From Chondrilla cf. caribensis (lineage: Eukaryota; Porifera; Demospongiae; Chondrillida; Chondrillidae), in the NCBI GenBank assembly GCA_964020155.1, contig OZ026549.1:2594633-2658632 (forward strand): a stretch of 64,000 nucleotides of DNA, given 5' to 3'. The position numbers and the translations under genes were made by a program. Positions 1-64,000 of the stretch are shown here, one piece after another; within the stretch, counting starts at the first letter, position 1; the number at the start of each line of letters is the position of its first letter. The notes beneath the pieces were generated by a model. The model did not search any database and was not told the origin of the DNA. It saw only the letters and a program-made list of their open reading frames with translations.

Positions 1-2244
1 TTGCATAGGCAATTGGTCTCAACCCTGTTTCCTCTGGATGACTCAACACAGCACCAAGTCCCAGCGGCGAGGCATCACATTCTAACACCAACTCTTTCTG
101 TGGATTGTAGTGTGCCAGAACAGATGCTGAAGTGAGACTCTCCTTTGCTTCTGTAAACGCTTTATTCTGGAGAGATGTCCATTTCCATTGAACATTCTTC
201 TCCAACAGCTTGTATAACGGAGCAACACGACTTGCTAAATTAGGCAAAAATTTAGAGTAATACGTAATCATTCCCAAAAAAGACTTCAATTGGGACACAT
301 TCGTAGGAGTAGGGGCTTTCCTTACTGCACGAACCTTTTCATCCGTGGGATGAAGACCATCTGCAGAAATAATATGGCCCAAATATTCAATTGATGACGC
401 AAAGAATGAACACTTACTCCTTTTAAGCTTCAAGCCAGCTTGTTGTAACCGTGATAGCACTGTTTCCAACGTCAATAGATGTTCCTCTCTGGTCGTACCA
501 GTTAGCAGGATATCATCAATATAGACAGAAACATGTGGGACTCCTTGGAGAATAGATTCCATAATTTTCTGGAAGATGGACGGGGCTGACGATATTCCAA
601 ACGGTAACCTTTTGTAGCGAAATAAACCTTTATGGGTGTTGATTGTAGTATAGGCACGACTTGCTTCTGACAATGGTATCTGCAGATAAGCATGAGCGAC
701 ATCAAGTTTTGTGAACGACTTCCCACCTGATAGAGTTGCAAACAGGTCCTCTATTCTGGGTAATGGATATGTGCTGAGTTTGGCAACCTTGTTGACTGTG
801 AGACGATAATCTCCACAAATTCGAACACTGCCATCTGGCTTCAGCACAGGAACGATCGGTGTAGCCCAATCAGCGTGATCAACTGGCTCAATGACATCAG
901 CTTCTTGAAGACACTCCAGCTCTCGCTCAATCTTGTCCCGCAATGCATGAGGCACAGGCCTAGGTCTACAAAAGATAGGCGTCGTATTGGTTGGTATGAC
1001 GATGTCAGCTTCCTGACTGCGAAGGCATCCGAGTTCATCCTTGAACAATTCTGCATACTTCTGGATCGGATCAGCTTGTGGAGTACATGCCACTTGGCAA
1101 AGATTAGGCCAATCTAGCTTGAAGTGTTGAAGCCAATTCCTTCCAAGAAGGTTGGGACCATCTCCTTTTGTCACGATCAAACAAAGGTTGTCTTGACTTT
1201 GATTCTTATACTGAACTCGAACCAGGACTTGACCTACTGTGGGTATTGGCTCTCCGGTATAGGACTTTAAGTTGACTTGTGATGGATGAACATCTATTTC
1301 CTTGGGTAGAGACTTCAGTGTAGCTTCACTGATGACTGAGACTGCTGCGCCTGTATCCACCTCCATCTGGACTTCATAGCCCTCAATGAGCATGTCGACA
1401 CAAATGGGGATTCTTTTGGGGTCAGAAACTCGGAACAGCATGTAACTGTCATTTGGTACGGTTAAGACAGGTGAAGAATCATGTGCTTCCATATTCTGCA
1501 CAGTTTTCACGTTAACTTTCCCACTTGCCGCTTTCTGTTTGCTTTGACCAGACGCTCTGCAAGCTCTCCGAATGTGGCCTCGCTTAGAACAGTTATGGCA
1601 AATTGCTTTCAGGAAAGGGCATTCCTTCGGAAGGTGCTTCCCAAGACATCTGTAACATTCAGTCGATGATGCTTTCTTGGTAGACTTAACATGGTGAACC
1701 GGGATTCTAGTATTCTGACTACTCTGGATGTCCTTGGTGTCTCGTTCTGCCGCTTCAAATGCTTGACATAGCGCGAATGCTTTATCAAAAGTAAGATCTG
1801 CTTCCGCCAGTAGCCGTCTTGTAGTGATGCTTCCCGAATTCCACACACGAGCCTGTCCCGCAACATCTCCTGAAGATTTTCGCCGAAATTGCAGTCATCT
1901 GAGAGCTTCTTCAGTTCAGCTACGAATGCTGCGACCGTTTCTCCAGATTGTTGCTGACGACTATGAAAGGCAAATCTCCGAACGATAACAGAAGGCCGTG
2001 GATTCTTGTGTCTCTGCACTAGTTCCACTAATGCCGAAAACTCTAACTCGGTAGGCTTCTGAGGAGAGGAGAGATTCCGAATAAGCTGATACGTTGTTGG
2101 CCCACAAACGCTCAACAAAACCGCGCGTTGCTTCTTGGCAGTTTTTATCTCGTTAGCTTCGAAATACTGCTGCAACCGCTCAGTGTAGGATAGCCAGTCT
2201 TCTTTTGTTTCGTCGAATTCTCCAAACGTAGCTTGCTGAGCCAT
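1..2244 (-). pseudogene. gag-pol of the left-edge gypsy element, frameshifted
   Basis: The open reading frame starts at 2244 with a gag-like region (MAQQATFGEFDETKEDW). Near 1815-1825 the sense reading shifts frame: the original frame continues as nonsense to 1609, while the other frame carries the conserved residues. Those are two zinc knuckles (CYRC with His and Cys at about 1620-1657, CHNC-x4-H-x4-C at about 1565-1603), an aspartic protease (VDTGAAVSVI at about 1330-1360), reverse transcriptase with LPFGISSAP and the YIDD catalytic box (512-523), and the start of RNase H (LECDASPLGLGAVL at about 60-85). From about 1815 to position 1 I saw no stop codon. A one-base indel therefore separates gag from the rest, so this copy is probably not able to make an intact polyprotein. 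The protein resembles the K02A2.6-like gypsy group. Confidence 0.8.
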
Positions 2245-2440
2245 CCTCGTCGCCAGAAATCTGTTATATCTCGTTCTTGTTTAAAGGTACATCGAACACT
2301 TCGTCTCACCAATATCAATCATTATTCAACTGAACAGCATGCATCTTTTATAGGCAAGATTCAGACACAAAACAAGCTTACGAAAATAGGTCACATAAAC
2401 AGGTCATGAACTCAATATCATCAACCATGAACTTAATATC
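1..2440 (-). mobile_element. Gypsy-class LTR retrotransposon, truncated by the left window edge
   Basis: Minus-strand LTR element seen from its 5' LTR into RNase H; the rest lies left of the window. The presumed LTR begins (plus orientation) with TGTTATATC at 2262 and ends somewhere before about 2440, where sequence homologous to the R2 intron (about 14950) resumes. The LTR is followed in element orientation by TGGCGACGAGGAT at 2243-2255, a plausible primer-binding region that overlaps the gag start. Target duplications cannot be checked because the other end is missing. It lies in what is probably the first intron of receptor R1. Confidence 0.8.
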
Positions 2441-2454
2441 CAAACAATTACAAA

Positions 2455-3470
2455 TAGTAGGATCATAACAGTCACATTGGACTGTAATTATTAATAATGA
2501 AGTGGAACATAATATGAATAAGGAACTAGGTACTAGTGATGGTACGATATAGTCATAATTTTTATGGTGTGCAAACACTGTGTATCAGAGAATAGTCTAG
2601 TTACAATAGCTGGACCATCCCTATCAAGTACCTGTGGTGGAGTGGGGGAGGGACGGTCTAGCAAAAGAAGGTTTGTTTGCCACCTAAACATTCACACCTG
2701 TCCATGGAGTGTATGACTTTCGACCAATTAATAGTTAGGCCACTAGGTAGGAATAGTACTGGGAGACATCTATATAGGAATACGTTACTAAGCGCTTGAG
2801 AATAATACCTAGTGGAATTGATTGAATTTACCTTATTAAAGGATAAGCATAAAATATCTCCACTGAATTATGAAGTTCTTCCATAGAGATTAATAATCTG
2901 CTGAAAAACTTGGCTAAGCTGTTGAATAGCCATGTTTGCTTGCCCATTAATTACAAAGCAGAAGACAACATGTGGACAGACAATCAGTACATTCTTGTAT
3001 GGTCTCCATTTGCCAAAATGTGTGATTGGCTAGGTGTCGTCATGGGAACAATTAAATGCAATTCACTAGCCAAATGATTATTTACTCCAAACATTTCAAC
3101 AGCTCATTGCTACTGTCGTCAGTGGTATTAGTAGCAGCAGTAATCATTGGCTAGTGAATTTCGTTTATTTTTTCCCATTGCCAGTATTGTTTTGATTATA
3201 ATGGACTTGCTATGTCAAACAAACGTGGCAAACTATTAAATCCTTCCCCAAAAATAGATTCATGATAGCAGAGATCTGTTCTGCAGAAAACACTTTGAGA
3301 TTTCTGGACTTCATTATACATTAGGCATATAAACCAGGCTGCCTATATTTTCATGTGTGATGTGTACCACACTTTTTTTCCTGTCTCTCCTTTTCATGCC
3401 AGATAGGGGTAGTCTAGCTAGATTGAGTAATCAGGTGTGATATCCAGCATGGCTTGAAGAGTTTTACAAT
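2455..3470. repeat. Duplicated non-coding segment D, copy 1 (R1 intron)
   Basis: This stretch is homologous to 14950-15035 joined with 19284-19990 (R2 intron 1) and to 58310-58920 (R6 intron 1). Shared landmarks include CAATAGCTGGACCATCCC, GGTGGAGTGGGG and AGCAGAGATCTGTTCTGC. Shorter parts recur at 37650-37830 (R4) and 47150-47290 (R5). In each gene the segment sits upstream of the Ig exon, so it is intron 1 sequence that was duplicated with the gene. No convincing coding potential is visible. Confidence 0.65.
3041..3180. mobile_element. Foldback (MITE-like) insertion in segment D
   Basis: The two ends are long imperfect inverted repeats: CATGGGAACAATTAAATGCA at 3041 pairs with the complement of the sequence ending TTTTTTCCCATTG at 3180, including AATTCACTAGCC. 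The related segment in R6 intron 1 (about 58735) lacks this block, so it appears to be an insertion into copy 1 only. Confidence 0.5.
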
Positions 3471-3569
3471 ACATGTGCAATATCTAGTTACAGAAATCCA
3501 ATATTTTTATGCATTTACATGCAACTAGGACTATGCTGCACATATACTGTAAACATGTATGCATTATGT

Positions 3570-3676
3570 ACTAGTTACCACATGGCTTCTAAGGCGTAAC
3601 TTATTTACTGGCCGAGACCCGAGGCGGCGAGGTCAGTTAATACGTTACGCCATATAGAAGCTATGTGGTAACTAGT
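3570..3676. repeat. Large imperfect palindrome (foldback element)
   Basis: The left arm starting ACTAGTTACCACATGGCTTC at 3570 pairs with the right arm ending GCTATGTGGTAACTAGT at 3676. Pairing continues inward (TATTTACTGGCC with GGTCAGTTAATA) around a GC-rich loop. A related arm recurs at about 3797-3842 (GTAGTAACTAGTTTATCACA), and the sequence between them is a diverged tandem copy of what follows at 3850-3930. Probably a MITE-like element or a nested pair of them. Confidence 0.5.
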
Positions 3677-4204
3677 TTATCACAGGAATAAACGCCCTAG
3701 AAAGCGCGCTCGATTTTGAATTTGAATCTTTCGAGGAAGAATGGCACAGCGTTCGCAGCAGCAGCTGACTAAGAAGTATTTACCAGCGAAACTTAAAGAC
3801 GTTACGCTCTATAGAGGCCCTGTAGTAACTAGTTTATCACAAGTCGACCTGTAAATAGTGCGGTCGATTCTGCCTTCTGATCCCAGAAGAATGGCGACGA
3901 GATCTCTGCCGGTGAACCTAAAGATCTTCTCGCTAAATCTAGCTTTTTATTTCACCTTGGACGATGAGGATTTCGAAGGTTTACTCGGGACTGCGTCCAC
4001 GAACAAAATATGCAACAAGCGTTCGTATATAAAAGTGCGTTATATACGAACTTTTTCGAAAAGTCCAGGGCCAGAGGAAGAACTCTATATGATACTTTTA
4101 ACAAAGGAGCGGGTTGAATTCTGAACGAACCTTGCGTTCTCGTTACTATTTTGGTAACTGTGCTGACTTCTTGCGTTCATTCTAATGATATTCATGTAAT
4201 TTGC

Positions 4205-4330
4205 CAGCTAATTTGGTTGATTGATTCCCATGACCTCTGCGTAAACGCCTGGGCGTTTCGATTTACTACCCGGGAGTAAATCGTTACTACCCAAGCGGCT
4301 CCTTTGATGTATGACGTCATCGGGTGATAA
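4205..4330 (+). promoter_or_regulatory. Palindrome-rich block with a CRE-type site before the R1 Ig exon
   Basis: Just before the first visible exon of R1 lie three short palindromes: AAACGCC/GGCGTTT at about 4241-4258, GATTTACT...AGTAAATC at about 4259-4281, and a perfect TGACGTCA at 4312-4319, the consensus for CREB/ATF proteins. The block is absent before the Ig exons of the other five genes. It may be an alternative promoter, an element remnant or chance; no transcription start can be identified from sequence. Confidence 0.25.
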
Positions 4331-4371
4331 AATGTAGTATTTACTCTTTGTAATGTATATTTTTTCCCTAG

Positions 4372-6198
4372 GCTCCCCTGAGGTTACGGTGGTCATTGAT
4401 GGCTACACAATGGGCTCTACTCAGTCCTCACCAGCTTCATTACCACTAGGAACAGCTCTGGTGTTGGTGTGTAGAGTCAGTGGAATACCACAGAGACAGA
4501 TCAAATATTACTGGACGTGTCCAGATGGTCCATGTGAACCAAAAGGAAATGTGGGGAGAAAGGTTGTGAAAGACAATATCCTAGCAGTCAATATAACTTC
4601 TAACAGTGATGGAGGAACGTATACCTGTGAAGTATCAAGAGATGAAGCAGATGGGGGATACAGCCAAAATTATACACTCAATGTTTCAGGTCAATAAACA
4701 CAATGTATTAGCACACATAAAGATATATGCACATGCATGTCAAAAATATGTTTGTTGAAATGAATAATCTTATTATTGTTATAGGAGGACATGTTATCCA
4801 CAGTTATGGGAGGCTTGTCCACTATCATCATGTAATCACTAGAGGAGATCAGCTTCTACCACCTGGTAATGAAACAGCCCCTGGAAGAATGGACTGCATA
4901 ATAACTGCACCACAAACTGCTCGTTTAATCTTTACCGGTCCAGAACCACCCAACAATTTATTTTTTCAAAGCGATGACGATGGTGATCAAATGGATACTT
5001 TATTCTTCAACCTATCTCATTTGTCACTAAACACAGAGGGTTTCTGTCAGGGAGCAAGTTCTGCTACATATTTTTTTCTCGGTTTATTACCAGGTAATAT
5101 CTATTACTAATACTACTTACAACGTAAACAGTTAACCATTGGAATTACAACATCAAGTGATATTAATTCTGATACTTTATTATTGTTTTATCACTTCCCG
5201 ACAGGTACATTATCCACTGTCACTATCATGAAGGCTGTGCCAAGCACCACTGATGTAAGAATAGTCTTCAATAATATTCCCTCAGATATTCATAGAGTCA
5301 TTGTAGGATATGAACGTCATGACCTCGGAGTGACACTGCAGGGAGAGTATGCAAATATCAGGAGAAGTACTCAGCTTACATTCTCATCACTAGTTCCAGG
5401 AGCTAGGTACACAGTAGTAGTGCAGGGATTCCATGAATCTGCAGGTGATAGGAGTCAGCATGTCACAAGAAGAGATGTCACAACTGAAGAGATAGGTCAG
5501 GGTAATATCCCATTTTACTTGTCAATGAGCATATTTTATGTCATTATACTAGTTGGTGCATAAAAAGTCTAATTTGGACTGAGTTACAATTTTTATGTAC
5601 TGGAGTTGTTTGGAATGAGGGCATGGCAATTAATTTCTTTCCAACACCAATTTATTGAGCATTAAATGTTGTTCCGGGGTTCTCTTTCATATGCCCCTTT
5701 TACCCACTCCCCTTCCACCTGCACACACCACAAAGTATAACAACAATATAGGACAAAATAGTTTTACTTGTGTGTATTACACATCCACTTTATACTTGCA
5801 CTTACACATTAATAATTATTATAACATACATGTTTATAGATATCTTACATAATTTATCTATATGTACGCAATTGCACAACCACCTAATCATCTGTATGTG
5901 TACGCAAAAATCTAGAGTAGAGGTAAGGCCACATTAGCTTCCCCTTTGTATTTACCCCCTTTGAGATACCTCGTGCAATTTTTTGGAACACATCAGATAT
6001 CTATGATGAATATGGTCTCACTGTACACACATACTGTAGATGTATGCACAAGCACACACATGCATGCATGCACGCATGAACACACCAACATGCGCGCATG
6101 CATGCATGAATGCACACACACACACACACACACACACACACCACACACACACGCCATCACACACACACACACACTATCACACACACACACACACACTA

Positions 6199-6234
<36 letters not shown>

Positions 6235-6342
6235 ACACACACACGTACACACACACACACACACACACACTATCACACACACACACACACACTATCACAC
6301 ACACACACACATACACACGTACACACACACACACACACACCA

Positions 6343-6404
<62 letters not shown>

Positions 6405-8154
6405 GCGCACGCATGCACACACACACATGCACAAACACACCATCACAATATAAATCACACAAATAATGTCACAATGATTACTTCATAAGAGAAAGGCCTT
6501 GACTCCATAATAATATATAAAATCTGTACACATACATGTATGTATTATACACATATAATTATTTTTGCTTTCTATGAATTCAGAACCATCTGCTCCAAGG
6601 AATCCCTGCATATTAGGAGAGAGTAGGGATGGAATTGAACTCAACTGGATACCACCACAGGAGCCCAACGGAGATGTCTACTATCTCATTGATGATGGGA
6701 ATAGAACAGTGAATACTTCAAGTGGGTCTACTTACTTCAATTTAACAGGACTACAGAGAGGAGTGACGTACAACATCACAGTGGTGGCAGTGAACTCAGC
6801 TGGAAGGAGTGATACTGGACCAGTTCTTCATTACAAACGTAATGTACAAAGTAAGTATTTGACAATATGTGCTACTTGAATTGTCAGTTGTCATGGTATA
6901 AAGTTACTTAATAGCATATAGATCATTGTCAAGCAACAATTCATGCACAGTATATTGTAGTACTTACATAATTGAATTGCAAATAGTCCTTAATGAAATT
7001 AGCATTCGATATGTTGCAATGTGCAGGCATGACCTACTAGACAGTCCCAATTGGTGTGATGTCATTTACATATTATGTACACATATATGTGCATATATGT
7101 GTACATGTATGCATGTGAGTGCAATAGGTCTTCATTCACATTAGTTTCAATTGTAATTGTATTCACACAGTATCCACTCCTCCATCTACTCAGGATAACC
7201 CTTCTGGTGAGTCTTTTCAGAACATTTATTGTCATATGTATGCACATCCTTAATTATATCATTCTATTGTATAATACATAATATATAGTAAAACCCTTGA
7301 TCATGAAAAAACAATTACTGCTTTCTTCCTTGAATATAGTAAATGTCATTGGAGCTATCGCAGTCCTACTGGTATTAGTGACTATCATAGTTGTCATAAT
7401 AGTGATAGTGATCATCTGCATAATCAGGCACAACAGAAGAAAAGGAGTATCAGAAGGCAATGGAGAAGCTGACAATACAGACCATTACTACAGTGTAGCC
7501 ACTGAAAATGCAGTACCAAAACCGTCTAGAATGCAAGGAGATAACAAGAATGACATGATTGTGTATGACCAAGTTGAGGGTGAAAGCCTGAACGATACTG
7601 AAACTTATGAAGATCCTGATGCTGGGGGCAAAGTACACAACAAGACATCTGGAAATGGCAAGCAAAATGCAAATGTCCCACCAAAATATTCTAAACTACA
7701 GCAGAATATACCCCAAGAACCAACTCAGAGGGAGAATGTCCCATCTGAGGGACATTATGATGTAGCTGATAGCAGACAATACCGAGAGAAATATGACATG
7801 ATCGGCTCAGGAATGTACGTTAATTCAGCTGCAGCAAAAAAAGAAAGTGAAAATGTACCAATAACAAAACCAAACACTAAACCATCAAAAAGCAAGCATC
7901 CCAAGGATATTAATGACGAAATGCCCAAGAATGGGAACGATCCTTCCGAGCTTAACACCCAACCAAATAAAGCAAGGAAATATAATGAAGAATTGTACGT
8001 TAATCATGATCAAGTTGATCCAGATGAATTGTATACGCAACCTGACAAGAAAAAGAAGATAAAAAAACCACCACCATATGCATCTGGACGTAAAAGTGAT
8101 GATCCAGAGGCACTATATACTGCAGTTGATAAAGTTAAGAAAAGGAAAAACTAA
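4372..8154 (+). CDS. R1: Ig/FN3 single-pass receptor, class A (ITIM-type) tail; signal exon not in window
   Basis: Exons: Ig 4372-4689, two-Cys domain 4785-5093, FN3-I 5205-5495 (or 5501), FN3-II 6584-6850, linker 7171-7206, TM plus tail 7340-8154. All junctions are GT/AG and phase 1. The Ig exon has LVCRV, YYWTC, CPDGPC and GTYTCEV. FN3-II shows IELNWIPP and YNITVVAVNSAG. The linker encodes ISTPPSTQDNPS. The TM segment begins VIGAIAVLLVLV and is followed by RHNRRK. The 240-residue tail has an ITIM-type IVYDQV plus ETYEDP, KYSKL, HYDVA, KYDMI, MYVNS, LYTQP and LYTAV as potential SH2 sites. No signal-peptide exon like those of R2 to R6 is visible upstream. By analogy with R2, whose first intron also holds a gypsy element, it probably lies left of the window. 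Inferred role: cell-surface recognition with inhibitory or adaptor signalling. Confidence 0.85.
6112..6428. repeat. (CA)n microsatellite in R1 intron
   Basis: About 300 bp of CA dinucleotides with CTATCA, CGTACA and CCATCA interruptions, in the intron between FN3-I and FN3-II. R3 has a CA tract in the same intron and R6 only a remnant (about 61680). It opens spurious His-Thr and Cys-Val frames on both strands. Confidence 0.95.
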
Positions 8155-8222
8155 CATAATTATTATATTCAATTGTGTTCCATGCTATTACTTCATTCAC
8201 GCGTGTAATGATACAACTATGT

Positions 8223-8228
8223 AATAAA
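8223..8228 (+). other. Probable polyadenylation signal of R1
   Basis: AATAAA about 70 bp after the R1 stop codon, in a context (CTATGTAATAAATGTTA) that is conserved after the R6 stop codon. Confidence 0.6.
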
Positions 8229-8775
8229 TGTTATTCACTACAGTTATTATATCCTATTATTCTTGAAAATAACACCAGTTATATTATCCACCTTTATTTT
8301 TGCTTGTGCATTAATAACATTTAGCATAATACTTTTGTATGTTGTTTGTACTCACACACCTGGTTGCATAATAATAATTATAAAATTTTGTGTCTAATAT
8401 TTCAATCTTAAACACAAGAATCACTCCTAATTGCAGCCAAATTATGCTGATAATCCATGGACATATACAAATTTGAATTCAATTACAGATGTCTGTTATC
8501 AAAAACCTAAATTCTACTTAATTCAAATAGGATTTATACATACTAGGAAATTATGTATACATTGTTGGGTGCAATATTCACTGTAGAACAAACACCAAGC
8601 TAGTTCTAGTGTTAGCCTATTACACTTACAAACGAACATCATACTATCTGAAACTTCTAACTTGGTTACTTCTTTTGGTGGAAATACCATCAGATTTGGT
8701 ATAATATCGCGATCAAATTACACTTCCACAGATGTAATAATTAATGTGAAGTTGAACAACTAGGATTCTGCATGT

Positions 8776-8994
8776 TTGAGCATTGCTCAGCCTTGGTGGT
8801 TTCCCACTAGATTTACAGAGTTGGCCAATGTTGGAGACACTGAGACATGCACTGGATCTGCACTGGAGTGCAATCCAAACGTCATATATGCCATAATAGC
8901 ACCTTTGGCTGCAGTCACTACTTTATCTATTGTTGGAGCTCTCATCTTTTGTACTGGTAAAGGCTACGCTGAAGCTAAGCCGAAAGCACTTTAA
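8776..8994 (+). CDS. Possible small membrane ORF or orphan TM exon
   Basis: A 72-codon frame ending in a stop, with one strongly hydrophobic stretch (VIYAIIAPLAAVTTLSIVGA) preceded by two cysteines (CTGSALEC). A potential acceptor (TTCCCACTAG, at about 8801-8811) and a potential donor (ACTG/GTAAAG, at about 8957) could instead make it an internal exon. It lies about 550 bp downstream of the R1 polyadenylation signal. It has no recognisable relationship to the receptor TM exons and no paralogue in the window. Coding status is unproven. Confidence 0.25.
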   Translation: MSIAQPWWFPTRFTELANVGDTETCTGSALECNPNVIYAIIAPLAAVTTLSIVGALIFCTGKGYAEAKPKAL

Positions 8995-10080
8995 GCTATT
9001 ACATATGGTACAACCAGCAAATGTAGCTGTGATACTCCCACAAAAGGCTAATAATTTACATTACTAATGCCTTTTGGGAAAAATAAGATGTTGATAGGTA
9101 TTCCAATGAGTCTACATGCAGGTGGACCATGATAATTAGCAAAATGATATATATATAGCATTCCAGGGCCAGTCCTTGCAGAAAGTACGGTATTCAACTT
9201 GATGAAACATGATTGCAATTTGTGCTCTTCGAAACTCTGAAACTGGCTTACAGAAAATGGATAAAGGAGGAAGCCTTCAGAATCATGGAATAAGCATTTA
9301 AAATGTATTCAAAATCACTTGCAAAATAGTCAAAATAAACTCCAGCTAGCATTTCGTTACTGGGGCACCAATGTACAAAATAGTATTTGCAACAGGTACC
9401 ATACTAGTTTGTGGTCATCCCTATTGTATCCTCCTTCTGCATACCATGTGACAGTCATATGGAATATTGAGTGTAAAATCCTTACGTTTTAATTGTAGGC
9501 CGAGATGTCAAAAACCATCATAGATTAAGAGTATATATGCAAGCGCTATCCAGATAATACTGGCCAGTGATTCAATTGGACATTATTATAATTCAATAAA
9601 AATCAATACATTTCATATTTACCTCATAAATTTTAAAACATCATAAAAATGCTTAACATTGCTACACATTAACCCTTTCCGGAAAGAAGGCAATGATTAG
9701 TGATGAGATTTGGCAGAAAACAACTTAAAATGTGAACGAAATTTGTCAGACTGTACAACATGTTCTGCCTCTCTACTAGTGAAGGCAAGCAAGACACTCT
9801 TGATCTTTGACATTTTCATTTCCAATTTAAAAGGGCATAATCCTCCTGAGTAAGGGTTAGATAGGAGACGAAGAAGAAGACGTGAAAGATGTACTCTTGT
9901 GTGAAGCCAAATCTACACTGTTTGTATGGCTAATGTGTATGGATCCATTAATTATTGTGGAATCTTGGTCGATTGTTCTGAAACTCTGCTTTTCAACGAA
10001 TACTGTATGTACTACCCACCTCTGCAGATGTCATTCCAACACTGTTAAACTAGTAATACTGTAGTGCATGAATTTCAACA
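8995..10080. other. Intergenic, nothing recognised
   Basis: AT-rich sequence after R1 without supported exons, RNA genes or clear repeats. Confidence 0.5.
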
Positions 10081-11740
10081 TGTAACAACCAAGGAAAACA
10101 TAGTAAGGACATAGTGGTTAGCTATACTACTCAAAATGGAGAGGAGTTCCTCAGGGGATACCCTCATCTGGATTGGGTTGGGTTTGGTATCACAAGAGAG
10201 AAGTGTACAATGCCATGTCCATCCTTGATTTCGGATTAGTTATAGATGACCAAAAGCCAATCAATTTGGTGACTCTACTCTAAAATCCATAACGTAGATA
10301 CATGTATTGCAGCTGGTGAAAATAATCCACTATCTAATATTATTATCATTTGTGGAATTCATGAAATTGCATGTGCCATCACATTCATCTTGTATGCAAT
10401 CACCACCAAGAATAAAATATTTGTGGATCGAATCCAACCACAAATTGCATGGACCAATATCCATTGCCACCAAAGATATTAACATGTATATACTATGCAT
10501 ATGCATTCATGTATAATATTATATGTATCATAGTTGATGCAATGATGAAGTTTTAAATATGAATTCTATGCAATCCACAGAATTTTCCTGATTTTGTACA
10601 TGAACATGTTTCTTCAAGCATAATACCCTTGGAAGAATTTCATCTCCAATAATCTTACCACTGTTCATTTCAGGTGATTCAGCAGAGGCTCACTAATAAG
10701 GCAGTGGTTTGTTATCAAATAACTTTTAATCAAGTTATGTATTACATGTTCATTCGTGAACGGACTAAAGAATTCACTACAGTACAAAATGGTGGGATTG
10801 TTGAGTTGGGTTCAATCAACCAATAATTCTTCCCAGTAATTGCAAACCACACATGCAATTATTCAAATGCATATGCACCAATAATGGTGGAGTATTTCCA
10901 CCAGTGTCTTTAAAATTGTAGAAAATATGAAAAGGGCATATATCCCCTCACCAACTTCGACTGATGGTATCTGCAAAACAGGAACAAAACATAAATCCTT
11001 ATCAGGGGAAGCCCATGAGCTGGCACACACTGATAATTACCACATGTACATAAACATGTTTGGAGGTCACTTGTGCTACTGTACTGACCTCTCTCGATGC
11101 CCATGCAGTGAAGATGTTGACATTCACCTATCACTGATTTAGACACTTATGCAATATAAATATTTTATAAACAATAAATTAAATTAATACATATATACAT
11201 ACAATGTATGGACAAAAGCAAACGTTACTTATCCTTATATATATGAAGCTATAAACTTGAAGGGTACAGTAAAATTCTCATTGTACTAATAGTCTATACA
11301 ATGACCATATATATGTAAACAATTATATGAACGTGTGCATCTGCAACAGATCAAGAAACCCACATCGGTTGAAAATAATTGTGTTCTTTTTCTTCAAATC
11401 ATGGTCATCTAGTGGCCATTAAACTAACTTTGCTAACGGACGTACCTTGGTTCCAATAACAAGCACTGTTACTGTTCACACAAGCTTGTATAGATGACGT
11501 TAGTGGACATTTAGCAATACAATAGCAACAAAGGATGATTAGGAAAGGAACAGAAGCTCTTTTCGTATTTCAAAGTGAAAAAGTCCAACTACTGAAGATA
11601 GCCTTCGATCTCGAGGAATAACACAGTTACTATCTGCATGGTTCTTATTATGTAACAAACATATTTTCTGATGTGCAGGGGTGTGAAGCAACAGAGGGGT
11701 GAGTACCTGCTGATAACTAAGCAAATTTAAATGGAAAGCG

Positions 11741-11818
<78 letters not shown>

Positions 11819-13448
11819 CAGAAACTGAGCATTTTCAGAGTGAAAACATTACAGTCAGCTTGGAATAGAGGGTGGGTAATCTGACAACAAGACATTTTCA
11901 GTACCTGAAAAACCATTTTAGTAGGTTGGTGTTATACCGTTGCGGTAAACAATGAATTAATTCATTCCATACACCATAAGGACTACGGACTTTGGACTAC
12001 ACAATAACAAGTCAAATTTGCTCTTTCGTACATCTAGGAAATAAAGTGAAGGAAGGTTTCAACATAATTATGGTGTGACGTTTTTGGTAACATGGTGCTA
12101 AAAATCTGAGTGTGCTACTGTTTCAGGAATTTTCAAGTCAGCCAGTCCAAAGTCCATAGGTCATGGTTCATGGATTTACTCAGACAATTGTTTACCATAT
12201 GCTAAAATAATATTATTAGTATTATCATTGTACTGTGCACTCTACACTCATTGAACCCAATATAATTACGCGACGATAACTAACCGTGACACGCTGTACA
12301 TCAATACATACATAGGAACTGTAGCATAATACGTTGATCACACTGATTATTGAACACTTGGTATGAATTAGTGATGTACTAACATAACGTGGCTGTACTT
12401 TTCAAATCATTGTCATCCAGTGGCTGTCAAACAAACTTCCTCATAGAAGTAACTTGGGTACAATAACTAGCACTGTTACTCTCCAAGGTTGTATACATGA
12501 TATTAAATTGGTGGATGTTTAGCAACACAATATCATGTAAAGGTGATTAAGGCAGGGAATGGAAGAAAATCCAGCTACTGTGGATAGGATCCAATCTCTG
12601 ACTATAACCCAGTTACTATCTAGTTTCTATTATGTAACAAACATTCGTCTGACACATAGGGGCGTGAAGCAACTGAGGGGTGACTACCAAGTTATTACTA
12701 GCAATTTTTAATGGAAACAGATCCACACACACACAACAGAAATTGAGCATTTTCAGAGTAAAACTTATAGGTAACTTGGAAAGAAGTGTGGGTAACTTGA
12801 TAACAAACCATTTTCAGTACCCGAAGAGTCATTATAGTAGGTATTGTATTCCATATACCATTATGGTTGGATATATAAGATGTTATTGTATGGGAATTAC
12901 ATTGAAATGTGTATATAATTTCCTTTTAAGGATGACATGAATGACATCTAATATTACAAAAACATTGAGCTATTAACAGCATAAATGGTGAATAGTGAGT
13001 GGTCAATTCATCGTCGGTCAGACCAACCATAGTACTGTCAATATACTTAATCAAGAAGTACTTCATGAGTAACTCATTGACCAGGTTGGCAAGTTCCAAT
13101 TCAGACAGAACTAGTTAGTAGCATCAGATCAGTGATATTGTATTACTTTTCAAGATAGGCCAACTTCATAATCCACAAAAAGTTTGTCCCATTTAAATTT
13201 CCTCCATACAGTATATCATTATATCATCTAATATTTAAAATCAACCATGATTGTGTAATCTTCCAATTAGGATTTCAACTGATATCACAGAACTGTTTAC
13301 AGAACCATTTCTCAACTGTGATTGAAAAACTCAATGTTCTATGACCAAAGGAAGTACAAACTGACTTGTAGGTATTCATGTAGTAGACAGAATGGAACCA
13401 CCTTATATGGAATGATAAAGACCACAATGAATCTAAAAAGTGCATCCA
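10081..13448. repeat. Upstream module U, copy a (before R2)
   Basis: Non-coding sequence homologous in blocks to about 53330-57001 (before R6), about 33300-36835 (before R4) and about 42370-45183 (before R5). Landmarks are GGAGAGGAGTTCCTCAGGGG (10138; 53388), AAGATGTTGACATTCACCT (about 11112; 33448; 54160), AGTCCAAAGTCCATAG (12146 and others) and TTGAGCTATTAAC (12966; 36097; 44411). This copy holds an internal duplication: the block at about 11400-11540 (CATCTAGTGGCCATTAAACT) recurs diverged at about 12410-12560. Opposite-strand ORFs at 10910-11146 are not conserved in frame between copies, so I do not call genes. Confidence 0.6.
11743..11818. repeat. (CA)n microsatellite
   Basis: About 37 perfect CA repeats within upstream module U. 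Confidence 0.95.
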
Positions 13449-13563
13449 GCTATTCATTACTCAGATGAAAGAATATTCCAGTGAATAAACCCCTGGTACT
13501 TTGCAGAACAGTGTGAGTGCATATTCAGCTTTTGTATTTAACTGAGGTATACACAGAAGGGAG
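13449..13563 (+). promoter_or_regulatory. Conserved proximal upstream block of R2
   Basis: About 110 bp directly before the R2 start codon are nearly identical before R4 (36836-36949), R5 (45184-45294) and R6 (57002-57116). Landmarks are ACTCAGATGAAAGAATATTC, CCTGGTACTTTGC, CAGCTTTTG and GAGGTATACACAGAAGGGAG. It probably holds the core promoter and 5' UTR; no TATA box is clear. Paralogy alone could also explain the conservation. Confidence 0.4.
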
Positions 13564-13839
13564 ATGGAGAACATTGGAAAAGTCTATTTGATGAGTATTC
13601 TACTCTGTATCATTTCTTCACCTACCTTTTCAGGTGAGTTTGAGTTTCTTGTCAAATATCAACACTAACAGTTTGAGGTACTGTTCAGGATGGACGGCGA
13701 TACATTTAAGCACATGGGACTATTGGTCTACTGTTGGCATTATTTTTTTACTATTGTGACAGTCAATCATAACCGCCCAAAGTTTGAAAACAGTAAACCG
13801 ATTACCAAACACTACGACTACGTTCTCGGACGTTTTGCT

Positions 13840-14830
13840 GAGTTACATGCATAAAATGGCCGGTATAGGGTTACTGTATTGTGTGACATTGATTTTTCAC
13901 ATATATCCTATACGAATGCCGTTTCACGGGGCCGTCGGTAAAATTGAATGTAACCTGCTTTGGGTAACATTTATATGTTTGATGCACAAACCAAACAAAT
14001 TAATACAAGGAGAGTTCAATTCCACGATCATTCCGTCAGGGCTTTCTTAAGGTAAAAGTGCCTTATTTTGAACAGTGTTTGATTCCCAACAGCCGTCTCT
14101 TGCCGTATTATTTTCAACAAACTATTATTTACAGTTCATACTCTTTACACACCAGGTATGACACAGAGTTCATCTTTACGTATGCAGTAAGAGTTAATTG
14201 TCCCCTCACTCACCTACATGATACACAGCTGTACTGGGTAGAGTGGCCGTCGTCAGTTGGTCTCACATGATCACCGTATTATTTTCAACAACTATCGCTA
14301 TCAACTATCAACTATCAGCTAGTTTATACTCTTTGTACACCGATACAACATTCCTTGGTTTACTCATTATTGACCGGATTAGGTGGAAAATCGACATGTT
14401 CGGAATTAACGACTGTTTGAAATTACCACCGCCTTCCTTATACTATACGTTTAGGCAACAACACTCATATTCCAGTACGAGATGATGCAGTGCACAGGTA
14501 CAGACAGAGTTTATCTTTACGTATGCCGTAAGAGTTGTCCCCCTCGCTCACCTACATAATATACACTGTCAGCTGTACTGGGTATAGTGGCCGTCGTCTT
14601 ATTATCGAATATTACGATGATTCGAACGGCGAATTCGCTCCATCTCGTTTACACCACAGTGGTCTCCTCTATTGTCTATGGTTTCACCAAATCACACCAT
14701 TATCTATTAAACACGTGCTACATCGATGTCATGCGCGAAGTTCAAAGTGCAATTGGTACCGGAAACCATTCAAATGCTGTACTGTAGGATGTTATTTCAC
14801 ACTCAATAATAGGACGAATTTATAATTGGA
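13840..14830. repeat. Conserved intron 1 block (R2 copy)
   Basis: Sequence shared with intron 1 of R6 (57240-57980), R5 (45560-46560) and partly R4 (37130-37560). Landmarks are CCGGTATAGGGTTACTGTAT, TTTCACGGGGCCGTCGGTAA, GTGGAAAATCGACATGTTCG and AGTTCAAAGTGCAATTGGTA. Short ORFs here are not conserved in frame between copies. It is either duplicated intron sequence, an old repeat or a regulatory region. Confidence 0.5.
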
Positions 14831-15035
14831 TAATCAAATACATTATACAGTCTTGACAATTAACTATAATGCATCGAGGAGGAAGCGGGAAATTCAGCAT
14901 AATTATATAGGCCGGAAGGATTTTTGCTGCATATTATAATACGATCTATGGTCACATTAACAAACTTGGACTGTAATCATTAATGAAGTGTAGCAAAATA
15001 TGAATCTGGAACTAGGTACTATTGATGGTATGATA

Positions 15036-15232
15036 TGTAATATATCGCTCGAAACGAGTTCACTTCACTGTTCAAGTCTCAATAATAATTCACACGTGTA
15101 CAACAAAGAACCATTGTTACAGGAATAGTAACACCGTAAGAGATAACATTGAACACAACCATAATAGTACAGATCTATCTCTAGTAACAATCATTAACTA
15201 GCAATGTTTATAATAACTACCAGTATGCCACA
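15036..15232 (-). repeat. 3' LTR of the R2-intron gypsy element
   Basis: Runs TGTAATATAT to GTATGCCACA in plus orientation, 197 bp, with the TG...CA ends typical of LTRs. In element orientation it is preceded by the purine run AAAAGGGGAGA (15233-15243). Confidence 0.92.
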
Positions 15233-17100
15233 TCTCCCCTTTTCCAGTACATGAGTCTGGAGGGAGGACCAACGTGAGTTCCTGTCTGTGACCGTGTGGC
15301 GATGGTACGCTGCTGTGGTTCAGTTGAAACTGTCTCCGACTGTGCTTCACTTGGTCTTGGTGAAAGGTGGCTCTGGTTCCTGCGAACGATTCCAGATGGA
15401 GTCTCCACGATGTAGGACCGCGGTGTGGTCGCTGGTCGGATGACTCTCCCGGGAACCTGTCGATCTTGAGTTTGCACCCAAACTGTCTCATCACCGGGGA
15501 GTGGTGGCAATGGTCTGGTCCTGTGACGCCTGTCATACTCTGCTTTCTGCTGCCTTTTCTGCTTCTCGTCCTTTTCACGAAAGCTTGCGAGATATGGCCA
15601 GTCAGGTATGAACACTCTCTTGGGCTGAGGTATGTCAGTCTGTAGGCGTCTGCCCATCAAAAGTTCTGCGGGGCAGAGTCCACACCACGGTAGTGAGGTT
15701 GCTCTGTAGCTCAAGAGAGCCATGTGGGGGTCAGCAGACTTCTCCAGAAGGCTCTTGGCTGTCTTTACTGCTCTCTCAGCCATACCGTTGCTTTGAGGGT
15801 AGTGCGGACTGCTGGTGATGTGTTGAAAGTTGTACTGTTCTGCAAACTCCTGCATCTCTGTGGAGCTGTACTGTGGGCCATTGTCGCTGACTAAGACTGA
15901 TGGTATGCCATGTCTTGCAAAAATGGCTTTCAGCGCACGGATGATACTCACTGAAGTGGTGGTGGTAAGTGTCTGAACTTCCATGTATCGAGAGAAGTAA
16001 TCGACAACCAGCAGGTAGACTCTGCCATTTAGTTCGAATAGGTCAGATGCAACTTTCTCCCATGGGTGGCTTGGGAGGGGTGAACCAATCATTGGCTGTC
16101 TGTGGGGTACGCTGGCCTTGGCACACTCTGGGCAGTTCTTGACGAGTTGTTCTATTTGTCGAGAGATGCCAGGCCACCAGACGGACGTTGACATGCGGAG
16201 GCGACACCGCTGAATCCCTTGGTGTCCACTATGGATCTTGTTGAGTGTCTCTTGCTGCAGGTTCCGCGGTACCACAATGCGTTGACCTTTGAGGAGTAGG
16301 TCATCATGTAGGGAAAGTTCACTTCTTACAGGCCAGTACTGAGAAAGTTCTCCTGTGATCTGGCTCTTGGTTGGCCATCCCTGCTTGCAGAATGTGATCA
16401 GTTGTGAACAAGTTTTGTCCTTCTGCTGTGCAGCCCGAAAAACGTTGAGGCGGTCAGCGCTTGCAGGGAGATTGGAGGTAAGTGCGTGCACAAACAATTC
16501 TGTCTGTGTCTCTTCCTGGATGTGGTTGACATCTGGGAGGTTGACTGGGGCACGGGAAAGTGTGTCGGCTGTGTATAACAGCTTTCCGGGAACATGACTG
16601 ATGGAGTAGTCGAATCGCATGAGGCGGATCCTGAAGCGTAGGACCCGTGGTGGCAAGCAGTCAAGGTTGGTATGGCCCAGAAGGGGTACCAGTGGCTTAT
16701 GATCAGTCTCCAGTTGGATTAACTTGCCAATGACGTAGTCCGAGAATTTCTCACATGCCCACACAAGAGCCAAGGCTTCCTTCTCAATCTGAGAGTATCT
16801 CTTCTCCGTGTCTGTCATGGATCGGGAGGCGAATGCAACAGGCTTCCACTCGTTGTGCTGCTGAAGAAGCACTGCTCCTAGACCATAGGTGGACGCATCT
16901 GCACAGATCTTTGTTGGAGCATCAGGATTGTAGAGGACTAGTGTGGTCGGTCTGGTGAGCTCAGCCTTGATCTCCTTAAAGGCTTCTTCTTGAGCAGGTC
17001 CCCACACCCATGACCTCTTGCTACTCAAAAGTTCACGCAGGGGCTGGGAAATCTCTGCGATTCTTGGGGTGAACTTGCCAAGCTGGTTGGTCATTCCCAT
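15217..17100 (-). CDS. pol, second part: RNase H and integrase of the gypsy element
   Basis: A 627-residue frame in the same phase as the upstream ORF and separated from it by a TGA. RNase H: ICADASTYGLGAVLLQ near residues 65-80, then YSQIEKEALALVWACEKF and TDHKPL. Integrase: HHCC zinc finger (H290, H293, C323, C326) and catalytic D353, D406 and E442, giving the D-x35-E spacing of retroviral-type integrases (VSDNGPQYSS, PQSNGMAERAV). The C-terminal part is basic and proline-rich. The start at 17100 is only the first Met after the stop; natively this would be the middle of one polyprotein. The ORF end overlaps the 3' LTR by about 16 bp. Confidence 0.9.
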   Translation of the reverse strand: MGMTNQLGKFTPRIAEISQPLRELLSSKRSWVWGPAQEEAFKEIKAELTRPTTLVLYNPDAPTKICADASTYGLGAVLLQQHNEWKPVAFASRSMTDTEKRYSQIEKEALALVWACEKFSDYVIGKLIQLETDHKPLVPLLGHTNLDCLPPRVLRFRIRLMRFDYSISHVPGKLLYTADTLSRAPVNLPDVNHIQEETQTELFVHALTSNLPASADRLNVFRAAQQKDKTCSQLITFCKQGWPTKSQITGELSQYWPVRSELSLHDDLLLKGQRIVVPRNLQQETLNKIHSGHQGIQRCRLRMSTSVWWPGISRQIEQLVKNCPECAKASVPHRQPMIGSPLPSHPWEKVASDLFELNGRVYLLVVDYFSRYMEVQTLTTTTSVSIIRALKAIFARHGIPSVLVSDNGPQYSSTEMQEFAEQYNFQHITSSPHYPQSNGMAERAVKTAKSLLEKSADPHMALLSYRATSLPWCGLCPAELLMGRRLQTDIPQPKRVFIPDWPYLASFREKDEKQKRQQKAEYDRRHRTRPLPPLPGDETVWVQTQDRQVPGRVIRPATTPRSYIVETPSGIVRRNQSHLSPRPSEAQSETVSTEPQQRTIATRSQTGTHVGPPSRLMYWKRGDVAYW

Positions 17101-17103
17101 AAA

Positions 17104-19065
17104 TCATCGTAACTCCGAGACTGATCTGGGTGTCTCCATATCTGCAACTGCTTTGGTCTTGCTGGGATCAGGTGATACCCCATGCTCATCAATGACGTGT
17201 CCCAAGAAGGTGAGGCGCTGCTTGCTAAACTCGCACTTGTCTTGGTTCAGCGTCAATCCTGCCTCCTGGACTCTTTGCAGTGCTGAGTGCAGTCTTGTGT
17301 CATGCTCCAGCTGGTTCCGTCCAAAGATCAGTACGTCATCCATGTGGCAAAGGACACCTTCTTGTCCTTCTAGGATCTCACCCATGCGTCGTTGAAAATG
17401 CTCAGGGGCGCTGGAAATGCCAAATGGCAACTTGTTGAAACAATAGCGGCCAAATGGTGTGATGAACGTTGTCAAATGTCGGGAGGTCTCGTTGAGGGGG
17501 ATCTGCCAGAACCCACAGTTGGCATCCAGCTTACTAAACACGGTTGCTCCTGCCAGTTGTGCTAGGGTCACGTCGACTTTGGGTAGCGGATGCACTTCAC
17601 GAAGCACGTTGTCATTCAAAGGACGAAAGTCCACGCAAATTCTCACTGATCCGGACTTCTTGGGGACAACAACCATGCCAGCGCACCATGGGGTTGGCTC
17701 CTCGACTCGTGAGATAACACCCATCGTCTCCATTCGCACAAGCTCAACTTGTACCTTCTTTCGCAGGGGCAAAGGAACATTACGGGGGGTGAAAAGGGCA
17801 AAGGGTTTAGCTTCAGGCTTGAGCTTGATCTCATAGCTACTACCTTTAAGAGTACCAAGGCCTGTGAAAAGTCCAGGGTACTGATCTGCGATTGGTGTAC
17901 GAACAGCCTGGACTTGGGAAAGGACTTGTAGGGCTTGAATGGCGGGTAAGCCTAACAGGTTGTGCTGAAGGTGCTTGACGACGAAAACTGGCTGTATACA
18001 TTGGCGACCTCTGTATGATAGTGTGGCATGCAGCTCGCCTCTAACCTTGAGTGGCTGTCTGTCTGGCCCATGGAGCTTCTTAGTTGGTGGCTTCGCCTCG
18101 CTCAATCCCAAAGATTTCCAAGAGTCTTCTGAGATCACAGTCACTTCTGCTCCTGTGTCTACCTTGAAAGGCACTTCTTGATTGTTGAGGAGAGCTGTGC
18201 AGTTCCAGCTGGGAGTTTGACTAGAACCTACTGTGTTGAGGTAAGCCATGTCGTAGTCTGACACTTGAGACTCATGGGGAGTGGTGACGTCAGCGATGGA
18301 CTTCTTGAAGCACTGAGCGTAGTGGCCCTTCTTCTTACAGTGGTAACACTCAGCATCTCTGGCTGGGCATTGTTGTCGTGAGTGTGGCCCTCGGCCACAG
18401 CGGGAACACTTAGACTGCTTCTGTTCTGGTTTCCTGACAGGCGCTTGTGAACGATTCCTCTGGGGTGCTTTACCTCTGAATGCTGTTTTCTGTCGTAGGA
18501 AATCGATTGACTTGTCCTCTTTTTGTCCTGTCTTCAGCAGGACCTGCTGTTCATGGACGGCCTCACGTTGTCGTACAAGTGTTTTAGCCTTCTCCAGAGT
18601 TAAATCCGCATCCATTTGTAGCCGTTCCGACTGGGACTGATCGCGTATTCCCACAACGATGCGATCGCGAATCATCTGATCCTTCAAATCTCCGTAGTCG
18701 CAGCTCTCTGCCAGGGTGTATAGACTTGTGATGAATTGCTCTGCTGTTTCTCCAGCTGCCTGGCAGCGACGGTTAAATCTGGCCCTCTCGAATATAACGT
18801 TCTTCCGTACTTTGAAGAAATCGTCAAACTGCCGAACTACTGACGCGTACTTCTTCCGATCATCGTCAGAGATATTCGTGGACGCGAGGATATCTTCTGC
18901 ATTCTCTCCCATGCAGTATAATAGCGTGCTGACTTGTCTGTCGTCACTCTCTGCTGACAGACCTGAGGCTAATCGGAATTGTTCGAACCGCCGCTTCCAG
19001 CGGGGCCATTCATCGGGGTTTCTGAAGTCGAAGGACGAGGGAGGCTGCAAGCGAACGCTAGCCAT
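17104..19065 (-). CDS. gag-protease-reverse transcriptase of the gypsy element, ending at an in-frame TGA
   Basis: A 653-residue frame. Gag-like N-terminus (residues 1-200), two zinc knuckles (C220/C223/H228/C233 and C240/C243/H248/C252), aspartic protease VDTGAEVTV around D303, and reverse transcriptase from about residue 430 with RICVDFRPLN, SKLDANCGFWQIPL, LPFGISSAP and the catalytic HMDD box at 574-577 (YxDD in most relatives). The frame ends at TGA (17104-17106) right after SVSELR, inside the conserved connection to RNase H, and the next codons carry straight on in frame. The stop is therefore an internal break rather than a natural gene end. The start at 19065 lies next to the primer-binding site. 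Confidence 0.9.
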   Translation of the reverse strand: MASVRLQPPSSFDFRNPDEWPRWKRRFEQFRLASGLSAESDDRQVSTLLYCMGENAEDILASTNISDDDRKKYASVVRQFDDFFKVRKNVIFERARFNRRCQAAGETAEQFITSLYTLAESCDYGDLKDQMIRDRIVVGIRDQSQSERLQMDADLTLEKAKTLVRQREAVHEQQVLLKTGQKEDKSIDFLRQKTAFRGKAPQRNRSQAPVRKPEQKQSKCSRCGRGPHSRQQCPARDAECYHCKKKGHYAQCFKKSIADVTTPHESQVSDYDMAYLNTVGSSQTPSWNCTALLNNQEVPFKVDTGAEVTVISEDSWKSLGLSEAKPPTKKLHGPDRQPLKVRGELHATLSYRGRQCIQPVFVVKHLQHNLLGLPAIQALQVLSQVQAVRTPIADQYPGLFTGLGTLKGSSYEIKLKPEAKPFALFTPRNVPLPLRKKVQVELVRMETMGVISRVEEPTPWCAGMVVVPKKSGSVRICVDFRPLNDNVLREVHPLPKVDVTLAQLAGATVFSKLDANCGFWQIPLNETSRHLTTFITPFGRYCFNKLPFGISSAPEHFQRRMGEILEGQEGVLCHMDDVLIFGRNQLEHDTRLHSALQRVQEAGLTLNQDKCEFSKQRLTFLGHVIDEHGVSPDPSKTKAVADMETPRSVSELR

Positions 19066-19081
19066 CCCACTTCTGACACCA
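19064..19081 (-). other. Primer-binding site of the gypsy element
   Basis: In element orientation the 18 bases TGGTGTCAGAAGTGGGAT directly follow the 5' LTR. They match the complement of the 3' end of animal tRNA-Leu (CAG/CAA type) with one mismatch as I recall that tRNA, so tRNA-Leu is the likely primer. Confidence 0.75.
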
Positions 19082-19278
19082 TGTACTATATCGCTCGAAA
19101 CGAGTTCACTTCACTGTTCAAGTCTCAATAATAATTCACACGTGTACAACAAAGAACCATTGTTACAGGAATAGTAACACCGTAAGAGATAACATTGAAC
19201 ACAACCATAATAGTACAGATCTATCTCTAGTAACAATCATTAACTAGCAATGTTTATAATAACTACCAGTATGCCACA
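19082..19278 (-). repeat. 5' LTR of the R2-intron gypsy element
   Basis: 197 bp, matching the other LTR at all but one position by eye; followed on the plus strand by the target duplicate TGATA at 19279-19283. Confidence 0.92.
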
Positions 19279-19283
19279 TGATA

Positions 19284-19990
19284 TAGTCATAATATGGTGT
19301 GCAAAACACTCTATGTATCAGTCAATATATAGTCTACTTACAATAGCTGGACCATCCCTATCAGGTATCTGTGGTGGAGTGGGGAGGGGATGGTCTAGCA
19401 AAAGAAAGGATTTTTTGCCACCTAAGCATTCACACCGGGCCCTGGAGTGTACGACTTTTGACCAATTAATAGTTAGGCCATAAAGTAGGAATAGGACTGG
19501 GAGGCATCTATATAATAGGCATATGTTAATAAGCGCATGAGAATATTGATAATACCTAGCAGAATTGATTGCATTTACCATATGAAAGGATAAGCACAAA
19601 ACATCTGCAGCAAATTATAAACTTCTTCCATAGAGATAAAAAAAAATGCTGAGTAACTTGACTAAACTGGATCCATTTGGTTGGCAAACTTTTAAACCTT
19701 CCCAAAAAATGGGATCTTGATAGCAGAGATCTGTTCCGCAGAAAACACTTTGAGATTTCTGGACTTCATTCCACATTAGGCCATTTAAAGCCAGGCTGCC
19801 TATACTTTCATGCATGATGTGTACTGCGCTTCTTTTCCGGTCTCTGCTCTTTGTGCCAGATAGGGGTAGTCTAGCTAGCTTGAGTAATCAGGTGTGATAT
19901 CCAGCATGGCTTGCACGAAGAGTTTTAATAGTCACAATACATGTGCAATACCAAGTTACAGAAATCTAATATTTATATGTCATTGTATAT
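19284..19990. repeat. Duplicated segment D, copy 2 (R2 intron), right part
   Basis: Continues the homology with 2510-3470 that the gypsy element interrupts; the left part is 14950-15035. No coding potential supported. Confidence 0.65.
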
Positions 19991-21364
19991 ACATGCAACT
20001 AGGACTATGCTGCACCTATTATGTAACCATGTATGCATGAAAATGTAGTATTCACTCTTTGTAATGTACAATTTTCCCTAGGCTCCACTGAGGTTACGGT
20101 GGTGATTGATGGCTACACAGTGGGCTCTACTCAGTCCTCACCAGCTTCACTACCACTATGAACAGCTCTTGTGTTGGTGTGTAGAGTCAGTGGAATACCA
20201 CAGAGACAGATCAAATATAGCTGGACATGTCCAGATGGTCCATGCGGACTTCCAGTATATGTGGGGAGAAAGGTTGTTAACAGCAATGTCCTAGCAGTCA
20301 ATATAACTTCTAACAGTGATGCAGGAACATATACCTGTGGTGTATCAAGAGATGAAGCAGATGGGGGATACAGCCAAAATTATATCCTCAATGTTTCAGG
20401 TCAATACACACAATGCATAAACACATGTAAAGATATACGTATGCACATGCATGTCAATAACATGTTTGTTGAAATGTATAATCTTATTATTTATCGTTAT
20501 AGGAGGACATGTTATCCACAGTTATGGGAGGCTTGTCCACCATCATAAAATAATCACTAGAGGAGATCAGCTTCTACCACCTGGTAATGAAACAGCCCCT
20601 GGAAGAATGGACTGTATAGGAACTGCACCAGAAACTGCTCGTTTTATATTTACTGGTCCCAAACCCAACAATTTTGTATCTGAAAGTAATGATGATGATG
20701 ATCAAATGGATACTGTATTCTTCAATCGATCTCACCTGACAATAAACACAGAGGGTATCTGTCAGGGAGCAAATACATATTTTTTTCTCTATTTATTACC
20801 AGGTAATACCTACTACCAATACTAGGTATAACTTACAATACGCAAATTCAACAATTGCAATGACAACATCAAGTGATATTTATTCTGATGCTTTCTTACT
20901 GTTTTATCACTCCCGGACAGGTACATTGACCAATGTCACTGTCATGATGGCTGTGCCAAGCACCACTGATGTAAAGATATTCCTCAATGATATTCCCTCA
21001 GATATTTATAGAATCATTGTAGGATATGAACGTCGTGACCTTGGAGTGACACTGCAGGGAGAGTATGCAAATATTGTCAGAAATACAGAGCACACATTCT
21101 CATCACTAGTCCCAGGTGCTAGGTACACAGTAGTAGTGCTGGGACTGACTGCAGCTGCAGGTCAAAGGAGTCAGCATGTCACAAGAAGAGATGTCAAAAC
21201 TATAGAAACACGTGAGGGCTATAGTAAATTAATAATTACATACTACTTATTTTAAAGTAAATATTCTATCTATTCTAAATAATATTATGGCATGTTCTAT
21301 GCTATAGCTAATCTTTTGAAATGAAACAATTATTCCAATGCTAATATGAATTCCATTGATTTAG

Positions 21365-21460
21365 AACCATGAATTCCAAGGCATCCCCATATAATCAGAG
21401 TGAATAGGAATGGAATAGAAAAAAAAAAATGGATACCTCCCATGGAACCCAATTGATAAT
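21365..21460 (+). pseudogene. Vestigial truncated FN3-II exon in R2
   Basis: After an acceptor-like GATTTAG, the sequence AACCATGAATTCCAAGGCAT aligns with the start of the FN3-II exon in R5 (48615). It breaks off at CCCAATTGATAA and carries an A-run and stop codons. From the break the sequence continues as the intron that precedes the intact FN3-II exon of R1 and R6. R4 has the same relic with the same break at 39158-39250. Confidence 0.7.
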
Positions 21461-21953
21461 AGAAAAGCCTTAACTCCATATATGTATAATAATATACATA
21501 CATGTGTATGTGCATATATTAATTTATTGCTTTCTATGGATTCAGAACCATCTGCTCCAAGGTATCCCTGTATAATTGGAGATGATACAGATGGAATTGA
21601 ACTAAACTGGATACCTCCACTGGAACCCAACGGAGATGTCTACTATCTCATTGAATATAATGATGGAAATAAAACTGCTTCAGTAAATACCTCTAGTGAG
21701 TCTACTTACTTCAATTTAACAGGACTACAGAGAGGAGTGACCTACAACATCACAGTGGTGGCAGTGAACTCAGCAGGAAGGAATGATACTGGACCAGTTC
21801 TGAATTACACACATAAGCCACAGAGTAAGTAGCTAAAGTAAGAGTGACCACTATTAGTAATATGTAAGCAAATTACTCCATACGTATTTTTACACAGGAT
21901 TATTCAACAGTATATGTGTGACAGTGCATACATGGGTGTGTGCACAAGTGCAT

Positions 21954-21955
<2 letters not shown>

Positions 21956-21995
<40 letters not shown>

Positions 21996-22056
21996 TGTGT
22001 GTGTGTGGGTGTGTGGGTGTGTGTGTGTGTGTGTGTGTGTGTACATGTGTGTGTTT
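21956..22056. repeat. (GT)n microsatellite in the R2 last intron
   Basis: GT repeats with GGGT interruptions before the stalk/TM exon; R4 and R5 have GT tracts in the same intron. Confidence 0.95.
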
Positions 22057-22900
22057 GCGTGTGCCGACTAGTGCATGTGTATTAGTACCTATTTCAAAGA
22101 TGTACAATCTGACGTAGCAACATGCTCCACTTGCCTTCTGCAGTTAACACCTCGACACAAACATCTCCTACCCCTTCACAAAAATCTCCTACTCCATCAC
22201 AAATATGTCCAACCCTGTCACAAAACTCTCCTACTGCAGTGATAATAGCTGTAGCTGTAGTGATAATCATGATCCTACTGGTCATTATTACAATACTGAG
22301 TGTTTTGCTGATATTGAAGAGGAAGAAACATCCACCTACAGTGCAGAGTGACAAGGTAAACATGTCAGAGATTTATGATGGAGTGGATGATATAGTGAAG
22401 ACCAATCAACACTATCAAGAATTGGACGTCAGAAAGAAGGATGATGATATAACGACCAGTACAGACTATCAAGAATTGAATGTCAGAAAGGTAGATCCCC
22501 TGGATCATAAGGTGATGGCCATTAAAGGTAATCCTGGATTGAATGCAAGGGAAAGGGACGATGATGTTATTCGTGAAGAAGACTATGAAGAATTAGACAT
22601 CGAAAAGGTTGACGAAGCCACCCAATATGCGTCATTGAAGTGATAGCTTATGAGAGGGTCATCCAGGGCATAGAAGCAGACATCATTATATAGTATTATA
22701 TGCATACATTTCCTTTGTGTACTGTAGTATGTACTGTAACACTTATATATACACAGTATGCTACATAACAGATAAATTGTGGAGTACATTAGTAAAGTAT
22801 CAAGTATATTATTATGGACATTGTATCAATATAGTCACTCCTGGGTGATTGCAATAATATTATCTCATTGGAGATGAAAGTTCAGATTGAATAGCGGTCA

Positions 22901-22906
22901 AATAAA
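22901..22906 (+). other. Candidate polyadenylation signal of R2
   Basis: AATAAA about 260 bp after the stop codon; the aligned position downstream of R4 reads AATAGA, so this is weak support. Confidence 0.3.
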
Positions 22907-23244
22907 GATGTAAACTTATTGTAATTAAGAGAGTATAGCCACTGAATTTGAAATGATGCTTCAATTTAATCTTTGAGTTTGATATTCTGTATTGGTCATA
23001 GGCCACTATAAGCTATTATAGCATACTGCAATAACAATAATATGATATTCCATTTCAACAGGTAGCCAAGAAGATGAGGGGTTATAGGAAATGCAAGGCT
23101 CAAGAGTAGGCATAATAGATAAATAACCCTCAAAAATGCCTATGAAAGAAATCACAGGGAGCTTTTAGTTGACATAATACATTATTGCAAAACACCAGGC
23201 TGGAAATGGATGAATTAATTTATACAATTATACTCGTTAGTTAG

Positions 23245-23600
23245 ATTTAATGGGACCTTTTTGGATGTCAGGATCTTCAATCCACATGCCCCCTCAAACA
23301 AATCTCTCCAGACCACTACATGCTACAGGTGCCATGAACGTGAGAATGAGCAAAGGGTTTTGGAACTTGAACACGTCACATCCATGCCATTGGTTCTCTC
23401 CTGTACTGGTGGAGCTGTCCCAAGTGCAACTACCTTCATCAAGCAACTTGCATCTCTACAGGCTGAAAACACCACTCAACTTACAGCACTGTATTTAGGA
23501 TGCTTCATTGTCAGCTTTGTCCTCTTGAGATCATCTATCAATAATTATTGCCTCTGGGGCTCAAGGATACCATCATCCTAGCAGAGTGGACATGAGTGCA
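23245..23600 (+). mobile_element. Retroelement C-terminal fragment (LINE-like), plus strand
   Basis: The reading frame from 23261 encodes DVRIFNPHAPSNKS, CYRCHE, RVLELEHV, CTGGAVPSATTFIKQLASL and LLRSSI. This is a pattern I recognise from the C-terminal part of a retroelement polyprotein common in sponge and coral genomes. Related pieces occur on the minus strand at 46860-47110. A tail rich in (ATT)n follows at 23700-23820. The fragment is short and frameshifted. Family assignment is from memory. Confidence 0.55.
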
Positions 23601-23839
23601 GCTGATCTTGCCATGGCAGAAGGCCATGTGGTACACCTAGATCAGTTACATGATAATGCATATGCACATCTAGGTTTGTTGCATGCTGTGTTTGATTATA
23701 CCATTATTGTTATTGTTATTGTTATTAAACGATAATATTATGGGCTTGATTTAATGGCTATTATTATTATTATTAGTAGTAGTAGTAATATTATTATTAT
23801 TATTACTATTATGTATTGTTGTAATATCATTATTGCAAA

Positions 23840-24130
23840 TAAACTGTAGCATTGATATCACACAGAATGTGTATGCAATGTCTATAGAGTAGTAAGTGTA
23901 CAAGTACAATGACATATGGTTATTCCTGGATTAATTATTCAAGCAAGATCTCAATGGAGACAGGAGTTCAGTTTGGATAGAAATCAAATTAGGATATAAA
24001 CAAGGGAATAGCCATGGAATTGAAAATGCAAAATATCGACAATTGAGTTTAATAATATTTTTATTGGCCATGGTTCACATGACAATTGTAGCACATTGCA
24101 AAACAACTTGACATTATGTGGATTACATGT
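23840..24130 (+). pseudogene. Orphan copy of a receptor 3' flank
   Basis: Sequence such as CTCAATGGAGACAGGAGTTC and TATTGGCCATGGTTCACA aligns with the region downstream of R3 (31270-31560) and more loosely of R2 (22800-23040). It lies upstream of the decayed receptor 3' end at 24236, so it should derive from a further lost receptor copy. Confidence 0.5.
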
Positions 24131-24235
24131 GTTTGTGGAATATTCACTGCATGACCAAGAGTAGAAAAAAATTTCAATAATTTTCAATAATTACAATGAC
24201 TGGTGTTATCTATGATACAATTAGTGTAATCAATC

Positions 24236-24690
24236 GATACTGAACCAGTTCTAAATTATGCACATAACATACAGAGTAAGTAGATAATGTAACAATGACC
24301 AGTTGTAGTAAAGTTGTAGTGAGCTTAATATGCATTTTACACAATTATAGAACAGTATAATGTGCAAGAGTGCTTCCATGGGTGTGTGCAAAAGTGCATA
24401 TGTGCATAAATTCACAAAATTCAAGGATGTATACAATCTGCACGATGCAGCAACATATTTCACTTGCTTACTACAGGTAACACCCCACCACAGCCATTGC
24501 TGTAGCGATCATGGTGATACTATACTGGTCATTAGTACAATACTGAGTGTTTTGCTGGTACTGAAGAGGAAGAAACAACCACGCACGTGCACAGTGCAGT
24601 GTGACTAGGTAAACCTGTCAAGGATTCTACAGCCAACCAAGACTATCAAGAAAGTGGATGTCAGAAAGATGGATTCAAATGGAACTGTTT
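24236..24690 (+). pseudogene. Decayed receptor 3' end (class B), between R2 and R3
   Basis: Starts with the end of an FN3-II exon (CCAGTTCTAAATTATGCACA, donor GTAAGT at about 24275) and continues through an intron matching R3. It then has a stalk/TM region from about 24479 with TACTGAGTGTTTTGCTGGTA and AAGAGGAAGAAACAACCA, shared with R3. The stalk repeats are lost, the hydrophobic core is partly deleted, and a stop (TGTGACTAG, about 24600) follows the membrane region. No Ig exon is present. It is a remnant of a seventh gene, closest to R3. Confidence 0.75.
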
Positions 24691-25533
24691 GGCAGGTCAA
24701 CATCATTGGGTTTCCGATTTTAAGTGAGCTCGAGTGAGTGAGCGATAGAGTAGTATTATTGTAGTTGCATTAGTAGTATTCTTATTATAGATCTTTGCCT
24801 ACGTGATGAGCAATTTTTAAATAATCATGTACTTAGTTATGGAGAGTGTGCAGCATGATGCATATATATACCCAGTAGCCATACCTTAAACAGCTTCACC
24901 ATTATTTAGGGAAAGCAAATATAATATTAGGTACATCTGTTTCAAAGAATAATTTTTTGAAGAGACAGAAATCACACCTAAGAAGCTGAAAGTGTATGTG
25001 TTGTCAACAAAGAATAACAATAATTACATACAATAACAAATTGTAATGTTACAATGATGGCAAGCATTGCTTTTGTCAGACTCACTCTGATGAAACATAG
25101 CTCCGATGACCAAAGCAAATAATATCAGTCCCTTGATAGACATTTCACAATCACCTTTGATAGAATAGCAGGTAGGTATGGATGTATCTACACAGCCGAT
25201 ATGCTGAGGTACTAGATTGGTTTAGGATTTCACCAAGATTCACAGAAATGAACAGCATTAAGAAACTGTGTATGCATATGCCAATTATTCTTTCCGCCAA
25301 TATTCTGGTTATACGGTACATTAAGATAGAAACATGACAACAAATTGAATATAGTACATGTACAGAATGCTACAGAATGATTATAAATGAATCATGTGTT
25401 GTCATTGCCAAAAAAGTGATTATTATGAATATTATTATTGATTAATTATTCGATTCTGATTAATGGATATATTGATCAGCACTGATAAAATGGCTGTAAG
25501 TGAACACATGTGATTCATGAGAATCTTTATTGA

Positions 25534-26230
25534 TTGTACAAGATGCGGAACTACTGCAGATATAACAACAGCAGTCGATGTATTAACTGTTCGTGTGTCA
25601 AATCTAATGAATGTTGCCTCAATTGCCTACCGTCCATATTGAATCAATGCTTGTACATCACCCAGACTACAACTGATCATCCTATTTTGTCTAACACCGT
25701 CCGAAGACTAGAAAATCATCCCTGTCCCTCTGATCTCCATATAGACCTGAAACCTGAACATGACATACCGGTATTATCTTCATCTGTGAGCTCCCCTCAC
25801 GAGAGCGAAAGTTCCCCTTCTCCACCCCCTCTTCCGGAGATTCACCCCTATAAAAGGGAAGCTAATCCATCATAATGGAACGGCATGAAAGACCTCAGCA
25901 ATTTTTCTGTTGAGCTTGAGATGGCATACCATTGGAAATAGAATATATTCAGAGTACCCATTGGCAAGGTTGGACAAACATTTGTGTATGAACTGGCCAA
26001 GCTTTTTGAAGCTTATGGTGAGATCAATGGTATAGTACATAGTGTTGCCATTAAATGTGTTATGGTTTTACCTGCCTTACTCCTACAAAACCTCTTCTGA
26101 GGTCTAAAGACAAAGTACCGTTGCACCGTGTAGAAGATTGAAATCCTGGGAAACTGGCAATAAAAAAATCCTTGCTACATGAGTTCCAATCTGTTCAAAA
26201 TCACTTATGTCCAAGTCTATCCCATTAGGC
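25534..26230 (+). mobile_element. Retroelement internal fragment (LINE-like), plus strand
   Basis: The frame at 25534-25875 has a cysteine-rich stretch (CINCSCVKSNECCLNCLPS) followed by a proline-rich segment. About 100 bp on, another frame reads IFRVPIGKVGQTFVYELAKL and then ALLLQKPLLRSKDK. I recognise this order from the retroelement family whose C-terminal pieces lie at 23245 and on the minus strand at 41500, 46860, 50080 and 51340. Broken by stops and shifts. Confidence 0.45.
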
Positions 26231-27720
26231 TAATGAATCCAAACTTGCTAGAACATTCAGTAACAGTCAATATTAATGGTATTAATACCCACCTCCACTG
26301 GAGGGAGTAGCCAGACAAAATAAACAAACAACTAATACTACTACTGATAATAATATTATGATTGGTTAACATTGTTGGGATGACATCTGCAGAAATGGGT
26401 GAATACAGTATTTGTTGGAATAACAATCAACTGAGTTTTCACAACAGTTAATGGATCCATACACATTAGCTATACAAATAGCATATATTTTGGTTTTGCA
26501 CAAGAGTGCATCTTTCAAGTCTCCTTCTTCTCCTCCCTTACTTAGGAGGATTTTGCTTGTTTTAAATTGGGATCGAAGAACATCGAAGATTACAGTGTCT
26601 TATCTGCCTGCACTATTAGAGAGGAGGAATATGTTGCACAATCTGCCACATTTCACTTGCCACATTTTATGTTTGTGCCAAATCTCATCACTAATTATTG
26701 CATGTTTCCTGGAAAGGGTTAAATTACAAAATTGTCTTCATAAAAATATGTGAAGTAAGTCAATATGAATTGAAGTATCGTTAATTAGAATAAAGAAGAC
26801 ATAAGTCTATTGGCACATCCGTCAAAAAAAAAAAACATTTGATAGTACGTCCTCTAATATCATTGACTATCTGTGTTGGTTGGTCATGTTAGCTGATGTA
26901 GGTAAATACTATAATTATGTGTTTCATTTTGCACATTGAAAATATCATCTAAACATAAAGTGGGCCTGCATGGCTTGACTGAATAGTGTGTGTGGCATGT
27001 TCCGTTACATGGTTTAGGAAGCAATTTACTGGTCTAAAAATTCAAAGTTAGACATATCAGATGAAATCCGGATAGGATTTCAACTAATACGTCTCTTTTC
27101 TTAAACTTACACTTTACAATCATTATAATAAAACACAGGTGGAATATATTCCAAATTCAACTACAATCCAAATTCTACAATTTTGTACTGGTAGTGACTC
27201 TATTGTGTGCCTTACTTCATTAGTATTATATTAGCGAATACATATGAGTTGAATTCAATTACAATGAGGTAACTATGCTGATAAGCCAACCTGAATCACC
27301 TGAAATGAAATAATAGAGGAAAGGCTTCAGAGCTGACCTTCATGAGCATTCAAGCATATCAAACAACATGAAGTAATTCCTGTGGTTTCTGAACTTCCGG
27401 CCCTATTGCACACTGTACATGGTATAGCATATTCCAAATTTTACCTTGTATGTATCCATTAGTATTCATTTGTGCATGTAATTAATCATTGATGGGAATA
27501 GCCCATTGTGAAATTTACGGTACTGTCAATACTTTCTACTAATACCGCTCACCACATGAATGCATGTTGAGGCATAAGCAATTCATGACAACCACCAAAT
27601 TAATAGTATTGGAATATAATCACCACTATTTTCATAGTACTAGTAAAATCAGGTAGGGCTCAGACTATCCAGATCGAATTAATCAGGGAATCATACAGAT
27701 ATTACGTGATAGAATCCTTG
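26231..27720. other. Intergenic, nothing firm recognised
   Basis: AT-rich, with an A-run at about 26826. The ORF at 26451-26753 has no recognisable domain and no paralogue in the window. Confidence 0.5.
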
Positions 27721-27724
27721 ATAA

Positions 27725-27809
27725 GTCAGTTAGTACCTCCTTTGGCCATAGAAATGTTTGGGCTATAAGAAAAGGAAACATTTCTATGGCCAGAGGAAGT
27801 ATTAACTGA
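27725..27809. repeat. Inverted repeat upstream of R3
   Basis: GTCAGTTAGTACCTCCTTTG at 27725 pairs with AGGAAGTATTAACTGAT ending at 27809; arms of about 34 bases around a 16-base loop. The right arm matches a block found about 150-230 bp upstream of the other receptors (CTATGACCAAAGGAAGTA at about 13340, 36757 and 56903), so R3 has an inverted second copy of it. Confidence 0.6.
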
Positions 27810-27888
27810 TGCATGGGACCTGGCATTCCTTGAACGTATATATTATGCATCCTGAAACAAAATTCAAGTATTAGTTTAAGCGAGGAAG

Positions 27889-30042
27889 ATGAGCTTCATC
27901 AAAAGAATCTTTTTGATAAGTTCTGTACTCTGTTTAACAACTACAAGTACCTTTTCAGGTGAGTTCGACTGTCCATACGATTGAACCCAAATTACGGCGG
28001 GATATTTGTTCAGGTCAGACCACATTTACTCCATTAGGCATAGTTCATTTCATTCTCATCTGTCAATATTTTGGCATTATTTCGCGTGATTACTATCACA
28101 AGCTTAATGTGATAAGTACGTAAATACAAGGACATACGACTTCTTACTAGATTTATGGTCTAAGCATACACACGTATATAGACAGTGTCCTTATTCGTAC
28201 GGACCAAGACGATCCTTTCACTTACCTACGCGTAAACAGATGTGCCACGTACGGTGACCGTCTCTTTATAGGTTTTTATGAAATCGAAAGTTGATTTTGT
28301 TCCACCATACCAGAGATACTCAAAGACGTGCTTCGTGTATAAAATCCGGTGCATTACTTAGTGAATAGGATATTTTATATTGACAATACGTTCAGTATGA
28401 TAGTAAAAATTGCTGACGCAGAGCGTGAGTTATCCAAGTGGTAGCGTGGTACCGTAGCCGTGTATTTTAAACAAACAGATTCCATGATGATTAATAACAA
28501 TAATAGATTAGACCAACGCCGCTGAAGTATAAAGTTTAACTTCAATTTAACTGAATTCCTCAATGACTTCCTTCAGTTCTGGTTAGCCAACATTGTATAT
28601 TTCAACTCCTAGGTTCCCCAGTGATTACGGTGGTGATTGATGGTTACACAGTTGACTCCACTCAGTCCTCACCAGCTTCACTACCACTAGGAACAGCTCT
28701 TGTGTTGGTGTGTAGAGTCAGTGGAATACCACAGAGACAGATCAAATATAGCTGGACATGTCCAGATGGTCCATGTGAACGTCCAGCATATGTGGGGAGA
28801 AAGGTTGTTAACAGCAATATTCTAGCAGTCAATATAACTTCTAATAGTGATGGAGGAACATATATCTGTGGTGTATCAAGAGATGAAGCAGATGGCAGAT
28901 ACAGCCAATATTATATCCTCAATGTTTCAGGTCAATACACACAATGCATAAGCACACATGAAGATATATGCACATGTTTGTCAAAAACATGTTTGTTGAA
29001 ATAAATAATCTTATTATCGTTATAGGAGGACATGTTATCCACAGTTATGGGAGGCTTGTCCACGGTCATAGTATAATCACTAGAGGAGATCAGCTTCTAC
29101 CACCTGGTAATGAAACAGCCCCTGGAAGAATGGACTGCATAATAACTGCACCAGAAACTGCTCGTTTCATATTCACCAATCCCAAACCACCCAACAACTT
29201 TGTGTCTCAAATTGATAAGGATGATGATCAAATGGATACTTTATTCTTCAACCGATCTCACTTGTCAATAAACGCAGAGGGTTTCTGTCAGGGAGCAAAT
29301 CATACACGTGATACATATTTTTTTCTATATTTATTACCAGGTAATATCTACTACTAATACTAGGTATACCTTACAATATGCAAACATTCAACCATTGCAA
29401 TTAGAACATCAAGTAATATTAATTCTGATGCTTTATTAGTGTTATATCACTCCCTGACAGGTACATTATCCGATGTCACTATCATGAGGGCTGTGCCAAG
29501 CACCACTGATGTAAGAATAGTCCTCAATGATATTCCCTCTGATATTCATAGAACCCTTATAGGATATGAACGCCATGACTTTGGAGTGACACTGCAGGGA
29601 GAGTATGTAAATATTTTCAGAAGTACAGAGTGTACATTCTCATCGCTAGTCCCAGGTGCTAGGTACACAGTAGTAGTGCAGGGACTGGCTGAAAAAGCAG
29701 GTCTATGGAGTCAGCATGTCACAAGAAGAGATGTCAAAACTGAAGAGATAGGTCAGGGTAATATCCCATTTTACTTGTCAATAAGCATATTATATCTATT
29801 TGGTGCATAAAAAGTCTAATTTGGACTGAGTTACAATTTTTATGTGTATAGAGTTGTTTGGGAAGAGGGAAGGGCAATTAATTTTCTTCCAACATCAATT
29901 TATTGGGAATTAAATTTTGTTCTGAGCTTCTCTTTCATATGCCCCTGTAACCCCCCTCCCCCCACATACGCACACCATAAGAAAGTATAACTACAATTTG
30001 CAATAAAAAGGCACACACACATGCACGCACACACACAAACAT

Positions 30043-30115
<73 letters not shown>

Positions 30116-31114
30116 ATCACAATATAAATCACACAAATATAACAGTGATTACTTAATAAGAGATGACTTTACTCATAATTATTGCTTTCTATGAATTCAG
30201 GACCATCTGCTCCAAGGTATCCCTGTATAATAGGAGAGAGTAGGGGTGGAATTGAACTCAACTGGATACCACCACTGGAGCCCAATGGAGATGTCTACTA
30301 TCTCATTAGTGATGGAAATAGTACAGTCTATGCAGCCAGTGAGTCTACTTACTTCAATTTAACAGGACTACAGAGAGGAGTGACCTACAACATCACAGTG
30401 GTGGCAGTGAACTCAGCTGGAAGGAGTGATACTGGACCAGTTCTGAACTACAAACATAACCCACAGAGTGAGTAGCTAATGTAAAAATGACCGGTTGTAG
30501 TAAAGTTGTAGTCGACTTATTATTCATTTTACACAATTATATAACAGCATTATGTACAAGAGTACTTCCACGGTTGTTTGCACACGTGCATATGTGTATG
30601 TGTATGCATTTCCATAATTAAAGGATGTACAACCTGCATAGTGCAGCAACATATTCCAATTTTTACTACAGGTAACACTCCATCACAAAAATATCCTACC
30701 CTGTCACAAGAATGTCCTACTGCAGTGATCATAGCTGTAGCTGTAGTGATCATCACGATACTACTGGTCATTATTACAATACTGAGTGTTTTGCTGGTAC
30801 TGAAGAGGAAGAAACAACCACCCACAGTGCAGTGTGACCAGGTAAACATGCCAGAGATTTATGAAGTAGTGGATGACACTGACTATCAAGAATTGGATGC
30901 CAGAAAGATGGATGATGATGTGATGACCAACAAAGACTATCAAAAATTGAATGTCAGAAAAGTAGATCCCCTGCATAATGAGGTGATGACCATAAAAGGC
31001 AATCTTGGATTGGATGCCAGCAAAAAGGATGATGATGTGATTTGCGGTGAAGATTATGATGAATTAGATGCTGAAAAGATGGACAAGACCCCCCAGTATG
31101 CATCATTGAGGTGA
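27889..31114 (+). CDS. R3: Ig/FN3 single-pass receptor, class B (ITAM-type) tail
   Basis: Exons: signal 27889-27958, Ig 28613-28930, two-Cys domain 29026-29340, FN3-I 29461-29751 (or 29757), FN3-II 30201-30467, stalk/TM/tail 30672-31114; about 567 residues. The signal peptide (MSFIKRIFLISSVLCLTTTS) differs from the MENI type of the other genes and intron 1 is short (654 bp). The Ig domain has LVCRV, YSWTC, CPDGPC and YICGV. FN3-II is the short 89-codon form also found in R1. The stalk has only two SQ units. The tail has EIYEVV, TDYQEL, DYQKL and the terminal YDEL-x10-YASL, fitting the ITAM spacing. All exons open with canonical splice sites. Role inferred: activating-type recognition receptor. 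Confidence 0.88.
30011..30114. repeat. (CA)n microsatellite in R3 intron
   Basis: CA repeats between FN3-I and FN3-II exons, same intron as the R1 tract. Confidence 0.95.
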
Positions 31115-33299
31115 TGTATATTGAGAGGGCCAACCAGGGTATAACAGCAAATATCATTATTATAATAATAATAATTATCCTTTGAGTATGTGAATGCTTG
31201 TATGTAAACTTGGATATATGATAGGTATGTGCGCATTTACATGTAAGCTGTTTTGCACTTGCAGTAGTTATTGCTTATGAACTATAGCATTGATATTATG
31301 AACAGTATATATGAGTATGCAATGCCTATACACACCTAACAGATAAACTATGGAGTTGTATAGGAATCCGAGTACAATGGTCACTCCTGAATGATTGAAG
31401 CAGGAACTCAATGGAGACAGAGTTCCAGTTTGGTTCGGAATCAAACTATGATGTAAAAACAACCTGAACAAGAGAGTATCCATAGCAATCAAAATAGTCA
31501 AAATTTTGTCAAATGAGTTTGATATTTGTATTGGCCATGGTTCACACGGCAAATGCAGCACGTTGCAATACCGTTGATGAGCAATACAAAAGGTGAGTAC
31601 GTGATGGTCACTAACAAATGGGACAATATAAAAATACTTTAATTTTACAATCCTATGTGAGTTACGGTTGTGTAATTCAGCCTAATCAACATGCTGCTGT
31701 ACACTTTATTCCAGTTAATTTCTGCAAAATGGAGATACAAATGCAGGGTCAATTATGTCAAACATGTATATACTTAGGCTGTAATGATCATGAATTGTAT
31801 AGGATAGTAATGGATGACCCGACCAGGATTGTTGGACAGCAGGACATATTGATCTAAGACTTACAACAACTTCTAGGCAGGATTGGGATCCTAAATAAAT
31901 ACCAATTTCTCTACCCTTCTATTCTTCTCCAGCTTCACTCTCAATCTTTCTCGTTATTACTTTCACAATTTGTGTGTTGTTTTTCCACAGTTATGTTTTG
32001 ATGATTTCATTTGTGAGGATTTTGCCAGTAAACCATTGCAAATTGTGCAAAGTTGTTAAGAATGTAAAATTGCAATCTTGAAATTGTTCCTAGCATTTGG
32101 TATATACTCTGAGAATTAGTTTTTGTTGCATACACACTGCACACTCTCTCCTATTTATTTCATATAATAAATGCCGTGATCCTGCACTATTAGTATTCAA
32201 ACAGGGCAATCGAAAGATGAGCAAAGTACGGGTTGACGACTTGCATATGTTAGTATATTCATAATATTATATTGCATATATAATATAGGCAGCCTGCTCT
32301 ATGTGATAATTCATGTGCATTCCAAGTGGAAAGACTTGATAAATTTGTCAATCAATGCTTTATTGGTTCACTACCAAAAAATTGTCAAAAACTATGCAAT
32401 TGTATAGCTAATCATTAGAAATAAGATACAAACAATTAATTATTTGCGATTACAAGACATGACATCAAATGTCCAATCCATGGTGTGAATCCTGGGGAAT
32501 GCACATAGATTATTTTGTGTCAACCTGTATTATACAATCTCTTCAAGTATTACATCCATTTTGAGTGTATAATGCATGACAGGTAGTATATTATCCTAGG
32601 TTTCCTCTTATGAAGCTCTGCTGTGATTTCGGAATGATTTGGCTGATACATAAGTGAAACCTGACACAATGGAAATGGATGAACTACTGTGTCATTTCAC
32701 ACAGAATGTACTCAGATTCGGTATCCTGCAATTATAATTGTCTAAATATAATTATATTCATCTAACCACAGACGGTAAAATTCATCATCAACAAAAGGTG
32801 CAAAACAAAGTAGCCAAATGCTGTGATTGAATATGAATACAAATGGAAGTAATTAAAATTTGAACGATCATGTAACCTAAAACTATAATATTTCACTTGA
32901 TACTTTTAGACATCTGTGTGTTCAATCTATACATGAAAAATAACATGTACTTGTTCTATGGATCTGTTTTATCCCAAATTCTACTTATTCTTTGGAAAGA
33001 TTATCCAATGCACAATCTATACAAAAGACAAATATATATTAAAAAATATCAGTACTTCATAAATATTATTACTATGATTCTTGAAGTTTTGGATTAAAAG
33101 ATAATAAAAACTATAATCTATATATTTTTAAAAATTTGTGTTATAAATATATACGTATCTTCTCTTGCTCTCTTTTCTGGCTTCTTCAAGTTAATGTTGA
33201 AATAGAGTTCCTTCTTGTCCATGCACTCTGTAGTAGCTCATGTTTGTTGGCACCATGAATTTCCTGTCAATACCTCACTGTACCAAATGTCCAACCAGG
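31115..33299. other. R3 3' flank and intergenic sequence
   Basis: The first 450 bp are homologous to the flanks of R2 and R4 and to the orphan flank at 23840. Beyond about 31600 I see no supported gene; an AATAAA at about 31894 is far from the stop codon and not assigned. Confidence 0.45.
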
Positions 33300-33558
33300 C
33301 TCTCGACTACCCTTCACTGATGGTATGAGGGAGCGGGAATCTTTATTAGAGGAAGTCCATGAACTGGCATACACTGATAATTAACCACATGTACGCAAAC
33401 ATGTTTGGATGCCACTCGTGCTACAGTCTTTTTTAATGCCCATGTAGTGAAGATGTTGACATTCACCTATCACTGATTCAGTTACATTACATTATATAAG
33501 TATATATGAACAATTAATCAACACATACTACATCATAAATAAGACAAAAACAAACAAT

Positions 33559-34127
33559 TAGTGCTGGGCGATAATGACTTTTTCTGCATATCACGATACC
33601 TTAGGAGAGTATCACGATATACCCGATGTATTGGTAGAATTTAAATTATTAGGAATCAAAGTGACACTTACATTTGAATTGACATTACACTGTTATACAA
33701 ATAGCATAAGCAAAAAGAAAGCAAAGCATGGTAACACTGTCAGCATTCAGGCATGAGCTCTTTGCTGTTACAATGTTAACAGCTGTACTAAAGAGACTTT
33801 CAGAAGTTACATTGGTGGTGGGGATGCACAGGTACATTCTTGCGTATATTTTACTTAGTTATCTCACGTATATTTATACGTATGCAGCGCATTTCCGTAT
33901 CTACTCCGCTACTTTTTGGCGCTTACCTCACGGCGGTCAACGAGCTTTCCATACTTACTTTCAAACCAAAAATATTAACATACTTTGCTGGTAGCACCAG
34001 GAAGAGGCGACAGATTAAATTTATGTTCGATCCTCGCTGGCAGCCATTTTGCCTTCACAACACACACTGTCATGTACAGTATATAGGCGATACTGCCAAT
34101 AGTCACCCTCTGTATCGCCCAGCACTA
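33559..34127. mobile_element. hAT-like MITE with perfect 15-bp terminal inverted repeats
   Basis: Ends TAGTGCTGGGCGATA (33559-33573) and TATCGCCCAGCACTA (34113-34127) are exact inverted repeats. They are flanked by CAAACAAT and CAAAGAAT, an eight-base duplication with one mismatch, the hAT length. The paralogous module at about 54240-54290 (CAAACAAACAATACTCATC) looks like the site without the insertion. 569 bp, no transposase ORF. Confidence 0.85.
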
Positions 34128-35844
34128 CAAAGAATATTATATTGTACTTAACTGAAGCTATCAAAGGGTACAGTATTTTTTATTGCACTGTTCACTAACC
34201 ATAAGTATGTAGACAGATTTGAATGAGTGTATATGCAGGTGAAAGCCATATCTTTTGTAAATAACTGTGGCTGTACTCTTCAAATTGCTGTTATCCAGTG
34301 GCTGTTAAACTAACTTCCTAGCAGAAGTACCTTCGGTTCAATAACTAGCACTGTTCCTGTCCAAGGCTGTATATATAATGTAAAATTGGTGTACGTTTAG
34401 CAACACAATATCATGTAAGGGTGATTACGGCAGGGAATAGAAGGTATTCTGTATTCATAATCAAACCACAGACTGGAGATAGATTCCAATCTCTGACAAT
34501 AACCTAGTTAGTATCTGGCTTCTATTACGTAATGAACATATTGTCTGACACACAAGGGCATGAAGCAACTGAGTACCAGGTTATAATTAGTGAATTGTTA
34601 ATGGCAATCGATAGACACAACAGAAATTGAGCATTTTCGGAGTTGAAATGAAGGATTATGGACTATGGACTTTGGACTACACAATAACAAATCGAATTTG
34701 CTTGAACCACAAACCATTCCTCCCCTCACCTTGATAGCACCCATTTGTATTTCATCTGTACATGTCCATTCCTCCCCGTATAAAACCATACAATTTTCGC
34801 ATTGGACATATCAAATGCACATAGAGGTTTATTCTGTCAATAGGTTACTTCAAAAGCACATAGTTATAATGTTGTTATACACCACGACATGCATCTGTCA
34901 GGATACATACTATATTAATTGCTAAAAGCTAAACTTGAGAAAAACCCTTTTACAACTATCAAAGTATAATTTACAATATCTCTGGTTTCCAATTTCCAGA
35001 TTTCATTCCAAAAACGTTGGCAACTAAGGTAGCAATATGATACACATTATATGGGACTATTTAAGCTTGAAAGCTATACAATTACATACATCTAAAAAGA
35101 AAGTGGGGGGAGGTCTTTATCAACATGATGGTGTGACGAGCAAGGTGCTAGGAATCTGGTTTGTCTAGTGTTTCAGGAAATTTCAAGTCAAACAGTCCAA
35201 AGTCCATAGTTCATAGTCCTCAGGTTTGCTCAGACTATTGTATACCATTATTATTATTATCATTGTACTGTGCACTCTACACTCTTACATGATAACAAGT
35301 AACAAAGTGACACACGTACATCAATACATAGGAAGTGTAGCATAGTACAGTGATATCACGCTTAGTATTGAACACTTGGTATGAGTTAGTGATGTATATA
35401 CAGTAACTGCACATGCATGTATACATAGGGTATACAAATAGTACGTTTATTGACAATTGTACTTAACACCACATTGGGTGAGGTGTGACAGAAATCACAG
35501 AGACTACACATTTGTGTATAGATCGACGTCAAACACAGGGACTGGTCTTATCACGTTCCATATATGAATACTGCATGACCTTCGCTGGAGGGAGTAGCCA
35601 GACAAGAGAAACAAACAAAAACAGACAAGATCATGTTATTGTGAAGTTGCTCACCTAGTGGCATTGTCACACATTTTATTGCGTATGTTTGTGTACACAG
35701 AATCAATTCAAATTCAATATGGCAGGGATGGTCATTAATGCAAGGTGTATGATCAAATGGATTCAGGGCACAAAATAGCACAAGATGAAAAGAAAGTAAG
35801 GCAAGGATCAATGATCTCAATTCACACTGAGACAACTCAACTTC

Positions 35845-35845
<1 letters not shown>

Positions 35846-35894
<49 letters not shown>

Positions 35895-35921
35895 GTACAC
35901 ATGCACACGCATGCACGCACG

Positions 35922-35960
<39 letters not shown>

Positions 35961-36013
35961 CGTCACACACGCACGCACACGCACACACACACGCACACAC
36001 ACACACACACGCA

Positions 36014-36054
<41 letters not shown>

Positions 36055-36060
36055 ACACAC
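35846..36060. repeat. (CA)n microsatellite
   Basis: CA repeats with CG and GCATG interruptions, in module U copy b; corresponds in position to the longer array at 43641-44252 in copy c. Confidence 0.95.
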
Positions 36061-36835
36061 CAGTAATACCAGAAAAAATATCCTATTTCACAAAATTGAG
36101 CTATTAACTGCATAAATAGTGAATAGCGAGTGGTCACTTCATTGTCTGTTAGACCAGCCATAGCACTGTCAATATACTAAATCAAGTGTACTTCATGAGT
36201 AACACATTGACGAGGTTGGCAAGTTCCAATTCAGACAGTGCTAGCTAGTGGCATCAGATCAGTGGTATTGTATTACTTGCCGAGATATCACAAAGGCAAT
36301 TAACCCCAATGAGGTGGACTAAATATGATCTGATATCACAGGAAGGATGGCTTGTACATAGTTCAAGCAAATTCAATTTGTCAGTGTGTAGTCCAAAGTC
36401 CATAGTCCTTGTGGTATATGGCATGACCCAATTTACTGTTTTTCTGCAACAGTATGAAGCAATACCTACTATAATGGCTCTTCAGGTACTCAAAATGTTT
36501 TATCAAATTTGAAAATGGTATCACAAAGACGACCTCAATGTGAAGGACTAAAATTTATTTTATATCATTATATTATTATAATCTATTTGAAATCAAACAT
36601 TGTGTTATCTTACAATTAGGATTTAAACTGATATCACAGAACTGAGTACAGAAACATTTCTTGAGTGTGGTTGATGTTATGGCGAAATTAACCTGGAAGT
36701 AATGAGGGCATCAAGATCATGTTGTGCAATCTCAAATGAAAATCTCAAGGTTTCTATATATGACCAAAGGAAGTATTAGCTGACTTGTAGGCATTTATAT
36801 AATGGACGCCATATGAATCGGAAAGTGCAGCAGCT

Positions 36836-36949
36836 AATCATTACTCAGATGAAAGAATATTCTATAGTGAATACACACCTGGTACTTTGCTGAACAGTGT
36901 GAGTAAATATTCAGCTTTTGTATTTAACTGAGGTATACACAGAAGGGAG
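36836..36949 (+). promoter_or_regulatory. Conserved proximal upstream block of R4
   Basis: Nearly identical to the blocks before R2, R5 and R6, ending TACACAGAAGGGAG directly before the start codon. Confidence 0.4.
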
Positions 36950-39900
36950 ATGGAGAACATTGGAAAAGTCTATTTGATGAGTATTCTACTCTGTATCATT
37001 TCTTCACCTGCCCATTCAGGTGAGTTCAAGTTTCTTGTCAGATATCAATATTTTAACAGTTTGAGGTACTGTGGGACTATTGCAATAGTGTTGGTATTAC
37101 TTTATACTATTGTTTAGCAATCATAATCGCCTAAAGTTTGAAAACAGTAAACCAGTAAGGTGGAAAATCGGAATGTTCGGAATTAGCTAACGACTGTTTG
37201 AAATTACCCCCGCCAACCTTAAACTATACGTAGGCAACGACACTCATATTCCAGTACGAGATAATGCAGTACACAGGTACAGACAGAGTTCATCTTCACG
37301 TATGCCGCAAGAGTTACACCTTCACTCACCTACATGTACTGGATAGAGTGGCCGTCACCTTATTACCGATTATTACGATGAAATCGAACGGCGATTTCGC
37401 TGCTCTCGGACAGTGGGCTCACCACAACATTACACGTGCTACATCTATGTCTTGTGCATGTGACGTCATGCAAGTTCAAAGTGCAATTGGTACTGGAAAC
37501 CATTCAAATGCTGTACTGAAGGAAGTTAGTTAGTTAATTTCACACTCGATAATAGAACGTACGGGCGTAATCAATATTATTACAGGGTTTGAAGTTGCAG
37601 CCTACGCATCTAATTGGTGTGGCAATTAAATTTCATTTTTCCATTTACTTTATTTTAATATATGGCAGTATTTTTTGGACTATAATGGACTTGCCATGTC
37701 CATTTGGTTGCCAAACAATTGAATCATTCCCCAAAATAGATTCATGATAGCAGAGATCTGTTCTGCAGGAAACACATTGAGATGTCTGGACTATGGTTTA
37801 CAAGTCAAATCCAATGAAAATAATAAATATGCTTTAATCAATCAATTTAATGCTTTATTCACTGCTGGTAATGTACAATTCCCCCCTAGGCTCCCCCAAG
37901 GTAACTGTGGTGATTGATGGCTACACAGTTGACTCTACTCGGTCCTCACCAGCTACACTTCCACTAGGAACAGCTCTTGTGTTGGTGTGTAGAGTCAGTG
38001 GAATACCACAGAGACAGATAAAATATAGCTGGATGTGCCCAGATGGTCCATGTGAACGTCCAGGATATGTGGGGAGAAAGGTTGTTAAGGGCAATATTCT
38101 AGCAGTCAATATAACTTCCGACAGCGATGGAGGAACGTACACCTGTGAAGTATCAAGAGATGAGGCAGATGGAGGATACAGCCAAAGTTACATTCTCAGT
38201 GTTTCAGGTCAATAATGCATTCACACAGATACGTGCACACATCAAAAACATTTTTATTCTTATAAAAATGTATGAAATGAGTAATCTTTTTATCAATATA
38301 GGAGGACATGTCATCCACAGTTATGGGAGGCTTGTCCACGGGGAACACGTAATCACTAGAGGAGATCATCTTCTACCACCCGGTGATGTAACAGGGCCTG
38401 GAAGAATGGACTGCATCAGAACTGCACCAGAATTTGAAACTGCTCGCTTTGAATTTGACAGTCTGAAACCACCAAACAATTTAGTAAATCAAAGTGATGA
38501 AGATGGGGACCAAATGGATACTTTATTCTTCAATCGATCATACTTATTAATGAACAATTTCAAAAATGTAGAAGGTTTCTGTAGGGGAGCATATTATCGT
38601 GGCAATTTCTTTTATCTCTTTTTATCACCAGGTAAATTCTTACAATATTCACAAATTCAACCACCACTTGCCTATTAATTACAATGTGCATTGATGCTAA
38701 TGTTTTACTATTGTTTTATCACTCCCTGGCAGGTACATTACCCAATGTTACCATTGTGAGTATTGAGCCGAGCACCACTGGCACGAGTATAGAAATAGAC
38801 ATGGCTGTTCCCGTAGGTATTCGTAGGACCATTGTAGGATATGAACGTCATGACCTAGGAGTGACACTGCAGGGAGAGTATACAAATATTGACTGGCATA
38901 CACGGTATACATTCTCATCACTAGTCCCAGGTGCTAGGTACACAGTAGTAGTGCAGGGACTGAGTGGACTTGCAGGTGATAGGAGTCAGCATGTCACAAG
39001 AGAGGATGTCAAAACTACAGAAACAGGTGTGGGCTATAGCAATTCAATAATTACATACTACTTATATATTCTGGATATTTTGGCATGTTTCATGCTATCA
39101 CTACTCTTTTGAAAAGAAACAATTTTTATAATGCTGATATGAAGTCTATCGATTTAGAACCATCAATTCCAAGGCATCCCCATAATAATTAGAGTGAATA
39201 GGAATGGAATAGAAATAAACTGGATACCTACACTGGACCCAATTGATAAGAGAAATCCTTAACTTCATTTATGTATAATAAATTTAATATTATGACATTG
39301 TACATATAGTTATTTCTTTCTACGGCTTCAGAACCATCGGCTCCAAGACATCCCTATATAATTAGGGATGATACAGATGGAATTGAACTAAACTGGATGC
39401 CTCCACTGGAACCCAACGGAGATGTCTACTATCTCATTGAATATAATGATGGAAATGGAACTGTTTCGGTAAATACCTCCAGTGGGTCTACTTACCTCAA
39501 TTTAGCAGGACTACAGAGAGGAGTGACCTACAACATCACAGTGGTGGCAGTGAACTCAGCTGGAAGAAGTGATACTGGATCAGTTCTGAATTACACATAT
39601 AGCCCACAGAGTAAGTAGCTAACATTACAATGAGCAGTTTTAGCAAAGATGTGAGCAAAATTAATATATTATACGTATTGTTACACGGGATTATTAAACA
39701 GTATAATGTGTGACAGTGCATCCATGGGTATGTGCACAAGTGCATCATGTGTGTATGTATGTACTTGTGTGTGTGTTTGTGTATGTGTGTGTATGTGTGT
39801 GTGGGGGGGGGGAGTAGTGGGTGTGCTGAATTCTGCATTTGTATTACACATTTGAAGGATGTACAATTTGATGTAGAAACATGCTCTACTTGCTTGCTGC

Positions 39901-40327
39901 AGTTAACACCCTATCACAAAAATATCACATCCCATCACAAAAATGTCCAACTCTGTCACAGAGCTCTCCTACTGGAGTGATAATAGTTGTAGCTGTAGTG
40001 ATCATCGTGATACTACTGGTCATTATTACAATACTGAGTGTTTTGCTGATACTGAAAAGAAAGAAACAACCACCTACAGTGCAGCGTGACCAGGAAAACA
40101 TGTCAGAGATTTATGAAGTAGTGGATGATATAGTGAAGACCCATCGAGACTATCAAGAAATGAATCTCAGCAGGATGGATCCCTTGGATGATGAGTTAAA
40201 GTCCATAAAAGGTAATCTTGGATTGGATGCAAGGAAAAGGGTTGATGATGTTACTCGTGAAGAACACTATGAAGGATTAGACACTGACAAGGTTGACAAG
40301 ACCACCCAATATGCATCATTGAAGTGA
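36950..40327 (+). CDS. R4: Ig/FN3 single-pass receptor, class B (ITAM-type) tail
   Basis: Exons: signal 36950-37019, Ig 37890-38207, two-Cys domain 38302-38631, FN3-I 38733-39026, FN3-II 39332-39610, stalk/TM/tail 39903-40327; 571 residues. Signal peptide MENIGKVYLMSILLC. Ig landmarks LVCRV, YSWMC, CPDGPC and YTCEV. The two-Cys exon is the long 110-codon form shared almost verbatim with R5 (VEGFCRGAYYRGNFFYLFL), and homology runs through the following intron into FN3-I, suggesting recent conversion or duplication. Three SQ stalk units. Tail: EIYEVV, DYQEM, terminal YEGL-x10-YASL. A truncated extra FN3-II relic lies in the intron at 39158-39250. All exons open. Confidence 0.9.
37650..37830. 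repeat. Segment D fragment in R4 intron 1
   Basis: Short copy of the duplicated segment with CCATGTCCATTTGGTTG and ATAGCAGAGATCTGTTCTGC, as at 3210-3300, 47160-47260 and 58770-58850. Confidence 0.55.
39158..39250 (+). pseudogene. Vestigial truncated FN3-II exon in R4
   Basis: Aligned to the R5 FN3-II exon start (AACCATCAATTCCAAGGCAT) and broken at the same CCCAATTGATAAG junction as the relic in R2, with a stop codon (ATTAGAG) and no donor site. Confidence 0.7.
39748..39810. repeat. (GT)n tract in the R4 last intron
   Basis: Imperfect GT/GTAT repeats ending in a G-run, matching in position the GT tracts of R2 and R5. Confidence 0.85.
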
Positions 40328-40520
40328 TATATAGCTTATGAGAGGGCCATCCAGGGTACAGAAGCAGACATCATTATATAGTATAATAGTTATATGCATA
40401 AGCTTCCTTGTGTATGTATGTATGTACTGTAACACTTATATAGCATCTATTATACAGCAATTTTATAATGTATAAAGCGCTAGCAACAGTATAAAGCGTT
40501 AGCAATGGATGCTATACTGT

Positions 40521-40611
40521 TTAAGACATGGACACTCGGGCAGTATGACATATGAAATACACTCGCCCTCGGGGTTCGGTATTTTATAATGCCCTCGTGC
40601 CCATGTCTTAA
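40521..40611. repeat. Foldback element downstream of R4
   Basis: TTAAGACATGGACACTCGGG at 40521 pairs imperfectly with the complement of CCTCGTGCCCATGTCTTAA ending at 40611, with a GC-rich loop (CTCGCCCTCGGGGTTCGG). The aligned flanks of R2 and R5 lack it, so it is probably a small mobile element. Confidence 0.55.
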
Positions 40612-41499
40612 CCACTAAATATACGCATATAATGAAAATGTTTGCATTAACATGTATTGCACTAGTACCAATAATTCCCAAACCAACTATCATAAACAGT
40701 ATGCCACATAACAGATAAACTGTGGAGTACAGTGTGGAGTAAACAGTTATGGACATAGGATCAATATTGATGGGTGATTGCAATAATATTATCGCATTGG
40801 AGATGAAAGTTCAGATGAATAAGGGTCAAATAGAGATGTAAAATTATTGTAAATAAGGGAGTAGCCACAAAATTTGTAGTGTCAAAGATTCATTTTTATG
40901 ACTTTGAGTTTGATATTCTGTATTGGTCATGGACCACTATAAGCTATCATAGCATACTGCAATAACAACATGATATTATGTGGGTTACATTTCAACAAGT
41001 AACCAAGAAGTTGAGAGGTTATAGGATATACAAGGCCCAAGAGTTGGTATAATAGATAATAACCCTCAAAAATACCAATCCTATGAAAGAGATCACAAGG
41101 AGCTTTTAGTTGACATAATATGAATCAATACATATTGCAAAAAAAAACAGGCTGTAAAAGGATGAGCTTCGTACAATTTACACACAAGCACCCTATATCA
41201 ATTCAACGTACTATTAATTTTAATTTTACTGCAAATATGTACTAACAGGGTAAACAATGTATTATACTTTATTTACTAACTCGCTTAATATACTCTATAC
41301 TCTTTTCTTGAAAGGAATATTATTATAAATTTGAGAATAATTTCATTATTATTATTATTATTATTATGAGTCATGCAGATACAATAAAATAAAAGTTAAT
41401 ATATTAAGCCATGTCATTATAACATTACAACAAGTGAAAGTAAAGAGCAATAATAATAAATTATAATAATAATAGCAACAAGCAAACAGGAAATCAAAA
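40612..41499. other. R4 3' flank
   Basis: Aligned with the R2 flank at 22740-23230 (GGTCATGGACCACTATAAGC, AGCTTTTAGTTGACATAATA). It ends in an ATT-rich tract (about 41347-41370) that probably belongs to the tail of the adjoining retroelement fragment. Confidence 0.5.
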
Positions 41500-42370
41500 A
41501 CAATAGTCACCAGAGACCTCGAGGGGAACAGGAATGGATCCCATGATGGAGGCAGCATTCCCTATCTGAATAGCATCTGATAGTCGTTACAACAATTAAC
41601 TGTAAGACTTAGGCTCTCCGGTTGCCCCTCTCAATCTTCTTCCCAGCTCTTGAATAAATAGTTGTGAGTCCGGGCCCACATTACCACAAGTCTCCAATGC
41701 AATAGGTTGAAAATGGTATTCACGGTCTAAGTGGGCATATTTTCAAACTTTTGGCTTTCTCGGCAATTGATTCCGCACTACCCGAAATCTTGGAAGAGTG
41801 CTGTAGGTTTTAGGGGCAAAATGTGTCCACAGAGGTTGGATCCCAAACGAGGTATTTCCCCTGTGACCATAGGTACACCATCCATGCACTTACCATCTGC
41901 ATGGATCCCACAAGCTTCTAATCTGGAGGGAACAGTGGCAGCAGCAAGGCTGGGAGTGGAAGATGATGCTGTTAATAGCTTGATGACGTGGCATCCTTCC
42001 ATGGCTGAATCTGCAGCTAAGGCCATGTCTCCCAAACTAGTCTACATCTTTGCCACAGTGATTGCACTGGTACATGGTGTGGCTGACATAATGGTGTTCC
42101 AACCCTCAGACCCACGGCAACCCTTACTGTGTTGTTACTCATCCCGAAGCCAAGAGAAGATATAGTTGGAGCCTGCAGCCGTGCCCCAAACTCGCTTGAG
42201 CCAGCCACCAAGTCTTGCTCTATATTGTTGATCACATGATGTAAGAAGGGAATTGAATAGGAAAGACACCCTTGGCTCCTCCCACATTTTGTGTGGGCTG
42301 AGGATTGCTGGTGCAGATGGTGCAGATTGCACTGGTTTATGAATTCTAATAGTCGTTGAACATCCATGTA
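41500..42370 (-). mobile_element. Retroelement C-terminal fragment (LINE-like), minus strand
   Basis: Read on the minus strand across several frames: VRVAVGLRVGTPLCQPHH (about 42070-42130), ACGIHADGKCMDGVPMVTG (about 41860-41920), ETCGNVGPDSQLFIQELGRR (about 41630-41690) and AIQIGNAASIMGSI. These match in order a retroelement C-terminus that I recognise from sponge and coral genomes. The 3' side runs into ATT repeats, as expected for a LINE tail. Frameshifts and stops make it a dead copy. The insertion divides R4 flank sequence from module U copy c. The plus-strand ORF 41731-42165 is antisense to it. Confidence 0.6.
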
Positions 42371-43662
42371 TCTGGTTTCTATTATAACATAACAAACATA
42401 TTGTCTGACACGCAGGGGGGTGAAGCAACTGAGGGGTGAGTACCAGGTTATAACTATTGAATTATTAATGGAAACCGATAGACACAACAGAAATTGAGCA
42501 TTTTCAGAGTAAAAACATTATAGTTAAGTTGAAATGAAGAACTATAGACTGTGGACTTTAGACTACACAATAACAAATCGAATTTGTTCGAACTACAAAC
42601 CATTCCTCCCCTCAACTTGATAGCACCCATTGGTATTTCATCTGTACATATCCATCCTCCCCATATAAAACCATACAATTTTTGCATTGGACATATCAAA
42701 TGCACATAGAGGTTTATTCTGTCAATAGGTTACTTCAACAGCACACATTGTAAGGTTGTTACCACAACATGCATCTGTCAAGATGCATACTATATTAATT
42801 GCCAATAGCTAAACTGGAGAAAACCCTTTCAAAACAATGATTCAAAGTATAATTTACAATATTTCTGGCTTCCAATTCTCAAATTCCATCCCAAAAACGT
42901 TGGCAACTAAGGCAGCAATATGATACACATTATACGGGAATATTTAGGCTGAAAGCTATACATTTACATACATCCGAAAAATTGGGGGAAAGGTTCAATC
43001 AGAATGATGGTGTGACTTTTAGTGACATGCATGGTGCTAGGAATCTGGTTTGTCTAGTGTTTCAGGAAATTTCAAGTCAACCAGTCCAAAGTCCATAGTT
43101 CATAGTCCTCAGATTTGCTCAGACTATTGTATACCATATGCTATAATAATAATATTATTATTATTACTATCATTGTACTGTGCACTCTACACTCATTGAA
43201 CCCATTATAATTACATGATGACAACTACAAAGTGCACTTTGTACATAGTACTTTTTACATACTTTGTACATACTGTGTATATACATACTGTGAACACTTG
43301 GTATGAGTTAGTGATGTATATACAGTAACTGCACATGCATGCATACATATAGTATACTAATATATAGTACGTTTATTGACAACTGTACTTAACACCACAT
43401 ATGGTGATGTGTGACAGAAATCACAGGGACTACACATCTGTCTATAGACTTCAAACAGGGGGACTGGTCTTATCTGGTCTGGTTAGTGTACACAGAATCA
43501 ATTCATATTCAATATGCCAGGGATGGTCATTAATACAAGGTGTATGATCAAATTGATTCAGGACACAAAATAGCACAAGATGAAGAGAAAGTCAGGCAAG
43601 GATCAATGATCTCAATTCACACTGAGATAGCTCAACTTCAACAACACACACACACACATACA

Positions 43663-43731
<69 letters not shown>

Positions 43732-43739
43732 CACAACAT

Positions 43740-43785
<46 letters not shown>

Positions 43786-43788
43786 CAT

Positions 43789-43842
<54 letters not shown>

Positions 43843-43876
43843 CATTAACACACACACACACACAAACGCACAACAT

Positions 43877-43940
<64 letters not shown>

Positions 43941-43943
43941 CAT

Positions 43944-44007
<64 letters not shown>

Positions 44008-44010
44008 CAT

Positions 44011-44096
<86 letters not shown>

Positions 44097-44121
44097 CATT
44101 AACACACACAACATTAACACA

Positions 44122-44192
<71 letters not shown>

Positions 44193-45183
44193 TAGCACAC
44201 ACACACAAACGCACAACATTAACACACACACACACACACACAAACACACACTTATGAAATAAAGATGATCAGGATGGATTGTCAAATGTGTAGTAAGTGA
44301 TTTAGTATAGCAGAAAAACTATTCAATTATTGAATGAGAATTACATTGAAATACATAATTTCCTTAAGAATGACATGAATTACATATACTGTACATATAC
44401 TGTTACATAATAAACAAAAATTGAGCTATTAACTGCATAAATAGCGAATAGCGAGTGGTCAATTCATTGTCTGTTAGACCAGCCATAGCACTGTCAATAT
44501 ACTAAATCAAGCCGTACTTCATGAGTAACACATTGACTAGGTTGGCAATTTCCAATTCAGACAGTACTAGTTGGTGGCAGCAGATCAGTGATATTGTATT
44601 ACTTGTCAAGATATCACAAAGGCAATTAACCCCAATGAGGTGGACTAAATATGATATCATTATGTAATCTAAAACATTGTGTTTATCTGATATCACAGGA
44701 AGGATGGCTTGTACATAGTTCAAACAGTTTCAATTTGTCAGTGTGTAGTCCAAAGTCTATAGTCCTTGTGGTATATGGCATGACCCCATTTACTGTTTTT
44801 CTGCAACAGTATGAAGCACTACCTACTATAATGGCTCTTCAGGTACTCAAAATGTTTTAGTAATTAAATTTGAAAATGGTATCACAAAGATGACCTCAAT
44901 GTGAAGGACTAAAATTAATTTTATATCATTATAATATTATAATCTATTTGAAATCAGACATTGCGTTATCTTTCAATTAGGATTTAAACTGATATCACAG
45001 AACTGAGTACAGAAACAATTATCATCTGTGGATGATGCTAAGGCGAAATTAACCTGGAAGTAAAAAGGGTATCAAGATCATGTGGTGCCATCTCAAATGA
45101 AATACTCAAGGTTTCTATGACTAAATAATTGCTAGCTGACTATTATAAAATAGACACCACAATAAATTAAAAGTGCAAGCAGC
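42371..45183. repeat. Upstream module U, copy c (before R5)
   Basis: Non-coding block homologous to copies a, b and d, closest to copy b (for example GCACCCATTTGTATTTCATC versus GCACCCATTGGTATTTCATC). Contains the long CA array. Confidence 0.6.
43641..44252. repeat. 0.6-kb (CA)n array punctuated by AACATTA
   Basis: CA tracts of 30 to 90 bp separated by about nine AACATTA units, three or more of them preceded by AAACGCAC. Higher-order repetition of tract plus spacer suggests expansion by unequal exchange as well as slippage. Confidence 0.95.
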
Positions 45184-45294
45184 TATTCATTACTCGGATG
45201 AAAGAATATTCTAGTGAATACACCCCTGGTACTTTGCTGAACAGTGTGAGTAAACATCAGCTTTTGCACCAACTGAGGTATACACAGAAGGGAG
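45184..45294 (+). promoter_or_regulatory. Conserved proximal upstream block of R5
   Basis: Aligned with the blocks before R2, R4 and R6 with small changes (GTGAGTAAACATCAGC). Confidence 0.4.
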
Positions 45295-48200
45295 ATGGAG
45301 AACATTCGAAAATTCTATTTGATGAGTATTCTACTCTGTATCATTTTTCCAGCTGCCTTTTCAGGTGAGTTTCTTGTCAAATATCAACACTTTAACAGTT
45401 TGAGGTACATTTTAGGAAGGACGGTAATAACACATGACACTATTGCTATACTTTTAGCATTACTTTTTACTATTGTTTATCAATCATAACAGTAAACCGA
45501 TTAGCAAACACGACGACTATGTTCCCTAATGTTTTATTGAGTTACACAAATTTGAATAACCGGTATAGGGTTACTGTATTGTGTCCCATTGATCTTTCAC
45601 AGTTCCTATACCAATGCTGTTTCACGGGGCCGTCAGTAATAATGAATCTAACCTGACTTGTACTGACACCCATCCCCTTACGCTTTCTTGAGTCATACAA
45701 AATTGCAATAAACAAGCGGTTACTGTATCGTGTGGTATTGATTTTTACAGTTCTTATACGAATACCATTTCACGGGCCATCGGTAAAATTGAATGTAACC
45801 TGATTTGTGTAATATCCATATGTTTGATGCACAGACCTAACAAAATTCATAGTTTAGCAATAGTTTAATAATACAACAGTAAAAAATAATAGTACAGTAA
45901 TAATAGTAATAAAAATGATAATAGTAACAGTAATAATACCATAGTTTATAGTTTGGTAGTTTACAAAGTTTAATTCCACGATAATTCGACCAAAGCACAA
46001 TGTGCTAAGGAAAACTCGCCTAATGTCGAGCAGTGCTAATTCTCGAAAGTTGGTCTCTCGCCGTATAATTTTCAAGAAACTGTGCCACGGATTTTTATAG
46101 TGGATATTCTCAATCCTTACACACATTATTGACCGGATAAGGTGGAAAATCGACATGTTCGAAATTAACGACTGTTTGAAATTACCACCGCCTTCCTTAT
46201 ACTATACGTAGGCAACGACACTCATATTCCAGTACGAGATAATGCAGTACACAGGTACAGACAGAGTTTATCTTTACGTATGCCGTAAGAGTTGCCCCCT
46301 CACTCACCTACATGTACTGGATAGAGTGGCCGTCGCCTTATTACCGATTGTTATGATGAAATCGAACGGCGATTTCGCTGCGTCTCGTCTACAAGACATA
46401 GGGCTCACCACAACATTACACGTGCTACATCATCGTCATGTGCACGTTATACGTCATGCAAGTTCAAAGTGCAATTGGTACTGGAAACCATTCAAATGCT
46501 GTACTGTAGGAAGATATTTCACACTCGATAATAGAACGTACGGGCGTAATCAATTATACTGAGCGGATTAGCGAGGTTAATTTTTTCCCAAGCCTACTTT
46601 CGTCCAAACCAATACACTCAAATATAACATAATATCACAGTGGAAAATAGCTAATCAAAACTGTATGATGTGAGCTCATTTTAAAATACAATAAAAGAAT
46701 TATGAGTTACATACATGCAGATGATATAAAAAACATAAAAATAGTTAGTAATAATAATGATAATAATAACAATAACAATAATACTAATTGTGATATTAAA
46801 ACTACATGATCAAGGATTAAGGACATTCAGTTAAACAGTACTTCTAGAGGAGATATTCCCCTCTCTAACAATGAGATTAACAGGGTCCTCGAGGTTGATT
46901 GCGGTTCCTCTTGATCTAGTACCCCGTAAACACATAATTGCAGATCGGATTAGGGAATAGCTGATTGTGCATCTTATCTAACTCATAACTTTGCTGTAAG
47001 GTTGATCTCTCTTGTCTGCTATCATGCACGCAAGTCTCTTGTACATTAGCTCTGCTGTTTTGCCCATTCCTCCAGTTGTGGATAAAACGATTGGGGTGAG
47101 CGAGGTTAATTGATCGTTATGTATAAATATCCATTCGTTAGCGGGGTATGAAGTTGCAGCATGCCATGCCATGTCCATTTGGTTGCCAAACAATTGAAAC
47201 CTTCCCTAAAAATAGGTTCATGATAACAGAGATCTGTTCTGTAGAAAACACATTGAGATGTCTGGACTTTGGTTTACAAGTCAAATGTAATGAAAATGAT
47301 AATGAATATGCAATCTATTTAATGCTTGTGTACATTTTTCCTTCTAGGCTCCCCTAAGGTAACTGTGGTGATTGATGGCTACACAGTTAACTCGACTGAG
47401 TCCTCACCAGCTTCACTACCACTAGGAACAGCTCTTGTTTTGGTGTGTAGAGTTAGTGGCCTACCACAGAGACAGATCAAATATAAATGGACATGTCCTG
47501 ATGGTCCATGTGAATGTCCAGGATATGCGGGGAGAAAAGTTGTTAATGGCTATATTTTAGCAGTCAATATAACTTCTAACAGTGATGGAGGAAAGTATAC
47601 CTGTGACATATCAAGAGAGGAGGCAGATGGGAGATACAGCCAAAATTATTTCCTCAATGTTTTAGGTCAATACACACAACAATGCATTCACACTCATAAA
47701 GATATATGCACATGTCAAAAACACTTTTATACTTAGTGTATGAAATGAATAATCTTATTATCGTTATAGGAGGACATGTCATCCACAGTTATGGGAGGCT
47801 TGTCCAACGGGAACATGTAATCACTAGCGGAGATCAGCTTCTACCACCTGGTGATGTAACAGGGCCTGGAAGAATGGACTGCATCAGAACTGCAACAGAA
47901 TTAGAAACTGCCCGCTTTGAATTTGACAGTCTGAAACCACCAAACAATTTAGTAAATCAAAGTGATGAGGATGGGGACCAAATGGATACTTTATTCTTCA
48001 ATCGATCATACTTATTAATGAACAATTTCAAAAATGTAGAAGGTTTCTGTAGGGGAGCATATTATCGCGGCAATTTCTTTTATCTCTTCTTATCACCAGG
48101 TAAATTCTTACAATATTCACAAATTCAACCACTACTTGCCTATTAATTACAACATGCAGTGATGCTAATGTTTTATTACTGTTTTATCACTCCCTGACAG

Positions 48201-48996
48201 GTACACTACCCAATGTCACTATCATGAGGGCTGAGCCGAGCACCACTGGCACAAGTATAGAAATAGACGTTGCTATTCCCGCAGGTATTCGTAGGACCAT
48301 TGTAGGATATGAACGTCATGACCTAGGAGTGACACTGCAGGGAGAGTATACAAATATTTTCAAACGTACAGAGCATACATTCTCTTCACTAGTCCCAGGT
48401 GCTAGGTACACAGTAGTAGTGCAGGGAGTGAGTGGACTTGCAGGTGATAGGAGTCAGCATGTCACAAGAGAGGATGTCAAAACTACAGAAACAGGTGTGG
48501 GCTATAGTAAATTGATAATAACACACTATTTTTTTAAGTATCACATGTTTTCATGCTATCACTTTTGAAATGAAACAATAATTATTCCAATGCAAATTAA
48601 TTCCATTGATTTAGAACCATCAGTTCCAAGGGGTCCTCATATAATTGGAGTGAATAGGAATGGAATTGAACTCAACTGGATACCTCCACTGGACCCCAAT
48701 GGAGATGTCTACTATCTCATTGAACATAATGATGGAAATAGAACTGTTTCAGTAAATACCTCCAGTGAGTCTACTTATTACCATTTAACAGGACTACAGA
48801 GAGGAGTGACCTACAACATCACAGTGGTGGCAGTGAACTCAGCAGGAAGGAGTGATACTGGACCAGTTCTTAATTACACACATAACCCACAGAGTGAGTA
48901 ACTATTATAGCAGTGACCAGTTTTAGCACAGATGTAGACAAATTAATATGACACAATAAACAGGATTATTATACAGTATACATGTGACAATGTGTG

Positions 48997-49047
<51 letters not shown>

Positions 49048-49070
49048 GTGTGTGTGTGTGTGTGTGTGTG

Positions 49071-49123
<53 letters not shown>

Positions 49124-49676
49124 CTGAATTGTGCGTTTGTATTTGTACATATTTGAAGGATGTACAATCTGATGTAGAAACATACTCCACTTGCTTGCTG
49201 CAGTTAACAACCCATCACAAAAATCTCCTATCTCATCGCAAAAATATAACACCCCATCACAAACATCTCCGACCTCATCACAAAAGTCTCTTACTCCTTC
49301 ACAAAAGTGTCCAACACTGTCACAAAACTCTCCTACTGAAGTGATCATTGTTGTAGCTGTAGTGATCATCGTGATACTACTGGTCATTTTTACAATACTG
49401 AGTGTTTTGCTGATACTGAAGAGGAAGAAACAACCACCCACAGTGCAGTGTGACAAGGAAAACATGTCACACATTTATGATGTAGTGGATGATATAGTGA
49501 AGACCAATCAAGACTATCAAGAAAGGAATCTCAGCAAGGTGGAGGTAAAGTCCATAAAAGGTAATCTTGGATTGGATGCAAAGAAAAGGGTTGATGACAT
49601 TATTCGCAAAGAACACTATGAAGGATTAGACACTGCCAAGGTTGACAGGACCACCCAATATGCATCATTGAAGTGA
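45295..49676 (+). CDS. R5: Ig/FN3 single-pass receptor, class B (ITAM-type) tail
   Basis: Exons: signal 45295-45364, Ig 47348-47665, two-Cys domain 47770-48099, FN3-I 48201-48494, FN3-II 48615-48893, stalk/TM/tail 49204-49676; 587 residues. Layout: signal 1-23, Ig 24-129, two-Cys 130-239, FN3-I 240-337, FN3-II 338-430, stalk to about 476, TM about 477-502, tail to 587. Ig landmarks LVCRV, YKWTC, CPDGPC and KYTCDI. Its FN3-II exon is the parental form of the truncated relics in R2 and R4 and follows FN3-I by only 120 bp. The stalk has six SQ units, the most in the array. The tail carries HIYDVV, DYQER and terminal YEGL-x10-YASL. All exons open. Confidence 0.9.
45560..46560. repeat. Conserved intron 1 block (R5 copy) with internal duplication
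   Basis: Contains the elements shared with R2 and R6 intron 1. The part TATAGGGTTACTGTAT through TTTCACGGGGCCGTCAGTAA (about 45565-45650) recurs diverged at about 45718-45810, so this copy has a tandem duplication of about 155 bp. An AT-rich (TAATAG)n-like insertion lies at about 45860-45950. Confidence 0.5.
46720..47120 (-). mobile_element. Retroelement C-terminal fragment (LINE-like) in R5 intron 1
   Basis: Minus-strand frame reads LTPIVLSTTGGMGKTAELMY, KRLACMIADKRDQPY, a stop, then SYSLIRSAIMCLRGTRSRG. The order matches the plus-strand fragment at 23261. A tail with ATT/GTT repeats (46740-46790) follows in element orientation. Confidence 0.6.
48991..49123. repeat. (GT)n microsatellite in the R5 last intron
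   Basis: GT repeats with GTTG interruptions before the stalk/TM exon. Confidence 0.95.
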
Positions 49677-49899
49677 TATATAGCTGATGAGAGGGCCATC
49701 CAGGGTAAAGAGACAGACATTATTATTATAACTATTATTATTATCATTATGTTGGAAATGGTGAGCATTGCATAATAATATCATTAACAATGAAAATAAT
49801 GACAGTAAACATTTGCATATTATATCATATATAGTTTTATTCTTGTTATAATTATCATTAATTACTATTGATAAGATAATGCTGATGATGATGATGATG

Positions 49900-50900
49900 A
49901 TGTGATAAGTGATAAGACTATAAATTTTAATTTAAATTAAATAGGTGATATAATATATAATAATAATAATATTAATAATAATAATACTGTTTTCATTAAC
50001 CAACTATGGAAGAATATAATAATCATAACGACAAAATAAAAGTAGCAAATGAAATTTAACCATTACTTAAAGAATAAGAGCGTCCTCGCTGGTCCTGCTG
50101 AGCTGATCTAGTGTGACCAAAACTGAGATGGCATTACCTGTCAGAATGGTAACGTAAACCTTTTGTATCAGAAATTGATATGATCTCTGTTCTCTAGTCA
50201 CCTTCTTCAAACGTTAGCCAAGCTCCCTAAAGAGTGATAAGGCCTGAGAACGATATGTTCCACAAGTCTCTACACCCATGCCCTGGCGCAAAATGGCATG
50301 TTGGAGCAAGGTTGGTTTATTCGACCATGTTTAGACATAAGATGCTGCTGCTTCTGGCTCAGAAACAGACCCTGTTGAGGTACAAAAAGTGCCTGTACAC
50401 GTGACATCCCATAGAAGGGATTGTTCATGAGACCAGGGGGGTCATTGTCTGCCAAAAGCAAGTGGTGGGTTATCTCATTGAGTGATCCAAATCGACCCTG
50501 ACTAAGCCTACAGCTGAGGCCATGTGTACCAAGATGGTCGACATCACTATACTACAGCAGATAAACCTATGTGGTTGGTACACAAATGTGCCAGGTCTGG
50601 AGCAGACAGCCATTCCGATGGTCTTATTCAACATCTGTAAGCCCAGTAATGACAACGGCATAGTATGTAGCCATGCACCAGATTCTTAGAACTTGCTGCA
50701 AGCAGACATACCCTTGATTGTTCATCTTTGCAGTTGGAGAATAAAGAATCAAATTGCATTTGCACTCACAAACAACACTAGGTTTGTCCCATTCTTTCTG
50801 AAGATAAGAAGATGAAGGGTCTGGCTCGGGTGTGGAAGTCAAAAGACTTTCTCTCCAGGAGAGTAAAGTTGACTCTTTTCCCAAGAATTGCCATTACTAT
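49900..50900 (-). mobile_element. Retroelement C-terminal fragment (LINE-like) after R5
   Basis: Minus-strand pieces in order: CLLAASSKN (about 50690), MPLSLLGLQMLNKTIGMAVC (about 50600-50660), DVDHLGTHGLSCRLSQGR (about 50490-50550), RLKKVTREQRSYQFLIQKV (about 50160-50220), then a 3' region ending in ATT/AAT repeats (49950-49990). Frame changes every 100-200 bp. Same family as 41500-42370, where the motifs line up. Confidence 0.55.
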
Positions 50901-51059
50901 GTGTAGGAAGTAATGTTGGATGAGGGAGAGGCTCCATCAACGGAAGGTAGGAAAGGGGACGGTGCAAGACAAAAAGTGCTCCTGATTCCCAACCCCCTGA
51001 ACTTATAGAGAGTGTTGCTTGTAACCATACTAAGGTCTTAAGCTTTACAATGAAAGTGG

Positions 51060-51790
51060 ATGTTAAGGATTAATATTATTATTATTCTTAATATTATAAC
51101 TGTATTATTATTATTATTATAACTGTATTGTTAGTATCATTATTATTATTATTATATTATATTATAATTGTTATTATTGGTATGTATGATAAAATTAATG
51201 TTGGGTGATATAAAGATTATATTATCATAAGGATACAATTGGTAAAATAATAATTATAATGAAAGTGAACAATATAACAAAAATAAGGGAAAAAAAACAA
51301 AAAAAACGACAACTTAACACTGCAAGCAGCTAAATAAAATCCTCACTATTGCAATCATTAAATTTATTAACGAAAGAACCAAGCATGGAGGTTGAATTTC
51401 CAACCTTTATCGCAACTGAGAGATGCTGTAACAAGTACATATATGAGCTGGGTTCACTAGTGCAGGACCTTGAGCATCTCCCAAGATCATGGAGAAAACA
51501 CTTGGAATCAGAGCCTATAGTACACCTGGTTTCAGAGGCAATTGAGTGGAAGATATAGGCATGATCCAGGTTAGCATTCTTCTTGACTTTCTCCTCCCCC
51601 GCATGTGTAGCTGTTCCTCTAGTGCAGCTTTCTGCTTAAGAGAATTGCAAAATGTGTTAACACGTGGCAACCGAAACCAAAGATCTCTCTTTGGACCATG
51701 GGATTGTGGTTACCCTGTCTGGACACTTTCCATATGCCCTGTGGCCCCCATGGGTGTGAATACATAATATTGGATGGCAAATTTACAACC
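51060..51790 (-). mobile_element. Retroelement C-terminal fragment (LINE-like)
   Basis: Minus strand reads VTTIPWSKERSLV (about 51680-51720), then LHDLGRCSRSCTSEPSS (about 51440-51500) and LLQHLSVAIKVGNST (about 51390-51440), followed in element orientation by an ATT-rich tail at 51060-51260. Third copy of the same protein region after R5; plus-strand ORFs here are antisense. Confidence 0.45.
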
Positions 51791-53329
51791 TATTACTCAA
51801 CCTGATCTATAAAAGTGTAAAATGTATGTACGTGTACTAAGGATAGAAAATAATGCATCTAAAATGCATCTCCGTGTTATCTGGAAAAAGATTGCAGAGG
51901 AAACCAGTTCACAACAAGGTTTTGTTGCCAGTCTGGAGGGAAAGAGCTACATGGGTGGCAATTGGGGACCCACCTGCAAAAATTGGTAATGACCTTCACA
52001 CATAATGTGAGACAGGTTTTCTGATATTTGTTGAATGGGGTTGATTTCTCTGAGGTGCACTATATATGTACAATGTACTGTTGTGCTGAGGTATTGTGCT
52101 TGATATAGGTATACTTGTAATTGGACGTCATAAAAATTATTAATTCATAAGTACTCATCTGAATAGTAAAATATTTTAGATTTCTCCCTTTTGTTGCTGC
52201 AGCCCATAATGTGTTACTACAAATGCCATGTAAGATCATTAATTTGGGAATAACCTTACATGAAATAACTGCATTATAATAATTATTACACAAAGACAAA
52301 ATGAGACACATATACACAAAGAATAATTATTATGTGCATGTTTCATGTATAGCAGGATCTGATTTGTCCGATATAATATTGTCTTATTCTTTGGAAAGAT
52401 TGTTCAATAAACAATATAATTATTATATAATTATAATAAGGTGTGATATGAAAGACAAATAATAATATAGTAAAATATTGGAGCTATAATATTTATATGA
52501 TTTTTGAGGCTTTGGATTAAAGATAATTTTAAGCAATTCTTGTTCTCTTTTTCTTGCTCCTCCATGTAAATCTTTAGTTGCAAGGAAGCACTAAGTGATT
52601 CCAGGCCCCCACCACCTCATGCCCACAAGCAATTACATAAGCCATAAATTAAAGGTTCATCAACATTGGAAAGGCAACAACTTGTGCGTGCGTGTGTGTT
52701 GTTGCGTGTGGTGCGTGTTTTCATATTATGTAAGACTGCAAACCACTGCATTGAAATTCACTGAAAATTAACATTATATACAGAATTTACTAGTACTATC
52801 TGTACACACACATGTGAAATATACTACAGTATCCAAGTACAAGAAAAACGGATGTTCAGTCTGCTGAGCGCAATGTACTTTCTGGTCATGATCTAAACGG
52901 AGAGTGATAGAATTCATGAACAAATAAGGATTAGATCAGGATCCAAACATGATAATAACAAATCCCATATTAAACAGATACCTACGGAATAAAGATGATG
53001 ACAATATATTATTAGTGCCAATAAAAGATAATATTGTTTTGTATGAATCCATATGACTGTTACAGCACTTTGCAACAACTGTGAGTCCTATGTACGTATT
53101 ATGTATATAGATTAGGAATAAGCCAATCAATGGGGGTGAGGTATTATGGGATATACACAGGCCCAGGGGTGTATAACGCTCAACATGCATTTCAAATTGA
53201 AAAGCTGGCTTGTACCACAATGAACAGAGATGGTCAAATACAAAGCTTGCCAGTACATGTCCTCATTTTAGAATTGTACTTGATTTTCAATTTATAAATA
53301 ATAGTCTATTGGAAACAGAATAGTTGTAA
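51791..53329. other. Intergenic, nothing firm recognised
   Basis: AT-rich sequence, partly resembling 32500-33100 (CTTATTCTTTGGAAAGATT with AATATATTAAAAAATAT-type sequence). No supported gene. Confidence 0.4.
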
Positions 53330-54959
53330 TGTAACAAACAAGGAAAACATAGTATGAACAAAAATAACTGACCAAACCACTGGAAATGGAGAGGAGTTCC
53401 TCAGGGGATACCTTCATCTGGATTGGGTTGGGTTTGGTATCACAAGAGAGAAATGTACATGTCTACCTTTGCCTCCTGGTTAGTTTGCAAATCATAACGT
53501 AGATACACGCACTGGTGGATAATATTGTTATATTGTTGAAACTATAATACATACATAGATGCAATGATGAAGTTTTGAGCATGTATTCCATGCACAGTGT
53601 GTAACTAGGACTATAGAATTTGAGAATCCACAGAAATTCCCTGAGTTCGTAAACATGTTTGTTCAAGCTTCAATACCCTCTGAAGAACTTCATCTACAAT
53701 AATTTTATTACTGTTCATTTCAGGTGATTCAGGTGAGGCTGACTAATAAGGCTGCTGTAGTGTTATCAAATTACTTTTAATCAAGTTATGTATTACTAGT
53801 TCATTTGGGAAAGGAATAAAGAATACAGTCACTATAGTACAAATTGGTGGGATTGTTGAGTTGGGTTCATTTAACCAATATTTCTTGGCAGGAATTGCAC
53901 AAAACACATGCAATTCATCACATGCACCAATAATGGTGGAGTATTTCCACCAGTGTCTGTAAAAATGTAGAAAATATGAAAAGGGCATATCCCCTACCAA
54001 CCTTGACTTATGGTGACTGCAAAACAGAATCATGCAGGAAACTTAATTATGGGAAGCCAATGAATTGGTACAAGATAATAACAAACCACATATACATAAA
54101 CATGTTTGGAGGTCACTTGTGCTACTGTACTGACCTTTTCCATTGCCTATGCGGAAAGGATGTTGACATTCACCTCTCTCTGATTCAGTCACTTGTGTGA
54201 TATACATATGCTATAGAAACAATGAAATAAATTCATACTGTTTACGGACACAAACAAACAATACTCATCATCATATGAAGCTATAAGCTCTAAGGGTGCA
54301 GTAAATCTTTTATTGTACTGTACGTTGACCTTAAAATACATAAACACATTTGAATGAGTGCATCTGCAGCTGAAACTCATATTTGCTGCGAAAAATTGCG
54401 CAGGTTCCTTCAAATCATTGTCATCTAGTGGCCATTAAACTAATTTCGGCAACAGAAATACCTTGGTTTTGATAACAAGCACTGTTACTGTTCATAGAAG
54501 CTTGTATAGATGACACCAATGGACATTTATCAATACAAGAGCAACAAAGGGCGATTAGAAAATGAAACAGAAGCTCTTTTTGTATTTAAAACTCCAAACT
54601 ACTTTAGATAACTGCCAGTCACTAATAATAACCCAGTTACTATATGGCTTCTATTATGTACAAAATACTATTGTGATGACGGGGGAAGGCAGTGGGGGGT
54701 TGGTGAGTGTGGGAAGCAACTGAGGGGCAAGTCCCGGTGACAACTAAGTGAATAGGGGAACTGATACACACACAACAGTATATTAAAACTGACAATATTA
54801 TAGTTTACATGAAGCAAAGGGTGGGTAACCTGATTTTGCAAATAAGGCAACAAAGGTACATTACATTATGAAACACATAATACAGGAATCTGGGTGTGTT
54901 TGCTGTTTCAGGAAATTTCAAGTCAGCCAGTCCAAAGTCCATAGTTCATATATACGTAT

Positions 54960-55450
54960 CAGGGGCGTCGGAAGCATTTTTCAAGTGCAGCGGCCCTAAA
55001 ATTTTTTTTCTACCAATCACGTACAAATATATCAGCCTCATTATATTCTACTTCTTATATAATTGCAGTGAAAATGAAGAAATTCTTTTCATTAATCAAA
55101 ATCAACAATGTTACATGTTACACATGGTATAACTACAAATCAGTTGGGATGAATTTACCTATAGCTGTGTCATTCTATGTTCCGATTGACCAACAAAATC
55201 ATACGTACGTATGCGTATAATGAAAGCACGTGATATCCGTTAATATCCGTTTAGTTTTACGATATATATTGAGCAATACCACAAGAAAATGGAGTCTGCG
55301 AGTATCTCGAAGACGATTATTGATTTTCAGATCTACTGACCCAGATTAAAGTTAAATATGTTCTAAATTAATAATAAAATTATTTTTTCTGGTGCAGGAA
55401 AAAGTGGGGCGGCCGTGGCCGCTGTGGCCGCTGCGGTTCCGACGCCCTTG
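54960..55450. mobile_element. MITE with CAGGGGCGTCGGAA-type ends
   Basis: Terminal inverted repeats CAGGGGCGTCGGAA (54960-54973) and TTCCGACGCCCTTG (55437-55450), one mismatch, flanked by CGTAT on both sides (54955-54959, 55451-55455). Flanks match the uninterrupted modules at about 12150, 35190 and 43090. 491 bp, GC-rich ends, no transposase. CAG-type ends with five-base duplications fit a hAT-related non-autonomous element. Confidence 0.85.
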
Positions 55451-56340
55451 CGTATTATAATATATAGCCTGCAGTGTGTGGATATACCATATTATGCTAT
55501 AATAATACTATCATTGTACTGTGCACTCTACACTCATGCAATTCTTTACATGATTGATGAGAACTACAAAGTGACACTCTGTACATCAATACTTAGGAAC
55601 TGTAGCATAGTACGGTGATATCACGAGTATTGAACAGTTATAGTATGAATCAGTGATATATGACATTGTACAGTAGCTGCACATACTTGCATACATAGGG
55701 TTCAGTATTAGTACGTTTATTGACATCTGCAGTTAACACCATATTGGGTAAGATGTGACATAAGACACAGGGACTACACATCTGTCTATAGAATTCAAAC
55801 ACAGGGACTGGCCCTATCACAGTCCATATATTACAAATACAGACATCCGGTGGAGGGAGTAGGAGACAAGATAAGCAAACAAACAAACCAACACAGGCAA
55901 GATCATGTTGTCATGGAGTTGCTCACTTTAGCAGCATCGTCACTCATATAATTGCGTATGCTTGTTTATACAGAATCAATTATATTCAAAATTCCAGCAA
56001 AGTCAAATAATACAAGGTGTAAGATCAAATTAATGCACAGCACAAACATGCATCAAATGAAAAGAGAGCCAGGTAAGAATCAATGATATGAATTGACAAC
56101 AAGTCAATTTTATGGCTTGACATATAGGATATTATTTTATAGGTATTAGATTAAAATTAGATTAGATTGAAATGTGTATTTTCCTTCAGGGTGACATAGT
56201 TTATTTCTAATAATACACAAAAATTGAGTTGTTAATAACATGAATAGCAAATAGCGAGTAGTAGATTCATTATCTGACGGACCAACCATAGTACTGTCAA
56301 TACCCTAGATCAAGCTGTATTACAGAAGTAACCCTTTAAC

Positions 56341-56656
56341 CAGGCCCGGAGCAAGCAAAATTTCATTGGTCAGGCCTAAATACTGTCAAATGATTATGAT
56401 CGTATATGAGGAAGTGGACTTGCGTAGACCGAAACGAAGCCACAAAAACAGCCGCTGATCAATCCTACAACCAATTATGCGATAACTTCTGAGAAATATT
56501 ACACAATGACAATATGGCTGATTCACGGGCACAACGACCTAAGATATCGATTGAGCTGTGATAGATTCTTAAAAGGCTAAAAATTATTTTTTAAGGTAGC
56601 TTCTGAATATAGGTCAGGCCAAAGCCTGACCAGCCTGACCGGTTGCGCCGGCCCTG
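56341..56656. mobile_element. MITE with CAGGCCCGG/CCGGCCCTG ends
   Basis: Terminal inverted repeats CAGGCCCGGAGCAAGC (56341) and GGTTGCGCCGGCCCTG (ending 56656), imperfect, with TTAAC repeated on both flanks (56336-56340, 56657-56661). The paralogous modules (TTGACCAGGTTGGCAAG at about 13077) run through without it. 316 bp. Confidence 0.8.
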
Positions 56657-57001
56657 TTAACTATAGGTTGGCAAGTTCCTATTCAGACAGTAAATATTAT
56701 ATCAATATAATAAACTATTAATATCAGACATTGTGTTATCTTTCACTTAGGATTTCAACTGATATGACAGAACTGTGTACAGTAACATTTCTCAACTGTG
56801 GTTGATGCTATGGTGAAATCAACCTGGAGTCAGACACCTAAGCCAGAAGAAATGAACTTAATGATGATGATATCTCAAATGAAAAACTCAATGTTTCTAT
56901 GACCAAAGGAAGTACTAGCTGACTTGTAGGTGTTCATATGAACACGATGGGACCACCTTATATGGAATGACAAAGACCACAATGAATATAAAAGTGCATG
57001 C

Positions 57002-57116
57002 AGCTATTCATTACTCAGGTGAAGGAATATTCCAGTGAATACACACCTGGTACTTTGCTGAACAGTGTGAGTAAATATTCAGCTTTTGTGCCAACTGAGG
57101 TATACACAGAAGGGAG
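57002..57116 (+). promoter_or_regulatory. Conserved proximal upstream block of R6
   Basis: Same block as before R2, R4 and R5; it shares CAGCTTTTGTGCCAACTGAG with R5 more closely than with R2 and R4. Confidence 0.4.
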
Positions 57117-60100
57117 ATGGAGAACATTGGAAAAGTCTACTTGATGAGTATTCTACTCTGTATCATTTCTTCAGCTGCCATTTCAGGTGATTTCAAGTTT
57201 CTTGTCAGAATTAATATCAACACTAACAGTTAGTCTAACAGTTTGAGGTACACAAAATAGCCGGTATAGGGTTACTGTATTGTGTGGCATTGATCTTTTC
57301 ACAGTTCCTATACAATTGCCGTCTCACGGGGCCGTCGGTAAAATTGGATGTAACCAGATTAGTGTGACATTCATACGTTTGGTGTACAGACCAAACAAAA
57401 GTAATACAAGGAGAGTTTGATTCCACGATTATTCCATCATAGCGTCGTTAAGCTAAACGCGCCTTATTTCGAGCAATGCCTAATTCCCAACAGTTGGTCT
57501 CTCGCCGTATTATTTTCACACCAGGTATATGGCACAGCATTCTTTAGTCTACTCATTGACCGGATTAGGTGGAAAATCGGCATGTTCGGAATTAACGACT
57601 GTTTGAAATTACCACCGCCTTCCTAAAACTATACGTTTAGGCAATGACACTCATATTCCAGTACGAGATAAGCCAGTTCACAGGTACAAACAGAGTTCAT
57701 CTTTACGTATGCCGTAACAGTTGTCCCCTCACTCACCTACATAATATACAGCTGTACTGGGTACAGTGGCCGTCGTCTTATTATCGATTATTACGATGAA
57801 ATCGAAGGGCGATTTCGCTCCATCTCGTTTACACCATAGTGGTTTCCTCTATTGTCTATGGTTTCACCACATCACACCATCTATGATGACACGTGCTATA
57901 TCGATGTCATGTGCGCTTGACGTCCATGCAAGTTCAAAGTGCAATTCACACTCTATAATAGGACGTACGGGTGCTATCAATTACATTGTACAGTCTTGAC
58001 TGAGCTATCAGTAGCCTGTTCAAATATCCGTCATACACACTGGCTCAAAATCCTACAGTTTACAGCCAATCAGTTGCTCATTTTCCATCGTTTGGCTCGC
58101 GATGAGCTTTAATGGTTACCCAGACCACTACTACCATCATAACTGCATTTGTAGTCACAATCATCTTTCAATATATTCAAACTCACATTCTTGCCAGGTT
58201 TAAACAAACAAACATTATCCGTTTGTTTTGTTTTTACACCTGTGTCCGAGAGTTACATATGTGTATGTGATGTTTGAATAATAAAGCATTTCTCCTCCCT
58301 CTATGTATCAGGAAATAGTCTAGTTACAATAGCTAGACCATCCCTATCAGGTACCTGTGGTGGAGTGGGGAAGGGATGGTCTAGCAAACCAAATGATTGT
58401 TTCCCACCTAAACTTATACACATACAGGGTATGACTTTTGAGGAATTAATAGTTGAAAATGAATAATTATCAAAGTAGGAACAGGGCCGAGAGGCATCTA
58501 TATTATAGGTACATGTCAGTAAGTGCAAGAGGATAGTAAAAACTTGCGGAATTAATCTCATTTGTCTTATCAAAAGTTAAGCATAAATATCTCAAAGGAA
58601 GGTTTATCCCTAAAGGTTGATAAATTGCTGAGTGACTTCACTAAACTGCTCAATAGCCATGTTTGCTTGTCTGTTAACCACGACAGTGAAGACAACATGT
58701 GGATAGAAGTTTTGTACATTCTTGGTCTCCATTTTAATATTTGGCAGGACTGCTTTGATTATAATGGACATGCCATATCCATTTGGTTGGCAAACAATTA
58801 AATCATTCCCCAAAAATAGGTTCATGATAGCAGAGATCTGTTCTGCACAAAACACATAATGATTGAGATGTCTGCACTTTATTTTACATTAGGCATATAA
58901 AACCAGGCTGCCCATACTTTCACGTGTTACGTTTACTACACTACATTATTTTCCCATCTCTCCTTATGTTCATTTTTGACAAGATCCATAGATCATCATC
59001 ACAATAGGCTGCTCTTAGGGAAACCTGTAGGGATGACATTGATAAACAAATAGCAACTAATGGTATTACAGTATAATAATGATTAACAGTGGATATTGCA
59101 TTCTGAATGGCTGCAGTGGTCCTATGTATTGTACATAACACAAGATGTGGAGACACCAAGTATTAGTGCTATACATGACACAACCAAGTACATAGATGCC
59201 AATAAATCCTTACTGCAATTAGATATACAGTCACTTTACAGGCAGGAATTTGGATGTGTAATATCAATATTGATATTGGTGTATAACACAGCATGGTATG
59301 GAATGTAACAATATTATTACTAAGTCAAAATTAATAAGGATTCATATGTGGTAAGTGTAACAAACTGCATCTACCAAAGTCAAATCCAATGAAATCAAAA
59401 TTTAATGAACATGCTGTACTCAAACTATTGATGCTTAATTCACTGTTTGTAATGTACATTATCCCCTAGGTTCCCCTAAGGTAACTGTGGTGATTGATGG
59501 CTACAAGGTTGACACTACTCAGTTCTCACCGGCTACACTACCACTAGGAACAGCTCTTGTGTTGGTGTGTAGAGTCAGTGGAATACCACAGAGACAGATC
59601 AAATATAGCTGGACATGTCCAGATGGTCCATGTGAACGACCAGGATATGTGGGGAGAAAGGTTGTTAACGGCAGTATTCTAGCAGTCAATATAACTTCTG
59701 TCAGTGATGGAGGAACGTACACCTGTGAAGTATCAAGAGATGAAGCAGATAGGGGATACAGCCAAAATTATACCCTCAAAGTTTCAGGTCAATACATACA
59801 GCAAACATGCGCCGAAAATAAGTGGTGAAATTCTGTTTTCACAGTCCTCAGGTGTTTACAGTTTCACTATGATTTTATGTACTAGACTGTTTTGGAAATT
59901 AACAGGAAACACACAATTCTTGGTATGCCAAAACACGAATTTGGAGAGTTAGTCATCTCCCCAAATTTGGGACATACACAAAACAAGCAACATTCACGTA
60001 AGATCAGAAGACTCTATGGGAATACACATGTTACATACCCAAGCCAACTTTGATCATAAGTAGGTTGTTATTCAGATGCTTAGCAACTGGAATTAGTTCA

Positions 60101-63100
60101 AAACATGTCTCAACTTGATTATCACCTCCCAAATTTCCACTGTTTCAAGGGAGAATTGGCATGAACATGCATGTTTACTATTAAAACCTAATAAAAATGA
60201 TGAAACAGCTGAATATGAAGGTTGGGGCTTAATCAGAATTTAACCATCTAATTCAGAACACGTTAACAATGCATTCATGCACAAAGATATTATATGCACT
60301 TGTCCAAAACAATTTTACTTATACAAGTGTATGAATTGAAAAATCTTATTATCATTATAGGAGGACATGTTATCCACAGTTATGGGAGGCTTGTTCACTC
60401 TCAATATGTAATCACTAGAGGAGATCAGCTTCTACCACCTGTTAACGGAACAGGGCCTGGAAGAATGGACTGCATAAGAACTGCACCAGAAACTGCTCGT
60501 TTTATATTTAAAGGTGGCAAAGGTGGCAAACCACCCAACAACAATTTAGTAAATCAAAGCGTTGAGGATGATCATCAAATGGCTACTTTATTCTTCAACC
60601 AAGCTTACTTGTCAATGAACAATTTCACTGCAGAGTATTCCTGTCAGGATGACACATATATTCTTTTCTATTTATCACCAGGTGAAAACTACTACTAATA
60701 CTAGGTATTAACTACAATACACAAGCATTCAACAATAATTGCAATTACAGTATCAAGTGGTAATATTTCTAATGCTTTATTATTGTTTTATCCCTCCCTG
60801 ACAGGTACATTATCCACTGTCACTATCATGAGGGCTGAGCCAAGCACCACTGATGTAAGAATAACTCTCAAAGAGATTCCCTCAGATATTCATAGAACCA
60901 TTGTAGGATATGAACGTCATGACCTTGGAGTGACACTGCAGGGAGAGTATGCAAATATTAAGAGACGTACAGAGCGTACATTCTCATCACTAGTCCCAGG
61001 TGCTAGGTACACAGTAGTAGTACAGGGACTGTCTCCATCTGCGAATGGAGCTAATAGAAGTCAGCATGTCACAAGGAGAGATTTCAAAACCAAAGTGAAA
61101 GGTCAGGGTAATATCACATTTTACTTGAGCATATTCATCTCATACTAGGTGGTGCTAAAGAGTCTAATGTGGATTAAGTTACGATTTAGAGTTCTTTGGA
61201 ACGAGGCCATGGCACCACAAAACCATTTGTTACTTTCAAATATCAACTTATTGAGTATTTGTGCTGGACTTCTCTTCATATGCCCCTTTAGCCCCCACAC
61301 ACCATAACAAAGTATAACTGAAATATAGAATAAAAATTATAATTACATGCATAAACTTCCGATTATAATTGCACATTAATTATACATACATATCTATAGT
61401 TGTATTATATTAAATTTTACATATGTACAAAATAGCACAACATTCACCTAACCATCTGTATTATGTACACAAAGATCTTTTTTGGGAGGAGGTACGTAAG
61501 GGCATATTTGCCTTCTCTTCAGAGAAATTCCCCTCCCCCTTCTGGAGATTCTATATTTACCCCCCTTGAGATACCTCATACAATTATACAGAGCACATCA
61601 CATATCTGTAGGTTTTAGGAAACAGATTTCCTTGGATGAATATATCCAATAATACTCACATACTACAAATGTGTGCACAAATACACGTACACACACCATC
61701 GCAATATAAATCATACAAATAATATCAGTGATTACTTGATTAGAGAAATGCCTTAACTCTATATAATATAAAATATTTCTACATAATATACATGCATCTG
61801 TTGCTTTCTATGAATTCAGAACCATCTGCTCCAAGACATCCCTGTATAATTGGAGATAATACAGATAGAATCGAACTAAACTGGATACCTCCACTGGAAC
61901 CCAACGGAGATGTCTACTATCTCATTGAATATAATGATGGAAATAGAAATGTTTCAGTAAATACCTCCAGTGAGTCTACTTACTTCAATTTAACAGGACT
62001 ACAGAGAGGAGTGACCTACAACATCACATTGGTGGCAGTGAACTCAGCTGGAAGGAGTGATACTGGACCAGTTCTGAATTACACACATAACCCACAGAGT
62101 AAGTATCTATCAATGTGTGATGACTTTTTGTCATGGTATAAAGTTATCCATAGCATATTATAGATCATTGTCAAACAACAGCTGATGCACTGTCTAGTCC
62201 TTTAAATAATTGATGGAAATAGAAAATAGTCCTTAATTTCATAATCAATGTTAAGCAATTAATATGTACATATACGTGTGACGTCGTTTACATAATATTG
62301 TGTGCATAAATGAGCATACATGTGTACATGTATGCATGTGAGTGAAATAGGTCTTCATTGACATTAGTTTTGATTTTAATTGCATTCACACAGTATCCAC
62401 TCCTCCACCTACTCAGAACATCACCTCTGGTGAGTCTTTTCATGTGTACATGTATGCATGTGAGTGCAATTTGTCTTCATTGACATTAGTTATGATTTTA
62501 ATTGGATTCACACAGTATCCACTCCCTTACCTACTCAGAATAACTCCTCTAATGAGTCATTCAGACCTTTTACTTGTCCTATATGTATGCACATCTTCAA
62601 AAATATCATTCTATTGTATACATAATAACATATATAATATATATTAAACCCTCATGATAACATATTTACTGCTATCTTCCTTGAATTTAGCAAATGTAAC
62701 GGCTGGTGTCATTGGAGCCATTGCAGCACTACTGATAGTAGTGTCTATCATAGCCGTTATAATAGTGATAGTGATCGTCTGCATAATTATTCGCAACAGA
62801 AGAAAAGGAGTACCGGAAGGCAATGGAAAAGCCGACAATGCAGACCATTACTACAGTGTAGCCACTGAAAATGCACAACCTCCTAGAATCCAAGGAGGTA
62901 ACAAGAATAACATAATTATGTATGACCAAGTTAAGGGTGGGGGCCTGAATGGTAGTGAAACTTATGAAGATCCTGATGCTGGGGTCAAAGTTACAAATGC
63001 CAAGACATCTGGAAATGACAAACAGAATACAAATACCCCAGGAAAATATTCTAAACTCCAGCAAAATATACCCCAAGAACAACCTCAGCAGGAGAGTATC

Positions 63101-63490
63101 CCACCTGAGGGTCATTATGATGTAGCCGATAGCAGACCATACCAAGACAAATATGACATGATTGGCTCAGGAATGTACATCAATTCAGCTGCTGCAAAAA
63201 AAGAAAGTGAAGATGTACCCATAACTCAACCAAACACTAAACGATCAAAAAGTAAGCATCCCGAGGATATTAATGATGGGCAGGATCCTTCCGAGCTTTA
63301 CACCCAACCAAATAAAGCAAGAAAACATAATGAAAAATTGTACGCTAATCATGATCAAGTAGATCCAGAGGAATTGTACACACAACCTGCTAAGAAAAAG
63401 AAGATAAAAAAACCACCGCCATATGTATCTACACGCCAAAATGATGATCCAGAGGCACTCTATACAGCAGTTGATAAAAACAAGAAATGA
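57117..63490 (+). CDS. R6: Ig/FN3 single-pass receptor, class A (ITIM-type) tail
   Basis: Exons: signal 57117-57186 (donor GTGATT), Ig 59470-59787, two-Cys domain 60361-60681, FN3-I 60805-61101 (or 61107), FN3-II 61820-62098, linker 62394-62429, TM plus tail 62691-63490; about 706 residues. Signal peptide MENIGKVYLMSILLC. Ig landmarks LVCRV, YSWTC, CPDGPC and YTCEV. The linker encodes ISTPPPTQNITS; a second linker-exon copy at 62516-62551 has lost its donor. The TM segment (VIGAIAALLIVV) is followed by IRNRRKG. The tail, about 230 residues, has HYYSV, an ITIM-type IMYDQV, ETYEDP, KYSKL, HYDVA, KYDMI, MYINS (Grb2-type YxN), two LYTQP and LYTAV, in the same order as R1. Best complete class A gene in the window. 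Confidence 0.9.
57240..57980. repeat. Conserved intron 1 block (R6 copy)
   Basis: Same order of elements as at 13840-14830 in R2, without coding conservation. Confidence 0.5.
58310..58920. repeat. Duplicated segment D, copy 3 (R6 intron 1)
   Basis: Homologous to 2580-3360 and 19310-19800; uninterrupted by the gypsy and foldback insertions of the other two copies. Confidence 0.65.
62516..62551 (+). pseudogene. Second linker exon copy in R6 with a broken splice donor
   Basis: Repeats the 36-nt linker exon 122 bp downstream with its acceptor (CACACAG), but the donor reads A/ATGAGT instead of G/GTGAGT. The intron between the copies is also duplicated. It is probably not spliced in. Confidence 0.75.
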
Positions 63491-63568
63491 AATAACTAAC
63501 ATATTATATTCAAATGTGTTCCATGCAATTACTTCATTCAGGTATGTAATTCTGTGATACAACTATGT

Positions 63569-63574
63569 AATAAA
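63569..63574 (+). other. Probable polyadenylation signal of R6
   Basis: AATAAA about 80 bp after the stop codon, aligned with the R1 signal. Confidence 0.6.
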
Positions 63575-63815
63575 TGTTAGTTGCTATTATTCAATTATTC
63601 TTTACAGCTCAGCGTATTATCCACCATTAATTTTGCAAAAGCTAACTTACTGTAGTATTTTTCTAATAATGTGTGTCTAAAATTTCAATCTTTAACACGA
63701 AAATCAATTCTTAAAAGCCAAATATAATGATATAATGTACATAATATATTGAATTCAATTAAAATTAATATGTTTGTTATGAAAAAACAAATTCTACTTT
63801 ATTTAAATAGGATAT

Positions 63816-63977
63816 TGTCGTATAGTAGACGTCAATCATGCACGAATCGATGAACGACCAAAACGAATCTTCACTGCGACCAAAAACACTTCACTACTCA
63901 AGAATTATTAAAGCAACTCAACGGCAATACAGGAAGTAGATGACGTAATAACATAGACAATCAGCCAACATACTACA
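63816..63977 (-). mobile_element. Probable LTR of a further gypsy-type element running off the right edge
   Basis: A 162-bp segment from TGTCGTATAG to CATACTACA with short inverted ends, followed by CTCCTCTCCTCT, which on the minus strand is a polypurine tract. Homology with the R1 3' flank (AAATTCTACTT...AAATAGGAT at about 8510-8535) stops at 63815, directly before TGTCG. Element orientation would be minus; the second LTR is outside the window. Confidence 0.6.
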
Positions 63978-64000
63978 CTCCTCTCCTCTAAAACAACAAA

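Follow-up and report, generated by a model that had tools for sequence, protein, structure and literature searches.

The window, a stretch of 64,000 nt from Chondrilla cf. caribensis, is filled by six tandem receptor genes (R1–R6, Table 1), whose exons were placed by homology together with GT-AG phase-1 splice sites. The genes follow one plan of signal peptide, Ig, a novel domain (X2), FN3-I, FN3-II and an exon for the transmembrane (TM) segment and the tail, so that the ectodomain consists of one Ig exon, X2 and the FN3 exons; X2 matches no Pfam family. R1 and R3–R6 are open through all five exons. R2 is probably dead in this haplotype since its Ig exon is interrupted by an in-frame TGA and its first intron contains a retroelement. 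The hydrophobic part of the TM stretch holds no charged residue in any of the six genes, R5 having a Glu at its outer edge.

Table 1. Positions in the window of the exons and tail motifs of R1–R6.
Gene	Feature	Position (strand)	Details
R1	Signal peptide exon	outside window	relative ~2.9 kb left of window start
R1	Ectodomain	4372..6850 (+)	Ig 4372-4689, X2 4785-5093, FN3-I 5205-5501; by homology and splice sites
R1	FN3-II	6584-6850 (+)	short, 89 codons; by homology and splice sites
R1	TM + class A tail exon	7340..8154 (+)	20 further A tail exons are homologues
R1	ITIM-like IVYDQV	7558..7575 (+)	counted from translation
R2	Signal peptide exon	13564..13633 (+)	MENIGKVYLMSILLCIISSPTFS
R2	Ectodomain	20082..21824 (+)	Ig 20082-20399 (in-frame TGA), X2 20503-20802, FN3-I 20921-21211, FN3-II 21546-21824
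R2	Stalk + TM + class B tail exon	22144..22643 (+)	
R2	ITAM YEEL-x10-YASL	22584..22640 (+)	final Lys included
R3	Signal peptide exon	27889..27958 (+)	
R3	Ectodomain	28613..30467 (+)	Ig 28613-28930, X2 29026-29340, FN3-I 29461-29757, FN3-II 30201-30467 (short, 89 codons)
R3	Stalk + TM + class B tail exon	30672..31114 (+)	ITAM YDEL-x10-YASL 31055-31111
R4	Signal peptide exon	36950..37019 (+)	
R4	Ectodomain	37890..39610 (+)	Ig 37890-38207, X2 38302-38631, FN3-I 38733-39026, FN3-II 39332-39610
R4	Stalk + TM + class B tail exon	39903..40327 (+)	ITAM YEGL-x10-YASL 40268-40324
R5	Signal peptide exon	45295..45364 (+)	
R5	Ectodomain	47348..48893 (+)	Ig 47348-47665, X2 47770-48099, FN3-I 48201-48494, FN3-II 48615-48893
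R5	Stalk (21-bp repeats) + TM + class B tail exon	49204..49676 (+)	ITAM YEGL-x10-YASL 49617-49673
R6	Signal peptide exon	57117..57186 (+)	
R6	Ectodomain	59470..62098 (+)	Ig 59470-59787, X2 60361-60681, FN3-I 60805-61107, FN3-II 61820-62098
R6	TM + class A tail exon	62691..63490 (+)	ITIM-like IMYDQV 62915-62932

These six are part of an array of about 50 such genes. A search of the genome for further tails of the two classes, as the earlier note on this DNA had suggested, revealed 21 tail exons of class A and 20 of class B together with 9 of a hybrid class C, giving 50 across ~750 kb, all on one strand (some damaged copies are included in the count and fragments, of which there are several, are left out). 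The same stretch holds 49 Ig exons and the whole family at least 150. The tail class switches 32 times between neighbouring genes of the array, 31.6 being expected. Paralogous clusters are located at C4 0.33–0.44 Mb, C4 4.16–4.59 Mb and on C2, and since their match to the B tail is limited to the TM-proximal part (residues ~19–119) the ITAM end described below may be confined to this single array.

The class B tails end as had been read from the window alone, with YEEL (R2), YDEL (R3) or YEGL (R4 and R5), each followed by x10-YASL (type sequence YEELDTEKMDETTQYASL). With the criterion YxxL/I-x(6-12)-YxxL/I in a cytoplasmic tail, the earlier proposal of an ITAM carried by the receptor itself was borne out in 14 of the 15 B tails and 8 of the 9 C tails examined (22/24), while a pair with ITAM spacing appears in 0.4–3.4% of shuffled B/C tails. 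The spacer of ten residues is wider than the x6-8 of the classical ITAM. Both tyrosines are kept in every B/C row with letters at the position (24/24 and 23/23), and the Tyr columns of the two classes combined are more conserved (0.949 vs 0.715, p 0.002) with a dN/dS of 0.05 vs 0.52, showing an ITAM that is strong beyond chance and conserved. For class B alone the conservation is marginal (0.918 vs 0.812, p 0.07) and dN/dS is 0.75, a value from five columns with few changes; the strong values depend on adding class C, which has the same end as class B.

The class A tails contain IVYDQV (R1) and IMYDQV (R6) and lack the ITAM pair, also in agreement with the first reading. The ITIM consensus [I/V/L/S]xYxx[L/V/I] was found in 10 of 13 A tails examined, the exceptions being TVYGQV, IVCDKI and DVYDQV, and the tyrosine of the site is kept in 12 of the 13. 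Between 19 and 32% of shuffled A tails match as well, and the single ITIM-type site is thus weak and within chance for one tail. The tail has 14 columns with a majority Tyr, mostly in other contexts (YTQP, YVNS, YVNH, YDMI and YTAV), with PPPY beside the ITIM-type site, and its Tyr columns are conserved (0.951 vs 0.888, p 0.03; dN/dS 0.13 vs 0.48). Class A looks like a long multi-tyrosine docking tail, which is predicted to bind SH2 domains.

That the ectodomain exons are homologous across classes A and B was confirmed by identity, tree and pairwise homology. Mean DNA identity of the Ig exon among 17 genes was 0.904 within A, 0.899 between A and B and 0.892 within B, and the nearest neighbour belonged to the same class in 4/17 cases for Ig, 5/17 for FN3-II, 8/17 for FN3-I and 11/17 for X2, class numbers alone giving ~6; the ectodomain DNA is not cleanly sorted by tail class. 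A single ectodomain clade of the B genes was rejected (AU p 6e-5). R1 and R3 do have the short FN3-II of 89 codons in common, as noted before (267 nt vs 279 nt in the other four), and it recurs in three genes outside the window, two of class A and one of class B. Tail class is nevertheless clustered on the ectodomain tree, with 4 changes vs 7.2 when the labels are shuffled (3 of 200 shuffles gave as few), suggesting that tail swaps are few. The middle exons evolve fast, X2 with a dN/dS of 0.82 and FN3-I of 1.02, compared to 0.40 for Ig and 0.39 for FN3-II; the joined-exon trees and dN/dS values ignore recombination and the Ig exon set takes in about five codons past the donor.

When comparing A with B genes the homology ends 7–11 bp past the splice donor of FN3-II in both pairs compared. 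In R1 and R3 a match of 1394 aligned positions (86.7% identity) extends from the Ig exon to within the intron that follows FN3-I, their final match running through FN3-II (79%) and ending 7 bp beyond its donor, and in R6 and R2 a 90% match through FN3-II ends 11 bp beyond the donor. In the A-A pair (R1–R6) and the B-B pairs (R4–R5 and R2–R3) the homology continues through the tail exon. Since the homology between classes stops at this point, the tails look like interchangeable cassettes. Class C, found outside the window, joins an A-type TM to a B-type ITAM end, and the existence of such a hybrid implies that the tails recombine. For the two tails, called unrelated in the earlier note, this word may be too strong; the membrane-proximal parts of A and B show weak similarity, in an alignment that pairs the first B tyrosine with the ITIM-like one of A, so perhaps the tails are not wholly unrelated.

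Candidate SH2 partners, which the note had asked for in the same species, were found in the genome. A Syk-type locus at C17:4.511–4.514 Mb contains an N-SH2 and a C-SH2 exon. Among solved structures their best relatives are Syk/ZAP-70 (E 1e-18 and 3e-29), and each of the two keeps its Arg (LLRDS and FLVRE). Searching the genome with the C-SH2 gave this one locus, low-score matches aside. The locus, identified from its SH2 parts, presumably encodes a kinase. Three ORFs between the N- and C-SH2 exons gave no Pfam match; in Shark, ankyrin repeats lie between the SH2 domains according to the available part of PMC10253181. The exon order SH2-SH2-PTP (SHP-type), judged by coordinates only, occurs at two places on C12, so class A may yet be inhibitory.

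Taken at the level of sequence, sponge ITAM receptors in a paired-type layout are well supported. Of the paired ITAM/ITIM cluster first proposed, the ectodomains common to two tail types, the receptor-borne ITAM and the Syk-type locus stand, but the ITIM match does not rise above chance per tail. We consider it fairly probable that the array combines ectodomains with interchangeable tails, where the ITAM of B and C would recruit the Syk-type protein, following a predicted phosphorylation of its tyrosines, and the A docking tail would act differently, possibly restraining the signal. A ligand read by the fast-evolving X2/FN3-I region would cluster B/C receptors and start ITAM-Syk signalling, A receptors with the same or related ligands would alter the outcome by drawing other SH2 proteins (adaptors or an SHP-type phosphatase), and the cell would read the balance of the two; if recombination swapped the tail, a given recognition surface would take on another meaning. 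That the array serves self/non-self recognition is a hypothesis. More tentatively, the ~fifty Ig/FN3 receptors could form a sponge paired-receptor complex in which recombination at the last intron redistributes the tails (ITAM, docking/ITIM-like and hybrid) among diversifying ectodomains for self/non-self recognition, with a balance of Syk-based activating and non-activating receptors at the base of the animals.

A true activating/inhibitory pair, with B acting via Syk and A ending the signal by recruiting an SHP-type phosphatase through I-x-Y-D-Q-V, would agree with the frequency of the consensus and of its tyrosine, the two SH2-SH2-PTP exon orders and the common ectodomains, yet each A tail has one such site, matched by many shuffled tails and lacking in three copies, the aligned tyrosine in Halisarca (below) fails the consensus and most conserved A tyrosines are of other types, and we regard this pair as rather unlikely. 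Somewhat doubtful, too, is the proposal of two non-antagonistic tails that both act as scaffolds for positive signalling or adhesion, A binding adaptors via YxxP, YxNx and PPxY and B binding Syk, in an array for cell adhesion or sorting; the three tail classes, the sharp cassette edge and the fast middle domains look more like a recognition family. A third view, in which the tandem array is decaying and its motifs are relics or products of chance, could draw on the TGA and retroelement of R2, the several fragment copies, the ease with which short motifs are found and the marginal Tyr columns of class B alone. The ITAM kept in 22 of 24 B/C tails already makes this unlikely; the five genes open in five exons and a dN/dS of 0.45–0.49 for the tails overall and of 0.13 (A) and 0.05 (B+C) at the tyrosines also speak against it, and we regard it as very improbable.

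In vertebrates, the paired receptors KIR, LILR and SIRP are encoded by clustered IgSF genes with near-identical ectodomains, different signalling tails and recombination between members, the activating ones mostly relying on a charged residue in the TM and on an ITAM that a separate adaptor supplies. The sponge array likewise has clustered genes, recombination among members and a single locus where near-identical ectodomains occur with different tail types, but its ITAM lies in the receptor, the hydrophobic TM stretch is free of charge in the six window genes and the ectodomain is Ig-X2-FN3-FN3; membership in those families, with their Ig-only ectodomains, was rejected. Human Fc-gamma-RIIA, a single-chain Ig receptor, has an ITAM in its own tail as the B tails do. 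The same holds for the single-chain Ig receptor CgIgIT2 of Crassostrea gigas, for which a two-tail tandem array with common ectodomains is not described in the available part of PMC11999971. The available part of PMC12065747 lists Hydractinia alr candidate allorecognition genes with ITAM and ITIM motifs, invertebrate like the array (a likeness by description) but cnidarian and without mention of cassette tails on common ectodomains, and the Botryllus fester co-receptors (FcoR), a large one-locus family with ITIM or hemITAM tails where splicing swaps motifs, which differ in being chordate, in an Ig-sushi-Ig-Ig ectodomain and in a hemITAM instead of a full ITAM. The same part describes allorecognition that uses ITAM/ITIM motifs as spread "from cnidarians to mammals" and names no such sponge receptors (PMC12065747). 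In a sponge, a locus that combines self-contained ITAM tails and cassette exchange of tails with a Syk-type partner encoded elsewhere in the genome would carry this logic back to the first branches of the animals; the array may represent a very early version of immune-cell paired receptors and is a defined locus for testing sponge allorecognition.

Of 7996 candidates scored in a search with the R4 protein, four reached E <= 1e-3, and the single named one comes from a sponge. The Halisarca dujardinii protein A0AA96MNW2 (P0004), one deposited sequence called "Insulin-like protein receptor" by its source only, is 41% identical to R4 over 75% of R4, with Ig and FN3 domains, an aligning X2 region and an A-like tail. 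A search of this tail for an ITAM found none and comparison with the B tail showed no likeness. The similarity of this tail to class A was reached by 0 of 1000 shuffles and supported by a profile match of TM+HYYS (probability 93%). The results also suggest that docking tails of class A arose before the ITAM end of this receptor family, which opens the origin of an ITAM receptor to comparative study. The Tyr aligned with the ITIM site of A is that of TLYDEV; neither this motif nor the nearby DNYDTV fits the consensus, and VLYAEV, elsewhere in the tail, passes it.

The layout of the array is that of paired receptors, the ectodomains being shared between tail classes. Reconstruction by homology and splice sites revealed six receptor genes (R1-R6) on the plus strand of the window, each with Ig, X2, FN3-I, FN3-II and TM+tail exons joined by phase 1 junctions with AG acceptors and GT donors. 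Signal-peptide exons were located for R2-R6, and a relative of such an exon lies ~2.9 kb left of the window for R1. Pfam matches in the receptor were Ig_3 and fn3; FN3-I taken alone fell below the cut-off and X2, the domain between Ig and FN3-I, was without any Pfam match. A search with R4 (7996 candidates scored) gave four proteins at E <= 1e-3, the only one with a name being a protein of 750 residues from the demosponge Halisarca dujardinii, labelled 'Insulin-like protein receptor' in its source. This points to a sponge as the likely origin of the window.

The genome-wide search for further tails, which the earlier note had proposed, was performed with both tails on 137 Mb in 37 contigs and, after sorting by position, revealed 50 tail exons in the array around the window: 21 of class A (as in R1 and R6), 20 of class B (R2-R5) and nine of class C, a count excluding shorter fragments and including some damaged exons. 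Class C combines an A-type TM and HYYS-type start with a B-type YQEL...YEEL...YASL. The same region holds 49 Ig exons, out of at least 150 in the genome (best 150 of 221 candidates scored; for X2, best 150 of 171). The order of tail classes along the array cannot be told from random (32 neighbour switches observed, 31.6 expected). At one site (L015) a B-tail end precedes a broken A-tail piece and an ectodomain exon was not detected between the two, an arrangement perhaps left over from an exchange of tail cassettes.

Exon-by-exon comparison of 17 tailed genes (7 A, 8 B, 2 C) within 255 kb of joined sequence bore out the homology of ectodomains across classes, the mean DNA identity of the Ig exon being 0.899 for A-B pairs, in the same range as A-A (0.904) and B-B (0.892). 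The nearest neighbour was of the same class in 4/17 cases for Ig, 5/17 for FN3-II, 8/17 for FN3-I and 11/17 for X2, with ~6 expected from class numbers alone. On the joined-exon tree the classes are more clustered than with shuffled labels (4 class changes vs 7.2), and class B as a single clade was rejected (AU p 6e-5); tails were thus swapped more than once, yet not freely. For R1 (A) and R3 (B), the 1394 aligned positions, which run from the Ig exon across two introns and into the third, show 86.7% identity; the final stretch shared by these two genes spans FN3-II at 79% (partly CA repeats) and stops 7 bp past the donor. For R6 (A) and R2 (B), identity around FN3-II is 90% and the match stops 11 bp past the donor, so that the swap point is sharp in both A-B pairs compared, whereas R1-R6 (A-A), R4-R5 and R2-R3 (both B-B) can be aligned through the tail exon and further. 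The exchanged cassette thus consists of the last intron, the tail exon and downstream sequence.

Two unrelated tail classes had been claimed. The two classes are distinct, but the third, class C, has to be added and a weak A-B similarity complicates the word unrelated. Profile comparison of A and B gave a probability of 77% over the TM and adjoining stretch, to which TM composition may contribute. An ungapped QPPxxQ....N....YDxV match joins the membrane-proximal regions; its score was reached by 8/1000 shuffles of these regions, picked after the result was seen, and by 311/1000 when whole tails were used, making the relationship suggestive only. If it is right, the ITIM-like tyrosine of A would be the counterpart of the first tyrosine of B. 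The whole A tail resembles the Halisarca tail (score 111, 0/1000 shuffles; profile probability 93% over TM+HYYS), while B showed no resemblance to it by profile comparison or shuffling (739/1000 reach the score), which probably makes A the older of the two tails, judging from this single outside sequence.

The YEEL/YDEL/YEGL-x10-YASL ends of R2-R5 were confirmed, terminal ITAM spacing being present in 14/15 B and 8/9 C tails and in no A tail (0/12); shuffled B/C tails contain such a pair in 0.4-3.4%. The exceptions are L016, ending in YALK, and L044, which diverges past YEEL, where the stretch read stops. Both ITAM tyrosines are kept (24/24 and 23/23 of the B/C rows with letters at the site). 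In B+C, conservation is higher in tyrosine columns than in the rest of the tail (0.949 vs 0.715, p 0.002), with a dN/dS of 0.05 vs 0.52; in B alone the difference is marginal (0.918 vs 0.812, p 0.07) and tyrosine dN/dS is 0.75 (five columns, few changes). The putative ITAM sits in the receptor itself.

In class A the ITIM signal is modest. The proposed sites are present in R1 (IVYDQV) and R6 (IMYDQV) and 10/13 copies match the consensus (exceptions TVYGQV, IVCDKI and DVYDQV), but so do 19-32% of shuffled A tails. Tyrosine columns are conserved at 0.951 vs 0.888 (p 0.03), with a dN/dS of 0.13 vs 0.48 elsewhere. Also kept are the tyrosines of two YTQP sites (11/13 and 12/13), a YVNS/YINS-type site (13/13) and PPPY (12/13; PLPY in L035), the ELYVNH-context tyrosine in only 8/13; the meanings of YxxP, YxNx and PPxY as motifs are putative here.

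Candidate partners include two SH2 exons on C17, for which the best relatives of solved structure are Syk/ZAP-70 (E 1e-18 and 3e-29). Both contain the SH2 arginine, and similarity of the second extends to the Syk linker preceding C-SH2. The C-SH2 query found this locus alone, apart from low-score matches; the N-SH2 query also matched SH2 exons elsewhere, of which one on C5 is nearest (51% over 47 residues). Downstream of the predicted kinase stretch, RPTFAQLAERLREA reads by eye like a kinase end; no Pfam match to it was found. PMC5978004 describes Syk/Zap70 co-evolution within planulozoans; a gene of Syk type outside that group would be interesting. SH2-SH2-PTP order occurs at two C12 loci, by coordinates alone and among the matches listed (PTP exons: best 150 of 290 candidates scored). 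Separate clusters of SH2 exons are possibly expanded kinase or adaptor families, and those of phosphatase exons suggest expanded phosphatase families.

Exon dN/dS was 0.40 for Ig, 0.82 for X2, 1.02 for FN3-I and 0.39 for FN3-II, values which recombination can distort and with an Ig set holding ~five codons past the donor. Highly variable columns number 8 in X2 and 7 in FN3-I vs 1 and 1 in the other ectodomain exons. X2/FN3-I would be a more likely ligand surface, if any, than the Ig domain. From the architecture and from Hydractinia and Botryllus (PMC12065747), a role in allorecognition is a fair guess.

Coordinates of features in the window (W) and on contigs (C; the window is C4:2594633-2658632)
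Feature	Location	Remark
Tail exon array	C4:2.49-3.24 Mb	
Other relatives	C4:0.32-0.85 Mb; C4:4.16-4.56 Mb; C2	
Damaged A exons	C4:2489739; 2567433; 3046175	split or deleted
Damaged B exon	C4:2818481	three stops
B-tail end, broken A-tail piece	C4:2544941-2546249 (L015:4941-6249)	0.6 kb apart
Signal-peptide exons	C4:2480001-2735000	two types (R3-like, R4-like), interleaved among genes
FN3-II exon remnant	W 21367-21453	second copy, near R2
B tail exon remnant	W 24522-24686	near R2
Tandem unit	W 62319-62558	122 bp x2, R6 last intron
Retroelement	W 15217-19110, minus	protease, RT, RNase H, integrase; two frames
Gag-like open frame	W 1609-2280, minus	weak PNMA match below Pfam cut-off
Syk-type SH2 exons	C17:4.511-4.514 Mb	
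SH2-SH2-PTP order	C12:4.910-4.917 Mb; C12:4.672-4.681 Mb	
Dense SH2 exon clusters	C14:1.55-2.14 Mb; C15:4.25-4.39 Mb	
Large tyrosine-phosphatase exon clusters	C6:4.3-4.9 Mb; C18:3.1-3.9 Mb; C17	among matches listed

The two types of signal-peptide exon are perhaps another exchangeable module, and the remnants near R2 are duplication leftovers. The retroelement, presumably gypsy-type from its domain order, sits in R2 intron 1, between the signal-peptide exon (13.6 kb) and the Ig exon (20.1 kb).
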